From an uncultured Flavobacteriaceae bacterium (GTDB lineage Bacteria > Bacteroidota > Bacteroidia > Flavobacteriales > Flavobacteriaceae): DNA of 64,000 nt. Position 1 is the first letter of the stretch, and every line of letters starts with the position of its first letter. A program made the position numbers and the translations under genes. The notes beneath the pieces were generated by a model. The model ran no database searches and was not told where the DNA came from. It saw nothing but the letters and a program-made list of their open reading frames with translations. The stretch covers positions 806,001 to 870,000 of the forward strand of contig CANMFO010000002.1 of assembly GCA_947497245.1 (NCBI GenBank). Direction: 5' to 3'. Of the stretch, positions 1 through 64,000 are shown piece after piece.

Positions 1-1019
1 GAAATCATCAGTGATTCCCCTAGAAACTGCAGTACGAGTTGGCTGCGACCGGCCCCGATCACCTTGCGGAGGCCCACTTCCTTAGACCTTCTTGACGACC
101 GTGCCGTGGCCAAGTTCATATAATTGATGCAGGCCACAATTAAAATAACGAAGGCCACGATAAAGAAAATGTTCACATATTGGATGTTCCCATGGCCCGG
201 TACATCTATTTGCAGATTCGAATGCAGATGAATGTCCCGCAAAGGCTGTAAATTGAAGGAGATTTCAAATTCGGTAATTCGGGCTGCGTAGATTTCGTCG
301 ATTCGCTCCACCATTTTGGAAAGGTCCTCTGCAGAGGATATGGCGCCCTTTTCAAATTGGAAATATCCATAAAAATTAAAACTGTTCCATACCTTGTTGA
401 TCAGATCGGAATCGGTTTTCGCATGATAGGCCATGGGCAGGATCATGTTGAACTGCAAGTGCGAATTGCTTGGAACATCGGCCAAAACGCCCGTGACCGT
501 AAAGGTGTCCCTATTGTCCACTTTGATGGTCTGGCCCAGTGCCCTTTCGGCCCCAAAAAACTTCTTGGCCGTGGTTTCGGTAATTAAGATTCCATCGGGC
601 CGGGCGAGGGCCGTCTTCGAATCCCCTTCGATTAGCGGAAATGTAAATACCTCCAAAAAATTGGCATCCGCAAAAAAGACCGGCTCTTCCTTATACTTCT
701 GATCCTTTATCTCGATCAGGGCCTCAAAAGGGGAACTCAGGCGAAGACTTGATTTTATTTCCGGCACCAGATCCGGCAATTCCTCTACCATACCTGCGGG
801 ACTTACGGCAGCCTTAAAATCTTCATTGGCGATTGCGGTCAGTCTGTATATCTCGTCAGAATGGGTATGAAAGGCGTCGTAGCTCACCTCGTTCTGCACC
901 CAAAGCAGTATAAGAATACTGCAGGCCATACCAATGGCCAGTCCGCCGACATTCAACAAGGAGTACCATTTGTATTGAACAAAATTTCTCCAAGCGATCT
1001 TTATATAGTTTTTAAACAT
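1..1019 (-). CDS. FtsX/MacB-type ABC transporter permease, N-terminal part (runs off the left edge)
   Basis: This is the last visible member of the permease array; only about 339 codons are inside the window, so its C-terminal half is not seen. The ATG at 1017-1019 gives MFKNYIKIAWRNF, the same start as the neighbouring paralogs. A first membrane segment (about residues 20-40, NVGGLAIGMACSILILL) is followed by a MacB-like periplasmic domain and the second membrane segment. Next comes the cytoplasmic loop NLATARSSRRSKEVGLRKVI, which is the hallmark of FtsX-type permeases. It lies 53 bp downstream of the next permease on the same strand and is presumably co-transcribed. The family couples cytoplasmic ATP hydrolysis to movement of a periplasmic domain, as in MacB and LolCE. 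The substrate is unknown. Confidence 0.93.
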   Translation of the reverse strand, partial: MFKNYIKIAWRNFVQYKWYSLLNVGGLAIGMACSILILLWVQNEVSYDAFHTHSDEIYRLTAIANEDFKAAVSPAGMVEELPDLVPEIKSSLRLSSPFEALIEIKDQKYKEEPVFFADANFLEVFTFPLIEGDSKTALARPDGILITETTAKKFFGAERALGQTIKVDNRDTFTVTGVLADVPSNSHLQFNMILPMAYHAKTDSDLINKVWNSFNFYGYFQFEKGAISSAEDLSKMVERIDEIYAARITEFEISFNLQPLRDIHLHSNLQIDVPGHGNIQYVNIFFIVAFVILIVACINYMNLATARSSRRSKEVGLRKVIGAGRSQLVLQFLGESLMI

Positions 1020-1071
1020 GGTTCCCGTTTTTTGCCCGTTCTTTCAAAGGACGGGTCGCTGTTGTTTTATT

Positions 1072-3471
1072 TCATTCCGTACGCAGACTTTTCACAGGAT
1101 TTGCGTTTGCCGCCTTAATGGCCTGAAAACTGACCGTCAACATCGTTATCAAGAGCGCGCCTATCACGGCCAGTGCGAAAATCCACCATTTGAGAATTAC
1201 CCGGTAGGGGTACTCTTGCAGCCAACCGTTCATTACGTAATAGGAAATGGGGATGGCAATGAAGCAGGAAATCGTGACCAGCTTCAAAAAATCCTTGGAA
1301 AGCATGTTCCAGACGTTGAACACCGATGCGCCCAGTACTTTGCGCACGCCTATTTCCTTGGTGCGCTGTTCCGCTACGAAGGAGGTGAGGCCGAACAGGC
1401 CGAGGCAACTGATCAAAATGGCCAGGGCGGTAAAGATTCCGGAGAGCGTGCCGACCCGTTCCTCCGCGGCAAACTTTTCGCCGTACTCCTGATCGACAAA
1501 ATCATATTGAAACGGTATATTGGGAAAATGCTCTTTGAACACCCTTTCGATGATCGCCAGGTTTTGGCTTGCGCTCTGCTGGGGGTTCAACCTGAGATTG
1601 TAGTGACTGCCATTCGCATTCTTATCAAAAACGTACATGCCCTGTTTTACCGGTTCATAAGGAGATTGTGCGATCATGTCCTCTACCACGCCCACGATCT
1701 TTAAGGGCGGGTCCGGATTCTCATCGTCATCGTCCTTCATAAACTTGCCCACCGGATTCTTGATCCCCATATATTTTACCGCGGTCTGGTTGAGGAGCAC
1801 CGCGTTGGAATCGGAGGCGAATTCCCTCGAAAAATCCCTTCCTTCCACTATTTTCAGGTTCAAGGTCTTGACATACTCGTAGGAAACGGCGGTCCATGCA
1901 AAATCTTCTTGGAACCCCTCTGGCTTGCCCTCCCATGTAAATCCACTTCGGTTCGACCAGATGCGGGTCGTGGGACTGCTCGAAGTGGCCATCTCCACTA
2001 CGGCGTTGGAACCCAAGAACTCGCTTCGCATCAGTTCGTATTTGTCCTCAAAGTCCTGGCTCATGGTGGGCACTTGCACCAGGCCTTCCCGATCATAGCC
2101 TATGGGACGGTTTTTGGCATGGTTTATCTGCTGCATCACGATGAAGGTACCTATGATAAAAGCGACGGAAACCGTAAATTGGAGCACTACCAGGATTTTT
2201 CTTGGCGTACCGGCGTACTTGCCCACCTTAAAGGTTCCCTTCAATACTTCCACGGGCCTGAAAGAGGATAGGTACAGCGCTGGGTAGCTTCCCGCCAATA
2301 AGGCCGTGAACAGGACAAATGCTATTGAAACCAGCCAAAAGTAGAGGTTGCCCCAGGGAAATTCAATTTCCTTCCGGGCCAACTCGTTGAATCCGTTGAG
2401 TGACAGCAATACGATGATTATGGCCAAAACGTAGGCCATGACGACCACCAAAAAAGATTCGCTCAGGAACTGGTTGATCAGTTGACCGCGTTGTGAACCG
2501 ATCGATTTCCGGATTCCGACCTCCTTGGAGCGTTTTTCCGATCTTGCGGTGCTCAGGTTCATAAAATTGATGCAGGCCAGAAGCAATACAAAGGCACCGA
2601 TAATCCCAAAAAGCCAAACATATTTTATACGCCCGCCCACTTGTTTTCCGTTTTCAAAATTCCCGCGCAGATACCAATCTTCCATGGGGAACATAAACAG
2701 TTGTGGGTTGTATTCCACAGATTCCTCGTTCAAGGTCTTTTTGACGTCTTTTATCGTGGCGGTCACTTGGTCCATAGTAGTATTTTCCGCAATTTGTACG
2801 AACATTTGAAAGGAATTGTTCCCCCAGCTATCGACGGCATTCTTGATCCATTCCTGGGCAGTGATATACTTTTCCCAAGGCATGATATACTTGGTGCTCT
2901 TAAAGGAGCTGTTGAAGGGCATGTCTTTGTACACCGCCGAGACCATCATGTCATATTCACTGTTCACCTTCAGTATCTTGCCTACAGGATCTTCGGAACC
3001 GAAAAGGGCATTTGCCGTGGATTCCGATAACATAATGGAATTGATTTCCCGGAGCCCGTCCAGCTCTCCGCTTACAATCTCCAAGTTGAGCAATTCCGGA
3101 GCGGCTTCCTGCATGAAATTACCCTCCCTGGAAATGCTTGTCTCTTTGTATTTGAGATATTGGGAGTTGTTCCATGACGACATTACAATATGCTTGAAGT
3201 TGTCATTGTACCCTTCCCGAAGGGCCATTTCCAACGGTCTGGGTATGGCCGGTCCGGTACTTGTATTTCCGTTGAAGGTCTGCGATTGGAATACTTGGGC
3301 GATCTTGTCCTTGTTCTGGAAATACGCATTGTGCGAAAGCTCGTCCTGCATCCACAGGCCAATGATCAGGGTCACGGCCATACCCAAGGCCAGACCACCG
3401 ATATTGATGGCGGAATACCCTTTGTTTTTCTTTAGGTTTCTCCAAGCGATTTTTAAATAGTTTGTGAACAT
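1072..3471 (-). CDS. FtsX/MacB-type ABC transporter permease, double-module (array member)
   Basis: This is an inner-membrane permease of 799 aa. The layout is shared by the whole array: membrane segment 1 (about 20-40), a MacB-like periplasmic domain (about 45-280), three membrane segments forming a first FtsX module (about 285-405), then segment 5 (about 430-450), a second periplasmic domain (about 455-670) and a second three-segment FtsX module (about 680-790). Each module carries a cytoplasmic coupling loop, here NLSTARSEKRSKEVGIRKSI and AEQRTKEIGVRKVLGASV. The chain ends NPVKSLRTE, a tail shared with its neighbours. Two modules in one chain suggest that a single polypeptide supplies both halves of a transporter; that is inference. 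No ATPase domain is present, so it must borrow one, most simply the ATPase at 15719-16414. Confidence 0.93.
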   Translation of the reverse strand: MFTNYLKIAWRNLKKNKGYSAINIGGLALGMAVTLIIGLWMQDELSHNAYFQNKDKIAQVFQSQTFNGNTSTGPAIPRPLEMALREGYNDNFKHIVMSSWNNSQYLKYKETSISREGNFMQEAAPELLNLEIVSGELDGLREINSIMLSESTANALFGSEDPVGKILKVNSEYDMMVSAVYKDMPFNSSFKSTKYIMPWEKYITAQEWIKNAVDSWGNNSFQMFVQIAENTTMDQVTATIKDVKKTLNEESVEYNPQLFMFPMEDWYLRGNFENGKQVGGRIKYVWLFGIIGAFVLLLACINFMNLSTARSEKRSKEVGIRKSIGSQRGQLINQFLSESFLVVVMAYVLAIIIVLLSLNGFNELARKEIEFPWGNLYFWLVSIAFVLFTALLAGSYPALYLSSFRPVEVLKGTFKVGKYAGTPRKILVVLQFTVSVAFIIGTFIVMQQINHAKNRPIGYDREGLVQVPTMSQDFEDKYELMRSEFLGSNAVVEMATSSSPTTRIWSNRSGFTWEGKPEGFQEDFAWTAVSYEYVKTLNLKIVEGRDFSREFASDSNAVLLNQTAVKYMGIKNPVGKFMKDDDDENPDPPLKIVGVVEDMIAQSPYEPVKQGMYVFDKNANGSHYNLRLNPQQSASQNLAIIERVFKEHFPNIPFQYDFVDQEYGEKFAAEERVGTLSGIFTALAILISCLGLFGLTSFVAEQRTKEIGVRKVLGASVFNVWNMLSKDFLKLVTISCFIAIPISYYVMNGWLQEYPYRVILKWWIFALAVIGALLITMLTVSFQAIKAANANPVKSLRTE

Positions 3472-3501
3472 GATTTAATCTATTTAGAGTTCTTTATTTT
3501 T

Positions 3502-5889
3502 TCATTCGGTGCGTAAACTTTGTACCGGGTTGGCCCGTGCCGCCTTTATGGCCTGGTAACTTACGGTAAGGAGTGTGATCCCCAGCAGCCCCCCGACGGC
3601 GATTGCAAACACCCACCAGGAAATGGTGGTCCGGTAATTGAAATTTTGTAACCAATTGTCCATAAAATACCACGCTAGGGGAGAGGCGATAAGACCGGCG
3701 ATCAAAATGAGCTTTAAAAAATCCTGTGTGATCAACCAAAGGATCCCTATTACGCTACTGCCCAATACCTTTCGAATGCCTATTTCTCTCGTTTTTTGTA
3801 CCACAAAGAATAAAATCAGACCATAGATGCCCAAGGAACCAATAAAAATGGCCATTCCGGAGAACAGTTTGGTCAAAGACAGAAAACGCTGTTCCGATTC
3901 ATACAATTCGGCCACCCGATCATCCAGAAAGTCGTATTCAAAAATGTACTCTGGAAAAAGGCCCGTCCATTCTTTTTCAATATGCTGCAAGCTGCCCTTG
4001 GTCTGGCCCATATTGATTTTTATGGCCAATTCGTTATAGTTTTCCGAAGCGGGTGCTATAAATATGGGATTGATGTTTTCATGGAAGTCCTGGTCGTGAA
4101 AATCGGCAATGACACCCACCACATTGGCCTGGATGTATCTTCCGCTAATGGAAACCGGCTTGCCCAAAAGCTCATCTAACGATAGGATTCCCAACTTTTT
4201 GGCAAAGGTCTCATTGACCAAAACCTCATCTACGGAATCTTTTTCGTAAAAATTTCGACCGGCAAGCAATTGTAGGTCAAAGGTGTTCAAATAGTCCTTA
4301 TCCCCCATCTTGACCTGTATGGAAAACTCTTCATCTTCGGGCCGATTATTATAATTTATGTTGGTGCCCCATTGGTTTTCGCCGGCACCGGGCGACGCGA
4401 AACAGGCGGTGATCTTTTCCACTCCGGCAAATTGTGCGATCCGCTCCTTGAGGCCCTTGAGCCGAACGGGTTCCACCTCTGCGGGAATATCCACCATGAC
4501 CACGGCGGCCTTATCGAACCCTAGATCCGAATCTATGGCGAACCGTAACTGTTTGTTGACCACAATAGTCCCAATAATAAGTACAATGGAAATGACAAAT
4601 TGGGTGGTGACCAATACCTTTCGGGTAAGGTAGCCCCCCGAATCTTTTTGGGTCAGCTTTCTTTTTAGGGCAAGAATGGGGGTAACCCTGGCCAATAGGA
4701 ACCCAGGATAGCTTCCCGCCAGCAGCGTGATAGTTATCAGCAGCAAAAACGCAAAGGCAAAAAAGTGTGGTTGGAAAAGATCGGCCGTGGAAAGTTGCAG
4801 ATCGAAAATGCCATTGAAATACGGCAGCGACAACATACTCAGCGCCAGTCCCAATAAAAGGGCGAAAAAAGTGATCATGAAGGTTTCCGTCATGAACTGC
4901 CGGAACAGTTGGCCCTTGAAACCTCCCAAGACTTTTCGCACCCCGACTTCCTTGGAACGGGTAGCCGATTGGGCCGTGGAAATGTTGATGAAATTGATGC
5001 TGGCCACAACCAGTATGAAAAAACCTATCAAGGAGAATATCCATAGTATTTTGAGATCTATGCCGCCGCTGTATTTGGAATCAAAATGAATGTCGGCAAG
5101 TGCCTGTAACTTGTAATGGTGTACATTTTTGGATTTGGGTCGGAACTTTTCCACGTATCCGGAAAGAACACTTTCTATCTGTGCTATGTCCTGGTCGGGA
5201 CGCAGGAGACCGAAACATTGTAGGCCCGAATTGATACCGCCCCAAGATTCGTCGCCCAAAAATTCACTGTACTTTTTGATCGTTTCATAGGAGATGAAGA
5301 TGTCGCCGGATATGAGGGAGGTTCTTGGTAGATTTTTCAATACCCCGGTAATGGTAATGGTTTCCCGATTGCCCAAAACAAAGGTTTTGTTGATCGGGTT
5401 TTCATCGCCGAACAGTTTATGGGCCATGGCCTCTGTAACCACCGCAGTGTTCGGCTGTGAAATCGGAACATCGTCCGAATGGTTTACAAGGGGGAAGTTG
5501 AATATCTTGAAAAAGTCGGGTTCCGCAAATCTAATGCCTCCGTCGATCTTCATCCTTAGATTGGTCTCCTCAATGGAAATGAGCGGATCGTACCAATCCA
5601 CGATCTTGGCCACTTTTTCGGCATAGTCGTAATCGGTTTTAAAGGCATTGGCGAAACCGGGGGGCACACTCGCTTCGAAGTCTATAAAATCGCGGTGCTC
5701 TTCGGTAACAAACCGGTAGATCCTATCCGAATTGTTGTGGAAGGTGTCATATTGTAAATGATGGCTTACAAAGAGAAAGATCAGGATACTGCTCCCAAAA
5801 CCCAATGCCAGCCCCAGGATATTTATGGAGGCAAACCCCTTTCTTTTTCTGAGGTTCCTCCAAGCGATTTTGAGATGGTTCTTCAACAT
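3502..5889 (-). CDS. FtsX/MacB-type ABC transporter permease, double-module (array member)
   Basis: This is a 795-aa paralog in the array. The frame extends upstream to 5913, but the ATG at 5889 gives MLKNHLKIAWRNL, which aligns with all other members, so it is preferred. The first FtsX loop reads NISTAQSATRSKEVGVRKVL and the second VQKTREIGIRKVLGSSV; the tail is NPVQSLRTE. The first periplasmic domain (for example SVPPGFANAFKTDYDYAEKV) is clearly closest to the member at 13273-15657 rather than to its direct neighbours, which points to a duplication within the cluster. It is separated from its neighbours by 26-30 bp. The substrate is unknown. Confidence 0.93.
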   Translation of the reverse strand: MLKNHLKIAWRNLRKRKGFASINILGLALGFGSSILIFLFVSHHLQYDTFHNNSDRIYRFVTEEHRDFIDFEASVPPGFANAFKTDYDYAEKVAKIVDWYDPLISIEETNLRMKIDGGIRFAEPDFFKIFNFPLVNHSDDVPISQPNTAVVTEAMAHKLFGDENPINKTFVLGNRETITITGVLKNLPRTSLISGDIFISYETIKKYSEFLGDESWGGINSGLQCFGLLRPDQDIAQIESVLSGYVEKFRPKSKNVHHYKLQALADIHFDSKYSGGIDLKILWIFSLIGFFILVVASINFINISTAQSATRSKEVGVRKVLGGFKGQLFRQFMTETFMITFFALLLGLALSMLSLPYFNGIFDLQLSTADLFQPHFFAFAFLLLITITLLAGSYPGFLLARVTPILALKRKLTQKDSGGYLTRKVLVTTQFVISIVLIIGTIVVNKQLRFAIDSDLGFDKAAVVMVDIPAEVEPVRLKGLKERIAQFAGVEKITACFASPGAGENQWGTNINYNNRPEDEEFSIQVKMGDKDYLNTFDLQLLAGRNFYEKDSVDEVLVNETFAKKLGILSLDELLGKPVSISGRYIQANVVGVIADFHDQDFHENINPIFIAPASENYNELAIKINMGQTKGSLQHIEKEWTGLFPEYIFEYDFLDDRVAELYESEQRFLSLTKLFSGMAIFIGSLGIYGLILFFVVQKTREIGIRKVLGSSVIGILWLITQDFLKLILIAGLIASPLAWYFMDNWLQNFNYRTTISWWVFAIAVGGLLGITLLTVSYQAIKAARANPVQSLRTE

Positions 5890-5915
5890 GATCTTTTTGT
5901 TCTGTATTAACACAT

Positions 5916-8351
5916 TTATTCAGTGCGTAAACTTTGTACGGGGTTCACGATCGCGGCCTTAATGCTTTGATAGCTTACCGTTAGTATCGAAATGGCCACG
6001 GCCAAAAATGCCGCCAATACAAACACCCACCAACCGATCTCTATCCGGTACGAGAAATCTTCGAGCCATTTGTTCATGGCATACCAACCAATGGGCAGGG
6101 AAATGAGTACGGCGACACCTACCAATTTTAGAAAGTCGATGGAGAGCCTGTAGGATATCTGCCCCACACTGGCCCCCAACACTTTTCGAATCCCTATTTC
6201 TTTGGTGCGTTTCTCAGCGTTAAAGGCCGCAAGTCCAAAGAGGCCCAGGCAGGCAATTAGAATCGAGAGTGTTGTAAAAATGAAGAAAATACGTCCCAGT
6301 CGCTGCTCGGTTCGATAGGTCCTGTTGAACGAATCCTCCATGAAATAATAGTCAAAGGGCTGGCCCGGGGCAATTTTGCTCCAAATACCCTCGATGCTGG
6401 CAATGGCGTTTGAAAAGCTTCCGGCCTCCAATTTTATGGCCATGGAGCCCGCCCTTTTGTCCAAATAAAGGCTCAGGGATTCGATTTCATCCCTAAAAGG
6501 GGAAAAATGAAAATCCTTAAGGACTCCTATTATGGTAAAATACTTCGGATTTTCAAGTCCTGAGTCTGGTGTGTACCTCATGCCTATGGCCTCCTCCGGC
6601 GAAACGCCCATGACCGATACCGCGGATTCGTTGATGATCATACTGGTTGAGTCGTTCTTAAAGTTCCGATCAAAGTTCCTTCCGGCGATTATTTGGAAGT
6701 CCATGGTCGATACATAGTCATGATCGACGCCCCATCTTTGCATGCTTACGGCGTTCTCCTGGTCCGTAGCCCCCTCTTCCGGGACAAAAGTGCTATCGGA
6801 TCTGCTGGACGGTGTTGGGAAATAACTGCTCAAAGTGGTATTTTTAACGAAAGCCAATTTCTTTGTCTCTTCCTTAAAGGAGGCCATTTGTTCCCCAAGG
6901 GCAAATACGTCATCGACCACCAATATTTGGTCTTTTGAAAAACCGAGGTCCTTGTTCTGGATATATTTTAGCTGTTGGTACACCACCAAGGTGCCCACCA
7001 TGAGAAAAACGGAAATGGCGAACTGGAAGATGACCAGTCCGTTCCGAACCTTTCCCCCTCCCAGACTATCGTTGCTTGTGCCCTTAAGTACTTTTACCGG
7101 AACAAACTTCGACATAAAAAAAGCGGGATAGCTTCCAGAAAAGAGCCCGAGGACAATACCCGAAGCCAGTAGGATCAACCAAAAGAGCGGATGGGCGTAG
7201 GGCATGGAAATGTCTTTATCCGCCAAATCGTTAAAAAATGGAAGGGCGATTATCGCGATCAGGATTGCCAATAAAAGAGAGCCGAAAGAAACCAGGCCCG
7301 ATTCGACCAAAAACTGGCGGACAAGTTCTCCTTTCTTGGAACCCAATGTTTTGCGAACGCCGACCTCCTTGGCCCTTTTGAGGGAGTGTGCCGTGGACAA
7401 GTTCATAAAATTGACACAGGCCAGTACGATCAAGAAAATAGCAATGAAAGAGAGGATGTAGAGACTTTGAACATTGTTATTGGCGCTTATTTCCGCTACC
7501 CTGTCCGATTTTAGGTGTATGTCCGTTAGGGGAATGGTGCCATAGATCAAATGATTACCGGCCGCCTTAAACTGTTCTTCGGTGATACCCGGCATGAACT
7601 GCTGTACCCCGGGAATTACATATTTGCCCAAAAAATTTCGTAAAGGGGCCTGTAGGTCTGCAATATCGGCCGATGGGATAATCTTGATGAACGTTTGATA
7701 GTTGTTACTGCCCCAGTTCACCACACGGGAATCTTCATAACCCGACATGGCCATAAAAATGGAATGGTCCCTGAGAAATGAGTTTTTGGGCAGATCGTCG
7801 ATTATGCCCGATACCGTATAGGTCTCCGTGTTGTTCAGGACAAGGTTTTGGCCCAGGGCCTCATTGATTCCAAAGTGCTTTTCGGCGGCTGATCGGGTCA
7901 AGACCAGGGTGTTTGGCGATTTTAGAGCTGTTTTTTCATCGCCTGCCAAAAGATCTATCCCGAACATCTTAAAAAATGTGGAATCCACAAAAGTGGCCTG
8001 TTGTTCCTTGATGTTCACCTCCGTACCGGCCCTTTTGACCAACATACTGCCCCTTGTACGGAATCGTGTGGTCAGCTCGACCTCCGAAAAATCATTGTCC
8101 ATCGTTTCGGCCATGGGAGCGGGCGTTACGGCAAATTTGCGGTCCTCACCACCAAACTTGATGTCGGCATTGACCCGATGGATCCGATCCGCATCACTGA
8201 ACATGGTGTCGTAGCTCAATTCATCGTGGATGTACAATGCGATCAGTAGCCCCCCGGCAATGCCAACGGCAAGGCCAAAGGTGTTCAAGAAGGTGAAAAA
8301 GGGTTGCTTTTTAAGGCTTCTCCAGGCTATTTTCAAATGATTTTTAAACAT
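5916..8351 (-). CDS. FtsX/MacB-type ABC transporter permease, double-module (array member)
   Basis: This is an 811-aa paralog and the longest complete member. It starts MFKNHLKIAWRSLKKQ, with a first membrane segment at about 18-40 (FGLAVGIAGGLLIALYI). The first coupling loop is NLSTAHSLKRAKEVGVRKTL, the second AEKRTKEIGIRKVLGASV, and the tail NPVQSLRTE. Its second periplasmic domain has its own sequence, unlike the other members, as expected if the periplasmic domains set substrate or partner choice; that role is inference from MacB-type systems. The gap to the gene upstream in the operon is only 13 bp. Confidence 0.93.
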   Translation of the reverse strand: MFKNHLKIAWRSLKKQPFFTFLNTFGLAVGIAGGLLIALYIHDELSYDTMFSDADRIHRVNADIKFGGEDRKFAVTPAPMAETMDNDFSEVELTTRFRTRGSMLVKRAGTEVNIKEQQATFVDSTFFKMFGIDLLAGDEKTALKSPNTLVLTRSAAEKHFGINEALGQNLVLNNTETYTVSGIIDDLPKNSFLRDHSIFMAMSGYEDSRVVNWGSNNYQTFIKIIPSADIADLQAPLRNFLGKYVIPGVQQFMPGITEEQFKAAGNHLIYGTIPLTDIHLKSDRVAEISANNNVQSLYILSFIAIFLIVLACVNFMNLSTAHSLKRAKEVGVRKTLGSKKGELVRQFLVESGLVSFGSLLLAILIAIIALPFFNDLADKDISMPYAHPLFWLILLASGIVLGLFSGSYPAFFMSKFVPVKVLKGTSNDSLGGGKVRNGLVIFQFAISVFLMVGTLVVYQQLKYIQNKDLGFSKDQILVVDDVFALGEQMASFKEETKKLAFVKNTTLSSYFPTPSSRSDSTFVPEEGATDQENAVSMQRWGVDHDYVSTMDFQIIAGRNFDRNFKNDSTSMIINESAVSVMGVSPEEAIGMRYTPDSGLENPKYFTIIGVLKDFHFSPFRDEIESLSLYLDKRAGSMAIKLEAGSFSNAIASIEGIWSKIAPGQPFDYYFMEDSFNRTYRTEQRLGRIFFIFTTLSILIACLGLFGLAAFNAEKRTKEIGIRKVLGASVGQISYRLSIDFLKLVGVAVLISLPIGWYAMNKWLEDFSYRIEIGWWVFVLAAFLAVAISILTVSYQSIKAAIVNPVQSLRTE

Positions 8352-8364
8352 AGTTTCCTTTTTT

Positions 8365-10791
8365 TCATTCTGTTCGTAAACTATTGACAGGATTGGCCAA
8401 AGCGGACTTGATGGACTGAAAGCTTACCGTTGCCAAGGCGATGAGCACGATGGCCACAAAAGGGAGCAGGAAAAAGGCCCAATGGATTCCGATACGGAAG
8501 GCATAGCCTTGGAGCCAATTGTTTATCGTAAATGCCGCTATGGGAACCGCGATAACGAATGCCAATATCAAAAGCAGCGCAAACTCTTTGTATAAAAGTT
8601 TTAAAATTCCAACTACGGACGAGCCCAGCACTTTGCGGATCCCTATTTCCCTAGTGCGCTGTAGGGTCGTAAACGATGCTAGGCCGAACAGTCCCAAGCA
8701 GGCGACCAAAATGGCCAGACCGGTGAAAAGCCCGAACACTTTCCCGAACCGCTGGTCGGCTTTGTACTGATCGTTGAAATGGTCATCCAAAAAAAAGTAT
8801 TCGTAGGTATTGCCCGGGAAAAAGGCATCCCATTCTGCCCGTACTTCTTGAATGGTACCGGCGATGTTGTCCGTGTTCGTTTTGATGGTAAAATAGCCGC
8901 GTACGTCAGGTATCAATCGCAGCACCAAGGGCTCATAGGGCAATTGGAGGGATTCCTGGTTGAAATTTTCGGAGACCCCTATGATGGTGTACTGCCTGCC
9001 CCAAAAATCTATTCGCTCCCCGATGGCTTCTTCCGGTTTATTGAAGCCCAACTGTTCGATTCCAGATTGGTTGAAGACCACCGCCTCGGGGTCGGATCCA
9101 AAATCTTCCGAAAAAGGTCGGCCAGCTATGATTTTCAGACCAAATTGGTCGATATAGTCATAGTCCACTCCGATTACCCGGTATTGTTTGCCCAGTACCT
9201 CGTCCTGGCTCACCAGCTTAATGCCCCCGGCATTCCATCCTACGGGCTGCCCCGGAATGGTAGACGCCGCTGCAACACTTTTTATAGAGGGGTATTGCAG
9301 CAAACTTTGCTTAAAGGCGGTCATTTGGCTTAAATAGGTAGAATCGGTTACTATGGGAGGCACCACCACCAGGGTTTTATCGATATCGAGCCCTAAGGAC
9401 TGTTGCCGCATAAACTGAATTTGCTGGTAGACCGTCAATGTGCCGATCAACAGAAACAGGGACGCGGCAAATTGAAAGACGACCAAGGATTTCCGTAGAA
9501 GCCCCCCTTGCTTGGTACTGACCATTTTTCCTTTTAGCACTTCCACGGGCTTGAATCTTGAGAGTACCATGGCGGGATATGACCCGGATAGAAAAACCCC
9601 AACGGTGAACAAAGCGATGAGTCCCGCCCAGAAGCTTCCCCTAGTGAATAGGGAATACGATAGATGCTGCCCGGACAATTGATTAAAGGCGGGCAGTGCA
9701 AGAGCCATCAGGCCCAATGCCAAAACCAACGCCATACTGTTGAAAAGGGCAGATTCGAAAAAGAACTGAATGATCAGCTGCTTGCGCTGCGAGCCGACTG
9801 CTTTACGGACCCCAACTTCCTTGGCACGCCCGATGGCACGGGCGGTGGCCAAATTAATGTAGTTTACCCAGGCAATGACCACAATAAAAAAGGCGATGCC
9901 CAACAGAAGATATACCGTTTTGCCATTGCCGGTGGGGCCGGGCTCCATCATATAGTTGGAATACAGGTGTATATCGGTAATGGGCCGCAGTAGATATTTG
10001 GCGGCGCTGTTGGATTTTTTGGTGAATTCACTCTCGTTTTGCTTCACTATGGGCGGAAATTTTGCCTCGACCGTAAGGGGGTCCGTACCTTCTTTGAGCA
10101 GTAAATAGGTAAGGCAACCATCGGAATCCCACCATTCTTCCGGGTTTTGCCTACCATCGGAATTTGTACTGACCTGCTCTAAAAAGCTGGTATAGGATGC
10201 CAGGAAGTTGGGGTGGAGTTGGGTGTTGACGGGCATATCCTCATACACCCCGGTTATCCTATAGTTTCTTCCCCCATTGATATCGACGGTCTTTCCAACG
10301 GCATCCTTTGTCCCGAATATCTGCAGGGCCGTGGTTTCTGAAATGGCCGCGGTATAGGGTTCCCTCAGAACATTTTCGATATCACCGTCCAATAGGGGGT
10401 ACGAAAAGACCTCAAAAAAAGCACGGCTTGTAAAAAAGACCTCATCTATCTTTAAGGTTTCGTTTTGGACCTCCACAATAATATCGCCCGTTTCAACGAG
10501 TTTGACATATTCCTCGATTTCAGGGATTACCTCCTTGAACGAATTGCCTACCGCAAATGCCCCGGCCGCCCATTGTGTTTCTATTTTCCCGGCATTGTAG
10601 CGATCCTGTTGTATTCGGTAGATACGATCTTTCTTCGCATGAAAATCCTCATAGCTGGTTTCAAAGGCAACATATTGAAGGATCAAGAGGCAGGCAGCGA
10701 TTCCGATGGCCAACCCCCCGATGTTCACCGAGGAATATACCTTGTGGTTGATGAGGTTTCTCCAAGCGATTTTCAGATAGTTCTTATACAT
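8365..10791 (-). CDS. FtsX/MacB-type ABC transporter permease, double-module (array member)
   Basis: This is an 808-aa paralog starting MYKNYLKIAWRNLINHK. It has the usual order of membrane segment, periplasmic domain and FtsX module, repeated twice. The first coupling loop is NLATARAIGRAKEVGVRKAV and the second TLQRTREIGIRKVLGSSV, with tail NPVNSLRTE. The second half resembles macrolide-exporter-like permeases in the linker KPVEVLKGKM before the fifth membrane segment. It is 20 bp from the preceding gene and 13 bp from the following one. No frameshift or missing segment is visible. Confidence 0.93.
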   Translation of the reverse strand: MYKNYLKIAWRNLINHKVYSSVNIGGLAIGIAACLLILQYVAFETSYEDFHAKKDRIYRIQQDRYNAGKIETQWAAGAFAVGNSFKEVIPEIEEYVKLVETGDIIVEVQNETLKIDEVFFTSRAFFEVFSYPLLDGDIENVLREPYTAAISETTALQIFGTKDAVGKTVDINGGRNYRITGVYEDMPVNTQLHPNFLASYTSFLEQVSTNSDGRQNPEEWWDSDGCLTYLLLKEGTDPLTVEAKFPPIVKQNESEFTKKSNSAAKYLLRPITDIHLYSNYMMEPGPTGNGKTVYLLLGIAFFIVVIAWVNYINLATARAIGRAKEVGVRKAVGSQRKQLIIQFFFESALFNSMALVLALGLMALALPAFNQLSGQHLSYSLFTRGSFWAGLIALFTVGVFLSGSYPAMVLSRFKPVEVLKGKMVSTKQGGLLRKSLVVFQFAASLFLLIGTLTVYQQIQFMRQQSLGLDIDKTLVVVPPIVTDSTYLSQMTAFKQSLLQYPSIKSVAAASTIPGQPVGWNAGGIKLVSQDEVLGKQYRVIGVDYDYIDQFGLKIIAGRPFSEDFGSDPEAVVFNQSGIEQLGFNKPEEAIGERIDFWGRQYTIIGVSENFNQESLQLPYEPLVLRLIPDVRGYFTIKTNTDNIAGTIQEVRAEWDAFFPGNTYEYFFLDDHFNDQYKADQRFGKVFGLFTGLAILVACLGLFGLASFTTLQRTREIGIRKVLGSSVVGILKLLYKEFALLLILAFVIAVPIAAFTINNWLQGYAFRIGIHWAFFLLPFVAIVLIALATVSFQSIKSALANPVNSLRTE

Positions 10792-10811
10792 AATCGTCTT
10801 TTTAGTTCATA

Positions 10812-13235
10812 TTATTCCGTTCCCAAACTCTTCGCCGGGTTGGCCAGTGCCGCTTTCATCGATTGGAAGCTGACCGTGAACATGGTTAGCGAGAGGCAGG
10901 CGATTCCCGCCAGGGCGATCATCCACCATTTGAAATCGATGTGGTAGGCAAAGTTGGAAAGCCACCCATTCAATAAATACCAACTTATAGGAGCGGCTAT
11001 GATCAGCCCGACAAGCATCAACTTGACAAAGTCGCCCGATAAAAGATACAGTAGTCCCGCAAGGCTGGAGCCCAACACTTTCCGGATTCCTATCTCCTTG
11101 GTCCGGCTTCTGGCCACAAACGCACTCATGGCAAAAAGGCCCATAAAGGCCAATAAGACCACAATGACCGAAAAGAAGTTCAGGAGCTTGAAATGTTCCT
11201 TGTCCTGCACAAAAAAACGGGCGAACTTATCATTGAGGACATGGAATTCCATAGGTGTCTTTGGATCGAAGGAATCGTTTACGGCACCAAGTGCGGCCAC
11301 GGTTTTTGCCCAGTCGGCCGTTTTTATCTTAAGGGTGTAGTAGTCGATGGAATGCAATGGGTTGTTCCAATTTCCAACGATCAGTGGTTTTATCCCGGTT
11401 CTGAAGTCCTCAATTTGAAAATCTTCCAGTACCCCGGTTATTCGGGCCCGAAAGGGTACTTCCAGACTTCGGCTGCTGCCCCCATAATTGACGAAGGGCA
11501 CCTCGATGATCTGACCGATGGGATTTTCCAGTCCCAGGGCGGCGACCGCAGCCTGGTTGACCAATACTTTGGAACTGTCGGAGGGGGAGCCCGAAAAATT
11601 GCTTCCCATGTGCAGGGCAATGTGATAGGTTTCCAAAAAATCCCTGTCCGCGCCCAGGAACAACATATCTTTTGCTTCCGTTGTCGGCTGCCCGTTCCGT
11701 TTGGCCTTTAAGAGCGGTATGTTTTTCCATTCCCCGGGGACCCTTGAACTAACGCTTACCGAATTTACCTCCGGGAGTCGTAAAAACTCGTTTTTAATGG
11801 CCCTGAACTGGGATCGTAAAATTCCACTGTTGATGTCTATGGTGGCCAGACCTTCCTTTTCGAAACCCAGTTCCCGGCTTTCCAGGAACTTCATTTGCTG
11901 GTTAAAGACAAAAGAGGCGGTAAGAAAGGTAATCACAGCTATAAACTGAAAGGTGAGCATGAACCTTCGAAAAGGCAATTTGGAACCCAAGTTGACCGTG
12001 CTTCTCAAGGAAGACGACATTCCGGTCCGTACAATCAACCAGAAGGGGTAGGCTACAGAGACCAGGCTCAGGAACAGTCCCGTAAGCACTACGATCAGCA
12101 TCCCGAAGATCGGCACCTGAGTCAGGTCCAGTGTGGTGCTGAACCAATTTTGAATAAGGGACTGTCCCGTCCAAAGGAGGGCATAGGCCAAGGTCATGGA
12201 TATGGTGATCAATACCAGGCTTTCTGCCAAAAATTGCTGCAGCAGGTGCAGTTTCCCTGCACCCACGATCTGTCGAAGCCCAATTTCCTTGGCCCTGTCG
12301 ATAAAGGCAATGTTGAGCAGACCCGCATAGTTGAAACAGGCCACCAAAAGAATGAGAATGCCTACCCAGAAGAACAAGCGCACATAAAGTCCATTTCCCT
12401 TGGCCTTGTTCATTTCACCTTCCACTTCATTTTCATAGAGGTGAATATCCTGTACCGGCTGTAGGGAATAGGTGCTACTGAACGTTCGGTCCTGGGGGTA
12501 ATTGTCCCGGGCCAATGCGGTGACCTTTTCCCCTAGGGCTGCCACGTCCGCTTTTGGCGCGAGCTTGAAATAGGTGATCAATTCGTTTCTCGTCCATTCC
12601 GAGGCCATGAATCCATCGAACCACCCAAAAATTTCAGAGGCCATTTGTTGGCTTAAAAAAACAAGGTTTTCCAAATGGGAGTTTTCGGGAAAATCATCCA
12701 AAACCCCGACCACGGCATAATCCCCGTACCCGGTCTTTAAAATTTTCCCCAGTGCGGTCGTATCGCCAAAATAGAGTTCTTTTGTGGATTTTGTCAAAAT
12801 AATACCATTGGGCCGGTTCGATAGATCGGTATGGGTTCCTTCGATCAGGGGAAAATCGAACACCTGCAAAAATTGATCGTCCATAATGGCCAAAGGCTGA
12901 TGGGTGACCGTCTCCGGATCGTTCCCCACATTGGACCTTCCTATGTACAGTAACTGGGTGTGGTTTTCCACCTCGTCAAACAGAGACTTCGACGCACTGC
13001 CCACCTTGGGAGGTGACTGTGCCAATTCGCGAACGGTACCGTTTTCATCTACGGTTTTTTGGAGCAAGCGGAACACCCCCTCCTGTTCCTGATCAAAGGA
13101 AGTTTCCTTTAAGACGTAGGCATTCAGTAGAAAAAAGCAAAAGAAGCCCAGGGTAAGGCCGAGCACATTGATCAAAGAAAACGATGCGTGGTTCTTGAGG
13201 TACCTGAAAGCTACTTTAATATGGTTTGTAAACAT
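10812..13235 (-). CDS. FtsX/MacB-type ABC transporter permease, divergent double-module member
   Basis: This is an 807-aa member. The reading frame opens with a GTG at 13241, but the ATG at 13235 gives MFTNHIKVAFRYLKNH in register with its paralogs. It is the most divergent complete copy. The start has AFRYL instead of AWRNL, and the first FtsX loop reads NYAGLLNIAFIDRAKEIGLR in place of the usual N-(L/I)-(S/A)-T-A core. The linker before segment 5 lacks the usual PVEVLKG-like motif, and the tail is NPAKSLGTE. The second FtsX loop, ARSRTKEIGIRKVLGSSL, is normal. Either the first module has a changed function or this copy is an older paralog. It sits in the array with gaps of 20 and 37 bp. Confidence 0.92.
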   Translation of the reverse strand: MFTNHIKVAFRYLKNHASFSLINVLGLTLGFFCFFLLNAYVLKETSFDQEQEGVFRLLQKTVDENGTVRELAQSPPKVGSASKSLFDEVENHTQLLYIGRSNVGNDPETVTHQPLAIMDDQFLQVFDFPLIEGTHTDLSNRPNGIILTKSTKELYFGDTTALGKILKTGYGDYAVVGVLDDFPENSHLENLVFLSQQMASEIFGWFDGFMASEWTRNELITYFKLAPKADVAALGEKVTALARDNYPQDRTFSSTYSLQPVQDIHLYENEVEGEMNKAKGNGLYVRLFFWVGILILLVACFNYAGLLNIAFIDRAKEIGLRQIVGAGKLHLLQQFLAESLVLITISMTLAYALLWTGQSLIQNWFSTTLDLTQVPIFGMLIVVLTGLFLSLVSVAYPFWLIVRTGMSSSLRSTVNLGSKLPFRRFMLTFQFIAVITFLTASFVFNQQMKFLESRELGFEKEGLATIDINSGILRSQFRAIKNEFLRLPEVNSVSVSSRVPGEWKNIPLLKAKRNGQPTTEAKDMLFLGADRDFLETYHIALHMGSNFSGSPSDSSKVLVNQAAVAALGLENPIGQIIEVPFVNYGGSSRSLEVPFRARITGVLEDFQIEDFRTGIKPLIVGNWNNPLHSIDYYTLKIKTADWAKTVAALGAVNDSFDPKTPMEFHVLNDKFARFFVQDKEHFKLLNFFSVIVVLLAFMGLFAMSAFVARSRTKEIGIRKVLGSSLAGLLYLLSGDFVKLMLVGLIIAAPISWYLLNGWLSNFAYHIDFKWWMIALAGIACLSLTMFTVSFQSMKAALANPAKSLGTE

Positions 13236-13272
13236 AATCACTTTTTTTTCCGCTGCTGGGCAGGGGTGTCAT

Positions 13273-15657
13273 TTATTCCGCCCGCAGGCTTTTTACCGGA
13301 TTCGCATAGGCCGCTTTAAGGGTTTGGTAACTGATCGTCATCAGGGTAATTGCCATGATCGCGAAAATGGCAATGGCAAAATGCCACCATTGGATATCGG
13401 TCCGGTAGCTATACCCCTGTAACCATTGTTCCATGGCGTACCAGGCAAGGGGAGTGGCTATAACACCGGCGATCAGGATCAGTCTCAAAAAGTCGACCGA
13501 GAAAAGGGCCAAAATTTGGGTGGCATTGCTTCCCAGAATTTTTCGGATCCCTATTTCTTTGGTACGCTGTCCCACAAAGAACAGGATCAGGCCGTATAGC
13601 CCCAAACAACCGAGAAAGATGGCCAGTCCCGAGAACACCTTGGAGAGCGACAGGTAGCGTTGTTCCGCTTCGTATTGTGCAGCGACACGGTCGTCCAAAA
13701 AATGGTACTCAAAAACGTGATCTGCAAAAGTGTTCGACCATTGTTCCCCTATCTTTTGAAGGGTAGCCTTGGTGTTCAGATGATTTATCTTTATCCCGAT
13801 TTCACCGTACCAGTCCGTTTTTGCAGCGATATATACCGGGCTTATTTCCTCGGTAAAACTGCGGTTGTGAAAATTGTTCACGACCCCAACGATCGTGGCC
13901 GTCACACTGCCTCCGCTCACATGGATTTCTTTGCCCAGCATTTCTTCAACGGATGTCAGGCCCAGTTTTTCACCCAACTTTTGGTTCACGAGCACTTCGG
14001 TAAGGGAGTCGTTTTTGAAGTAATTTCTTCCGGCAATAAGTTCAACACCAAAGGTCTTCAAATAATCCTCGTCCCCTATTTTGGCTTGGACATTGAATTC
14101 TTCCCGTTCGGACCGGGTGTGGTACCGTATGGATGTGCCCCAATTGCTCTCCGCGGCTCCCGGGCTGCCCAGGCAGGCCGAGACCTTCTGTACACCGGGG
14201 ATTTTTTGGATGCGTTCCTTTAAGGCGTACAGGGGCACCGATTCAATTTCGGATGGAATCGAAACCATTACAATGGATTCCTTGTCGAAACCCAAATCGG
14301 TGTTGACGGCATAATCGATCTGTTTCGAGATGATCAGGGTCGATGCGATCAGTACAATGGATATGACGAATTGGGCAACGACCAGTACTTTTCGGGTCGT
14401 GGCGCCTCCGGTGTCGGTGTGGTTCAGTTTTCCCTTCAATGCCAGAACGGGCAGGATACGCGACATCAATATACCGGGATAACTTCCGGAAAAGAAGGCT
14501 ACTAGGATCAGGAGCACTGTCAAAAAGACAAAAAACCGAACTTCCAAAAGATTATTTGGGCTCAGTTGCAGCTCGAAGAGATTATTAAAAGCGGGAAGGA
14601 AGGCCAATGCCAATGATACACCGATGATGACGGCAAACAGACTGATCACGAAAGTTTCCGACAGGAATTGCCAAAACAGGTGTTTTTTAAAGCTCCCCAG
14701 TACTTTTCGTACCCCGATTTCTTTGGCTCGATAAAAAGCCTGTGCTGTTGAGATATTGATGAAATTGATGGAAGCTATCGCAATCAAGAAGAATCCGATA
14801 ATGGCGAAAACCCATAGGACCATAGGGTCGACTCCTCCGTACAGTGGATTGAAATGGACATCCGATAGCGGCTGTAACTTATAAACGTGCCGGTTCTTGT
14901 TTCCCGGTCTGAATTTCTTGGGGAGTTCCAAAAGCGCCGTTTCGATATCGGCGACCTGTTGATCCGGTTTCAGGAGTGCATAGCATTGCAGATTATCGGA
15001 TATGCCGTTCCAGTTTTCCTCCGCGGCAAATTCGAAGAAATCTTCAAGGTTTTTAAAGGAGACGAAAACCTGACTGTTCAAAAAAGTGGTTTTCGGCAAG
15101 TTCTTGAGCACCCCTGTAATCTCAATGGATTTATCATTTTCCAGGACAAAGCTTCTTCCTACCACATCGGTTTCCCCGAACAGGGTCAGGGCCATCTCCG
15201 CGGTGACCACTGCCGTGTTAGGAGCTGCGAGCGAAACATCGTTCGCTCCGTTGACCAGTGGAAAATTGAAAATCCGGAAAAAATCTTCCTCCACGAAAGC
15301 TATGTCCTGTTTGAACTTGTCAAGCGTCCCATTTTTTGGGACATCGATGACCAATCCTCCGAGGGTCACTATTTTGGCCACTTCCTCGGCATAGGCATAA
15401 TCTTCCCGGAAGACCTTGGCAAATCCAGGGGGCACACTGGGTTCAAAAGCTATATGGTCGCGATGCTGCTCGGTGTTTATTCTGTATATCCTATCGGAAT
15501 GGGTGTGGAAGTCATCATAGGAAAGGTGATGGTTCAAAAAAAGATATATCAAGATGCTGCCGCCAAAACCAATGGCGAGACCAAGGATATTTATGGTGGC
15601 AAAGACCTTCCTTTTGGTCAGGTTTCTCCAAGCAATTTTGATATAGTTTTTGAACAT
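13273..15657 (-). CDS. FtsX/MacB-type ABC transporter permease, double-module (first of the array)
   Basis: This is a 794-aa permease and the first one after the ATPase gene, 61 bp away. It starts MFKNYIKIAWRNLTKRK. The coupling loops are NISTAQAFYRAKEIGVRKVL and GQRTKEIGIRKILGSNAT, and the tail is NPVKSLRAE. Its first periplasmic domain (DRIYRINTEQHRDHIAFEPS, then VPPGFAKVFREDYAYAEEVA) matches the member at 3502-5889 closely, so the two form a sub-family despite three different permeases between them. Being adjacent to the ATPase, it is the most likely ancestral partner; that is inference. Confidence 0.93.
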   Translation of the reverse strand: MFKNYIKIAWRNLTKRKVFATINILGLAIGFGGSILIYLFLNHHLSYDDFHTHSDRIYRINTEQHRDHIAFEPSVPPGFAKVFREDYAYAEEVAKIVTLGGLVIDVPKNGTLDKFKQDIAFVEEDFFRIFNFPLVNGANDVSLAAPNTAVVTAEMALTLFGETDVVGRSFVLENDKSIEITGVLKNLPKTTFLNSQVFVSFKNLEDFFEFAAEENWNGISDNLQCYALLKPDQQVADIETALLELPKKFRPGNKNRHVYKLQPLSDVHFNPLYGGVDPMVLWVFAIIGFFLIAIASINFINISTAQAFYRAKEIGVRKVLGSFKKHLFWQFLSETFVISLFAVIIGVSLALAFLPAFNNLFELQLSPNNLLEVRFFVFLTVLLILVAFFSGSYPGILMSRILPVLALKGKLNHTDTGGATTRKVLVVAQFVISIVLIASTLIISKQIDYAVNTDLGFDKESIVMVSIPSEIESVPLYALKERIQKIPGVQKVSACLGSPGAAESNWGTSIRYHTRSEREEFNVQAKIGDEDYLKTFGVELIAGRNYFKNDSLTEVLVNQKLGEKLGLTSVEEMLGKEIHVSGGSVTATIVGVVNNFHNRSFTEEISPVYIAAKTDWYGEIGIKINHLNTKATLQKIGEQWSNTFADHVFEYHFLDDRVAAQYEAEQRYLSLSKVFSGLAIFLGCLGLYGLILFFVGQRTKEIGIRKILGSNATQILALFSVDFLRLILIAGVIATPLAWYAMEQWLQGYSYRTDIQWWHFAIAIFAIMAITLMTISYQTLKAAYANPVKSLRAE

Positions 15658-15718
15658 GACGGTTCGTTTTTTGATGAATGCATTTTTTGATTTGATGAAT
15701 AAACCATGGAAACTGGTC

Positions 15719-16414
15719 TCAGACCATTGCCCCCAAAGCCCTGTTTTGACTTTCGGTCACAATTTGCCCGTCAAACAGGTTGATCACCCTGTGGGCATAA
15801 TGCGAATCGCGGTCGGAGTGCGTAACCATTACGATGGTGGTGCCCTCCTGATTGAGTTCGGTCAGCAGGTTCATGACCTCGATACCGTTTTTGGAATCCA
15901 GGTTCCCAGTTGGCTCATCCGCCAAGATCAGCTTGGGGTTGGTCACCACGGCCCTGGCTATGGCCACACGCTGCTGCTGCCCACCTGAGAGTTGGTGTGG
16001 GAAATGTTTTTCCCTATGGGCGATTTTCATGCGTTCCAACACCTTCATCACTTTTTCCTTCCGCTCGGCCTTGCCCATTTTAAGGTAAATGAGGGGCAAC
16101 TCCACATTTTCGTACACGGTAAGCTCGTCAATTAGGTTAAAACTTTGAAAAACAAAGCCCAAATTACCCTTTCGCAGTTCGGTGCGCTGGCGCTCCTTGA
16201 GTCCGCCCACCTCATGGCCTGCAAACTGGTAACTGCCCTCCGTGGGGTTGTCCAACATCCCGATGATGTTAAGCAGGGTCGATTTACCGCAACCAGAAGG
16301 CCCCATGATCGCGGCAAACTCCCCTTCTTCAACCTTTAGGTTGACTTTGTTCAATGCCAAGGTTTCCACTTCCTCGGTTCTAAAGCTCTTTTTCAAATTT
16401 TGGATCTGTATCAT
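15719..16414 (-). CDS. ABC transporter ATP-binding protein (MacB/LolD type)
   Basis: This is a 231-aa cytoplasmic ATPase that should power the FtsX-type permeases downstream. All motifs are intact: Walker [10 protein letters not shown] at 38-46, Q-loop Gln90 in FVFQSFNL, signature [15 protein letters not shown] from 142, Walker B LILADEP with the catalytic Glu167, D-loop NLDS, and His199 in the H-loop. The length and the [11 protein letters not shown] motif fit the LolD/MacB ATPase branch. It is the only ATPase gene in the visible part of the operon, although at least seven permease genes follow. It lies 68 bp after the HlyD-type gene. Confidence 0.95.
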
Positions 16415-16482
16415 TTTTGACTAGGTTTAATTCATTACTATAAAGACATCCCGTACTTCGCGATGTGACAGTTGATATTCGC

Positions 16483-17733
16483 TTATTTTAAAACTATTCG
16501 TTCCGCTTCCCCGAAGCTGTCGTAATTACTGGTGATCACTTTTTCCCCGGCCTCCAGCCCTTCCAATACCTCATAGTAACGGGAATTCTGCTTTCCGATT
16601 CGGATCGAACGTTTTATGGCCTCCCCGCCATCCGGGCCCACAACAAAGATCCACTGTCCCCCGGTGCTTTGAAAGAAACTGCCTTTGGGCAGCAATAGCG
16701 CCTCGCTCGATTCGCCCAATTGGAGTTTGATGTTGTAGCTCTGTCCCGTTCGAATGGTCTCTGGTTTTTCTTTGGTGAAGACCAGGTCTACCTCGAACTT
16801 TCCATTTCGCACCTCCGGGTACACTTTTCTTAGCCGTAGCCCATATTCGCTGTTGTTCCGTTCCAAAACCGCTGTCAAATCGCGGATGACCCGGTCGATA
16901 TAGTGCTCGTCGATGCTTGCCTTGATCTTGTAATCGGTGAGCACGTTGATCTGCCCAATACGCTGGCCCGGTACGATATTCTGCCCTATTTCAGCATCCA
17001 GGAAGCCCAATTGGCCATCGGCAGGGGCCCGGACGTTGAGATGGTCCAATCGTTGGTATACCATGCTCAAGGTCTTGCGCATGCGGTTGAGATCCGCGTC
17101 CAATCCGGTCAATGATGTTTTTCGGAGCTCATCATCCTGCTCTGTCTGCAGTTTTACGATATTGTATTGCTTTTGGGAAAGTTCATAGTTTTCCTTGGAG
17201 GTCAAATACTCTTCCTGTGATATGAGTTCTTCATTGTACAGCGCCTGGTTCTGTTCAAAATTTCGCTTCAGCCGCTGCAGATCGGTACTGGCCGTGGCTA
17301 GGGACCGACGTCCTTCCACTTGACGGGAGTCGAAGGTCAGTTTGGTAGAGCGGAGGTCGTTCTGTTTTATGGCGAGGTTGCTCTCGCTGGTCATGATCTG
17401 CTCGTACAGGTTGATGTTTTCCAGTTTTAGGATAATATCTCCCTGCTTTACGGTCGCTCCTTCCTCAATGAGTTTTTCCATGACACGGCCGCCCTCGTAA
17501 GCATCCATAAATATGGTGGTAATGGGGGCCACATTTCCATTGATGGTGATGTAATCATCGAATTTGCCCTGGGTGACATCGGCAATGGAAAGCTTGTCCT
17601 TTTCCGTGCGAAAGGTGGAAACCGAATTTCCAAAGGCCAGTTGATACCCGGCGAACAATATCAGCAGCCCAAGGGCGATATAGCCATAGTGTTTGGGCCG
17701 TAATCCTTTTTTCTTTTCGAGTTGTATGTCCAT
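16483..17733 (-). CDS. HlyD/MacA-type periplasmic adaptor (membrane fusion protein)
   Basis: This is a 416-aa adaptor expected to bridge the inner-membrane permease and the TolC-type channel across the periplasm. It has a short cytoplasmic start, one membrane anchor (about 16-35, YGYIALGLLILFAGYQLAFG), and the first half of a lipoyl-like domain with GGRVMEKLIEEGATVKQGD (about 81-99). A long helical hairpin rich in Gln, Leu and Glu follows (about 110-250), then the second lipoyl half (VRAPADGQLG) and beta-barrel and membrane-proximal domains. The gene is 62 bp downstream of the TolC-type gene and 68 bp upstream of the ATPase, the classic order of a tripartite exporter. Confidence 0.93.
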   Translation of the reverse strand: MDIQLEKKKGLRPKHYGYIALGLLILFAGYQLAFGNSVSTFRTEKDKLSIADVTQGKFDDYITINGNVAPITTIFMDAYEGGRVMEKLIEEGATVKQGDIILKLENINLYEQIMTSESNLAIKQNDLRSTKLTFDSRQVEGRRSLATASTDLQRLKRNFEQNQALYNEELISQEEYLTSKENYELSQKQYNIVKLQTEQDDELRKTSLTGLDADLNRMRKTLSMVYQRLDHLNVRAPADGQLGFLDAEIGQNIVPGQRIGQINVLTDYKIKASIDEHYIDRVIRDLTAVLERNNSEYGLRLRKVYPEVRNGKFEVDLVFTKEKPETIRTGQSYNIKLQLGESSEALLLPKGSFFQSTGGQWIFVVGPDGGEAIKRSIRIGKQNSRYYEVLEGLEAGEKVITSNYDSFGEAERIVLK

Positions 17734-17795
17734 TTTGTTGCGTTACTTTATTGTTAAGTTATTCCATAGGGTCGGGGGCAGCATGCCCAAACCCG

Positions 17796-19145
17796 CTAAT
17801 TGATATTAAAAACGGGTAGTCCCCGATAAAAGTCCAAGGTGCTTTTGTTGATTTCCGCCCGCAGGCGCACCTGTAGGTTCTCGTTTTGCGCACTGGCGAA
17901 CAAATTCTTTGCGGTAAACAGTTCGATCGCGTTGATCATCCCTTTTTCATACCGCTTTTGGGCGATGGTGAATGCCAGGCTCTGGGCATCGACCTTTTGG
18001 GTGCTTTGCTCATATTCCACCAGGAGGGAATTGTACTCCTGCACCAACGTCTGGATGGCCTGAAATATGACCTGCTCCTGTACTTCCAGGTTGTTCTCGG
18101 CCCGGAGGCGTTCTATTTTCTGTTGCTTCACCCTAGATCTTGCCGACCAACCGTTGCTGATGGGAACATTGAGCCGTACTCCTACGTACTGCGATATGTT
18201 GTCGTTGAACTGATCCCGGAACGGAACGGTGTTTTTCGTAATACTGTCTCTCGTAGTCTCGAAATAGCCCGTGGCAACCCCTCCAAACAACGATAGACTG
18301 GGGTAAAGGCCTCCCCTTGCCACGGCGACCTGCTTTTTGGCCGCTTTCGCCCTTAGCTCCTGGGCTTTAAGAATGGGCATAAAACCCTTTGCAGCGGCAA
18401 AGATCGAGTCTGTTTGAATTTGGGAGGCTTCCGAACCCTTCGTTTCCTCGACCAGTCCCCGTTCAATGATAATGTCGTCCGTGCCCTCCAGGTTCATCTC
18501 CTGCATCAAGGTCAATTTGGCCCCTACCAACTGGTTCTCGCTCTGGGTCAAATTGAGTTTGTCGGTCAACAAAAGGGACTCCGCCTCGTACAGGTCGGCA
18601 CCTGCTTTCAATCCCAGGTCGATCTGCCTTTTTACCAGGTCGTAGTTCGTTTGGGACACCGCGAGCTGTTCATTGGAGATGGCCACCAATCCCTCGAAGA
18701 ACTGAATGTCGTAGAATGCCTGCATCACCCGAAAGGCCAGCAAATATTTTTGTTGCAGCGCCTCCTCCTTGGTGGCCTTGTACAAAAGTTTTGACGCCTT
18801 GATCGCATTTATTTTGAGAAAGCCCTGAAAGAGGTCGATCGAAGCGTCGAGCGAATAGTTGTTGGAGAAAAAATCTGTGGTCACCACGTCGTTGGTAAAG
18901 GGATCCGTACTTCGTCCAAAATTGATGACGTAGTTTGTATTTCCACTTATATTGGGCAACAAATTGCGAATGGACTGTCGGTAGGTCTCCCTGCCCGATT
19001 GTTCGGTGTATTCGAAATCGTTTAGTTGCAGGTTGTGCTCCAGTGCATAGGTGACACAATCGTCCAAAGTCCACTTTTCCTGTGCCATGAGCGGGAGGCC
19101 CAGCAGAAAAACGAGAACAAAGCTTATTTTAAATTTTCGAGACAT
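17796..19145 (-). CDS. TolC-type outer-membrane efflux channel
   Basis: This is a 449-aa outer-membrane channel subunit. An ATG at 19163 is also possible, but the ATG at 19145 gives MSRKFKISFVLVFLLGLPLMAQE, a clean signal peptide, so it is preferred. Two outer-membrane efflux repeats follow. The first is around EKWTLDDCVTYALEHNLQLN; the second holds the long helices ending with KRYEKGMINAIELFTAKNLF. TolC-type proteins form trimers that cross the outer membrane and the periplasm. It is the first gene of the long minus-strand export operon, and the regulatory gap upstream is shared with the divergent response regulator. Confidence 0.93.
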   Translation of the reverse strand: MSRKFKISFVLVFLLGLPLMAQEKWTLDDCVTYALEHNLQLNDFEYTEQSGRETYRQSIRNLLPNISGNTNYVINFGRSTDPFTNDVVTTDFFSNNYSLDASIDLFQGFLKINAIKASKLLYKATKEEALQQKYLLAFRVMQAFYDIQFFEGLVAISNEQLAVSQTNYDLVKRQIDLGLKAGADLYEAESLLLTDKLNLTQSENQLVGAKLTLMQEMNLEGTDDIIIERGLVEETKGSEASQIQTDSIFAAAKGFMPILKAQELRAKAAKKQVAVARGGLYPSLSLFGGVATGYFETTRDSITKNTVPFRDQFNDNISQYVGVRLNVPISNGWSARSRVKQQKIERLRAENNLEVQEQVIFQAIQTLVQEYNSLLVEYEQSTQKVDAQSLAFTIAQKRYEKGMINAIELFTAKNLFASAQNENLQVRLRAEINKSTLDFYRGLPVFNIN

Positions 19146-19179
19146 ATCATATTGGTGTGCCATTTGCAGTACTACTGTT

Positions 19180-19186
19180 GTGCCAA
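19180..19186 (-). promoter_or_regulatory. Possible sigma-54 promoter -24 element (TTGGCAC) for the export operon
   Basis: On the minus strand this reads TTGGCAC, a full match to the -24 half of the sigma-54 consensus. The matching -12 half is poor: at the required spacing the sequence reads TAGTA instead of TTGCA. If real, transcription would start near 19159, just ahead of the ATG at 19145. A competing sigma-A-type reading is TATTCTTG at 19184-19191 (7 of 8 positions counting the free ones). The call rests mainly on the divergent NtrC-type regulator and the palindrome upstream. Confidence 0.3.
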
Positions 19187-19247
19187 GAATATACTTTGCT
19201 TGTAATCAAAGACTTATGTCTGTTTTCCATAGAAATTGTGCTATAAA

Positions 19248-19266
19248 CTGTAAAATAGTTTTACAG
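19248..19266. promoter_or_regulatory. Perfect 8-3-8 palindrome, candidate enhancer for the NtrC-type regulator
   Basis: CTGTAAAATAGTTTTACAG has two perfect 8-base arms around a 3-base centre. It lies in the divergent gap between the TolC-type gene and the response-regulator gene. Its centre is about 98 bp upstream of the start point implied by the possible -24 element. That is the usual distance for an upstream activator site of sigma-54 enhancer-binding proteins. Binding by the adjacent regulator is inference. Confidence 0.55.
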
Positions 19267-19344
19267 ATATTGTCAAAAAAATGGACACTTTATACAATGT
19301 ACTGATTTCAAATCGTAGTTTTAACCTTGATTTATTGATTCGCT

Positions 19345-20718
19345 ATGCTAGATGCCAAAATTTTGATCATTGATGACAACAAAAGCGTTTTGAGCGCTTT
19401 GGAGATTTTGTTGCAGTTTGAGTACAAGAGTGTGGTCACTCTCTCGAACCCCAATCAAATTTCCTCCTTCCAGGATTTGAAGGATTACGATATCGTGTTG
19501 CTCGATATGAACTTTTCCGCCGGGGTCAATACGGGAAACGAAGGGCTCTATTGGCTTCGGGAGATTAAAAAAAGAGCCCCGCAGATCTCGGTGATCATGA
19601 TGACTGCCTATGGGGCCATCGATCTTGCGGTAAAGGCCCTTAAGGAAGGGGCGACCGACTTTGTGCTGAAGCCCTGGAACAACGACAAACTACTGGCCAC
19701 CGTAAAATCTGCCTTTGCCCTTCGGAAATCCCAGAAGGAGGTCGATCAACTCAAACAGAAGGAAAGCCATTTAAAGCAGGTCATCAACCAGAACAAAAAC
19801 AATATTGTCGGCAATTCGAAAGCGCTACATTCGGTGTTGAACCTAGTGGGAAAGGTCGCAAAGACCAATGTAAACGTGTTGGTCACCGGAGAGAACGGCA
19901 CCGGAAAGGAATTAATTGCCCGGGAACTGCACAAGTTGTCGACACGAAAGGGCGAAGTGTTCATTTCGGTAGATATGGGATCCATTTCGGAAAACCTGTT
20001 TGAAAGCGAACTTTTCGGTCATTTGAAGGGTGCCTTTACCGATGCCAAGGAAGATAGGGCGGGCAAGTTTGAGGCAGCCAATGGAGGCACTTTGTTTTTG
20101 GACGAGATCGGGAACCTATCGCTACAGACGCAGGCCAAATTGTTATCGGCCATACAGAACAAGACCGTGGTTCGGGTGGGTTCGAACAAGCCCATTCCTG
20201 TGGACATTCGCTTGATTTGCGCGACCAATGTCAATTTGGACAAAATGGTCTCCGATGGACTCTTCAGGGAAGATCTGCTCTACCGGATCAACACTATTAG
20301 CATTGAGGTGCCCCCTTTAAGGGAAAGGGGAGACGACATCCTGGTCCTGGCCGATTTTTACCTCAACAAATTTGCCGCCAAGTATGCAAAGCCCGGCCTC
20401 CGCATCAACCAGGCGGCACAAGAAAAGCTGATGTCCTATTCCTGGCCGGGGAATATCCGCGAGCTGTTGCATACCATGGAAAGATCGGTGATCCTGTCGG
20501 AGGGAAATGTTTTGAAGCCCACCGATTTTCTTTTGAACCTCAAATCGGCCATGGCCGTGGATACCGGTCCGAGCACGCTAGAGGAAATGGAACTGCTCAT
20601 GATCACCAATGCCCTGAACCAGAATGATGGCAATTACAGTGCAGCGGCCGAACAATTGGGCATTTCAAGACAAACACTGTACAACAAGCTCAAAAAAATG
20701 GGCCCTCCCACGCGCTGA
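19345..20718 (+). CDS. NtrC-family sigma-54-dependent response regulator
   Basis: This is a 457-aa transcriptional activator. The receiver domain (1-125) has acidic Asp10/Asp11, the phosphate acceptor Asp54 in VLLDMNF, and Lys109. The AAA+ domain follows from about 152: Walker A GENGTGKE at 182-189, the sigma-54 contact loop as GAFTDA at 229-234 (classical form GAFTGA), and Walker B GGTLFLDE at 247-254. The C-terminal Fis-type HTH is at about 425-452 (YSAAAEQLGISRQTLYNKLK). It is divergent from the exporter operon and followed by a histidine kinase. It most likely turns on the exporter in response to envelope stress or a toxic substrate, but the signal is not known from sequence. Confidence 0.95.
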   Translation: MLDAKILIIDDNKSVLSALEILLQFEYKSVVTLSNPNQISSFQDLKDYDIVLLDMNFSAGVNTGNEGLYWLREIKKRAPQISVIMMTAYGAIDLAVKALKEGATDFVLKPWNNDKLLATVKSAFALRKSQKEVDQLKQKESHLKQVINQNKNNIVGNSKALHSVLNLVGKVAKTNVNVLVTGENGTGKELIARELHKLSTRKGEVFISVDMGSISENLFESELFGHLKGAFTDAKEDRAGKFEAANGGTLFLDEIGNLSLQTQAKLLSAIQNKTVVRVGSNKPIPVDIRLICATNVNLDKMVSDGLFREDLLYRINTISIEVPPLRERGDDILVLADFYLNKFAAKYAKPGLRINQAAQEKLMSYSWPGNIRELLHTMERSVILSEGNVLKPTDFLLNLKSAMAVDTGPSTLEEMELLMITNALNQNDGNYSAAAEQLGISRQTLYNKLKKMGPPTR

Positions 20719-20847
20719 CGATGACCATAGGAAATCCCACATAAATAACGACATATTGGCCAATTCATGAAATTCGTGTCCCATCATAAGGACGTTCAGG
20801 CGTAGTTTTTTTAGTTTTAGACACAAAATGCAAACACCGAAGTCCAG

Positions 20848-22197
20848 ATGGTAAGCAGACACATATACGTGCAGTTGATATTCCGTATCGTTTTCATCTC
20901 GGCAACGGCGTTGGGAACGGGCTTTTTCTTTTTTAAGGAGCAATACATCTTGGCAAGCCTTGCCCTCGTGGTGCTCACGGTACAAACGGTATTCCTGATC
21001 CGTTATGTGAACCAGACCAACCGCAAGATCGCCTACTTTTTTGACGCTATCAAAAATGAGGATTTCACATTGCGCTTTCCGGAGAAATTGAGTGTGAAAT
21101 CATTGGAGGAACTTAACCACAGCCTGAACATGCTGAACATCATGATCCAGGATATCCATTTGAAAAAGCTGGCGCAAGAACAGTACTATCAGGAAATTTT
21201 AAAACAAGCGGACATAGGCATCCTGACCATCAACGCCAAGGGGCATATTCTGTTTGCGAACCCCACCATTGAACGCCTGTTGAACTACACCCCCCTGAAC
21301 CATGTAAAACAATTGAACCAGATCGACAAGAAACTGTACGCTCTGTTCGAAGACCTCAAGCCCTTTGAGAGCCGGATCTTTCGACTGGCGAACGAGCGTG
21401 GTAAGACCCAGCTCGCTCTAAAATCGACGGCCATTTCCGTTGACGAACAGTCCCTTCTGTTGGTAGTTGTCCAGGACATCCATAAAGAATTGGACGAAAA
21501 GGAGACCGATTCCTGGGTACGCTTGATCCGGGTGCTGACCCATGAGATCATGAATACCATTACACCGATCACCTCCATTTCCGAAACCATTTTGAAGTAC
21601 TACAAAACGGAGGAAGGACTGCTTTCGTTGGACGAGTTCAACGAGGGCCACATACAAAACACGGTGAAGGGACTGGAGGTGATCAAGGAGCAGGGGGGCG
21701 ACCTGATGGAATTTGTGCAGTCGTACCGGAGCTTTCTAAGTTTGCCCAAACCCGATAAAACCCTGGTGGGGGCGCAACGGCTGCTCGAGAAGGTCAAGCT
21801 GCTCATGGATCAGGAAAATTACAGTGGAAAGGTAAAATTTGAGACCCTGGTAGATCCTGAAGATCTGGAGCTGTTCATTGATGAAAAACAGATTTCCCAA
21901 ATATTGATCAACCTGAGCAAAAATGCGCTGCAATCGCTGGCCGGACAGGAGAAGGGAGTATTGATGATCTCCTCCGGGATCGCCCAGGATGGAAAGAAAT
22001 ATATAGCGGTAAGGGACAATGGTCCGGGGATTGCCCCAGAACTTATCGATGAGATATTCGTGCCCTTCTTTACTACAAAAAATACGGGCACCGGTATTGG
22101 GCTAAGCCTTTCAAAGCAGATCATGCACCTGCACGGGGGCACTATCAAGGTACATTCCGTCCCAAATCGGGAAACTGCTTTTGTGCTGTTTTTTTAA
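20848..22197 (+). CDS. NtrY/NtrB-like sensor histidine kinase
   Basis: This is a 449-aa membrane sensor kinase, partner of the regulator encoded 129 bp upstream. Two membrane segments (about 10-28 and 33-52) leave almost no periplasmic loop. A HAMP-like stretch (about 55-105) and a PAS domain (about 113-210, ADIGILTINAKGHILFANPT) follow. The phosphorylated histidine is His232 in LTHEIMNTITPI. The ATPase domain has an N-box around 354-361 (INLSKNAL), G1 box DNGPGIAP from 390 and G2 box GTGIGLS. The lack of an outside domain means the signal may be sensed in the membrane or cytoplasm, or come from the permeases themselves; that is inference. Confidence 0.93.
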   Translation: MVSRHIYVQLIFRIVFISATALGTGFFFFKEQYILASLALVVLTVQTVFLIRYVNQTNRKIAYFFDAIKNEDFTLRFPEKLSVKSLEELNHSLNMLNIMIQDIHLKKLAQEQYYQEILKQADIGILTINAKGHILFANPTIERLLNYTPLNHVKQLNQIDKKLYALFEDLKPFESRIFRLANERGKTQLALKSTAISVDEQSLLLVVVQDIHKELDEKETDSWVRLIRVLTHEIMNTITPITSISETILKYYKTEEGLLSLDEFNEGHIQNTVKGLEVIKEQGGDLMEFVQSYRSFLSLPKPDKTLVGAQRLLEKVKLLMDQENYSGKVKFETLVDPEDLELFIDEKQISQILINLSKNALQSLAGQEKGVLMISSGIAQDGKKYIAVRDNGPGIAPELIDEIFVPFFTTKNTGTGIGLSLSKQIMHLHGGTIKVHSVPNRETAFVLFF

Positions 22198-22251
22198 GAC
22201 GGTTGAAAAATGGCCTGGGGCCCATATTTCGAAAGCAAAGGGGAACAGGCA

Positions 22252-24015
22252 TTATCTTTGGTCAAACGGGATGTAATTTTCCCACTTCCAAGGAGTGTAG
22301 GTGTCCTTTATGGCAATTTCCAAGACTTCTTTGAAAATACCTTCCCCATTATCGCTGTTGGTCATCAGCATGATCCCCTTTTTTGCCTCCGGGAAAAGGA
22401 TGGAATAGTGTTGGAACCCATCCCCGTGGCATTCCTTAAAAGCACCCGATCCGTAGGGTGTCCGCAAAATGCCCCATCCCAGTCCGTAACTTAGTTCAAT
22501 GGCATCGTTCAAAGTCGAATCCTGTAGCGAAAGTGGCCCAAACTGCTTGATAGATCGAATGGCGATCTGGGGCTTGAACAGCTCCTCCCAAGAGGCTTGG
22601 GTAAGCAGCCTTCGTTGCAATACCGCTCTCAGGAACAGGGTATAGTCAGCAGCCGTAGTCTCCAAGGTGCTGCCTCCCCTAGGTTCATTGTCGGTATCTT
22701 TTCCCCACAGTTCTCCCGTGGTCCGATGACCATGGGCAAAATTGGATTTGAATTTGGGCAGCCACTTATAACTGGATCGATGCATGCCCAAGGGTTTGAA
22801 GATATTTTCCTGGGCCAGTTCCTCGAGGTTTTTCCCCGTTAGTTTTTCCAGGACAACCTGCAAATAAACAAAGCCTTCCCCCGAATAGGCGTATCGCTCT
22901 CCAGGAATTTGCTTCACCCGTAGTATCCGGTCAGGTTCCGTCCACCTCCAATTTGGGAAACCGGTGGTATGTGCCAAACACATCCGTGCGGTGATCCTGT
23001 GGTATAGGCTATCGTTTTTGAGGGCCGAAAAATCGTCGTGCCAGCGGGTCTCCGGTTCATACTCGTAAATTTTCTTGGGCAGATACGATTCCAATGGGGT
23101 GTCGAGATCTATGACCCCATCTTCCACCAACTTCATGACCAATACCCCGAACACGGCCTTGCTGAACGAACCCCCATACACATTTGTAGAATCGTTCAAG
23201 GGCAGTTTCGCCGTATGGTCTTTATAACCAAAAGTCTTCTGATACCGCACCTCGTTTTCGTTGAAAATGCTTACAGCCATCCCATGGACCTTACCCAATT
23301 CGGTCAGTCTTTTGATGGCATTTGTCAACGAATCCGTGTTGATCGCGGTACCGTCCAACCGTGCTATGCCTTTTTCCTCAGAGCGGCCGCAAGCCGTTAG
23401 GAGCAGGGTACTCGAAAGAATCGTGAGGACAAGGTTCAAGTGGGACGTCCTTTTTTTGCTCCTGAGGAACGGAAGGGACAAGGGATAGTATGTTTTTTGC
23501 GAATTCACTGTTCGTACGATGTTGAACAGCATTACAATAATGCTATATGGGACTACCGCGATAAAGGTGAAAAAACCCCATTTTTCTACCGTGATCAAGG
23601 CAATCAGGGAAAGTAGGTACAGTAGGCTCATACTGATCTGAAAATTGATGACCTTGGTGCCCTCCGCATCATAGCGTCCGTTGTCTTCCCGTTTGTGGAT
23701 CCATAGAAACAAGGGAAAAAGGATGTTGGCCAAGGGAATGATAAATCCCAGAAAAGGCGTACTGTGCAGCAAGATCAACCACTTTTTCTGGACGGTCTCT
23801 TCCTTGGGGTTTTTCAGGGGCAGCAACTGATCGACCCCAATTTCGAGCGCAGTGGCCAACAACTTTACGGTTTGAAGGTGGGGGGTCACATCACCTTTCT
23901 CGATACGTTGAATGGTACGGACGGTAACCTGTGTTCTTACGGATAGTTCTTCTTGGGTATAGCCTTTTAGTTTTCGCTGATAGATTAGATTTTTCGCTAT
24001 GGACCGGGTTTCCAT
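22252..24015 (-). CDS. Fusion protein: XRE-type HTH, DUF4870-like membrane domain, beta-lactamase-family serine hydrolase
   Basis: This is a 587-aa three-part protein. The frame extends to 24084, but a -7 box at 24037-24044 lies inside that extension, so the ATG at 24015 (METRSIAKNL) is chosen. Residues 5-65 are a Cro/C1-type helix-turn-helix. Residues about 78-170 hold three or four membrane segments like DUF4870. Another hydrophobic stretch at 194-209 ends LLLTAC, shaped like a lipoprotein signal. Residues 225-580 are a class C beta-lactamase/PBP4-like domain with SxxK at Ser283-Lys286 (SFSK), a Tyr377-Ser-Gly motif where YxN is expected, and HGDG near the end. The hydrolase should face the periplasm while the HTH is cytoplasmic. 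It could act as a membrane-bound sensor-regulator, or as a hydrolase with an appended anchor. Confidence 0.85.
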   Translation of the reverse strand: METRSIAKNLIYQRKLKGYTQEELSVRTQVTVRTIQRIEKGDVTPHLQTVKLLATALEIGVDQLLPLKNPKEETVQKKWLILLHSTPFLGFIIPLANILFPLFLWIHKREDNGRYDAEGTKVINFQISMSLLYLLSLIALITVEKWGFFTFIAVVPYSIIVMLFNIVRTVNSQKTYYPLSLPFLRSKKRTSHLNLVLTILSSTLLLTACGRSEEKGIARLDGTAINTDSLTNAIKRLTELGKVHGMAVSIFNENEVRYQKTFGYKDHTAKLPLNDSTNVYGGSFSKAVFGVLVMKLVEDGVIDLDTPLESYLPKKIYEYEPETRWHDDFSALKNDSLYHRITARMCLAHTTGFPNWRWTEPDRILRVKQIPGERYAYSGEGFVYLQVVLEKLTGKNLEELAQENIFKPLGMHRSSYKWLPKFKSNFAHGHRTTGELWGKDTDNEPRGGSTLETTAADYTLFLRAVLQRRLLTQASWEELFKPQIAIRSIKQFGPLSLQDSTLNDAIELSYGLGWGILRTPYGSGAFKECHGDGFQHYSILFPEAKKGIMLMTNSDNGEGIFKEVLEIAIKDTYTPWKWENYIPFDQR

Positions 24016-24036
24016 GTTTCTTGGTTTTGTTTGGGA

Positions 24037-24044
24037 CAAAGCTA
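24037..24044 (-). promoter_or_regulatory. Bacteroidota -7 promoter box (TAGCTTTG)
   Basis: The minus strand reads TAGCTTTG, a full match to the TAnnTTTG -7 consensus. It is about 22 bp upstream of the ATG at 24015 and inside the longer reading-frame extension, which decides the start of the HTH-hydrolase gene. No clear -33 TTG was found at the usual spacing. Confidence 0.5.
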
Positions 24045-24147
24045 TGGACAATGGCCGACCTTGATGGCGACATTTGGGTGTCACCTTGAAGTCATTACCC
24101 TATTTTTATTGGGGTTTGAGTGATTGTCGGCCTTTTCCTTGCCAAAA

Positions 24148-24831
24148 CTAAACCGCCCGCTGTACTACTTCGAACACTTTTCCACCATCGCATTTTAAGG
24201 TTTTTGAAGGGAACTTTAGGATCAGTGCGTAATCATGCGTGGCCATCAAAATGGTGCGCCCCGCCTGGTTGATATCCTGTAGTACTTTCATGACCTCCAC
24301 GCTGGTCTGCGGATCCAGGTTTCCGGTTGGCTCATCCGCGATGATAAGTTCCGGATCGTTCAACAGTGCGCGGGCGATCGCGATGCGCTGTTGTTCCCCG
24401 CCCGAAAGCTCGTGGGGAAACTTAAAACCTTTGGTCTTCATCCCGACCTTTCCGAGTACGCTCTCGATCTGGGCATTCATTTTGATCGGATCTTTCCAAC
24501 CCGTGGCACGCAGCACAAATTTAAGGTTGTTGTTGATGTTCCGGTCCGGAAGGAGTTTGAAATCCTGGAAAACGATGCCCAATTTTCGTCGCAGGTAGGG
24601 TATGTCTTTCTCTTGGAGCTTTTCAAGATCGAAATCCACAATACTGCCCGAACCCTGTTTTAGGGGAATATCGCCGTACAGCGTTTTCATGAAACTGCTC
24701 TTTCCACTTCCGGTCTTACCGATCAGGTACACGAATTCACCTTTTTTTACCTCCAAGGTCACCTCGTTCAGCACCAGGTTCTCTTTTTGGAAAATGTTGG
24801 CTTCCTTCAATTCCAATATCGTATCGGACAT
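24148..24831 (-). CDS. ftsE: Cell-division ABC transporter ATP-binding protein FtsE
   Basis: This is a 227-aa ATPase. Walker A is GKTGSGKSS at 38-46, Q-loop Gln89 in IVFQDFKLLPDRN, signature LSGGEQQRIAIARALL from 142, and Walker B LIIADEP with Glu167. The FQDFKLLPDR motif and the short length are typical of FtsE. In known systems FtsE pairs with FtsX at the division site and, through it, controls periplasmic cell-wall hydrolases. No ftsX lies next to it here, which is common in this phylum. The gene is divergent from the TPR protein gene across a 368-bp gap. Confidence 0.85.
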   Translation of the reverse strand: MSDTILELKEANIFQKENLVLNEVTLEVKKGEFVYLIGKTGSGKSSFMKTLYGDIPLKQGSGSIVDFDLEKLQEKDIPYLRRKLGIVFQDFKLLPDRNINNNLKFVLRATGWKDPIKMNAQIESVLGKVGMKTKGFKFPHELSGGEQQRIAIARALLNDPELIIADEPTGNLDPQTSVEVMKVLQDINQAGRTILMATHDYALILKFPSKTLKCDGGKVFEVVQRAV

Positions 24832-25199
24832 GATTTTAGGGTTTTATCAATTTGCGTTCTTTGGACCAAGGAGCCCCCCTCCGCTAGAACCGCCGGGCCG
24901 CCCAAAAAAAATCCTCTTTTTGCCTCATAAACCTTTTGGTCCACGCCGTTTGCAATCGCAATCGATGTGTCCGGCACCAATGGCAGGGCCAAAACCGCAA
25001 CCGTAAAAATTGTCCAAAGTGACAGATTTACAACTGTTGCACCGGGAGGCATAAAAAGCCAGGATTGTTGATATAAAAGTAATAAGTTCCAATCGATAAC
25101 AAATTACCTTTTGCCTAAATCTTTTTCCTTTGTTTAAGGTTTGCATATACTTTGGTGCAATATTTGACGTTATAATCTCTAGTAAATAGTTAGAACGCT
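24832..25199. other. 368-bp divergent gap between ftsE and the TPR gene
   Basis: No convincing gene is seen. An 81-codon minus-strand frame (24807-25052) contains one hydrophobic stretch, but it overlaps the ftsE start and matches nothing I recognise. Near the right end, CTTTG at about 25127 and TACTTTG at about 25147 form a loose -33/-7 pair ahead of the TPR gene. The A+T content rises over the last 150 bp, as is usual for a promoter region. Confidence 0.4.
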
Positions 25200-28100
25200 A
25201 TGTTTAAAAAAATTTCTGCATTGCTTCCCTTGTATATAGGGATGGTTTTTTTGGGATCCGCCCAAGAGACCAAAATCCATACCCACGAAGACAAAGACTA
25301 CCAAGACGCCCTAGCGCTCTACAATAATGAACAATACCAGGCCGCCCAAAGTATTTTTGGTAAGATTAAAAACCGTTCCGGTAACCTGGAGACCAAGGCC
25401 AATAGCGCCTATTATGAAGCCAATGCGGCGGTTCGCTTGAACCAAATGGGTGCGGATCGGTTGATGGAGGACTTTGTGGAAAAATACCCCACTTCCACCA
25501 AGCGCAATTCGGCCTTCGCCGATGTGGCGGAGTACTATTTCGATACCGGAAAATATCCCTATGCGCTCAAATGGTACAAAAGGGTCGACCAAAAAGCACT
25601 TTCCCGAAAGGAGATGGACAAGTTCAATTTCAATTACGGGTATTCGCTGTTTTCCTCGGGCAAGCAGAAGGATGCGGAGCGTTACCTCGAAAAAGTAAGT
25701 GAATCTCCCGTGTATGGGTCCCAGGCAAAATATTATATGGGATATATCTCGTACCAACAAGATGACTACGAGGAGGCCAATGAACGATTCGATGAAATCA
25801 CGGATCAGGAAGTATTGGAGGAAAAACTGAGTTACTATCAAGCCGATATGAACTTCAAGCTAGGCCGTTTCGACGAGGCGATCGCCCTGGCCAAACAACA
25901 GCTTCCGAAATCGGACCGTAAAGAGAAATCGGAATTGAACAAGATCATTGGCGAGGGCTATTTCAATATGCAGCAATACGCCAATGCCATTCCCTTTTTG
26001 GAGCAATACAGGGGGAGAAGGGGCAAATGGAGCAATACGGACCATTACCTCTTGGGCTATTGCTATTACAAACAGGACGATTATGCCAATGCGATCCAAC
26101 AGTTCAACAAAATTATCGGGGGAACAAACAGTGTTTCCCAAAACGCATACTATCATTTGGCGGAATGCTATTTGAAACTGGACAAAAAACAGGAAGCACT
26201 GAACGCCTTTCGGAACGCTTCGCAAATGGAGTTTTCGCCCGAAATACAGAAAGATGCCTACCTGAACTACGCCCGTTTGAGCTATGAGGTGGGCAATGCC
26301 TATGAGCCCGTGCCCCAGGTGATATCCAATTATCTGGAAAAGTACCCGAAGGATACCTACACCCAGGAAATGCAGGAACTTCTGGTCGATTCGTATATTA
26401 CTTCCAAAAACTTCCAGGGCGCGATGGAGCTACTGGAAAAGAACCGCAATTTCGCCAGCAAGGCCACCTATCAGAAAGTGACCTACTATCGTGGAGTGGA
26501 ACTTTTTATGGACGGTGATTACGGGGGTGCGGCCGAAATTTTCCAAAAATCCCTGGACAGTTCGGAAGATGCCCTGTTCAAGGCTAAGGCCAGCTACTGG
26601 AAGGCCGAATCGGACTATTTGTTGAATCGGTTCGACGCGGCCCTGACGAATTTCCTGTCCTTTGGACAAAACGCAAACGCCCCATCCACGGAAGAATACA
26701 AGCAGCTTGACTACAATCTGGCCTATACCTATTTTAAACTACGCGATTATCCCAACGCTATTTCCCATTTTACCCGCTTTGCCGCCTCGGGTACCAATGA
26801 TACCCAAAAACTGTACGATGGGTATCTGCGCATGGGCGACAGTTATTTTGTTACCCGGAAGTATTGGCCCGCCATTGAAACCTATAACAAGGCCCTGGCC
26901 CTCTCGGGACCGCAAAAGGACCATGCGGCCTACCAGAAGGCGATGAGCTATGGTTTTGTGGACCGACGGGAAACCAAGATCGAGGAACTGGACCGCTTTG
27001 TTTCCGCCTACCCCAAATCGAGTCTTAAGGATGACGCCCTTTTTGAACTGGGCAACACCTATATCAGTGCCGGACGGGAACAGCAGGGCCTACAGACCTA
27101 CGATCGCTTGATCGACCAGTACCGACGCAGTCCCTTGGTCGCCCAGGCCATGATGCGACAGGGACTGGTACATTATAACAGTAGTAGGAACGAACAGGCA
27201 CTGGGCAAATTCAAAAGTGTGGTGCGCGATTTTCCAAACACCCAGGAAGCCGTGCAGGCAGTGGCGACGGCAAAGTTGATATATGTGGATATGGGCAGGG
27301 TCGATGAATATGCTGCCTGGGTCCGAGATCTTGATTTTGTCGAGGTCACCGACTCCGAACTGGACAATGCCACCTTCGAATCGGCGGACAAACAGAACCT
27401 GGAGGGCAAGAAAGAGGCGGCTATCCGGGGCTATACCAATTATATCAAAAAATTCCCCAATGGACTTCATGCGGTCAAGGCAAACTTTAACCTGGCACAG
27501 CTCTTTTTCGGTAAATCACAAAAAGACAAAGCCTTGCCCCACTATAAGTTTGTAGCCGATAAGGGTGGGAGCGAGTATGCCGAGCAGGCCCTGACCCGGG
27601 TCTGTGAGATCTTTATAGGGAACACCGACTACGCGGCCGCGCTGCCCTATCTCGAGCAATTGGAGGCCCAGGCGAACATCCGGCAGAACCGTACCTTTGC
27701 CCAATCGAACTTGATGAAGGGCTATTACCAGCAGAAAAACTACGATCAGACCTTGGCGTACGCCGAAAAGGTATTGGCCACTCCGAGCATTGACAACCGG
27801 ATCAAAAGTGACGCGCAGATCATGATCGCCCGCTCGGCCATAGCCACGAACGACGAGGGCAAGGCCGAAGCTGCTTATGCCGAGGTGCTCAAAATTGCCT
27901 CCGGAGCGACCGCGGCCGAGGCACTGTATTACAACGCATATTTCAAAAATAAATCGGGAGACCATGAGAATTCAAACGTTTCCGTGCAGAAATTGGCCAA
28001 GGATTATGCGGCGCACAAGGAATGGGGAGGGAAGGGCCTGATCATTATGGCCAAAAACTTTTACGCCCTAGGGGATGCCTACCAGGCCACCTATATTTTG

Positions 28101-28220
28101 GAAAGCGTAACCACCAACTTCAGCCAGTACCCCGACATTGTTTCCGAGGCCAGGGGAGAATTGACCACCATCAAGGCCAAGGAGGCCCAGAGCAATTCAT
28201 CGGTGGATCCGGGAAACTAA
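25200..28220 (+). CDS. Large exported TPR-repeat protein
   Basis: This is a 1006-aa protein with a signal peptide (about 1-21, ending LGSAQE). Nearly the whole chain is tetratricopeptide repeats, seen as repeated A-L-Y/A-Y-Y patterns such as YKQDDYANAIQQFNKIIGG and YFKLRDYPNAISHFTRFAAS. TPR arrays are scaffolds for protein-protein contacts, and this one should lie in the periplasm. It is 34 bp upstream of an outer-membrane barrel gene and almost certainly in operon with it, so the two may form one envelope complex. It resembles the YbgF/CpoB and BamD-like end of the TPR superfamily but is far longer. The exact role is unknown. Confidence 0.9.
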   Translation: MFKKISALLPLYIGMVFLGSAQETKIHTHEDKDYQDALALYNNEQYQAAQSIFGKIKNRSGNLETKANSAYYEANAAVRLNQMGADRLMEDFVEKYPTSTKRNSAFADVAEYYFDTGKYPYALKWYKRVDQKALSRKEMDKFNFNYGYSLFSSGKQKDAERYLEKVSESPVYGSQAKYYMGYISYQQDDYEEANERFDEITDQEVLEEKLSYYQADMNFKLGRFDEAIALAKQQLPKSDRKEKSELNKIIGEGYFNMQQYANAIPFLEQYRGRRGKWSNTDHYLLGYCYYKQDDYANAIQQFNKIIGGTNSVSQNAYYHLAECYLKLDKKQEALNAFRNASQMEFSPEIQKDAYLNYARLSYEVGNAYEPVPQVISNYLEKYPKDTYTQEMQELLVDSYITSKNFQGAMELLEKNRNFASKATYQKVTYYRGVELFMDGDYGGAAEIFQKSLDSSEDALFKAKASYWKAESDYLLNRFDAALTNFLSFGQNANAPSTEEYKQLDYNLAYTYFKLRDYPNAISHFTRFAASGTNDTQKLYDGYLRMGDSYFVTRKYWPAIETYNKALALSGPQKDHAAYQKAMSYGFVDRRETKIEELDRFVSAYPKSSLKDDALFELGNTYISAGREQQGLQTYDRLIDQYRRSPLVAQAMMRQGLVHYNSSRNEQALGKFKSVVRDFPNTQEAVQAVATAKLIYVDMGRVDEYAAWVRDLDFVEVTDSELDNATFESADKQNLEGKKEAAIRGYTNYIKKFPNGLHAVKANFNLAQLFFGKSQKDKALPHYKFVADKGGSEYAEQALTRVCEIFIGNTDYAAALPYLEQLEAQANIRQNRTFAQSNLMKGYYQQKNYDQTLAYAEKVLATPSIDNRIKSDAQIMIARSAIATNDEGKAEAAYAEVLKIASGATAAEALYYNAYFKNKSGDHENSNVSVQKLAKDYAAHKEWGGKGLIIMAKNFYALGDAYQATYILESVTTNFSQYPDIVSEARGELTTIKAKEAQSNSSVDPGN

Positions 28221-28254
28221 ACCAACGCAATCATCATAAGTAAAAGAACACCTT

Positions 28255-30015
28255 ATGTACAAACACATTAAGATCAAGATTACCTTCCTTTTGTTATTGG
28301 GAACGATCCAATTGGCCGTGGCCCAGGACGAGAACGAAAGGGATTTGGGTACGGAGACCGTAACCGTCACAAAGGCCTATTCGCCAACCATTTCGGATGC
28401 CTTTAAGATCAAGTCGCTCCCAAACCTGAACGATTCCATCGCACTTCAGAAAAAGAAGATCGAATACAGTATTTTTTCAGTGCCTGTCGCGTCGACCTTT
28501 AGTCCCGCAAAGGGAAAGGCTTCGACCGTAAAAAAACTTCCACCTCCCGAGCTGTTCAACTCTTACGCCTCTGCCGGAGGGGGAAATCCGGCCAACCTCA
28601 TGGCCAAGTTCTACACCAGCGGAAAAATAGACCGGGAATCGGGTTATACCGTTGGGCTGGGGCACCATTCTTCCCGTGGCGACATTGCCGGAGTAGTGCT
28701 GGACAATATTTTTTCAAATACGGAATTGGATGCCACCTATATCAAAAGAGATCGGGATTTCGAATGGGGGGCCGATATTGGGGTACAACACCAGATGTAC
28801 AATTGGTACGGGCTTCCCAGCGGTGTGTTTGATGAGGCGACGGTGAATTCCATCGACGAACGGCAAAACTATTTCATGGGGGAAGCGGCGGCACATGTAA
28901 ATGTTGAGGACTCGTATTTTCAGGGCGCCGAACTGCAATATCGGAGATTTTGGGATGCGGTAAAATCGGGCGAGAACCGGGCTGTGTTCAAACCGGCTTT
29001 CGATTTTCCCGTTGGGGAGGAATCCTTTGGAATACAACTCAAGGTCGACTATGTGAACGGTACGTTCAAAAATGCCCCGGTCAACCTGCCCACCAACGAT
29101 AGCGATGTAGATTACAGCCACCTCCAAGTGGGCATCAATCCCAGTCTGACCATGCTTCGCGATGACCTTTCCCTGAACCTGGGGGTGAACCTGGTATACG
29201 GCTTGGATGGCGAACGGAGCGATAGCAATTTTTACATTTATCCGGCCGTGACCGCTTCGTATAGGCTGTTGGATGAATTTGCCATTGCCTATGCCGGAAT
29301 CGAGGGCGAATTGAAACAAAATTCCTATTATGACTATGTGGAGGACAATCCTTATGTGTCACCCACCTTGGAAATCCAACCTACCGACAGGCAGTATGAT
29401 GGCTATCTGGGATTGCGGGGACAGTTGTTGCCGAATTTGAGCTACAATATCAAGGGATCCTATACCGCTGAAAACAGAAGGCCCGTGTTCAAGTTGAACG
29501 CACAGAATGCGGCTAGAACGGATGAAAAGGGATACTTCTATGGAAATTCGTTCGAAGTTTTCTATGATGACATCCGGACGTTGGGGATTTTTGGCGAATT
29601 GAACGTGGACGTCAACCGGAACTTTACTTTGGGTGTCAATGCAGCATTCTACAGCTACGATACGGAGACCGGTAATCCGGCATGGAACCTACCGGATGTC
29701 ACCGGTTCTTTGTTTATGGACTACCAGATAGGGGAGAAGTGGTATATGGGCGCCAACCTGTTCTATGTCGGGGAACGCCAGGATGTGTCCACCGTCGCCA
29801 CGGCAAGTGGGATTCCCTCCGAATTTCCGGCGACCTTTTTGACCCTTGATAGCTTTTTCGACGCCAACGCCCACGTGGGGCACCGATTGAGCAATCGGCT
29901 TTCAATCTTTGCCAAGGCGGCGAACATCGCGAATACCAACTATCAGCGTTGGGCCAACTATCCCGTACAGGGACTTCAGATTTTGGGCGGAGCGACATAT
30001 AAGTTTGATCTCTAG
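28255..30015 (+). CDS. Outer-membrane beta-barrel protein, TonB-receptor-like but without a plug
   Basis: This is a 586-aa protein with a signal peptide (about 1-23, LLLLGTIQLAVAQ). A short region ETVTVTKAYSPTISDAFKIK follows, and then alternating amphipathic beta strands to the C-terminus, which ends GGATYKFDL with a terminal hydrophobic residue as in outer-membrane barrels. TonB-dependent receptors normally carry a plug domain of about 120-150 aa before the barrel. No such length or plug motif is present here, so active TonB-coupled import is doubtful. It follows the TPR gene by 34 bp and probably works with it. Automatic annotation would likely call it a TonB-dependent receptor. Confidence 0.8.
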   Translation: MYKHIKIKITFLLLLGTIQLAVAQDENERDLGTETVTVTKAYSPTISDAFKIKSLPNLNDSIALQKKKIEYSIFSVPVASTFSPAKGKASTVKKLPPPELFNSYASAGGGNPANLMAKFYTSGKIDRESGYTVGLGHHSSRGDIAGVVLDNIFSNTELDATYIKRDRDFEWGADIGVQHQMYNWYGLPSGVFDEATVNSIDERQNYFMGEAAAHVNVEDSYFQGAELQYRRFWDAVKSGENRAVFKPAFDFPVGEESFGIQLKVDYVNGTFKNAPVNLPTNDSDVDYSHLQVGINPSLTMLRDDLSLNLGVNLVYGLDGERSDSNFYIYPAVTASYRLLDEFAIAYAGIEGELKQNSYYDYVEDNPYVSPTLEIQPTDRQYDGYLGLRGQLLPNLSYNIKGSYTAENRRPVFKLNAQNAARTDEKGYFYGNSFEVFYDDIRTLGIFGELNVDVNRNFTLGVNAAFYSYDTETGNPAWNLPDVTGSLFMDYQIGEKWYMGANLFYVGERQDVSTVATASGIPSEFPATFLTLDSFFDANAHVGHRLSNRLSIFAKAANIANTNYQRWANYPVQGLQILGGATYKFDL

Positions 30016-30247
30016 GCCAAATTCGGCCCTTGGAAGGGACAGGCAACCAATATCCATTGGACCGGCAAAGACCATAATGAAGGAACATTGCCCCGTTGGA
30101 TCGCCGTTCGGAACGGAATGGTTCGGGCGAGACCATTACAGCAGAGGATGGTCCCTATTGGTAAAATAGTGGGAATTGCCCATACTAAAACGCTGATTAA
30201 AACGTTGCATATTAACATTATATAGGAAAAAACATATAGAGGATTGT

Positions 30248-31372
30248 ATGATAGCTAAATGGATCGTAAGATTTTTTGTCTTTTGTTTGTTTTGTCAAGT
30301 ATCCGTACGTGCCCAAAACCTGGTCAAAAACCCCAACTTTGAACCTTCAAAGCTGAGGATTTCGGTATCGGACCGACAGACCCAGTCCCTTCCCAATTGG
30401 TCCAAATCGGCAAATGCTTCCAAAAAAACCGGGGGTTCCGGCAATATGTTGCTGGGAAGACCCGATGACTTTAAGCGTTTTACCGGGAACGGCAAGCATA
30501 CCCATCATCCGGGCCTTAATCTCAGCGGCCCCGATAACTACAGGGAGTACCTGCATGGTGAGCTCACCCGACCCCTTGAAATGGGAAAGCAGTATAAAAT
30601 AAGTTTTTACCTCCGTTTGCACGAACGATCGAATAGGGCATTGCGCGATATCGGAATACTTTTTTCCAATGGAAACCAGGGGGGGACGCCCACAACCTGG
30701 CTCAAGAACTTCAGCGATCTAAAATATGGGAATACCCACAATTTTGCCGAGGTACGCCATTGGCGCTATTATAAAAATAAGTCGGGCTGGACGCAGGTAT
30801 CCACTACCATTACGGCCAAGGGGAACGAAAGGTATTTCACCTTGGGTAATTTTAGGGATGACCGACGGTCGGAACCGCTTCCTGTTCCCGGAGACTTGGA
30901 AGGCGCCTTTTATTATGTTGACAAGATGGCCGTAACGGCCTTGCGCACCGATTATGCCTACCACGGTCCCCGGCCCAGAAATAGCTATCCCCTCGAGGAT
31001 GTCATTTTTGAAGATGGCTCCTATGTTTTGGACGAGGCGGCCAAATCCGAACTTGACTTGTGGTACAATGAATTGAAAAAGGACCCCTCCATCTTCTTAT
31101 CCGTCCATGCCTACGCGGATGCCAAGGGCTCAGGGAGAAAAAGGGAAAAATTGTCCTCAAAGAGGGCGCGATCGGTGGCCCGATATTTGGTAACCCAGGG
31201 CCTTCCAATAGATCGGATACGGTGGTTGGGCGACGAAATGGAGGCCGGCTTCGCGGGTTATGTGGTCCAGGAAACAGAGGAAAAAAAGCACCGGGCGGAG
31301 TTCACGATCTCCAACAAGGCATTTAAAGCAAGATCCTCCATGGCAGAAACGTTGTTCGAGGATGACCATTGA
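30248..31372 (+). CDS. Exported protein with jelly-roll-like N-terminal domain and OmpA-like C-terminal domain
   Basis: This is a 374-aa protein with a signal peptide (about 1-24, FFVFCLFCQVSVRAQ). Residues about 25-235 begin NLVKNPNFE and contain YREYLHGELTRPLEMGKQYK, a pattern of galactose-binding-like/CBM4_9 beta sandwiches. Residues about 250-365 are OmpA-like but relaxed: ADAKGSGRKREKLSSKRARS keeps the Asp used to bind diaminopimelate, and the usual NRRVEF reads KHRAEF. OmpA domains tether proteins to peptidoglycan. It is a paralog of the next gene and may bind sugars or cell-surface glycans; that part is inference. Confidence 0.85.
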   Translation: MIAKWIVRFFVFCLFCQVSVRAQNLVKNPNFEPSKLRISVSDRQTQSLPNWSKSANASKKTGGSGNMLLGRPDDFKRFTGNGKHTHHPGLNLSGPDNYREYLHGELTRPLEMGKQYKISFYLRLHERSNRALRDIGILFSNGNQGGTPTTWLKNFSDLKYGNTHNFAEVRHWRYYKNKSGWTQVSTTITAKGNERYFTLGNFRDDRRSEPLPVPGDLEGAFYYVDKMAVTALRTDYAYHGPRPRNSYPLEDVIFEDGSYVLDEAAKSELDLWYNELKKDPSIFLSVHAYADAKGSGRKREKLSSKRARSVARYLVTQGLPIDRIRWLGDEMEAGFAGYVVQETEEKKHRAEFTISNKAFKARSSMAETLFEDDH

Positions 31373-31438
31373 ACCTTTCCCCACAACCAAGATTTAAGCT
31401 GTTAATCGGGCAAGGGGGAGGTAGTCTTCATAATTCCC

Positions 31439-31446
31439 TAATTTTG
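31439..31446 (+). promoter_or_regulatory. -7 promoter box (TAATTTTG) of the second OmpA-type gene
   Basis: TAATTTTG fully matches TAnnTTTG and lies 21 bp before the ATG at 31468. It suggests that the second OmpA-type gene can be transcribed separately from its upstream paralog. No clear -33 element is seen. Confidence 0.45.
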
Positions 31447-31467
31447 AGCACATAATGGCCCTAAACG

Positions 31468-32610
31468 ATGAAGGGAAGCAACATCCGACATATTATCATT
31501 GCCCTGTTCATGGCTTCCATGGGCGGCCTCATGTCCCAGAACCTGGTCCAAAACCCTAGTTTTGAAGCGCACTCCAACTGCCCTCAACGTCTGGGGAACT
31601 TTCACAACAACGTAACCTCCTGGTCCTGTCCCACCTCTGGCACCACAGATTATTTTCATGCGTGCAGTGAGGTCATGGGGACTCCTGAGAATTTTAAGGG
31701 ACAGCAGCCTGCGGACTTTGGTGCGGGCTATGTCGGGCTCTATGTTTACGCGCCGGAGGACTACCGGGAATACTTGCAGGTAGAACTGGCCGAACCCTTG
31801 ATCAAGGGCATTCATTACCAGGTCTCGTTTTATGTGAGTTTGGCCGACCGTTCCGATGCCGCCATCAAGGAATTCGGGGTGCTGTTCTCGAGTCACGAAC
31901 TGGCCATCGATACACAAAAAAACCTCTCCAAGCGCTTGTGGTACCAACAAAAGGGCTACCGCTACAATTATATGGAAATTGGTTACACCAACTTCTATTC
32001 CGATACCCAGGATTGGATCCTGGTACATACACAGTTCGTGGCCAAGGGCAATGAACGCTTTATGATGCTGGGCAATTTCAAGCCCAATGCCCGCACCCGG
32101 ATGTTCAGGACGAAAAGGAATGCGAAACAGGGAGCCTATTACTATATTGACATGGTTTCGGTAATGATGGACGAACCTCCCAGCCAAAAAACCGAACTGG
32201 TCGCCATAGCCGATGGAAGGGAGACCAAGAACATTGAACTCGACAAGAGCTATATCTTTAAAAACCTGCTCTTCGAGTTCGATAAGTCCCTGCTGCTGGA
32301 CTCCTCCAAGAAAGAGCTTCAAAAAGTGTACGATCATTTGCGCTCCAATGCCAATCTGCGGATCGCCATCAATGGACATACCGACAATGTGGGAACCGAG
32401 CGGTACAACCAGGTGCTGTCCAAAAAAAGAGCCGAGGCCGTAGCAGATTTTCTGCAAAAATTGGGCATTCCCAAAGATCGTATCCGCTGGGAAGGCCATG
32501 GAGGCAGCCGTCCCATCACCGACAACAGCACGGAAGCGGGGCGTCAACTCAATCGAAGGGTGGAATTCGTTATCAGTAGGGCATTTCAAAAAAGCACTCC
32601 TTTAAAATAA
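31468..32610 (+). CDS. Exported protein with jelly-roll-like N-terminal domain and canonical OmpA-like C-terminal domain
   Basis: This is a 380-aa paralog of the preceding protein. The signal peptide is at about 1-24 (IIALFMASMGGLMSQ). The front domain (NLVQNPSFE, later YREYLQVELAEPLIKGIHY) matches the neighbour in the same positions but adds Cys residues (NCPQR, SWSCPTS, FHACSE). The OmpA domain (about 260-375) is textbook, with HTDNVGTERYNQVLSKKRAE carrying the peptidoglycan-contacting Asp and then RQLNRRVEFVI with the conserved Arg. It is expected to be an outer-membrane-associated or periplasmic wall anchor displaying a binding domain. A long open frame on the opposite strand is a shadow. 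Confidence 0.88.
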   Translation: MKGSNIRHIIIALFMASMGGLMSQNLVQNPSFEAHSNCPQRLGNFHNNVTSWSCPTSGTTDYFHACSEVMGTPENFKGQQPADFGAGYVGLYVYAPEDYREYLQVELAEPLIKGIHYQVSFYVSLADRSDAAIKEFGVLFSSHELAIDTQKNLSKRLWYQQKGYRYNYMEIGYTNFYSDTQDWILVHTQFVAKGNERFMMLGNFKPNARTRMFRTKRNAKQGAYYYIDMVSVMMDEPPSQKTELVAIADGRETKNIELDKSYIFKNLLFEFDKSLLLDSSKKELQKVYDHLRSNANLRIAINGHTDNVGTERYNQVLSKKRAEAVADFLQKLGIPKDRIRWEGHGGSRPITDNSTEAGRQLNRRVEFVISRAFQKSTPLK

Positions 32611-32769
32611 GTGCGGTCGGGCGGCCTGGCATGAGCCCGGCCAAAACCTTTTGAAATCCCATGGCAAAAAGCAATAACTTCCCGCTCAAACAACCAAAAT
32701 CTCCCTTATCTTTATTCGGTGTTGGGCCCGTGGTCCAGAATAACTGAAGCCAACCCTTTTACATAAAAG

Positions 32770-33567
32770 ATGGACAAACAAAAATTGGCAGCGGAATTTG
32801 AAGCTTGCAGGGGACCCCTGAAGTCCTATATATTGCGAATGACCACGAGTTCCCAAGATACCGAGGACATTGTACAGGACACCTATCTCAGGGCCCACGC
32901 CAAGCTGGAAAGTTTTAAGGGCGACTCTTCCCTGAAGACCTGGATTTTTGCCATCGCCTCGAACCTGGCCAAAGATCATTTGCGAGCTCAGAAAAGATGG
33001 CCCGAAAACGTTACCGATATCTGCAGGGAAAAGGCGATGGCCAACCAGCCATTTTTTCAGGAGGCGATGCAGATCCGCCAGACCTCCCCGCAGGGTAAGT
33101 TCGAAATTGCCGAACACATAGCCTTCTGTTTTACCTGCGTTTCCAAATCACTTCCCTTGGAACAGCACCTGGTCCTATTGTTAAAAGAGGTGTACGATTT
33201 TAAAATCAAGGAAATTGCCCAAATCATCGATCAGACCGAGGCCATGGTCAAATACTACCTGCATACCGGAAGGAGCACAATGCTAAGGGTATTTGATAAA
33301 CGGTGTTCCCTGATCAATAAGAAAGGGGTATGCCACCAATGTACCGAATTGAACGGCATCTTCAATCCGGACCAAAATGCCCAAGAGGCGGTGGTACGGA
33401 TCAAAATGGCGCGGGAGGCCCACAAAGCGGACAAACAACATTTGTTCGATTTGCGGATGGAGGTGGTCAGGGGAATCGACCCTTTTGAATCGGATGCTTC
33501 GGATCTGCAATTACATCATTTGGAGCACAATAGACAGGTAATGGAGAACTATTTAAAAAATAAGTGA
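32770..33567 (+). CDS. ECF-type RNA polymerase sigma factor with Cys-containing C-terminal extension
   Basis: This is a 265-aa protein. Region sigma-2 spans about 10-75 (DTEDIVQDTYLRAHAKLESF then SLKTWIFAIASNLAKDHLR) and sigma-4 about 125-175 (KIKEIAQIIDQTEAMVKYYL). Typical ECF factors end there at 170-200 aa; this one adds about 85 residues. Two CxxC motifs stand out: Cys120-x2-Cys123 in the linker and Cys188-x2-Cys191 (CHQC) in the extension, plus Cys179. They could bind zinc or act as a redox switch, replacing a separate anti-sigma factor, none of which is encoded next door. TATCTTTA at 32707-32714 is a 7-of-8 -7 box. Confidence 0.88.
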   Translation: MDKQKLAAEFEACRGPLKSYILRMTTSSQDTEDIVQDTYLRAHAKLESFKGDSSLKTWIFAIASNLAKDHLRAQKRWPENVTDICREKAMANQPFFQEAMQIRQTSPQGKFEIAEHIAFCFTCVSKSLPLEQHLVLLLKEVYDFKIKEIAQIIDQTEAMVKYYLHTGRSTMLRVFDKRCSLINKKGVCHQCTELNGIFNPDQNAQEAVVRIKMAREAHKADKQHLFDLRMEVVRGIDPFESDASDLQLHHLEHNRQVMENYLKNK

Positions 33568-33635
33568 CCCAAATCCTATCCTTTTTGACCGTAGGATCGT
33601 CAAAATTAGAAACGAAGACCGTAAAGGGCTTCCAC

Positions 33636-33643
33636 TAATTTTG
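33636..33643 (+). promoter_or_regulatory. -7 promoter box (TAATTTTG) directly ahead of the SRPBCC gene
   Basis: TAATTTTG is a full TAnnTTTG match ending 6 bp before the ATG at 33650. The start point would fall on or next to the start codon, giving a leaderless or nearly leaderless transcript. No -33 TTG is visible at the usual spacing, so the call is tentative. Confidence 0.35.
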
Positions 33644-33649
33644 AAAACT

Positions 33650-34129
33650 ATGACCATACCTTCATTTTCGGCCCAAAACGGAAAGGCCAACACAGTTAAG
33701 AAAACGTTTAGCAGGCAGACTTCGATACGTATCGACATCAATTCCGACGCTTCGGTAATCTGGACTTTGCTCACGAACGCTTCGGATTATCCGCGATGGA
33801 ACTCCACCATCAATTCCCTGGAGGGAGAGATCAAAAAGGGAGAACAGATCAGGTTGAAGGTACACCTAGACCCCAAGCGCACCTTCAAAATAAAGGTAAG
33901 GGAGATGGAACCTGAAAAAAGGATGGTCTGGGGCGATGGACAGGGTACCCGGACCTTTACGCTCTCAAAGAACAAAGAAGGTGTTTGGAACTTTGCAATG
34001 ACGGAAAAAATAGGAGGGTTGTTGTACCCCCTGTATGCCAGAATGATCCCATCCTTCGATGAGGCTTTTGAAGCCTTTGCATCCGACCTTAAAAAGGAAG
34101 CCGAACTTATTGTAAACACGAAAAACTGA
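33650..34129 (+). CDS. SRPBCC-family (START/polyketide cyclase-like) protein
   Basis: This is a 159-aa protein. The frame can be read from a TTG at 33641, but the ATG at 33650 (MTIPSFSAQN) is preferred. Residues about 22-150 form a helix-grip SRPBCC domain: SIRIDINSDASVIWTLLTNA, YPRWNSTINSLEG, an amphipathic strand series, then a long C-terminal helix (PSFDEAFEAFASDLKKEAEL). Members bind hydrophobic ligands or catalyse cyclase-type reactions; no specific substrate can be read. It is 83 bp after the ECF sigma factor and 4 bp before the next gene, so it is in operon with the latter. Confidence 0.82.
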   Translation: MTIPSFSAQNGKANTVKKTFSRQTSIRIDINSDASVIWTLLTNASDYPRWNSTINSLEGEIKKGEQIRLKVHLDPKRTFKIKVREMEPEKRMVWGDGQGTRTFTLSKNKEGVWNFAMTEKIGGLLYPLYARMIPSFDEAFEAFASDLKKEAELIVNTKN

Positions 34130-34133
34130 TACC

Positions 34134-34535
34134 ATGGAAAAGCGAACAAAAGACAGGCCCTGGAAATTGCAGACCCCACCCTTATCTTCGGAATACGAAA
34201 TGTATATCGATGAAAAGGATGGGAAGGAAATCATCGTATGTACCGTGGGAAAAACAATCCTGCACTACGATGCCCGGGTCATCACCGACCTGTACGAAAT
34301 GCTTAAAGCGCATGGCGATTGGATGCTCTTGGGCAGCAAGGACGAAAAAGTCGGGACCAAGGAAGGAACCGTAGAGCATTGGGGCCGTGCCGTGGACAAC
34401 CCGATCGGCGGGTGGTACGGGCTCAAAAAAGGCCTGCGTGGCCGAGTGGGCATGTATGTGCCTCCCCTGCTGGAGGCCCTTGGCCTGGCCGAAGTGGAGC
34501 ACAACAAACGAAACAACAGGATGCGGGCGTTGTAA
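34134..34535 (+). CDS. Conserved-looking protein of unknown function
   Basis: This is a 133-aa soluble protein that I do not recognise with certainty. It starts MEKRTKDRPWKLQTPPLSSE and has no signal peptide or membrane segment. It has a compact globular composition: SEYEMYIDEKDGKEIIVCTV looks like a beta hairpin, ARVITDLYEMLKAHGDWMLL like a helix, and a Gly-rich middle part reads NPIGGWYGLKKGLRGRVGMY. It starts 4 bp after the SRPBCC stop codon, which strongly suggests a shared operon and function. Its link to the ECF sigma factor upstream is positional only. Confidence 0.75.
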   Translation: MEKRTKDRPWKLQTPPLSSEYEMYIDEKDGKEIIVCTVGKTILHYDARVITDLYEMLKAHGDWMLLGSKDEKVGTKEGTVEHWGRAVDNPIGGWYGLKKGLRGRVGMYVPPLLEALGLAEVEHNKRNNRMRAL

Positions 34536-34663
34536 CCAAAAGGCAATCGTTTGGTTCGAGCGGTCGGTGTTAAAAATGGAGTGCGATTTCGGGGTTTCTG
34601 TTAAGAAACCGGTATCTCTGTATTTGGACGGGGTATAAGCGCAAATGCTTCCACCAAAACCCC

Positions 34664-34671
34664 TACTTTTG
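34664..34671 (+). promoter_or_regulatory. -7 promoter box (TACTTTTG) of the MFS gene
   Basis: TACTTTTG fully matches TAnnTTTG and lies 17 bp before the ATG at 34689. The implied 5-prime leader is about 10 nt. Confidence 0.45.
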
Positions 34672-34688
34672 CAGCTGCAGAAATATTC

Positions 34689-35993
34689 ATGGCCCATTCC
34701 AACCCGATTTCCCTTGTCAATCCAACTAAAAGTCCGATTTTTTACGGCTATGTGATCCTGTTGATCGGAACTATCGGGGTATATGCCAGCATACCGGGAC
34801 AGACGATCGGAGTCTCTGTTTTTACCGACCCGGTTAAGGATGCCCTTAAACTTTCCCGCAACCAATTCAGCAATGCCTATATGATCGGTACTATTGTCAG
34901 TGGGCTGGTCATTGGCAGGGCCGGGGTATGGTTCGATAAATATGGGGCCAGGACGGTCGCCTTTTTTGCTGCGCTGGTTTTGGCCCTCACGCTCTATTTA
35001 TGCTCCTGGAGTGTACATATGAGCGAGTTTGTAAAACAGCTCCTTGGCCAGGATACTTGGTTGGTGCCCTTTACGGTCATGACACTTTTGTTCTTTTTGC
35101 TGCGCTTTGCGGGGCAAGGTGTGTTGACAATGGCCTCCCGGAACGTGATCATGATCTGGTTCGATAAGAATAGGGGCAAGGTGAACGCTTTTAGTAGCGT
35201 AGCGCTCTCTTTTGGTTTTTCCTCCTCGCCTTTCTGGGTGAACGCATTGATCGAAAACAATGGCTGGCAGGGCGCCTGGCAGCTTATGGGCCTAGGTCTA
35301 TTGGGTGTTGGTATTGCTATTTTCCTGCTCTTTAGAAACAGTCCCGAAGCCCACGGGCTGCTACCCGATGGGGCCAAGGAAGTTACCGAAACCGAAGAAA
35401 GGACAGTACTTGCCCGAAGACAGTTTACCCCTTCGGAAGCAAAAAAGACCAGGGCATTTTGGATGTACGGCCTCATGTTGGCCTTTAACAGCTTTTTTAT
35501 CACAGGGCTCACCTTCCATATTGTCTCCATCTTTGCCAGCGAGGGTTTCCCAAAGGAAGACGCGATTTCCATTTTCCTCCCCACTTCCGTAGTGGCGGTA
35601 ACCATTTCAACCATTGGAAATGTAATGAGCGACTATCTGCAGTTGCGGCTCTACCTATTCCTGATGATTCTGGGCGGCATTTTGGCCTCCTTGGGCTTTT
35701 TGTTTTTGCCGACCCCTGCCAGTATTCCCCTATTGATCGTTGGTTTTGGCATGATGGCAGGCCTTTTTGCCGTGCTGAACGCCATTGTCTGGCCACGCTT
35801 TTATGGCCGTGCCCATTTGGGCGCCATAACGGGAAAGGTCATGTCTTTTTTGATTCTGGCAAGCGCCCTCGCCCCAAGTATTTTCAGCGTTTGTTTCACT
35901 ACCTTCGGTTCGTATCGGCTAATGGGCTGGTTGGGTCTTGCCTTCCTCTTGTTTTTGGCCATTGGATCTTTAAGGGCAGAAAATCCCCAATAA
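34689..35993 (+). CDS. MFS transporter
   Basis: This is a 434-aa inner-membrane transporter of the major facilitator superfamily, with about 12 membrane segments in two groups of six. A central cytoplasmic loop around residues 215-255 is rich in charge (EVTETEERTVLARRQFTPSE). The segment 2-3 loop carries GRAGVWFDKYGAR, the family's G-x3-D-R/K-x-G-x-R motif. The overall look is closest to oxalate/formate- or monocarboxylate-type MFS porters, but no substrate can be assigned. It stands alone, with its own promoter box. Confidence 0.85.
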   Translation: MAHSNPISLVNPTKSPIFYGYVILLIGTIGVYASIPGQTIGVSVFTDPVKDALKLSRNQFSNAYMIGTIVSGLVIGRAGVWFDKYGARTVAFFAALVLALTLYLCSWSVHMSEFVKQLLGQDTWLVPFTVMTLLFFLLRFAGQGVLTMASRNVIMIWFDKNRGKVNAFSSVALSFGFSSSPFWVNALIENNGWQGAWQLMGLGLLGVGIAIFLLFRNSPEAHGLLPDGAKEVTETEERTVLARRQFTPSEAKKTRAFWMYGLMLAFNSFFITGLTFHIVSIFASEGFPKEDAISIFLPTSVVAVTISTIGNVMSDYLQLRLYLFLMILGGILASLGFLFLPTPASIPLLIVGFGMMAGLFAVLNAIVWPRFYGRAHLGAITGKVMSFLILASALAPSIFSVCFTTFGSYRLMGWLGLAFLLFLAIGSLRAENPQ

Positions 35994-36146
35994 ATTCTTA
36001 TGGCTGCCAAAAGAAAGATACGGAAGCGTATCATGGCCATTTAATCGTAGTCCGGGTTTCCATCCCAACCAAAATCCGCTAACTTGCGAAGAATGTGGGC
36101 AAAACCCTGGTTTTGAACAGATCATTGCACCCAAAACACCACGCAG

Positions 36147-36572
36147 ATGAAAAAAATAGTCCTATGTCTCTTTTTTACAGTACTAATTACGACCTCGTGC
36201 CGTACCACTGGGGCACCTGGCAAAATTGAGGTGGTCAAATTGGTCGAAACCACCCAAAGTTGGGATGGGACCCCATTGCCGGATTATCTTCAAGGGAATC
36301 CAAAAATTACGGTATTGAGAATCACCATTCCGCCCCAATCGAAATTGGAGACCCACAAACACCTGGAGATCAACGCTGGGGTACTGCTCCGAGGAGCCTT
36401 GACGGTAATCAGCCAAAACCAGGATACGCTCTATCTCAAGGCAGGTGACCCCATTGTGGAACTGGTCGACACCTGGCACTATGGGGAAAACGAGGGCAAT
36501 GAGCCCGCCGAGATCATCGTTTTCTACGCTGGGGTCGAGGGTGTACCGATTACCGTATTAAAAGAGGACTAG
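36147..36572 (+). CDS. Cupin-domain lipoprotein
   Basis: This is a 141-aa protein. The signal MKKIVLCLFFTVLITTSCRT ends in a lipobox with Cys18, so a lipid-anchored periplasmic or outer-membrane protein is expected. The cupin barrel (about 55-135) has the first metal motif in HKHLEINAGVLLRGALTVIS and the second in PIVELVDTWHYGENEGNEPA. Small cupins may be enzymes or ligand binders; nothing here fixes the activity. It has no obvious operon partner. Confidence 0.82.
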   Translation: MKKIVLCLFFTVLITTSCRTTGAPGKIEVVKLVETTQSWDGTPLPDYLQGNPKITVLRITIPPQSKLETHKHLEINAGVLLRGALTVISQNQDTLYLKAGDPIVELVDTWHYGENEGNEPAEIIVFYAGVEGVPITVLKED

Positions 36573-36760
36573 GCAGGAAACGGAACGTGCGGATCAATTT
36601 ACTTCCATCTCAACTAAAATCTCTGTAACTTGCCAAAAAATCAGCGAGCGGTGAACGGTCCACTTTGTCGCGACCAGAGGTCGAATTAAGAAGTCAACAA
36701 TCAAAATCGGTATCTTCCTGGCATTTGACGTTCATCATTTAACTCCCAATACCACAAACA

Positions 36761-37525
36761 ATGGATCACAACCTTGCAGTACTGATCGACGGAGACAACA
36801 TTCCTTCAGCCTATGTCAAAGAAATGATGGAGGAAATCGCCAAATACGGTAACCCGACCATCAAGCGCATCTATGGGGATTGGACGAACCCCCGTTTGGG
36901 CAAATGGAAGGGCGTGCTATTGGAAAATGCCATCACGCCCATTCAACAGTACGGCTATACCCAAGGCAAAAATGCCACCGATTCCGCCATGATAATCGAT
37001 GCCATGGACATTCTCTATTCGGGCAAGGTCAACGGCTTCTGTATCGTGAGCAGCGATAGCGACTTCACCCGTTTGGCCACCCGGCTCCGGGAAGCGGGAA
37101 TGCAGGTATTCGGAATTGGGGAAAAGAAAACGCCAAGTCCATTTATCGTAGCCTGTGACAAGTTCATCTATATCGAGATCTTAAAACAACAATCGGAAGA
37201 CGATACGGTCGATGTGTCCAAGAGCAAGTCTGCCGCCAAAAGCAGCATCGACAAGATCACTTCGAAAGAGATTCGCTGGATATCGCATACCATCAATGAC
37301 CTGGCCGATGATGATGGTTGGGCCTTTCTGGGCGATGTGGGCAGCTTGCTTCAGAAGAAACAGCCCAATTTCGATTCCAGGAACTACGGTTTTCAGAAAC
37401 TGACGCCCCTGATCAGTTCCATAAATAATTTTGAAGTGGAACGCCGGGAAGATTCCAAAGGGCGTAAGAAGCTGATCTATGTAAAGATCAGGGAAAAGAA
37501 ACGGGCGAATTCAAGAAGATCTTAG
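36761..37525 (+). CDS. NYN-domain (PIN-like) predicted ribonuclease with C-terminal OST-HTH/LOTUS domain
   Basis: This is a 254-aa cytoplasmic protein. The NYN domain (about 4-150) has the expected acidic residues: LIDGDNIPS near the start, DSAMIIDAMDILYS in the middle and SSDSDFTRLATRLREAGMQV near the end. These line a metal-dependent RNase site in the family. A Ser/Lys linker is followed by an OST-HTH/LOTUS-like domain (about 168-245), an RNA-binding winged helix. The pair fits an RNA-targeting nuclease of the LabA/YacP-like group. The RNA target is unknown. Confidence 0.88.
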   Translation: MDHNLAVLIDGDNIPSAYVKEMMEEIAKYGNPTIKRIYGDWTNPRLGKWKGVLLENAITPIQQYGYTQGKNATDSAMIIDAMDILYSGKVNGFCIVSSDSDFTRLATRLREAGMQVFGIGEKKTPSPFIVACDKFIYIEILKQQSEDDTVDVSKSKSAAKSSIDKITSKEIRWISHTINDLADDDGWAFLGDVGSLLQKKQPNFDSRNYGFQKLTPLISSINNFEVERREDSKGRKKLIYVKIREKKRANSRRS

Positions 37526-37865
37526 ACCATTTTCAAAATGAGGACCTTTCCAAAGTACCCACTCTTCGTAGGTCTGCTTACCAAGAAATCGTACCATACC
37601 ACCGAAAAACCGAAGTAAAGCAGGCTCCTTCCCGTTTGTAGATCCATTTTGATGTCCCTTTGGGTAGGGCGGGGATGCCGTGCGCTTTAGGAAATAGCGC
37701 TCCAGATGGTATTTACAGGAAGATGGCCAAGGGGAAGGCAGGAAAAACCTCGCGTTCCCCTGTACGCGGGCAAGTACGGTCTTATCCGAAACCAAATCAA
37801 CGAAATAAAAATATTTTTATACATTTACAGGCTGTCAAAAAATGAATCAACGAAATATATATACC
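37526..37865. other. 340-bp gap after the NYN gene, with a 13-bp direct repeat and weak -7 box
   Basis: No firm gene is seen. AATCAACGAAATA occurs twice, at 37795-37807 and 37845-37857, exactly 50 bp apart. TACATTTA at 37820-37827, between them, is a 7-of-8 -7 box for the next gene. A 94-codon minus-strand frame (37511-37795) ends with a protein-like stretch (GKQTYEEWVLWKGPHFENGL) and could be a small gene or a relic. I cannot support it further. Confidence 0.35.
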
Positions 37866-38300
37866 ATGAAAAAACCAAAAACCAACGTTTTCGGTCTAGT
37901 GGCCTTCGCTGTAGCCCTACTGTGCATCCCCTTGTTGATGGGCGGCTACACAACAAATGAGTTTGAAACCTCCGAAGAGACCGCTCTATGGTCCGTTAAA
38001 GATAATCTGGTAGGTGGATGGGCGTATACAGTTGAGGGTGCTCCCGAAGGCTATCACAAAGGGTTCCTGTTGATAGTCAACCAAGACGGGGACTACAAGG
38101 TACAGGTACAGACAGCGGGTGCCACCATGCAGGGCCAGAATGTATCGGTTAAAAAGAACACCATTACCTTCGACCTAAGTGTGGAAGGGGACATGGTGAA
38201 GGTGGCCCTCACAGCGGATGGCAGCAAAATTTCAGGTACCAGCACCGCTTCGGATGGTGTTTATCAGATCAAGGGAGTGAAAAGTCTTTCTGCGGGATAA
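37866..38300 (+). CDS. Small exported protein of unknown function
   Basis: This is a 144-aa protein. The frame opens at 37842, but the ATG at 37866 gives MKKPKTNVFGLVAFAVALLC with a signal-peptide-like N-terminus, so it is preferred. After the hydrophobic stretch (about 9-26) comes a short beta-rich domain. It starts ALWSVKDNLVGGWAYTVEGA and continues with VNQDGDYKVQVQTAGATMQG, similar in style to lipocalin-like or calycin folds that measure out a reference signal. No family assigned. It is flanked upstream by a 13-bp direct repeat and downstream by a hairpin. Confidence 0.72.
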   Translation: MKKPKTNVFGLVAFAVALLCIPLLMGGYTTNEFETSEETALWSVKDNLVGGWAYTVEGAPEGYHKGFLLIVNQDGDYKVQVQTAGATMQGQNVSVKKNTITFDLSVEGDMVKVALTADGSKISGTSTASDGVYQIKGVKSLSAG

Positions 38301-38309
38301 TTTTAACGA

Positions 38310-38342
38310 GGGGTCCAAGGACCTGCGAGTTCCTTGCGCCCC
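38310..38342. other. Hairpin downstream of the small exported protein
   Basis: Outer arms GGGG (38310-38313) and CCCC (38339-38342) and inner arms AAGGA (38317-38321) and TCCTT (38331-38335) can pair around a 9-base loop. No T-run follows, so it is not a standard terminator. It could stabilise the mRNA end. Confidence 0.3.
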
Positions 38343-38475
38343 GTTCAATCGGCAGTAGTTCGGTGTGGTACCCCCTTCGGCTTGGTCGGGAACAACGGAA
38401 TGCCACAAGGTTGCTAGTTCGGGACATCGGCCAAGTGTACCGCTCACCGGGGTTTCCCCTCAATATTTATTTCCT

Positions 38476-38483
38476 TATTTTTG
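38476..38483 (+). promoter_or_regulatory. -7 promoter box (TATTTTTG) of the amidohydrolase gene
   Basis: TATTTTTG fully matches TAnnTTTG and lies 21 bp before the ATG at 38505. No clear -33 TTG is present. Confidence 0.45.
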
Positions 38484-38504
38484 GTGAAGTAAGCCGTTCT
38501 ATCC

Positions 38505-40124
38505 ATGAGAAAGATTACACTATTGCTCATGCTGGCCATGACCAGCTGCGAATTCTTTAAGAAAGAAGTCGATTTGGTGGTCGTCAATGCCAATATTTAT
38601 ACGGTGGATGAAGGTTTTTCCAAAGCGGGTGCCTTTGCCGTGCACAGGGGAAAGTTCGTTGCCGTCGGTACAACGGAATCGGTTAGGAAAAAGTATACCT
38701 CGAGCCAGCTATTCGATGCCGATGGCCGTACCATTATTCCCGGACTCATCGATGCACATTGTCATTTCTACGGATTGGGACTTACCCAGCAGATGGTCGA
38801 TCTAAAGGGAACCAAGAGTTTTGCGGAAGTATTGGAAAGGGTACGCGAGTTTGGGGCCGACAACCCAACCGATTTCATCAAGGGTCGGGGCTGGGACCAA
38901 AACGATTGGGAGTCCAAGGAATTCCCGACCAAAAAAGAACTGGATGAATGGTTTCCCGACACCCCTGTGGTTCTGGAACGCGTGGACGGTCATGCGTATT
39001 TGGTCAACCAAGCCGCACTGGACGAAGCGGGCATTAAATGGAATACTAAGGTTCCCGGGGGAGAGATCGTTAAAAACGCTTATGGCAATTCCGGTGTTTT
39101 GATCGACAACCCCATGCAACTGATCGATAGTATTACCCCATCCCCTGGATTGGAGGTCAAGATCAAGGCGCTGAAGGATGCCGAACGTATCTGTTTCAAC
39201 AATGGGTTGACCACTGTGAACGATGCCGGACTCGACCGTTCCACCATAGAACTTATAGATAGTCTGCAACAAGCTGGGGAACTGACCATTCGGATTTACG
39301 CAATGGTCAGCAATACACCGGAGAATGTGGACCATTATATCTATAGGGGGCCCATCAAGACCGACCGCTTGCATGTACGTTCAGTGAAGGTCTATGGAGA
39401 TGGCGCCCTTGGTTCCCGGGGCGCTGTACTCAAAAGACCCTATGCTGATAAATGGGCGCATTACGGGGCAATGACCACCCCCCTTTCCGAGATCAAGGAT
39501 TTGGCGCGTAGGCTTGCCATTTCCGAATATCAAATGAATACCCATGCTATCGGCGATTCCGCAAATGCAGTGGTACTGCGGACGTACAAAGAGGTACTCA
39601 AGGATTATCCGAACAGGCGATGGAAAGTGGAGCATGCCCAGGTGGTGGATTCAATTGATTTCGATTATTTTAGGCTGGGCATCATACCATCCATCCAACC
39701 TACCCACGCCACCAGCGATATGTACTGGGCGGGAGAACGGTTGGGCCCCGAACGGATAAAGGGCGCCTACGCCTTGAAAACATTGTTGGACAAGGCCGGA
39801 ACGGTGGCCTTGGGAACCGATTTCCCAGTGGAGGAGGTGAACCCTTTTTTAACCTTCTACGCTGCTGTGGGACGAAGAGATCAGGACAATTATCCCGAGG
39901 GCGGTTTTCAAATGCGGGAAGCGCTCTCCAGGGAAGAGGCGCTCCGGGGCATGACGATCTGGGCGGCACATTCCAATTTCGAGGAAACCGAAAAGGGAAG
40001 TATCGAGGTTGGCAAACTGGCCGATTTTACCATTCTCAGTGCCGACCCCATGGAAATAGCGTTGTCCGAAGTCCCGCACATCCAGGCCGAGCAAACCTTT
40101 ATTGGAGGTAAGGTCGCAGAATGA
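38505..40124 (+). CDS. YtcJ-like amidohydrolase lipoprotein
   Basis: This is a 539-aa metal-dependent hydrolase of the amidohydrolase_3 group. The signal MRKITLLLMLAMTSCEF has a lipobox Cys15, so it is probably a lipid-anchored periplasmic enzyme. The metal-binding HxH is His85-x-His87 in LIDAHCHFYG. Further expected residues are seen in WKVEHAQVVD, NTHAIGDSAN and LGTDFPVEEVNPF (catalytic Asp). The family hydrolyses C-N bonds of varied amides and N-acyl compounds; the substrate cannot be read from sequence. It appears monocistronic. Confidence 0.87.
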   Translation: MRKITLLLMLAMTSCEFFKKEVDLVVVNANIYTVDEGFSKAGAFAVHRGKFVAVGTTESVRKKYTSSQLFDADGRTIIPGLIDAHCHFYGLGLTQQMVDLKGTKSFAEVLERVREFGADNPTDFIKGRGWDQNDWESKEFPTKKELDEWFPDTPVVLERVDGHAYLVNQAALDEAGIKWNTKVPGGEIVKNAYGNSGVLIDNPMQLIDSITPSPGLEVKIKALKDAERICFNNGLTTVNDAGLDRSTIELIDSLQQAGELTIRIYAMVSNTPENVDHYIYRGPIKTDRLHVRSVKVYGDGALGSRGAVLKRPYADKWAHYGAMTTPLSEIKDLARRLAISEYQMNTHAIGDSANAVVLRTYKEVLKDYPNRRWKVEHAQVVDSIDFDYFRLGIIPSIQPTHATSDMYWAGERLGPERIKGAYALKTLLDKAGTVALGTDFPVEEVNPFLTFYAAVGRRDQDNYPEGGFQMREALSREEALRGMTIWAAHSNFEETEKGSIEVGKLADFTILSADPMEIALSEVPHIQAEQTFIGGKVAE

Positions 40125-40246
40125 TGCATCGACACCGACCCAACGAAAATGCATGTGGTCCCGCCAACAACTTGCATTGGTGGTACAAAAAAACCCAAGA
40201 CTTTTCAGCCTTGGGCAATTCAATTACATTAAATAACAACTTAGAC

Positions 40247-40786
40247 TTATAGCGTAATCGGTACGGCAACCCTTGTTTTGCCCCACCCCAATACCATGCG
40301 TGCACCTCCGTCCGCTTCAGCGAATGCAATGGAAAATTCTTCCAAAGATTTTCCACTAGAAGAAGCGGTAGCAGTTATACGCGTTTCATCGGCGCCCTCA
40401 TCGTAGGAATAGTGGCCCCATTGATTGAGGTTTTTGTTCAGGATGATGGTCCATGTTCCCTCACCCGGAATGGTAAAAAGGGAATAGGTTCCCGCCTTAA
40501 TGGCCTTGCCTCCAAAGTTTACGTCCTTGTAGAAAGTAATTTCTGTGGCTTCGTTCGCCCCTGTTCTCCAAACCTCTCCCGGTTTGGCCAACTCGGACAG
40601 TGCACGCCCCTTTAGTTGAGGTCGACTATAAATAACGCGAACGGTCTTATCAGAAACCTTGTAGCTCGCAGGGTACGATGCTGCATCCATAGGGCTTTTG
40701 TCCAATCCGCTGAAATCTTGTGCGTTGGCCTCCGCGGTGAATACAAGTGCGACGGCAATAAGGGCAATGGTAAGTACTTTTTTCAT
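40247..40786 (-). CDS. DUF2911 exported protein
   Basis: This is a 179-aa protein with a signal peptide (MKKVLTIALIAVALVFTAEANAQ). The frame opens at 40813, but that start would sit on the -7 box, so the ATG at 40786 is chosen. The remainder matches DUF2911: SPMDAASYPASYKVSDKTVR, IYSRPQLKGR, GEVWRTGANEATEITFYKDV, then GTYSLFTIPGEGTWTIILNK. The domain is common in Bacteroidota and exported. No function is established. It is divergent from asnB. Confidence 0.87.
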   Translation of the reverse strand: MKKVLTIALIAVALVFTAEANAQDFSGLDKSPMDAASYPASYKVSDKTVRVIYSRPQLKGRALSELAKPGEVWRTGANEATEITFYKDVNFGGKAIKAGTYSLFTIPGEGTWTIILNKNLNQWGHYSYDEGADETRITATASSSGKSLEEFSIAFAEADGGARMVLGWGKTRVAVPITL

Positions 40787-40810
40787 AATGGTGTTTGTTT
40801 TTTTGTGTTT

Positions 40811-40818
40811 CAAAACTA
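40811..40818 (-). promoter_or_regulatory. -7 promoter box (TAGTTTTG) of the DUF2911 gene
   Basis: The minus strand reads TAGTTTTG, a full TAnnTTTG match, 24 bp upstream of the ATG at 40786. It overlaps the alternative upstream start, supporting the shorter protein. Confidence 0.5.
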
Positions 40819-40979
40819 GTTAACTATTCGCTCATATACTTTTAAAGAGTCGTTAAAATTCATCCAACTTACAAAATGGTCGCAGATGGCTTCTTATAGA
40901 TTGATTAGGTAACAATATTTTATAAATATAACTTATAATAACAATATTTGTAATTAATTACACATATAATGTTTTATTA

Positions 40980-41002
40980 TTGAAACAATAAACGCATATT
41001 TG
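40980..41002 (+). promoter_or_regulatory. -33/-7 promoter of asnB
   Basis: TTG at 40980-40982 and CATATTTG at 40995-41002 (7 of 8 versus TAnnTTTG) are spaced as expected for the Bacteroidota -33/-7 promoter. The surrounding 150 bp is very A+T rich. The ATG of asnB follows 27 bp downstream. Confidence 0.5.
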
Positions 41003-41029
41003 TATTCAAATTAATAACAATAGATTGAT

Positions 41030-42700
41030 ATGTGCGGAATTGTATGTGCGTTTGATTTGGGGCAAAGAACGGAGACGCTGCGGCCCAAAATGCTGGAGAT
41101 GTCAAAAAAAGTGCGGCATCGCGGACCGGATTGGAGCGGTATCTATTCTGATGACAAAGCCATTTTGGCGCACGAACGTCTGGCCATTGTAGACCCTGCT
41201 TCAGGGAAGCAGCCATTGTTCAGCGAGGATAAAAAATTAATTTTGGCCGCGAACGGCGAAATATATAACCATAGGGAGTTGCGCAAGCAGTTCGCTGGAA
41301 GGTATAATTTTAAGACAGAGTCGGATTGTGAGGTCATTTTGGCCCTCTATCGGGAAAAGGGAGCGGATTTTCTGGATGAGATGAACGGTATTTTTGGTTT
41401 TGCCATTTATGATGCTGAAAACGACGAATACTTTGTGGCAAGAGATCATATGGGCATTATTCCGTTGTACATGGGATGGGACGAGCACGGTACATTTTAC
41501 GTAGCTTCCGAACTTAAGGCCTTGGAAGGTACCTGCACCAAGATTGAGTTGTTCCCTCCGGGGCATTACTTGCACAGTAGCGATGGGGCACTGAAAAAAT
41601 GGTATTCGCGGGATTGGATGGAATATGATGCGGTAAAGGAAAACGAGACCAGTATCCAGGCCATTAAAGAGGCCCTTGAGGCCGCTGTACACCGTCAATT
41701 GATGTCCGATGTTCCCTATGGCGTACTGCTTTCTGGTGGCCTTGATTCCTCCGTAACCTCTGCCATTGCCAAGAAATATGCGCAGAAAAGGGTCGAATCT
41801 GACGATACTGCCGATGCCTGGTGGCCGCAATTGCATTCGTTCTCCGTTGGTTTGGAGGGCTCGCCCGATTTGGCCGCGGCACAAAAAGTGGCCGACCATA
41901 TCGGTACGGTACACCACGAGATCCAGTTCACCATTCAAGAGGGACTGGATGCCATCAAAGATGTTATTTACAATCTGGAAACCTATGATATTACCACGAT
42001 ACGGGCGTCCACGCCCATGTATTTGATGGCACGGGTCATTAAATCGATGGGAATTAAAATGGTGTTGTCCGGTGAAGGGGCCGATGAATTGTTTGGAGGC
42101 TATCTGTATTTCCATAAGGCCCCGAACGATAAGGAATTCCATGAGGAAACGGTGCGAAAGTTGGGGAAATTGCATATGTACGATTGCCTTCGTGCCAACA
42201 AGTCCTTGGCCGCATGGGGAATTGAGGGCAGGGTGCCTTTCTTGGACAAGGAGTTCATGGATGTGGCCATGCGCATCAATCCGAAAGACAAAATGATCAA
42301 TGGCGAACGGATGGAGAAGTGGGTGGTCCGAAAAGCTTTTGAGGATCTATTGCCCGAGAGCGTGGCCTGGCGGCAAAAAGAACAGTTCTCCGATGGGGTG
42401 GGCTATAGCTGGATCGATACCTTGAAACTCATGGTAAACGAAGAAGTTTCAGACGAACAATTGGCCAATGCCCAATACCGGTTTCCGTTACAGACCCCGA
42501 CCACCAAGGAGGAATTTTACTATAGATCTATTTTTGAATCACATTTTCCATCCGATGTGGCGGCCCTATGTGTGCCCCAGGAGCCCTCGGTGGCCTGTAG
42601 TACAAAAATTGCACTGGAATGGGACGAGGCATTCAAAAATATGAACGATCCCTCTGGGAGGGCTGTGGCCAACGTACACGCAGATGCCTATGAAGAATAA
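41030..42700 (+). CDS. asnB: Asparagine synthase B (glutamine-hydrolysing)
   Basis: This is a 556-aa cytoplasmic enzyme making asparagine from aspartate, ATP and glutamine. The N-terminal glutaminase starts with the nucleophile Cys2 in MCGIVCAFDLG, exposed after removal of Met1. VRHRGPDWSGIYSDDKAILA and ILAANGEIYNHRELR follow as usual. The synthetase half holds the PP-loop LLSGGLDSSVTSAIA (about 232-246) and VLSGEGADELFGGYLYFH. The length is normal for AsnB. It is transcribed alone, with a strong terminator at 42781. Confidence 0.96.
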   Translation: MCGIVCAFDLGQRTETLRPKMLEMSKKVRHRGPDWSGIYSDDKAILAHERLAIVDPASGKQPLFSEDKKLILAANGEIYNHRELRKQFAGRYNFKTESDCEVILALYREKGADFLDEMNGIFGFAIYDAENDEYFVARDHMGIIPLYMGWDEHGTFYVASELKALEGTCTKIELFPPGHYLHSSDGALKKWYSRDWMEYDAVKENETSIQAIKEALEAAVHRQLMSDVPYGVLLSGGLDSSVTSAIAKKYAQKRVESDDTADAWWPQLHSFSVGLEGSPDLAAAQKVADHIGTVHHEIQFTIQEGLDAIKDVIYNLETYDITTIRASTPMYLMARVIKSMGIKMVLSGEGADELFGGYLYFHKAPNDKEFHEETVRKLGKLHMYDCLRANKSLAAWGIEGRVPFLDKEFMDVAMRINPKDKMINGERMEKWVVRKAFEDLLPESVAWRQKEQFSDGVGYSWIDTLKLMVNEEVSDEQLANAQYRFPLQTPTTKEEFYYRSIFESHFPSDVAALCVPQEPSVACSTKIALEWDEAFKNMNDPSGRAVANVHADAYEE

Positions 42701-42780
42701 TTCGCTAGTATAGCGCAAACGAGAATTCTGTTTTCCTGCTATTCTCAGGCAGGCTCAGTTTTTATTTTAATTAGTCAATT

Positions 42781-42807
42781 GACCCCGGCATTTTGTCGGG
42801 GTCTTTT
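42781..42807 (+). terminator. Intrinsic terminator of asnB
   Basis: GACCCCG (42781-42787) pairs perfectly with CGGGGTC (42797-42803) across a 9-base loop and is followed by a T-run (TTTT). It lies 80 bp after the asnB stop codon. Confidence 0.85.
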
Positions 42808-42931
42808 GTTGTTGCCGCTACCGTAGTTTTGCACGGTTCCACTACCCATTAAAAGGCCCGATTTGGGGGCGTTCCACCTCTTGTTTTTTCCACAATTTTT
42901 GTTAATAACTTAAGACTTTAAAAAGTGCTAA

Positions 42932-44989
<2,058 letters not shown>

Positions 44990-45010
44990 GTATTGGTACT
45001 TTCACAACAA

Positions 45011-45038
45011 AAACCTGCGCCCCTAGCGCAGGTTTTTT
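45011..45038 (+). terminator. Intrinsic terminator of gyrB
   Basis: AAACCTGCGC (45011-45020) pairs with GCGCAGGTTT (45026-45035) around loop CCCTA, continuing into a T-run. It starts 22 bp after the gyrB stop. Confidence 0.9.
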
Positions 45039-45045
45039 AGTTTTG
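45038..45045 (+). promoter_or_regulatory. -7 promoter box (TAGTTTTG) directly after the gyrB terminator
   Basis: TAGTTTTG fully matches TAnnTTTG and abuts the T-run of the gyrB terminator. It could drive the next gene with a leader of about 100 nt. No -33 TTG is seen, because that position is the terminator stem. Confidence 0.3.
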
Positions 45046-45149
45046 GGACATAGGACAAGCCAAGGAAATCATCAGGATCAGGATTCGACAAGCAATCCGG
45101 TCCAGTCCATTGAAATCAATCGCGTTAAACGGATCAATCTTCAATTACC

Positions 45150-46163
45150 ATGAGAAATTTATTTTTCCTATCCATGTTGGCTATTGGCGTACAGGGGTGG
45201 GCACAGTCAGGAATCAGTTCGATTTTGGCCGCAGGTCTGGCCGATGCGGAACACTTTACCACAGATTATATTGCGCCACTTTCAGAAGGAACCCTGCACA
45301 ATCTGGCCAATGGTTGGTACAATTCAGGGGAGGCGAAACCGCTCGGGGGCTTTGAAATTTCGATAGTGGGAAACATCAGCCCCTTTAATAGCAAACAGGA
45401 TAAAAAAAACTTTGTCCTCAATACGGCGGACTACGAATCATTGCAGTTTGTCGATGGGAGCGGCTCAAAGGCCGTCTCCAGTGCGTTGGGAGATCTGGAG
45501 GACATCCAGGTGTTCGTAGAGGCCGAAATCGCGCCCGGGGTCACGGCACGGGAAGAATTTGACCTCCCTTCGGGCCTGGCATCGGAAAACGTCAATTTTA
45601 TTCCTACGGGCTATATACAGGTCGGTATTGGACTTATCAAAGGAACCGAGTTAAAGGCCAGGTTCCTGCCCAAAATCAATGTGGATGACGGGAGTGTCGG
45701 TTTCTATGGATTTGGCCTTCAGCACGAGTTTACACAGCATTTGCGCACGCGCCGGGTGCTTCCCGTGGCCGTATCCGGGGTAATCGGATATACGCGTATA
45801 GATGCCAGTTACGATTTCACGAGTTCCGATCTCATCTCTGGCAATGACCAGCGTGTTGATGTCGCCATGAGTTCCTGGGCCTTCCAGGCCGTGGTCTCCA
45901 CCAAATTGCCCGTTATCAATTTTTATGGCGGAGTGGGCTATATGACCGGGAAGTCGACTTCCGATGTCCTGGGCACCTATATCGTCCAATCAGGCCCTTT
46001 TCAGACCACCTACACCGATCCGTTTAACATCGAACAACGGGCCAGCGGGGTAAGGGGCACTGTTGGGGCCAAATTGAAACTTGGATTTTTTAGGCTGCAT
46101 GCCGATTATACTTTGGCGGCTTTTAACAACCTCTCGGTAGGGCTCAATTTCGGCTTTCGATAA
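45150..46163 (+). CDS. Exported DUF6588-like outer-membrane protein
   Basis: This is a 337-aa protein with signal peptide MRNLFFLSMLAIGVQGWAQ. It looks like a beta-rich outer-membrane protein of the DUF6588 type: a helical front (SSILAAGLADAEHFTTDYIA), then YIQVGIGLIKGTELKARFLP, GLQHEFTQHLRTRRVLPVAV and the last strand LAAFNNLSVGLNFGFR ending in an aromatic/basic pair. Flavobacteria often carry such genes near gyrB and mdh. No biochemical role is known. It converges on the lipoprotein gene at 46249. Confidence 0.78.
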   Translation: MRNLFFLSMLAIGVQGWAQSGISSILAAGLADAEHFTTDYIAPLSEGTLHNLANGWYNSGEAKPLGGFEISIVGNISPFNSKQDKKNFVLNTADYESLQFVDGSGSKAVSSALGDLEDIQVFVEAEIAPGVTAREEFDLPSGLASENVNFIPTGYIQVGIGLIKGTELKARFLPKINVDDGSVGFYGFGLQHEFTQHLRTRRVLPVAVSGVIGYTRIDASYDFTSSDLISGNDQRVDVAMSSWAFQAVVSTKLPVINFYGGVGYMTGKSTSDVLGTYIVQSGPFQTTYTDPFNIEQRASGVRGTVGAKLKLGFFRLHADYTLAAFNNLSVGLNFGFR

Positions 46164-46190
46164 CCGAACCGAATCAAAAAACAGCAAAAA

Positions 46191-46224
46191 AAAAGCCGCA
46201 ACCTATTTCAGGATTGCGGCTTTT
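46191..46224. terminator. Bidirectional terminator between convergent genes
   Basis: AAAAGCCGCAA (46191-46201) pairs with TTGCGGCTTTT (46214-46224), with extra CCT/AGG pairing inside. The flanking A-run and T-run let it work for both the DUF6588-like gene (plus) and the lipoprotein gene (minus). Confidence 0.88.
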
Positions 46225-46248
46225 CATTCAAATTTGGGGAACAATTTT

Positions 46249-46623
46249 TTAGAGGTTTCTTACAGCTATTATCTGTCCCTGTTGATCTTTTAATACCTCT
46301 CCATTGGCACTTCGTTCCATGGAAACAATATGATCCGGAAGATCCGTGCCGGGATAGGAAATGGTATAAACACCATCCTCTTCGGTCCATTTGAAATCCG
46401 TTTTGATGGTCTGCTGGGCGTTCAATAAATGGTTGTACCGGCCCAGGTAGGCATCGTTGAAGGTCCATTCCTGTAAAACGGTCTGTTTCTGGGACTGGCC
46501 TATCGCTTTTACTTCGACATTTTCCCAAATACCGATGATAGGATCATTGTTTTCCGGGATTCGAGAACAGTTACTGGCCAGCACAATGCCCACAATGGCC
46601 AACAGCGACAGTAGTTTTTTCAT
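46249..46623 (-). CDS. Small lipocalin-like lipoprotein
   Basis: This is a 124-aa protein. Signal MKKLLSLLAIVGIVLASNCS ends in a lipobox with Cys19. The mature part begins near IIGIWENVEVKAIGQSQKQT and has alternating strands (TDFKWTEEDGVYTISYPGTD), a pattern of small lipocalin-like calycin proteins. The start motif G-x-W, here GIW, fits. It is probably tethered in the outer membrane or periplasm; the ligand is unknown. Its 3-prime end shares the bidirectional terminator with the DUF6588-like gene. Confidence 0.78.
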   Translation of the reverse strand: MKKLLSLLAIVGIVLASNCSRIPENNDPIIGIWENVEVKAIGQSQKQTVLQEWTFNDAYLGRYNHLLNAQQTIKTDFKWTEEDGVYTISYPGTDLPDHIVSMERSANGEVLKDQQGQIIAVRNL

Positions 46624-46814
46624 GATGTAGGTTATTTCGATTCGGGGTTTGAATATGTAACGGAACGGCGGCCATAGGTATTGTCAAAATTCGACGTACG
46701 ACCGTATATTCGGATTTTCTTCGTTGAAAGGTTCTTTTTTTTAACAGAGCGTGTATTTCATCGATTGAAAAGACCTGTACATTCTGGATTAAAGTCGTTT
46801 CGAGGACCTTCTTT

Positions 46815-46837
46815 TTGCCAAAGAATGTGTAATTTTA
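46815..46837 (+). promoter_or_regulatory. Likely promoter of mdh
   Basis: TTG at 46815-46817 and TAATTTTA at 46830-46837 (7 of 8 versus TAnnTTTG) have a spacing close to the -33/-7 norm. The mdh ATG follows at 46885. Confidence 0.35.
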
Positions 46838-46884
46838 GCCTCCAAAATGGAAAAAAACCAAACTGTAAATAAAAATCTGAACAT

Positions 46885-47811
46885 ATGAAAGTTACCGTAG
46901 TAGGGGCAGGTGCCGTAGGCGCTAGTTGTGCGGAGTACATCGCCATCAAAAATTTTGCATCTGAAGTCGTTTTATTGGACATTAAGGAAGGGTATGCCGA
47001 AGGCAAGGCCATGGACTTGATGCAGTGTGCGTCTTTGAACGGTTTCGATACCAAAATAACTGGCGTTACCAATGACTATTCCAAAACGGCGGGGAGCGAT
47101 ATTGCGGTAATCACATCGGGCATTCCACGTAAACCGGGAATGACACGGGAGGAATTGATAGGCATCAATGCGGGAATTGTCAAAACGGTATCCTCGAGCT
47201 TGATCGAGCACTCCCCGAACGTCATCATGATCGTGGTAAGCAATCCCATGGATACCATGACTTATCTGGTCCATAAAACGACCGATCTTCCAAAAAATCG
47301 GATCATTGGAATGGGCGGGGCCCTGGACAGCGCACGATTTAAATATCGGCTTGCAGAGGCTCTGGAAGCTCCTATTTCGGACGTGGACGGTATGGTCATC
47401 GGGGGCCATAGCGATAAGGGAATGGTGCCCCTTACCTCACATGCGACCCGCAATAGCATCAGGGTATCTGAATTTTTATCTGCGGACCGACTGCAACAAG
47501 TGGCCGATGACACCAAAGTCGGCGGTGCTACCTTGACGGGCCTATTGGGCACCAGTGCGTGGTACGCACCTGGGGCAGCTGTTTCTGGTTTGGTGCAGGC
47601 CATTGCCTGTGACCAGAAGAAAATGTTTCCTTGCTCCACCTTGCTGGAAGGGGAGTATGGTTTGGACGACATTTGCATCGGTGTACCGGTGATCCTGGGA
47701 AGGGAAGGTATTGAAAAGGTTGTGGATGTTCCCCTAAGCGATGCCGAAAAGGCAAAAATGCAGGAAAGCGCCGAGGGGGTTAAAAAGACCAACGGGCTAT
47801 TGGAACTTTAA
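46885..47811 (+). CDS. mdh: Malate dehydrogenase (LDH-like type)
   Basis: This is a 308-aa cytoplasmic enzyme of the citric acid cycle, converting malate and NAD to oxaloacetate. The NAD-binding motif is GAGAVGASCAEYIA (from residue 7). The mobile-loop substrate arginines are in SGIPRKPGMTREEL, then VVSNPMDTMTYLVHK, GGALDSARFKYRLAE, and the catalytic His in GGHSDKGMVPLTSH. The Arg within the KPGMTR motif favours malate over lactate. The length is typical. It is followed 151 bp later by secDF. Confidence 0.96.
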   Translation: MKVTVVGAGAVGASCAEYIAIKNFASEVVLLDIKEGYAEGKAMDLMQCASLNGFDTKITGVTNDYSKTAGSDIAVITSGIPRKPGMTREELIGINAGIVKTVSSSLIEHSPNVIMIVVSNPMDTMTYLVHKTTDLPKNRIIGMGGALDSARFKYRLAEALEAPISDVDGMVIGGHSDKGMVPLTSHATRNSIRVSEFLSADRLQQVADDTKVGGATLTGLLGTSAWYAPGAAVSGLVQAIACDQKKMFPCSTLLEGEYGLDDICIGVPVILGREGIEKVVDVPLSDAEKAKMQESAEGVKKTNGLLEL

Positions 47812-47914
47812 ACCACCTCTTGATCTTGCAAACAGGGGATATCCCGTAATCGGGGCACGCCCCTTGGTTTTACAATAACTCGCAAATATATTGTCAAATC
47901 CTATGGGAATATCA

Positions 47915-47922
47915 TATATTTG
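47915..47922 (+). promoter_or_regulatory. -7 promoter box (TATATTTG) of secDF
   Basis: TATATTTG fully matches TAnnTTTG and lies about 40 bp before the ATG at 47963. A TTG exists upstream at 47891 but at too great a spacing to be a -33 element. Confidence 0.5.
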
Positions 47923-47962
47923 CACGCTGTTAGAAAAGGCATCCACATAATATACGTAAGTA

Positions 47963-50938
47963 ATGCAAAACAAAGGACTTATAAAGCTTTTCGCCCTTTT
48001 GTTCGGGTTGGTGAGCATCTATCAATTATCCTACACCTTTATCGCCAATAAGGTGGAGAATGAGGCCGCTATCTTCGCTGAAAGCAGCATTGCCGATACC
48101 GAACCGGACTATATAGCCGAACGGGATGCCCTGGAGGCCAGATATCTGGATTCGATAGGAAGCAACACCATTCTCGGATATACCGATTACAACGAAGCCA
48201 AGAAAAGGGAGCTCAACAAGGGACTCGACCTCAAGGGAGGGATCAACGTGACCCTTCAAATTTCGGTTAAGGATATCCTGAAGGGTTTGGCCAACAATAC
48301 CAAGAACCCGATTTTTAATAAGGCACTGGCCGATGCCGACACTGCGTCTAAAAATAGTGGTGACACCTATGTGGAATTGTTCTTTGAGGCCTTCGATAAT
48401 ATAAAAGGGGACACCAAATTGGCCACTCCGGATATTTTTTATACGCGAGGACTTGAAGGGGAGGTGAATTCGAACATGACCGATGATGAGGTAAAGCAGG
48501 TAATTCGGAGAAAGATCGACGAGTCGATAGTGTCCGCGTTCGAAGTACTTCGCGAGCGTATTGATGGCTTCGGGGTGACCCAGCCGAACATCCAAAGGGA
48601 AGGGACTTCCGGGCGGATTTTAGTGGAACTGCCGGGAGCAAGGGATATCACTAGGGCACAGGGCCTACTTTCCAGTACCGCACAATTGGAGTTCTGGGAG
48701 ACTTACAAGCCAAACAATCCCGAATTGCAGGGCTTCTTTTTCCAGGCCAACGAGCGGTTGAAATCTTTGGTCGACACACCTAAGGAAGCTCCGGTCAAGG
48801 AAGCATCCGAGATCGATTCCCTGTTGTCAGATGTATCCCAGGATTCGTTGGATCTCGCAAGCCTGAGCAATCCGCTCTTTGATAAATTCCAATTGGGAGC
48901 CCCGAGCTACGCAGTGGGTATCGCCGCTATCAAGGATACGGCCGAGGTGGGATCGTATTTAAGAATGAAGGAAATACGAAGATTGTTGCCCGCCGATCTT
49001 CAATTTGTAAAATTTGTTTGGGAAAGACCCGCGGAAGACTCTGAGATCGTAGAGCTTTTTGCCCTGAAATCGAACCGGGAGAACATCCCAAGAATCAGTG
49101 GGGACGTGGTAAGTGATGCTCGCGACGATTTCGATATGGGAGGTAAACCGGCCGTTTCCATGACCATGAACACCAAAGGGGCCAAGGAATGGGAAAAGCT
49201 GACCGGGGATGCCTACAACAACCAAACCGGGATTGCCATTGTCCTTGACAACAAAGTATACACTGCACCCGGGGTATCCTCCGGGCCCATTTCCGGAGGG
49301 CGTTCCGAAATTACCGGAAACTTTACCGTCAACGAAACCAAGGACATTTCCAATGTACTGAGAGCGGGTAAACTACCTGCTTCCGCCGAGATCATCCAAT
49401 CTGAAATCGTAGGCCCCTCTTTGGGTCAGGAAGCTATCGATAGCGGCTTTATGTCGTTCATGATCGCCATGTCCATTGTTTTGGTATGGATGGTGTTCTA
49501 TTATGGAAAGGCCGGAATCTTTGCTGACATCGCTCTGCTTCTGAACATTCTGTTGATCTTTGGGGTGCTGACCAGTTTGAGCGCTGTGCTTACCTTACCC
49601 GGTATCGCAGGTATTGTATTGACCATTGGTATGTCTGTCGATGCGAACGTACTTATTTTTGAACGTATCAAGGAAGAACTGGCCAAAGGAAAAGGGAAAT
49701 CCCAGGCGGTTGCCGATGGTTTCAGCAATGCACTGTCCTCTATTTTGGATGCCAACATTACCACGGGCCTGACGGCCATCATTCTTTTTGTATTCGGTTC
49801 CGGCCCCATTAAAGGGTTCGCGACCACCTTATTGATCGGGATTATCACCTCTTTGTTTACCGCTATTTTCATTACCAGGCTGTTGGTCGATTGGTACATC
49901 GGTGGGAAAGGACGACGTTTGGATTTCTCCACTCCCTTGACCAAAAACCTGTTTAGGAATATCAGTATCAGTTTCTTGAGCAAGCGAAAAATTGCCTATG
50001 TCCTTTCACTGATCTTGGTCGGTATCGGGCTGTTCTCCCTGATGACCACCGGGCTGCAGGAAGGGGTCGATTTTATCGGGGGACGTACCTATCAAATTCG
50101 TTTTGAAAAAGTGGTGAATCCTTCGGAAATAGCTTCAGAGCTCAATTCGGTATTCGGTAGCGGTACCCAGGTCAAAACTTTTGGCGAGGATAACCAAATC
50201 AAAGTGACCACCCCGTACAAGGTGGATGTGGAAGGTATTGAAGTCGACAACGAAATACAGGACAAGCTTTTTACTTCCCTGCAGAAACTTTTGCCCGACG
50301 GGATGGACAAGGCGGATTTTATCATGGGAGGTGGCGAGAGATCGATCGGAATTTTGCAATCGATTAAAGTGGGCCCGACCATAGCGGATGACATTAAGAA
50401 CAATGCGTTTTTGGCCATTATCGGTTCCTTGGCCGTGGTCTTTCTGTACATTTTACTGCGCTTCCGCAGATGGCAGTTCTCCTTGGGCGCGGTTGTCGCG
50501 GTATTCCATGATGTCATGATCGTATTGGGTATATTCTCTCTTTTGGGGACCGTTATGCCTTTTAATATGGAGATCGACCAGGCCTTTATTGCGGCCATAC
50601 TTACGGTAATTGGGTACTCCCTCAATGATACCGTGGTGGTCTTCGACCGGATCCGTGAGATTATAGGTGAAAAGGGATGGAAAGCGGGTGAAAACATCAA
50701 TCTGGCCCTGAACAGTACATTGAGCCGAACCTTGAATACCTCACTGACCACCTTGGTGGTGCTTTTGGCCATATTCATATTTGGAGGGGAGTCCTTGCGG
50801 GGCTTCATGTTCGCCATGATCATTGGAATCATCGTAGGTACCTATTCCTCCCTGTTTATTGCCACACCGGTAATGTACGATACCTTGAAGAAAAAAGTTG
50901 TGGCCCCTGTGAAGGAAAAAGCAAAGGCCACTGCCTAG
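47963..50938 (+). CDS. secDF: Fused SecDF protein translocase subunit
   Basis: This is a 991-aa inner-membrane protein that uses the proton gradient to help the Sec translocon finish export. One membrane segment at about 9-28 precedes the SecD motif GLDLKGGINVTLQISVKD (about 87-104). A large periplasmic P1-like region and five SecD membrane helices follow (about 490-650, with GIAGIVLTIGMSVDANVLIF). SecF then starts around 680 with GLQEGVDFIGGRTYQIRFEK and ends with ILTVIGYSLNDTVVVFDRIR. Fusion of SecD and SecF in one chain is the norm in Bacteroidota. It stands alone between its promoter and a terminator. Confidence 0.96.
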   Translation: MQNKGLIKLFALLFGLVSIYQLSYTFIANKVENEAAIFAESSIADTEPDYIAERDALEARYLDSIGSNTILGYTDYNEAKKRELNKGLDLKGGINVTLQISVKDILKGLANNTKNPIFNKALADADTASKNSGDTYVELFFEAFDNIKGDTKLATPDIFYTRGLEGEVNSNMTDDEVKQVIRRKIDESIVSAFEVLRERIDGFGVTQPNIQREGTSGRILVELPGARDITRAQGLLSSTAQLEFWETYKPNNPELQGFFFQANERLKSLVDTPKEAPVKEASEIDSLLSDVSQDSLDLASLSNPLFDKFQLGAPSYAVGIAAIKDTAEVGSYLRMKEIRRLLPADLQFVKFVWERPAEDSEIVELFALKSNRENIPRISGDVVSDARDDFDMGGKPAVSMTMNTKGAKEWEKLTGDAYNNQTGIAIVLDNKVYTAPGVSSGPISGGRSEITGNFTVNETKDISNVLRAGKLPASAEIIQSEIVGPSLGQEAIDSGFMSFMIAMSIVLVWMVFYYGKAGIFADIALLLNILLIFGVLTSLSAVLTLPGIAGIVLTIGMSVDANVLIFERIKEELAKGKGKSQAVADGFSNALSSILDANITTGLTAIILFVFGSGPIKGFATTLLIGIITSLFTAIFITRLLVDWYIGGKGRRLDFSTPLTKNLFRNISISFLSKRKIAYVLSLILVGIGLFSLMTTGLQEGVDFIGGRTYQIRFEKVVNPSEIASELNSVFGSGTQVKTFGEDNQIKVTTPYKVDVEGIEVDNEIQDKLFTSLQKLLPDGMDKADFIMGGGERSIGILQSIKVGPTIADDIKNNAFLAIIGSLAVVFLYILLRFRRWQFSLGAVVAVFHDVMIVLGIFSLLGTVMPFNMEIDQAFIAAILTVIGYSLNDTVVVFDRIREIIGEKGWKAGENINLALNSTLSRTLNTSLTTLVVLLAIFIFGGESLRGFMFAMIIGIIVGTYSSLFIATPVMYDTLKKKVVAPVKEKAKATA

Positions 50939-50964
50939 TAGAAAAGACTTTTTTATAACGGCTG

Positions 50965-51006
50965 ACCGCTGGTCCTTGAACGTAGTTGAAGGGCAGCGGT
51001 TTTTTT
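50965..51006 (+). terminator. Intrinsic terminator of secDF
   Basis: ACCGCTG (50965-50971) pairs with CAGCGGT (50994-51000), and an inner CCTT/AAGG pair extends the hairpin. The following T-run is TTTTTT. It overlaps the final codon of the minus-strand ABC gene by a few bases. Confidence 0.82.
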
Positions 51007-52237
51007 ATAGCTTGTTCCCTACGGAGCCTTCTGGGGACATTTCGAGCTGATAGATGAAATTGGGCTCCAGTCCGGGTTCCCTTCTATGGGAGACAAAAAT
51101 AAGGGTGGTATCGCTTTCACGGGAAAATTTATTGACCAGACTTACGAACAACTGGGCGCTGGGATCATCGAGCCCTGCTGTGGGTTCGTCCAAAATCAAT
51201 AGGACCGGATGCTTGATCATGGCGCGGATGCACATGATCAAACGTTTTTGTCCCATGCTCAGATCGTGGTAGAGTGCCTCCCTTAAATGCCACATGTCGA
51301 TTAGCTGCAACCATTCCCTTGCCAAACGCGATTGGGCCTCGGTAGGCCTAAGATAGAGTCCGATGGAATCATTGAGCCCGCTGATGACCATGTGCTCCAC
51401 GGAGTGGTAGCCCGTAAATTTGTCGGTCATCGAGGGGGTGAAATAACCCATTCTTTTTTTGATGTCCCAAACACTTTCCCCGCTGCCTTTCTTGCGACCG
51501 AAAATATAGAGTTCCTGACCGTATCCTTTGGGGTTTTCCCCTGTGATCATCGACAAGATGGTCGTTTTTCCACTTCCGTTCTTTCCCCGAAGTTCCCAGA
51601 ACTCCCCTTTTTTTATCGTCCAGCAGATATTCTTCAATACTGGTTTTCCGAAGTAGGATACATTGACCTTCCTTAATTCCGCGAGCACCTCGCCCCCATA
51701 GTTTATTTTGTTCAAAGGGGCCGGAACACGATCTTTAAACCCAATGGGCCGCCAAAAGGTATCCCCGGTCGGATCTTCCAAAAAAACCAAGCTCTCCAAA
51801 TCAAGTCGGGCATACGTATCGATGAACGGGAGTAGGTCGTCCCTACGACTGATGATCTGTACGATGGAAGTCGTTTCCGCTACTTGTCGAAGTTGCGTCT
51901 TCAGCTTTTCCTGTGAATCCGAATCCAAATTATCGAAAGGATTGTCCAATACGATAAAACCGGGGCTTCTTCCAAGAATATATTGCAACAAGGCTTTCTT
52001 TTGTTCCCCGCTCGACATGGTTTTCAAACTTTGAGCGGTATGCGAACTTAACGTTCTTTGCCCATGCCGTTCCTCTTCATCGATAAAGGCTTCCAGCGCC
52101 AATTTGGAGAAAAGCGAGCCCGATTGCCCGTGCAGTTCCTCAAAACCAAAAGGCGGGTTTTTTCCTAAAAGGAGTTCCAGAAACCCTTCCTTGTCCGAAT
52201 GGTTATCTATAAAAATGGCCCAATGTTTTTTTCTCAT
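51005..52237 (-). CDS. Tandem ABC ATPase (ModF/PhrA-like) with a degenerate first domain
   Basis: This is a 410-aa soluble protein with two ABC ATPase domains and no membrane domain. The second (about 185-405) is intact: Walker A GKNGSGKTT, signature LSMGQKRLIMCIRAM and Walker B LLILDEPTAGLDDPS. The first (about 1-170) lacks a Walker A Lys motif; the N-terminus reads AIFIDNHSDKEGFLELLLG. It keeps a signature-like MSSGEQKKALLQYIL, but its Walker B ends VLDNPFDNLD, with Asn where the catalytic Glu belongs. Only one nucleotide site should fire. It overlaps the GNAT gene by 4 bp. Its partner is unknown. Confidence 0.85.
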   Translation of the reverse strand: MRKKHWAIFIDNHSDKEGFLELLLGKNPPFGFEELHGQSGSLFSKLALEAFIDEEERHGQRTLSSHTAQSLKTMSSGEQKKALLQYILGRSPGFIVLDNPFDNLDSDSQEKLKTQLRQVAETTSIVQIISRRDDLLPFIDTYARLDLESLVFLEDPTGDTFWRPIGFKDRVPAPLNKINYGGEVLAELRKVNVSYFGKPVLKNICWTIKKGEFWELRGKNGSGKTTILSMITGENPKGYGQELYIFGRKKGSGESVWDIKKRMGYFTPSMTDKFTGYHSVEHMVISGLNDSIGLYLRPTEAQSRLAREWLQLIDMWHLREALYHDLSMGQKRLIMCIRAMIKHPVLLILDEPTAGLDDPSAQLFVSLVNKFSRESDTTLIFVSHRREPGLEPNFIYQLEMSPEGSVGNKL

Positions 52238-52770
52238 GATCGAATCCTAAAAATATGAACCGGGTTGTTGTTGTAGGTTGTGGTCCGGTCCAACTGCATT
52301 CCGTTGTTCAAGGCCACTTTCTGGGAGGGTACGTTGCCAATATGGATGATCGAGACGAGTGATTCGGCCAATTGGTTGTGGAAGGCGAATTCCCGACACT
52401 TCACGGCCGCTTCTGTGGCAAAGCCCCGTTTCCAGAATGGAGGCAGCAAGGAATAGGCTATTTCGAGTTCTTTTTGGCCATCGACCTCTTGGACGAGCAG
52501 GCCACAGAGTCCGATCAGCTCCCCTGTACCTTTTAAGATCAATGCCTGTTTTCCACCCAGATGGTTCGAATAGCGATAAAAGGTTCGCTCGAAATCCTGT
52601 TCGCAGGCCGTCTCGGGGTCCTGGGGAAGGCCATTCCAAAACTCAGACGTCCTTTTGTCTTTATGAAAAGGGAGCCAGAGCTCAAAATCGGCCGGTACCA
52701 GCTTTCGGAAACGCAGGCGTTCGGTCTCTTCTCCATGAAGCAGAAAATCCACGGGCCTACAGCTTTTCAA
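52234..52770 (-). CDS. GNAT-family N-acetyltransferase (RimJ/RimL-like)
   Basis: This is a 178-aa acetyl-CoA-dependent acetyltransferase. ETERLRFRKLVPADFELWLP opens the fold as in RimJ/RimL-type proteins. The acetyl-CoA loop is in LLPPFWKRGFATEAAVKCRE (about 110-130), and VSIIHIGNVPSQKVALNNGM is the usual N-x2-S-x3-A-x3-G motif late in the domain. The acceptor could be a ribosomal protein N-terminus or a small molecule. It starts 14 bp inside the end of the DUF192 gene and overlaps the ABC gene by 4 bp, so it is translationally coupled in the operon. Confidence 0.87.
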   Translation of the reverse strand: MKSCRPVDFLLHGEETERLRFRKLVPADFELWLPFHKDKRTSEFWNGLPQDPETACEQDFERTFYRYSNHLGGKQALILKGTGELIGLCGLLVQEVDGQKELEIAYSLLPPFWKRGFATEAAVKCREFAFHNQLAESLVSIIHIGNVPSQKVALNNGMQLDRTTTYNNNPVHIFRIRS

Positions 52771-53248
52771 AGATTACTTTGTCGCCCACTTCCAATCCCC
52801 ATTGCTGTACAAGTCCCGCGTTCACCTCCAGAACATATTTTACCGGGACCTTCGAGGACAGGGTGGCCTCGTTGAACGGTTCCGCATTTTCCTGAAAACT
52901 GGCAATGGTCAGGTCGTCCTTGATGAAAATAAGATCCAACGGGAACTCGGTGTTCTTCATATAGAAATTGTGCATGCGCACAGTAGGGGAAACAAACAAC
53001 ATGCCCCGATTTTGGGCCATGCTTTTGCGATACATCAGTCCGGTTTCGGTTTCGTAAGCGGTTTCGGCGATTTCAATATCAAAGGTCGTTACCAAGCTAT
53101 CGGTCTTTTGTTTGAAAACAGAAAGTTCCCCTTCTTTCGTGAAGACAATTGCCTCGGTTTTGATAATTTTTTTTGGTTCGTCCTTGCAGGACTGAAATGT
53201 CAAAATGCCAATAAAGAAAGAGGCGACTATTTTAAGTGATTTAATCAT
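52757..53248 (-). CDS. DUF192 lipoprotein
   Basis: This is a 163-aa protein. The frame can be read from 53311, but ATG 53248 gives MIKSLKIVASFFIGILTFQS ending in lipobox Cys21, so it is chosen (ATG 53254 is also possible). DUF192 is clear from about residue 55: TETGLMYRKSMAQNRGMLFV, MHNFYMKNTEFPLDLIFIKD and VKYVLEVNAGLVQQWGLEVG. The domain is widespread, exported and of unknown function. It lies between lgt and the GNAT gene in the same direction. Confidence 0.87.
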   Translation of the reverse strand: MIKSLKIVASFFIGILTFQSCKDEPKKIIKTEAIVFTKEGELSVFKQKTDSLVTTFDIEIAETAYETETGLMYRKSMAQNRGMLFVSPTVRMHNFYMKNTEFPLDLIFIKDDLTIASFQENAEPFNEATLSSKVPVKYVLEVNAGLVQQWGLEVGDKVIFEKL

Positions 53249-53318
53249 AACCATGGGTAAAATTCCAAAAATGCTTCGCCAAACCAGGACAAACGGGTCG
53301 GCATCCTCCAAATACGGT

Positions 53319-54284
53319 CTACTGTTTGATACGAACTGGTCTGAACATAAAATACAGCCCGATCAGAATAAACGGGATACTCAACCATTGTCCGGTAGAG
53401 AGCAATCCCAGGGTCTCTTCAAATCCGCCTTGGCTCTTTTTTACAAATTCCACAAAAAACCTGACCGTCCACAATAAGACCAGAAACAATCCGAAGAGGT
53501 AGCCCTGTTTACTTGGTTTGTCGGTTTTCCAATATAGGTAATACAAGAGGACAAACACAAAAATATAGCAAACACCTTCATAGAGTTGCGTGGGGTGCCT
53601 GTAGGGTATCTGCAAAAGGTATTCCGAAAATTGGGGATTATTTTCAATGGCGTCATAGGCGGCATTCACGGTCTGCTCCTTGGTAATGCCCAATGCTTTT
53701 GAGGGGTGCATGTCGTTGGAATCCCGTACAAATCGGGTGGCGAACAGGAAAGATTCATCGGTCACCTTCCCATTGATCTCCGAATTGAAAAAATTGCCCA
53801 GGCGCACAAAGAATGCCCCTATGGCCACCGGGATGACAATTCTATCGAGAATCCACAACATTTTGAATTCTTTGTGTTTTCTGGTGTACAAATACATTCC
53901 AATGATAATTCCTATGGCAGCTCCATGGCTGGCCAATCCCGTAAAACCGGTGAATTCATAGCCGTTGATAAACCCGAACAAACTGCCCTCGCTGCTTTCC
54001 CTTATGGGCAGCAGAATTTCCAACAAATGGTCTTTGTAATGTGATTTCCAGTCATAAAAGAAAACATGTCCCAAACGCGCGCCCAACATGGTGGCCACTA
54101 CGGTGTAGATAAAAAGGGAATCCAGTTGCTCGATCGACTTTTTTTCATTTGCAAAAATACGCTTCATAATTACCCAGCCCACTGCAAATGCGGTAATCCA
54201 GAGTAGGTTGTAATATTTGATCTGCAAGGCCCCGATGGTGAAGAGTGTTTCGTTCGGGTTCCAGGTAATTCCTAATAAGTACAT
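53319..54284 (-). CDS. lgt: Prolipoprotein diacylglyceryl transferase
   Basis: This is a 321-aa inner-membrane enzyme that adds a diacylglyceryl group to the lipobox cysteine of prolipoproteins, the first step of lipoprotein maturation. About seven membrane segments are visible. The family signature is in FFVRLGNFFNSEINGKVTDE, with the catalytic-region Arg and Asn, and a later motif is PYRHPTQLYEG. Substrates in this same window would include the lipoproteins at 36147, 38505, 46249 and 52757. It precedes the DUF192 gene by 70 bp. Confidence 0.95.
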   Translation of the reverse strand: MYLLGITWNPNETLFTIGALQIKYYNLLWITAFAVGWVIMKRIFANEKKSIEQLDSLFIYTVVATMLGARLGHVFFYDWKSHYKDHLLEILLPIRESSEGSLFGFINGYEFTGFTGLASHGAAIGIIIGMYLYTRKHKEFKMLWILDRIVIPVAIGAFFVRLGNFFNSEINGKVTDESFLFATRFVRDSNDMHPSKALGITKEQTVNAAYDAIENNPQFSEYLLQIPYRHPTQLYEGVCYIFVFVLLYYLYWKTDKPSKQGYLFGLFLVLLWTVRFFVEFVKKSQGGFEETLGLLSTGQWLSIPFILIGLYFMFRPVRIKQ

Positions 54285-54427
54285 AAAGCGGGTTTTGAAG
54301 GGCTAAGATAAGAAAATAGATACTAGACCGCGGTGCTTTTGAAAAATAGAAACGATACCAATCGCAAATTCCAAATCCGCGATCCCCTACCTTGAATTTT
54401 CGTGTTCCGCGATTGGAATGGATGGCC

Positions 54428-54658
54428 TCAGGGCACAGGATCATATCCCTTTCCACCCCAGGGGTGACAACTGAAAATACGTTTGATGGCCAGCCATCCC
54501 CCTTTAAAAAGCCCGTGTTTTTTTAAGGCTTCCAAGGTGTATTGCGAACAAGTGGGGGAATATCGACACGTGGCCGGAGTGTATGGAGAAATAACCAATT
54601 GATAGCACCTGACCAAGAATACGAATGGGGCTATCAAGATTTTTTTCACCAAAGCCAT
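54428..54658 (-). CDS. yidD: Membrane protein insertion efficiency factor YidD
   Basis: This is a 76-aa protein with an amphipathic/hydrophobic start ([20 protein letters not shown]) and the conserved core [20 protein letters not shown], then [20 protein letters not shown] and a final GGKGYDPVP. Three conserved Cys are present. YidD helps YidC insert membrane proteins and is peripherally bound to the inner membrane. It lies between cysS (67 bp) and lgt on the same strand. Confidence 0.95.
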
Positions 54659-54725
54659 TTTTGAAACAGTCTTTTGTTAGATAGTGTCCCGTTGTAATAC
54701 GGGATGCGAACACCGACAAATGGAT

Positions 54726-56207
54726 TTAGGAAACGCTAAAAGTAGTTCCCTCTTTTCCATCCTTCAATTGAATGCCCAAAGCGGCCAATTCGTCCCGTAT
54801 CCTATCAGAGGTGGCGAAATCCTTGTTCGCCCTGGCTTCCATCCTAAACTGGATCAAAAGCTCAACCACTCCCGAAAGTTTGTCCGAGTTGCCGTTGCCC
54901 AGGCTTTGGCGCTCAAGCCCCAATACCTCGAATACAAAGGCGTTCATGGCCTGTTGCAATAATTCCTTGTCCCCAGGGGTGATGCTTTCCTTCCCTTCCT
55001 TGATCAGGTTGATGCGCTTGACCGCGTCGAAAAGGTTCGCGATCAAGATGGGCGTATTGAAATCGTCGTTCATGGCATCGTAGCCCAATTTCTTCCAGGT
55101 CTCCACATCAAAGTGACTTTGGGCCCCGGTTTCCAGATGGGCCAGAACTTCCAATGCTTCCATCAATCTGTGGTATCCCTTTTCCGAGGCCAATAGCGCC
55201 TCGTTGCTCAAATCCAAAATGCTGGTGTAATGGGCCTGCATCATGAAGAAGCGCACCACTGAGGGAGCAAAGGCCTTGCTCAATACGGTATTCTCTCCTG
55301 AAAAGATCTCCCCGGGCAGAATATTGTTCCCCGTTGATTTGGCCATTTTCTTTCCGTTCATGGTCAGCATATTGGCGTGCATCCAATATTTTACGGGCGA
55401 ACGGCCATTACAGGCCTCTGCTTGGGCAATTTCACATTCATGGTGCGGAAATTTCAAGTCCATTCCCCCGCCGTGGATATCAAAGGTCTCCCCCAGATAT
55501 TTGGTGCTCATGGCGGTACATTCCAAATGCCATCCGGGAAAACCATCGCCCCAAGGCGAGGGCCATCTCATGATATGTTGGGGTTCCGCCTTTTTCCACA
55601 GGGCAAAATCCTGCGGGCTTTTTTTCTCATCCTGGGCCGTAAGTTCGCGGGTATTCGCGATCATGTCCTTCAGCTTTCTACCGCTAAGTTTGCCATATTC
55701 GTTCGTCTCGTTGAATTTTGCCACATCAAAATACACGGAACCGTTAACTTCATACGCATAGCCCTTCTGGAGGATTTCCTTGATAATCTCCATTTGTTCA
55801 ATGATATGGCCTGTAGCGGTGGGCTCTATACTGGGAGGTAGAAAGTTGAATTTTTCCAGGATGTTATGGAAATCCACTGTATAGCGCTGCACGACTTCCA
55901 TGGGCTCCAGCTTTTCAAGACGTGCTTTTTTGGCAATCTTGTCCTCCCCGTCATCAGCGTCATCCACTAAATGTCCGGCATCTGTGATATTGCGCACATA
56001 GCGGACCTTGTAGCCCAAATGTTTGAAGTACCTAAAGATCATATCAAAGGACATAAACGTTCGGCAATTGCCCAAATGCACATTGCTGTAAACCGTCGGG
56101 CCGCAGACGTACATCCCCACATGTCCCTTGTTCAAGGGTTCAAAGATCTCTTTTTTGCCAGAAAGTGAATTGTAGATTTTTAGCGATTGGCTTTGGTACA
56201 ATTGCAT
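54726..56207 (-). CDS. cysS: Cysteinyl-tRNA synthetase
   Basis: This is a 493-aa class I aminoacyl-tRNA synthetase. [20 protein letters not shown] contains the HIGH-like HLGN motif and the first zinc Cys. Further zinc ligands are in [14 protein letters not shown] and [14 protein letters not shown], and the KMSKS loop is [10 protein letters not shown]. The DALR/C-terminal domain is short, as in this phylum. The gene follows folE by 17 bp and must share its transcript. Confidence 0.97.
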
Positions 56208-56224
56208 TGTAAAGGGAAAACGAT

Positions 56225-56911
56225 TTAAAAATTGGTATCTAGGTTGAGGTAGTCCAGAAATTCGCGGCGTACCGATTCTTCCTTAAACTTGCCGCCATAC
56301 TCCGCTGTAACGGTACTGCTGTCGATATCGCGGATACCACGGGAGTTGACACAAAGGTGTTTGGCATCGATCACACAGGCCACATCATCCGTCCCCAATA
56401 CCTTTTGGAGTTCCCTGACGATTTGAATGTTCATGCGCTCCTGTACCTGGGGGCGTTTGGCAAAATAGTCAACAATGCGGTTCATTTTGGAGAGGCCCAC
56501 TACGGTTCCGTTGGAAATATAGGCCACATGTGCCTTCCCGACTATCGGCAGCAAATGGTGTTCACAGGTAGAGTAGAGCGTGATGTTCTTCTCCACGAGC
56601 ATTTCGCCGTACTTGTATTTGTTCTCGAACGTGGACGATTTTGGTTTCCGATCCGGATGAAGTCCCCCGAAAACCTCTTTTACGAACATCTTGGCAACCC
56701 TGTTCGGGGTTCCCTTTAAACTATCATCGTCAAGATCAAGTCCCAAAGTGAGCATCACTTCCCGGATGTTCTCCTGAATCCGTTCTATTTTTTCATTATC
56801 TGACAATACAAAAGCATCTTTGCGCAGAGGGGTGACCTCCGATGAAGAAACATGTTCGTTCCCCATCTCTTCAAAATGCTCTTCCAATGTACCTTTTATT
56901 TTCATACCCAT
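56225..56911 (-). CDS. folE: GTP cyclohydrolase I
   Basis: This is a 228-aa enzyme opening GTP to dihydroneopterin triphosphate, the first step of folate synthesis. The frame reaches back to 56941, but the -7 box at 56929-56936 excludes that start. The ATG at 56911 (MGMKIKG) or 56905 (MKIKG) is likely. Zinc-binding Cys and His are in [20 protein letters not shown] and later [19 protein letters not shown]. The [20 protein letters not shown] block is typical. It is the first gene of the folE-cysS unit. Confidence 0.96.
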
Positions 56912-56928
56912 CGAACTAAAACGAATGG

Positions 56929-56936
56929 CAAAGATA
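56929..56936 (-). promoter_or_regulatory. -7 promoter box (TATCTTTG) of folE-cysS
   Basis: The minus strand reads TATCTTTG, a full TAnnTTTG match, 18 bp upstream of the ATG at 56911. It decides the start of folE. Confidence 0.5.
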
Positions 56937-57041
56937 TACATTATATGGCACTTTATGGCCCATTTGGCCCGTTACACAACATAAATTAGTGTTAAGCCGG
57001 GTGGCGGGTTATTTTTACAACTTCCAGAATTATGCCTACTT

Positions 57042-58847
57042 ATGAACCGTTTTGGAACATGTGTTTTGCTGCTGTTTTTTCTAGGGATATATGCCTCCTG
57101 GGCCCAAATTTCCCCTGATTGTGGCAACGCGGTGCCCATATGCAACAATACTCCGGTCAATGGGGGTACCGCTGGCTTTGGATCCGACGATTTCGGCGGG
57201 GCTACACGAACGGGGTGTTTGGAGCAAACTCTTTCAGGGGCCATAGAGTCGAATTCGGCCTGGTACCGCTTTCGCACCGGGGCTTCGGGGCAGTTGGGTT
57301 TCAATATTGGTTTCGATGTTTCGGAAGATTGGGATTTTGCCCTCTACAAGGCAAGTGACTGCAACAATTTGGGAGATCCCGTACGGTGCAACTTTTTTGA
57401 CAATAGCGATGGAAATTCCTTTTTGGGGGTGGGCCAGGATCCCACCGGCGATACCGAAAACTTTCAATATGAGGCCTGGTTGGATGTGGCGCCGGGGGAG
57501 GACTATTATCTACTGATCAACAACTTTAGCAACGCCAATTCGGGATTTTCAATACAGTTTTCAGGAAATATTTTTGTTACCAACCCGTATGACGCATTGG
57601 ACTGTTCGATCATCAACAATCTTTTGGGCCCCCCAATTTCCGCATGCAATGGAGAAATTGTAACACTGGATGCTACCACGGCGAACGCCACCATCTATAA
57701 TTGGTTCCGGGATACCGGGACAGGGTTTCAGACCGTTTCCGGAGAACACAACGCTACCCTGTCGGTCAGCGCATCGGCAGTGTATCGGGTGGAGGTGGTA
57801 AGTCCGACCGGTAACATCATCAGTGAGGCACAGGTGGCCTTTTCGGTGGTGCCGACCGCTTTTCCGACCACCGATGACGCTTCTTGCTCCGGCACGGATA
57901 CCTATGACCTGTCACAGAAAGATGCCGAGGTCTTGGGTACGCAAGACCCCAATGCCTTCGTGGTAAGCTATCACAGCTCGCTCGGTGATGCCAATAACGG
58001 GGTGAACGTATTGCCCAAGCAACATCCCACACAAACGGGCGTGGAGATCATATTCGTTAGGGTGTCCTCCCTCGATAACCCAAATTGTTTTGACGTGTCG
58101 GAACAATTTCAACTGATCAACCTGGAAAGCCCGATCCTTGATTTTCCCTCGGAGGCCTTTCTCTGCGAGGACAACGGTTCGGTGTACATCGGTAGCCCAT
58201 CGCCCCTGGTGAACCATACCTATAGCTGGGACACCGGGGAGACCACCGCTGGCATAACCGTTTACCAAACCGGTACATATACCTTGACGGCGACGCATTC
58301 CCAGGCGGGACTGAACTGTACCAGTACCCAGACGGTTACGGTTTCGAGCTCGAACCCACCCGTAATATCGGATATTGAAATCCACGATTTGCAAAAGAAC
58401 AATACGGTGACCGTTATCATGGAGGATCAAGGTGATTTTGAGTATCAATTGGATACCGGTTCTTTTCAGGTACAAAACACCTTTGACAACGTATCTCCCG
58501 GAATGCACCGCCTTACCGTAAACGACCCCAATGGGTGTGGATCGGTATCAGAGGATATCGTAGTAGTAGGTTTTCCCAAGTTTTTCTCGCCCAATGGGGA
58601 CAACAGGAACGAGACGTGGCATATTGAGGGAATCTCAAATTTGGAGCGGCCCGAAATCTTTATTTTCGATCGCTATGGAAAGTTGCTGCGACACATCGTG
58701 GCGGACGACATGATGGGTTGGGACGGAACCATGGGGGGAAAGCCATTGCCAGGGGCCGACTATTGGTTCAAACTCACGTATATCGATGCCAATGGCGAAC
58801 GGGCCACGGCCAAATACATCAACAACCATTTTTCCCTGAAGCGGTAG
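57042..58847 (+). CDS. Secreted protein with T9SS type-B sorting domain
   Basis: This is a 601-aa exported protein with signal peptide MNRFGTCVLLLFFLGIYASW AQ. The first 150 residues form a Cys-containing domain (ISPDCGNAVPICNN, GCLEQTLSGAIESNSAWYRF, VRCNFFDN) that is shared with the next gene. Ig/PKD-like beta domains follow. The last 85 residues are the gliding/T9SS type-B signal: FPKFFSPNGDNRNETWHIEG, IFIFDRYGKLLRHI, GWDGTMGGKPLPGADYWFKL and FSLKR. Such proteins cross the outer membrane through the type IX system and stay at the surface or are released. TATTTTTA at 57010-57017 is a weak -7 box. Confidence 0.93.
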   Translation: MNRFGTCVLLLFFLGIYASWAQISPDCGNAVPICNNTPVNGGTAGFGSDDFGGATRTGCLEQTLSGAIESNSAWYRFRTGASGQLGFNIGFDVSEDWDFALYKASDCNNLGDPVRCNFFDNSDGNSFLGVGQDPTGDTENFQYEAWLDVAPGEDYYLLINNFSNANSGFSIQFSGNIFVTNPYDALDCSIINNLLGPPISACNGEIVTLDATTANATIYNWFRDTGTGFQTVSGEHNATLSVSASAVYRVEVVSPTGNIISEAQVAFSVVPTAFPTTDDASCSGTDTYDLSQKDAEVLGTQDPNAFVVSYHSSLGDANNGVNVLPKQHPTQTGVEIIFVRVSSLDNPNCFDVSEQFQLINLESPILDFPSEAFLCEDNGSVYIGSPSPLVNHTYSWDTGETTAGITVYQTGTYTLTATHSQAGLNCTSTQTVTVSSSNPPVISDIEIHDLQKNNTVTVIMEDQGDFEYQLDTGSFQVQNTFDNVSPGMHRLTVNDPNGCGSVSEDIVVVGFPKFFSPNGDNRNETWHIEGISNLERPEIFIFDRYGKLLRHIVADDMMGWDGTMGGKPLPGADYWFKLTYIDANGERATAKYINNHFSLKR

Positions 58848-58981
58848 ATCTGGGGCCAATGATCTGGGCTACACTTGCATTTCATCGATTAACGGCTTAA
58901 AATTCGGTTGAAATATACTAAAACGGACATAAGCACAGTTATTATGTCAACCCTCGGTATGTTAATTAGCCCAAATTACCT

Positions 58982-60418
58982 ATGAGATTACTTATAGCTG
59001 TTAGTTGTTTCGTGCTTTGCACCTTAGGGCTGCAGGCCCAAAACTCCCCAGATTGTAGGACCGCTATTCCCGTTTGTGCCGATGCTCCCATTATGGGGCT
59101 GTCCGATGGAATCGGCGATATCGATGATTTTGACCCAGCGGTCATTCTCAGAAGCGGTTGTTTGGAAAAGGGTAGCGTGGGCAATGCCAATATTGAAAAC
59201 AATACCTCCTGGTTCGTGTTTCGGGCCGGTACGGGGGGGCAGGTCGGTTTTGATATTGAGGCGCTTCCAAGTATCGGAACCACCGTAACCGCGGAGTTTG
59301 ATTTCGCCGTTTACGGACCCGATGTGGATTGCGCGGACATCAGCAATGGAACAGCCCAACCGATACGTTGTAACTATGAGGTGAACCAGACCCGGTTTAC
59401 CGGGCTGGGTATCAATCCAGAGAACGGTCAGGTCGGAGAGCCTTCATTGACCCAAAACCTGAACACCTATGACGAATTTTTGGATGTGCAACCGGGGGAG
59501 ATCTACTATATCTTGATCAATAATTTCAACACCAATTTCAACGGTGATCCAGAACCTTTCATGCTCACTTTTACGGGAAATTCAGTGGATGCGGATCAGG
59601 ATACCGCATTGGACTGTACACTGAGGGATGAATTCCTTGGCCTCGACATTGTTGCCTGCGAGGGCGATCCCGATATTACCCTAAGTGCCCTGAACTCTCC
59701 TGCTGGTGCCGATATTGCCAGTGTTGCATGGACCGTGGATTACGATGATGATGGCACTATAGACGATACCTTGACCGGAACGGGTCCGTTTGGCGCCGAA
59801 TTTGTAGTGACCAGCCCCAATTCGGGCCGTTATTTTGCCGAAATAACCACTACTACCGGAACCCCTCCGATTGTCGCCGATGTTGGGGGCATATTGATTA
59901 CCTTTTACGGGATACCTGTTTTGGATCGGGTGGAGATTCTTGAAGATATTCTGGACGATCATACCCGAATGAACAATGTCGAAATTTTTGTGGTCGGTGA
60001 TAGCGATTACGAATATGCCATAAATGGCGGTCCATTTCAGGATGACCCCGTCTTCAATAATATTCCCGTGGGCATCAATACGGTGGTCATCAACGATAAG
60101 AATGGTTGCGGAACCACGGAACCCCTGGAGTTTTTGGTAGCTGGATATCCAAAGTTCTTTACCCCGAACAACGATGGTATCAACGATGAATGGCTGGTCT
60201 ATGGCATTGAAACGCTTACCGATCCCGTGGTATCCATATTTGATCGCTATGGGAAGTTATTAAAGCAACTGGCCCCAAATTCTGGAGGTTGGGACGGCAC
60301 CTATAACGGCCGGCCATTGCCTTCCACCGACTACTGGTTCAAGCTCGATTTCTCAAGGGTCGAGGAAAATGTATTGATCGCGAGAACGATACAATCCCAT
60401 TTTAGCCTAAAGCGATAA
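58982..60418 (+). CDS. Secreted protein with T9SS type-B sorting domain (paralog)
   Basis: This is a 478-aa exported protein. The signal peptide is MRLLIAVSCFVLCTLGLQAQ. The N-terminal Cys-containing domain (NSPDCRTAIPVCADAPIMGL, RSGCLEKGSVGNANIENNTS) matches the preceding protein in order and spacing. It has fewer beta domains in the middle and then the same sorting tail: YPKFFTPNNDGINDEWLVYG, IFDRYGKLLKQL, GWDGTYNGRPLPSTDYWFKL and FSLKR. The gene is 134 bp after its paralog; the two look like a tandem duplication with loss or gain of middle domains. The cargo function is unknown. Confidence 0.93.
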   Translation: MRLLIAVSCFVLCTLGLQAQNSPDCRTAIPVCADAPIMGLSDGIGDIDDFDPAVILRSGCLEKGSVGNANIENNTSWFVFRAGTGGQVGFDIEALPSIGTTVTAEFDFAVYGPDVDCADISNGTAQPIRCNYEVNQTRFTGLGINPENGQVGEPSLTQNLNTYDEFLDVQPGEIYYILINNFNTNFNGDPEPFMLTFTGNSVDADQDTALDCTLRDEFLGLDIVACEGDPDITLSALNSPAGADIASVAWTVDYDDDGTIDDTLTGTGPFGAEFVVTSPNSGRYFAEITTTTGTPPIVADVGGILITFYGIPVLDRVEILEDILDDHTRMNNVEIFVVGDSDYEYAINGGPFQDDPVFNNIPVGINTVVINDKNGCGTTEPLEFLVAGYPKFFTPNNDGINDEWLVYGIETLTDPVVSIFDRYGKLLKQLAPNSGGWDGTYNGRPLPSTDYWFKLDFSRVEENVLIARTIQSHFSLKR

Positions 60419-60442
60419 AAAAAGGCGGAAAAACTTCCCGCC
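60417..60442 (-). terminator. Intrinsic terminator of the OmpP1/FadL gene
   Basis: On the minus strand GGCGG (60442-60438) pairs with CCGCC (60428-60424) and a T-run follows (60423-60417). It lies 28 bp past the stop at 60470 and just after the convergent T9SS gene. Confidence 0.75.
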
Positions 60443-60469
60443 CCATTTCATTGTCAGCTTTTAATATTC

Positions 60470-61975
60470 TTAGAAATTAAAAGTATACCCCAAGGTAACA
60501 TTTGTGTTGATCCTATTGATATCGACCGGAGTGGTGACCCCTGTGTCGAAAAACTGTTCCGATACGTCGCGTTCGGTCCGGTTTACGGCAAGATCTAAAC
60601 GGCTTCCTCCGAAATCATAGCCGAGCCCGGCCGAAATCCCGTGGAGGTCGCCAATGCTGTTTCCATCTTCATAAGGACTCTCCTCAAAGCGGTAACCGCC
60701 CCTCAGACTAAAATGCGCTATCCGATATTCCCCTCCGACACGAATCGAGGACACTGCCCCCAGTTGTGCGGATATGTCCGAGTTCACCACTGAAAAACTG
60801 GAGTCGTCCTCTGGTTTCAGCTTGGCCTGTGATAGGTCCTGGTACCCATAGTCAAAGCTCAATAGTCCGTTTTGCCCAAAAACAAGGGCCAAGCTTCCGG
60901 TAACCTTGGCGGGTGTTTTGACCGTATAGCTCTCGAAGACGTTCACAATGCCGAAATCGATAAAGCCGATATCGTTATCCGCCAAATCCGAATCGACGCG
61001 TTGCGATAGGTTGTCGGTGAGCCGGTACCAGGTAGGGGACTGATAACTGCCTCCCACGCGGACCACCTCGTTCAATTTTGCGATGGCACCCAGGCCGATG
61101 GAGATTCCGGAACCTTCCGTGCGAAGGTTGTTGTCAAAAATTGTGGATTGTATTTCAGAGTCCGTATCGTAACCGGTTTCCCTAAAAAAATCGACGCGGT
61201 CATACAATACATTGTGCACGTTGATGGAGGCTCCAATATTCAGTCGTTCCCTGTATTGTGAGCCGATGTTCAGGGTAAACCGGCTGTTGTAGCCCGATGC
61301 GACCCGACTTAATTGTTGATTTACACTGCTGTAGGTGGCATTTGGGGTATAAACCGTATTGTCATCTTCCAGGGCGGCAGGATCCAACACACCGCCATAA
61401 TAGCCCAAAAAAGCTTGTTGGGCACCAAATCCCTGCTGAGCTCCAATGTCGAGATAGGCATCCTCCAAAAACTCACCATCCTGAAGCAGAATGTTGCCTA
61501 AGGGAAGTCCCTGTGCAAAACTGGAAAAATAGCTATCGATACCCTGGGTGCCGTTCCCGGACACCGAATATTGATTGTCAAAATTCTGGACCATATCATA
61601 ATTGAACGCCAGGGCTACCCGGTTCCAATCCGAATTGTCGTTGGTACTGTTGAAGACGATGACCCCCCCAAACTGGTTGATGTCCACCGAATTGTCCAAA
61701 GTGCTCCGGGAACCATTGAAATAACGCGCTCCGTTGTCTTTGGAATAGTGTGACCCCGATACGGTGAAGAGTCCGTGATTGAATACGGCCGATCCCGCGG
61801 GATTGCTGTTGAGGGCGGACAAATCACCCCCGAGTGCACCAAAGGCTCCGGCCATTCCCTGGAAGCGGGCCGTTCCCTGTAGGTCTTCCGAACTGTACCG
61901 AAGTACATCGGAGATGTTCTGTGCGCTGGTGATCGCGCATGCCAATAACATGATGAAAACTGAAATCTTTTTCAT
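60470..61975 (-). CDS. OmpP1/FadL/TodX-type outer-membrane transport protein
   Basis: This is a 501-aa outer-membrane barrel with signal peptide MKKISVFIMLLACAITSAQN. The FadL-like N-terminal helix/hatch region reads DVLRYSSEDLQGTARFQGMA followed by GALGGDLSALNSNPAGSAVF, the SxNPAG motif of this family. Long amphipathic strands end at VTLGYTFNF with a terminal Phe. The family passes hydrophobic compounds through the outer membrane by lateral diffusion. It is followed on the same strand by its own terminator; the gene upstream, 38 bp away, encodes the low-complexity lipoprotein. Confidence 0.9.
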   Translation of the reverse strand: MKKISVFIMLLACAITSAQNISDVLRYSSEDLQGTARFQGMAGAFGALGGDLSALNSNPAGSAVFNHGLFTVSGSHYSKDNGARYFNGSRSTLDNSVDINQFGGVIVFNSTNDNSDWNRVALAFNYDMVQNFDNQYSVSGNGTQGIDSYFSSFAQGLPLGNILLQDGEFLEDAYLDIGAQQGFGAQQAFLGYYGGVLDPAALEDDNTVYTPNATYSSVNQQLSRVASGYNSRFTLNIGSQYRERLNIGASINVHNVLYDRVDFFRETGYDTDSEIQSTIFDNNLRTEGSGISIGLGAIAKLNEVVRVGGSYQSPTWYRLTDNLSQRVDSDLADNDIGFIDFGIVNVFESYTVKTPAKVTGSLALVFGQNGLLSFDYGYQDLSQAKLKPEDDSSFSVVNSDISAQLGAVSSIRVGGEYRIAHFSLRGGYRFEESPYEDGNSIGDLHGISAGLGYDFGGSRLDLAVNRTERDVSEQFFDTGVTTPVDINRINTNVTLGYTFNF

Positions 61976-62013
61976 TTCTTTTTTTTTAATGCAAGTTTTT
62001 GATTGAATTGGGC

Positions 62014-63336
62014 TTATTGCCTTCTGCCCGAGCTGCGGCTACTGCTACGACCCCCTGAGGACCTGGAACCACCTGATGAACTCCGGTAACTTCCACTGCT
62101 CCTGGAAGAGCTTCCCGAACTTCTGTAGCTGCGACTGCTTCTCGAAGAACTTCCCGAACTTCTGTAGTTGCTGCTTCTAGGTGTGGAGCTCCTATAGGAC
62201 TGGTTGGTCCTTGAACTGGAACTTCGGTAGGCACGATTACCACTGGTGCGGTTGCCGGAACTGCGGTACGAAGAGGTACGCGGTGCTGTGCCCCTCGTTC
62301 GGTATCCTGTGGAGCCACTTCGATAGCCACTGCTACGGGGCGAGGTACTTCTATACGCTTGATTGCTCCTGGACGAGCTATTATAACGGGGTACTGCCCG
62401 TGTGCTCCTGCTGGTTCTATAGGCCCGGTTTTGATCGACCCCTACCGTCCTTCCGCTCGTACTGCCACTGCGGTAATTTCGTGAGCTTCTGACGGAACTT
62501 CTTAAAGTGCTGTTATTGTTTCTGGAAGAGGTTCGGTACCTTGATGCCGTGGTGCTGCCCCTTCGGGAGCTAAGGTTCGATCTCCCGCGCAGGGCATTTC
62601 TCGAATTCGTACCGGCCACGGTATTGCTACGGTAATAGCCTCTCCTTCCCCGGTTGTATGCATAACCTCTGTTGTTATAGCCGTATCTTCCATATCTTCC
62701 GTACCCGTAATATCCCGGGGTGTAGTACCAGGGGCTGTAATAACCGCCCCAACCATATCCATAACCAAATCCGCCCCATCCGCCATAATTCCAGCGGTTC
62801 CATCTCCATGGATTGTAAAAGCCCCAGCCATATCCATATCCACCCCATCCATAATAGCCGCCATATCCACCCCATCCCCAGGAGTTCCATAACCAAGGGG
62901 AGCCGAAGCCAAATCCGCCCCATCCCCAGCCATTGTCATAGATATTGATATTAACGCTGCTGGGGTTGTCCCCCCATCCGCCTTGGCCCGTATAATCGTT
63001 TTGGCCGCGATAGTAATCCGCCAATTGTCCTGTTTCCGTGCTATCGTTTTGCACCCCACTGGTATAGGAATCCACATCGGTGAAAATCTCGCTTTGCAAG
63101 ATTTCATCGTATTGGTTCGCCTGCTGCCCAAAATAGTCCGCATAGGGATCCTCTTGCTGTTTTTGCACAGACTTGGGAGGTCTTTCGACGCTAACCTGCC
63201 TGTTGCCGCTGGTATAGATGCCATCATTGTCGTAGTAGGAGGCCTGCTGGTAGGAACCGCAGGAAGCTGCCAAGACCACGACAAGGCCAAGTAAGGCCAT
63301 AGTGCGAATTCTTTGGAGGGGTGGGGATTGTATCAT
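62014..63336 (-). CDS. Low-complexity lipoprotein: Gly/Trp/Tyr-rich then Ser/Arg-rich
   Basis: This is a 440-aa protein. The frame runs to 63408, but a -7 box at 63342-63349 makes ATG 63336 (MIQSPPLQRI) the best start; ATG 63300 is an alternative. The signal GLVVVLAASC ends in a lipobox with Cys26. A charged segment (27-135) is followed by about 100 residues almost entirely Gly, Trp, Tyr, Phe and Asn (about 14 Trp within residues 137-203). Then come about 200 residues of Ser, Arg, Tyr, Gly, Asn and Thr with motifs like YRSSGSSS. Three 13-residue repeats lie near the end. The strong basic charge and disorder suggest binding to acidic polymers or assembly into a matrix. No enzyme motif is seen. 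Confidence 0.82.
   Translation of the reverse strand: MIQSPPLQRIRTMALLGLVVVLAASCGSYQQASYYDNDGIYTSGNRQVSVERPPKSVQKQQEDPYADYFGQQANQYDEILQSEIFTDVDSYTSGVQNDSTETGQLADYYRGQNDYTGQGGWGDNPSSVNINIYDNGWGWGGFGFGSPWLWNSWGWGGYGGYYGWGGYGYGWGFYNPWRWNRWNYGGWGGFGYGYGWGGYYSPWYYTPGYYGYGRYGRYGYNNRGYAYNRGRRGYYRSNTVAGTNSRNALRGRSNLSSRRGSTTASRYRTSSRNNNSTLRSSVRSSRNYRSGSTSGRTVGVDQNRAYRTSRSTRAVPRYNSSSRSNQAYRSTSPRSSGYRSGSTGYRTRGTAPRTSSYRSSGNRTSGNRAYRSSSSRTNQSYRSSTPRSSNYRSSGSSSRSSRSYRSSGSSSRSSGSYRSSSGGSRSSGGRSSSRSSGRRQ
62050..62166 (-). repeat. Three imperfect 39-bp tandem repeats in the low-complexity gene
   Basis: On the minus strand three 39-bp units encode YRSSGSSSRSSRS, YRSSGSSSRSSGS and YRSSSGGSRSSGG. The first two units are nearly identical at DNA level, showing recent slippage or unequal exchange. 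Confidence 0.7.
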
Positions 63337-63341
63337 CGTTT

Positions 63342-63349
63342 CAAATTTA
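63342..63349 (-). promoter_or_regulatory. -7 promoter box (TAAATTTG) of the low-complexity lipoprotein gene
   Basis: The minus strand reads TAAATTTG, a full TAnnTTTG match ending 5 bp before the ATG at 63336. If real, the mRNA is almost leaderless for that start, or translation begins at ATG 63300 with a leader of about 36 nt. Confidence 0.45.
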
Positions 63350-63432
63350 TATTGTTGAACATAGTAAAAATACCTAGTTTTACCCAAATATTTCGTTAAT
63401 AACCGCACAAGTTCTGTGCCAAACTAGAATAG

Positions 63433-64000
<568 letters not shown>

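Follow-up and report, generated by a model that had tools for sequence, protein, structure and literature searches.

How many transporters can be served by one motor? The question is raised by the left end of a 64,000-nucleotide stretch from an uncultured Flavobacteriaceae bacterium (G000:C2:806001-870000, genome of 5.25 Mb; the whole stretch is referred to as the window), in which an earlier note had described one adaptor and one ATPase with at least seven double-module permeases and had proposed a shared engine combined with interchangeable permeases. The features concerned are as follows, in window positions unless the contig (C2) is given.

17796..19163, minus strand: TolC-type outer membrane channel gene, first of the operon (Pfam OEP, E 1.3e-49)
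16483..17733, minus strand: HlyD/MacA-type periplasmic adaptor (Pfam HlyD_3; best NCBIfam match DarC, below cut-off)
15719..16414, minus strand: ATPase A, with canonical LSGGQQQR and GNLD (Pfam ABC_tran; best NCBIfam match DarD, 298 bits against a cut-off of 375; alignment with relatives)
13273..15657, minus strand: permease p01, double FtsX, closest to ATPase A, modelled (Pfam, NCBIfam, AlphaFold2)
10812..13241, minus strand: permease p02 (Pfam and NCBIfam profile matches)
8365..10791, minus strand: permease p03 (Pfam and NCBIfam profile matches)
5916..8351, minus strand: permease p04 (Pfam and NCBIfam profile matches)
3502..5913, minus strand: permease p05 (Pfam match)
1072..3471, minus strand: permease p06 (Pfam and NCBIfam profile matches)
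1..1019, minus strand: permease p07, cut by the window edge; whole gene C2:804653-807019, 788 aa (genome ORF)
19164..19344, no strand: control region of the operon and the divergent regulator, with a TGGCAC word close to the TolC start and a CTGTAAAA-CTA-TTTTACAG palindrome
19345..20718, plus strand: NtrC-type response regulator, divergent (Pfam Response_reg, Sigma54_activat, HTH_8)
20848..22197, plus strand: histidine kinase, the regulator's partner by position (Pfam HATPase_c, PAS)
C2:753439-754107, outside the window: ATPase B, closing the array after p27 (genome ORF)

Within the window, the TolC-type, HlyD-type and ATPase genes occur once each and are followed by seven same-strand permease genes, six complete and one cut by the edge, as had been described. 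The gaps had been given as 13-61 bp; the upper end is correct and the true range is 2-61 bp, the 2 bp gap depending on a GTG start. A single operon is likely from spacing and gene order. Predicted internal promoters (26 found, 22.9 expected) and terminators (26 found, 25.5 expected) in window 1-19400 are at chance level and thus speak neither for nor against separate transcription units. The array extends about 52 kb to the left of window position 1 and comprises 27 double-FtsX permeases on the minus strand, from C2:821657 to C2:754167, many more than the seven visible in the window. One of them (764778-767153, 791 aa, intact) is masked in the ORF calls by the over-long start of its neighbour, and two other genes, encoding an alpha/beta hydrolase (794038-794877) and a DUF2807 protein (761569-762306), interrupt the array. 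The operon is closed by ATPase B, which is 56% identical to ATPase A, systematically different from it and conserved together with it, so the single ATPase holds for the window but not for the operon. The earlier note had named more ATPase genes beyond the left edge as evidence against its reading; literally there is one, for 27 permeases, and many-to-one thus becomes many-to-two.

Short hairpins were seen by eye in three neighbouring inter-permease spacers (window 1020-1071, C2:804627-804652 and C2:802163-802190). The DUF2807 gene (putative secreted adhesin-like, C2:761569-762306) has counterparts inside or at the end of the arrays in G002, G004, G006 and G110. Weak DUF2807 relatives are found just before ATPase B in G040, G203, G146 and G165; five of eight small ORFs at this position were matched, G002 included.

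Each array permease carries both halves of a transporter in one chain; the mixed assemblies that the earlier note had offered as an alternative would thus be built from chains that are already double. Pfam detected two FtsX stretches in all six complete window permeases, as claimed, and two MacB_PCD domains in five of them; the second periplasmic domain that had been attributed to each complete permease was not detected in the sixth, which gave one MacB_PCD match. The ADOP model TIGR03434 aligned over its full length (about 800 of 803 positions) with all five window permeases tested, and the scores of 217-314 bits lie below its cut-off of 622, identifying them as ADOP relatives and not members. 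The AlphaFold2 model of p01, built from a 32-sequence alignment (pLDDT 84, pTM 0.77), has eight long helices and two periplasmic domains. Its best Foldseek match in the PDB was E. coli YbbP (9ge6, E 2.3e-19, TM 0.49 over the query), followed by MacB, LolE, BceB and a permease domain of Porphyromonas gingivalis (3is6). The best matches in a PDB sequence search were MacB chains, and FtsX was also among the matches.

Pairwise identity among the 27 array permeases ranges from 22 to 56% (mean 31%), and the reading frames of all 27 are intact. The two coupling segments, where the ATPase contact is expected, are the most conserved parts (mean pairwise identity 0.51 and 0.46), and the two periplasmic domains the least conserved (0.23 and 0.23). 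Residues E701, R705, K706 and G709 are present in every array permease. The coupling segments of the N-half and the C-half are consistently unlike each other, a difference that would permit oriented docking of A and B. Of the 27, 16 are closer to a permease of another genus array (57-81%) than to any other permease at home; for the remaining 11, the other genus arrays that were read contain no orthologue above 52%. One orthologue group provides the last permease before B in six of nine genus arrays. The permease orthologues are under purifying selection: dN/dS is 0.020-0.069 for 16 orthologue pairs from three close species, at dS values of 1.2-3.1, near saturation. An origin of the array by recent tandem duplication is not supported, given the low mean identity, the better matches abroad and the search for exact 30-mer repeats, which found none within the array.

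ATPase A keeps LSGGQQQR and GNLD. In B, LSGGQQQ is followed by L, I or V, and the D-loop aspartate is replaced by N, H or Q. These departures are fixed, both the aspartate and the signature arginine being absent from B in 9/9 genus, 30/30 family (30 of the 39 B matches), 12/12 named and 20/20 phylum copies (overlapping sets); among 68 other ATPases from the same scan, the arginine is kept in 66 and the aspartate in 66, two lacking each. Walker A, the Walker B Glu and the H-loop look intact in the aligned genus copies of B, so B/B homodimers may be functional. In four comparisons, dN/dS was equally low for B and A (0.008-0.013). Phylogenetically, A and B are sister clades (support 0.89 for A, 1.0 for B and 0.94 for both together) in a tree with 43 sequences of each and 16 other ATPases; their distance matrices are only moderately correlated (0.57). 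The best NCBIfam equivalogs of A, B and the adaptor are the DarBCD models; A and B also match the MacB and LolD models.

The gene order, which the earlier note had suggested looking for in other Flavobacteriaceae, recurs in the genus and the family and also in the phylum. The conserved layout consists of a divergent kinase and NtrC-type regulator, followed by TolC, HlyD, A, n permeases and B. Nine of ten genus genomes (own included) have permeases between A and B, with n = 4, 6, 8, 8, 9, 9, 17 and 27; the ninth array is split over two contigs and shows 9 complete permeases plus pieces. The tenth genome, which is 87% complete, has no such array. Seven of the nine arrays show the kinase, the regulator, TolC and HlyD; in the other two, these genes are cut by a contig end. 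In the family sample, B (E up to 1e-85) was detected in 39 of 199 genomes, one copy each, and a further 37 loci were read. They take two main forms: in one, TolC comes first and HlyD and A are close; in the other, HlyD leads, TolC follows B, and both HlyD and A are more distant (67-71%). Across the phylum sample, 74 of 395 genomes had B (E up to 1e-78), again in one copy each, and 20 loci were read. Absence of B here, and of A or B in the phylum counts below, means absence among the best candidates per genome at the cut-off (14 scored in the family search, 7 in the phylum searches). Named carriers include Flavobacteriaceae, a Chitinophagaceae, a Mucilaginibacter MAG, Larkinella humicola, and Calditrichia and Ignavibacteria MAGs.

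Among the 65 stretches read, 43 show A and B, 19 B only, and 3 have no B label (contig end or ORF choice). The order is strictly A-(permease)n-B in 38 of the 43; the exceptions are G085, L202, L203, L204 and L205. Across all loci, departures from bracketing include permeases outside A-B, B before A, and an A and B with no permease between them. A second large array, in another family of the class (G572:C6:1498001-1568000, L270-L273), places 22 permeases, interspersed with eight other genes, in the 64 kb between A and B; the kinase, the regulator and HlyD precede A, and TolC follows B. The A-B spacing (35-76 kb) hints at further giant arrays in G411, G309, G337 and G534. A contig filed as an Opitutia MAG (L122) carries a B relative (60%, D-loop His) and a double permease, by transfer or mis-binning.

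B occurs almost only where A does: the two co-occur in 73 of 74 phylum genomes, with G489 as the lone exception. In 54 of the 73, the two genes share contig and strand with A upstream, at a gap of 37 bp to 173 kb (six over 45 kb), and in 8 of these 54 (8/73 genomes) they are 37-615 bp apart. In the others, B is upstream of A (7), on the opposite strand (1) or on a different contig (11). Four stretches (G253, G387, G445 and G469) have B with no close permease and A elsewhere in the genome, 4.2 Mb away in G445; A was present in each of the 14 genomes searched for this. Since A and B may be adjacent, on different contigs or 4.2 Mb apart, both are kept whatever the arrangement. Single-permease A-P-B operons were also found (L114, where the contig start cuts A, and L123). 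These operons, together with the adjacent and the unlinked A and B genes, disfavour B as a private ATPase of the last permease.

A was found without B, at the cut-off used, in 47 of 120 genomes with A; B is thus dispensable for the basic system. Some of the more distant A matches (59-64%) may not be orthologues of A. The 20 A-only loci read of these 47 were chosen and not random: 15 come from the 16 B-negative genomes in which a permease matched strongly, and five from elsewhere among the 47. Their permease number is 0-3, with a median of 1.5, whereas the 43 A+B stretches contain 0-27, with a median of 5 (Mann-Whitney p 1.8e-8, without phylogenetic correction). From these comparisons, B looks like an addition to the A system that accompanies permease expansion. 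ADOP matches with an exponent of -85 or lower were present in 71 of 74 B-positive versus 16 of 321 B-negative phylum genomes (two candidates scored per genome).

The same genome encodes 19 further full-size double permeases at 17 other loci. For 18 of them, BLASTP (E up to 1e-10) showed no A/B-like ATPase within the 9-17 kb read. The remaining one, an orphan permease, lies close to a lone second copy of ATPase A (C2:946351-947043, L224; 92% identical) but on the opposite strand, and no adaptor or channel is labelled beside this copy. Eight of the 19 fall in array orthologue groups at 55%, and six of these eight group with array members of other species. Of four small ORFs preceding dispersed permeases, one encodes a PadR regulator and three have no Pfam match. 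A MacAB-type set of four half-size permeases with their own ATPase is located at C2:340000-358000. The proposal of a shared engine is therefore strengthened by the 27 permeases, their conserved coupling segments and divergent periplasmic domains, the dispersed copies lacking a nearby ATPase of this type, and the recurrence of the layout in genus, family and phylum; its single ATPase has to be given up.

With FtsX modules, MacB-like periplasmic domains (Pfam, Foldseek) and LolD/MacB-class ATPases, the system has the features of the type VII (MacB/LolE/FtsX) ABC superfamily. The darobactin exporter DarBCD, which exports a peptide antibiotic (also stated in the NCBIfam model name), likewise has a fused double-module permease, an HlyD-type adaptor and a separate ATPase. 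However, the matches to NF038007, NF038008 and NF038010 stay below the cut-offs (298 of 375, up to 162 of 700 and 200 of 450 bits, respectively), and the NCBIfam models describe one permease and one ATPase, whereas up to 27 permeases and an altered second ATPase are present here. TolC, an HlyD/MacA-type adaptor, MacB-like periplasmic domains and FtsX modules are shared with MacAB-TolC. MacB is an ATPase fused to a half-size permease that dimerises (the MacB chains in 5nik and 5gko have 654 and 671 aa), while here the ATPase genes are separate and the permeases are fused doubles of about 800 aa, in large number.

ADOP proteins, first defined in Acidobacteria, resemble the array permeases in their full-length duplicated architecture, large paralogous sets and dispersed copies without a neighbouring ATPase, but the present operon links permeases to ATPases, adaptor and channel. 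The ADOP cut-off of 622 bits was exceeded in no genus genome. Two permeases of a phylum genome with A and B (G435:C35:2016-4421 and C40:485-2896) score over it, at 840 and 810 bits. Dyadobacter genomes with 28 and 33 ADOP copies, of unknown function, are reported in PMC11573002. YbbAP, LolCDE and BceAB have the type VII fold, and YbbP, the best structural match, is also a single-chain permease of about 800 aa; their solved complexes differ in containing two copies of one ATPase (YbbA, 6 chains in 3 entries; BceA, 14 in 7). We know of no motor shared by many permeases among systems of these types.

The heterodimeric ABC exporters TAP, TM287/288 and TmrAB also have two unequal ATPase domains, but belong to another fold class and have the ATPase fused to the membrane domain. 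Two of their features are found here, namely paralogous ATPases kept together (73/74 genomes, sister clades) and a conserved motif departure in one subunit. Their usual hallmark, according to PMC7544095, is loss of the Walker B Glu, unlike ATPase B, which keeps it. The D-loop aspartate bears on dimerisation, coupling and direction in TAP and TM287/288, as PMC7756269 and PMC4242082 describe, so that with a fixed change there in just one subunit the two ATP sites would no longer be equivalent. One ATPase common to several sugar ABC importers, MsmK, is described in PMC4519317; as an importer ATPase it is a homologue in function only. A literature search, with subscription titles mostly outside its reach, recognised no paper describing this operon or the A/B ATPase pair.

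Taken from sequence and gene order, the locus probably encodes a tripartite type VII ABC export system, similar to MacAB and DarBCD, in which many fused permeases use a shared motor, probably an A/B heterodimer when the system is expanded. Many permeases, each an alternative substrate module, would share a single TolC channel, a single HlyD-type adaptor and the two unequal ATPases; they would include those of the operon and probably those at dispersed loci too. Because a fused permease provides both membrane halves, two ATPase subunits are needed per permease; one permease at a time would dock on one ATPase dimer via its two conserved coupling segments, take its own substrate through its own periplasmic domains, and pass it to the common adaptor and the common channel. 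Given the single-permease operons with A and B and the adjacent A and B genes, it is simplest to assume that each complex of the expanded systems contains one A and one B, and that A-only systems use A/A. The dimer would thus usually be A/B, with two non-equivalent ATP sites, and small relatives would be driven by an A homodimer. The substrates are probably varied peptides or amphiphiles, a guess by analogy with MacB and DarB.

The same genes could instead encode two homodimeric motors, A/A for most permeases and B/B for a subset such as those with a different N-half coupling segment or the last gene before B. The 20 loci with A alone and 0-3 permeases suggest that A/A probably works, the catalytic Walker residues are kept in B, and one orthologue group sits last before B in six of nine genus arrays. 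This division of labour is nevertheless unlikely in view of the A-P-B operons with one permease, the adjacency of A and B in 8 of 73 genomes, the two altered D-loops and signatures that a B/B dimer would have, and the finding of B without A in only 1 of 74 genomes. The conserved departure in D-loop and signature, and the near-constant company of A, would also suit a B that acts chiefly as a regulator, or as a non-productive partner competing with A, and not as a motor subunit; with the catalytic motifs intact in the aligned B copies and dN/dS as low as that of A, we regard this role as quite improbable.

Two further explanations concern the permeases and not the motor. They might be ATP-driven levers or sensors similar to FtsEX or BceAB, with adaptor and channel serving only some of them, as the MacB/FtsX fold class includes such proteins, the p01 model matches BceB and FtsX is among the sequence matches; but both periplasmic domains are MacB-like and, wherever that end of an A+B operon can be seen, the HlyD-type adaptor neighbours A, which makes a role without export very unlikely. 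Copy numbers of 4 to 27 within one genus and a patchy presence could point to a by-product of tandem duplication, an array of mostly redundant permeases without division of substrates. We give this little credence, as the 27 intact frames, the mean identity of 31%, the lack of any repeated exact 30-mer, the 16 permeases with a match of at least 57% in another genus member above their best home match, and the dN/dS of 0.020-0.069 (dS near saturation) all argue against it.

The export system with a shared motor may extend further than the operon. As a tentative proposal, which we put somewhat below an even chance, it would be a phylum-wide plug-and-play platform in which an A/B heterodimeric motor, one adaptor and one channel serve dozens of permeases in trans, from the array and scattered loci; the gain of B would have allowed the expansion, and the platform would supply the motor that ADOP-like orphan permeases lack. 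Duplicated FtsX permeases form large families that carry orphan annotations without an assigned function, and the conserved single-copy A/B pair that tracks such permeases is a candidate for their motor. If A and B pair, the motor would be heterodimeric, as far as we know the first of its kind in this fold class, where the solved members have a single type of ATPase. If the shared-motor reading is true, the motor is common and only the substrate module varies. The arrays of 4-27 modules within one genus provide material for learning periplasmic-domain recognition.

The divergent kinase and regulator are the probable common switch for the whole set. RpoN is encoded in the genome, and the regulator has a Sigma54_activat domain and a GAFTDA motif where GAFTGA is usual. 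The 41 orthologous intergenic regions contained no canonical sigma-54 promoter (TGGC-N7-TTGC) before the first gene, and its relaxed form occurred in one of the 41, against 1.1 expected. The TGGCA[CT] word, similar to a -24 box, was found in 33 of the 41 regions (49 occurrences, 6.3 expected), and a TGTAAA-TTTACA palindrome in 5 of the 41. Sigma-54 control of COG0577 permeases in Bacteroidia is predicted in PMC12316311, which fits here. In window 22252-24831, an HTH-DUF4870-beta-lactamase-fold fusion (610 aa) adjoins an unrelated ABC ATPase (39% to A).
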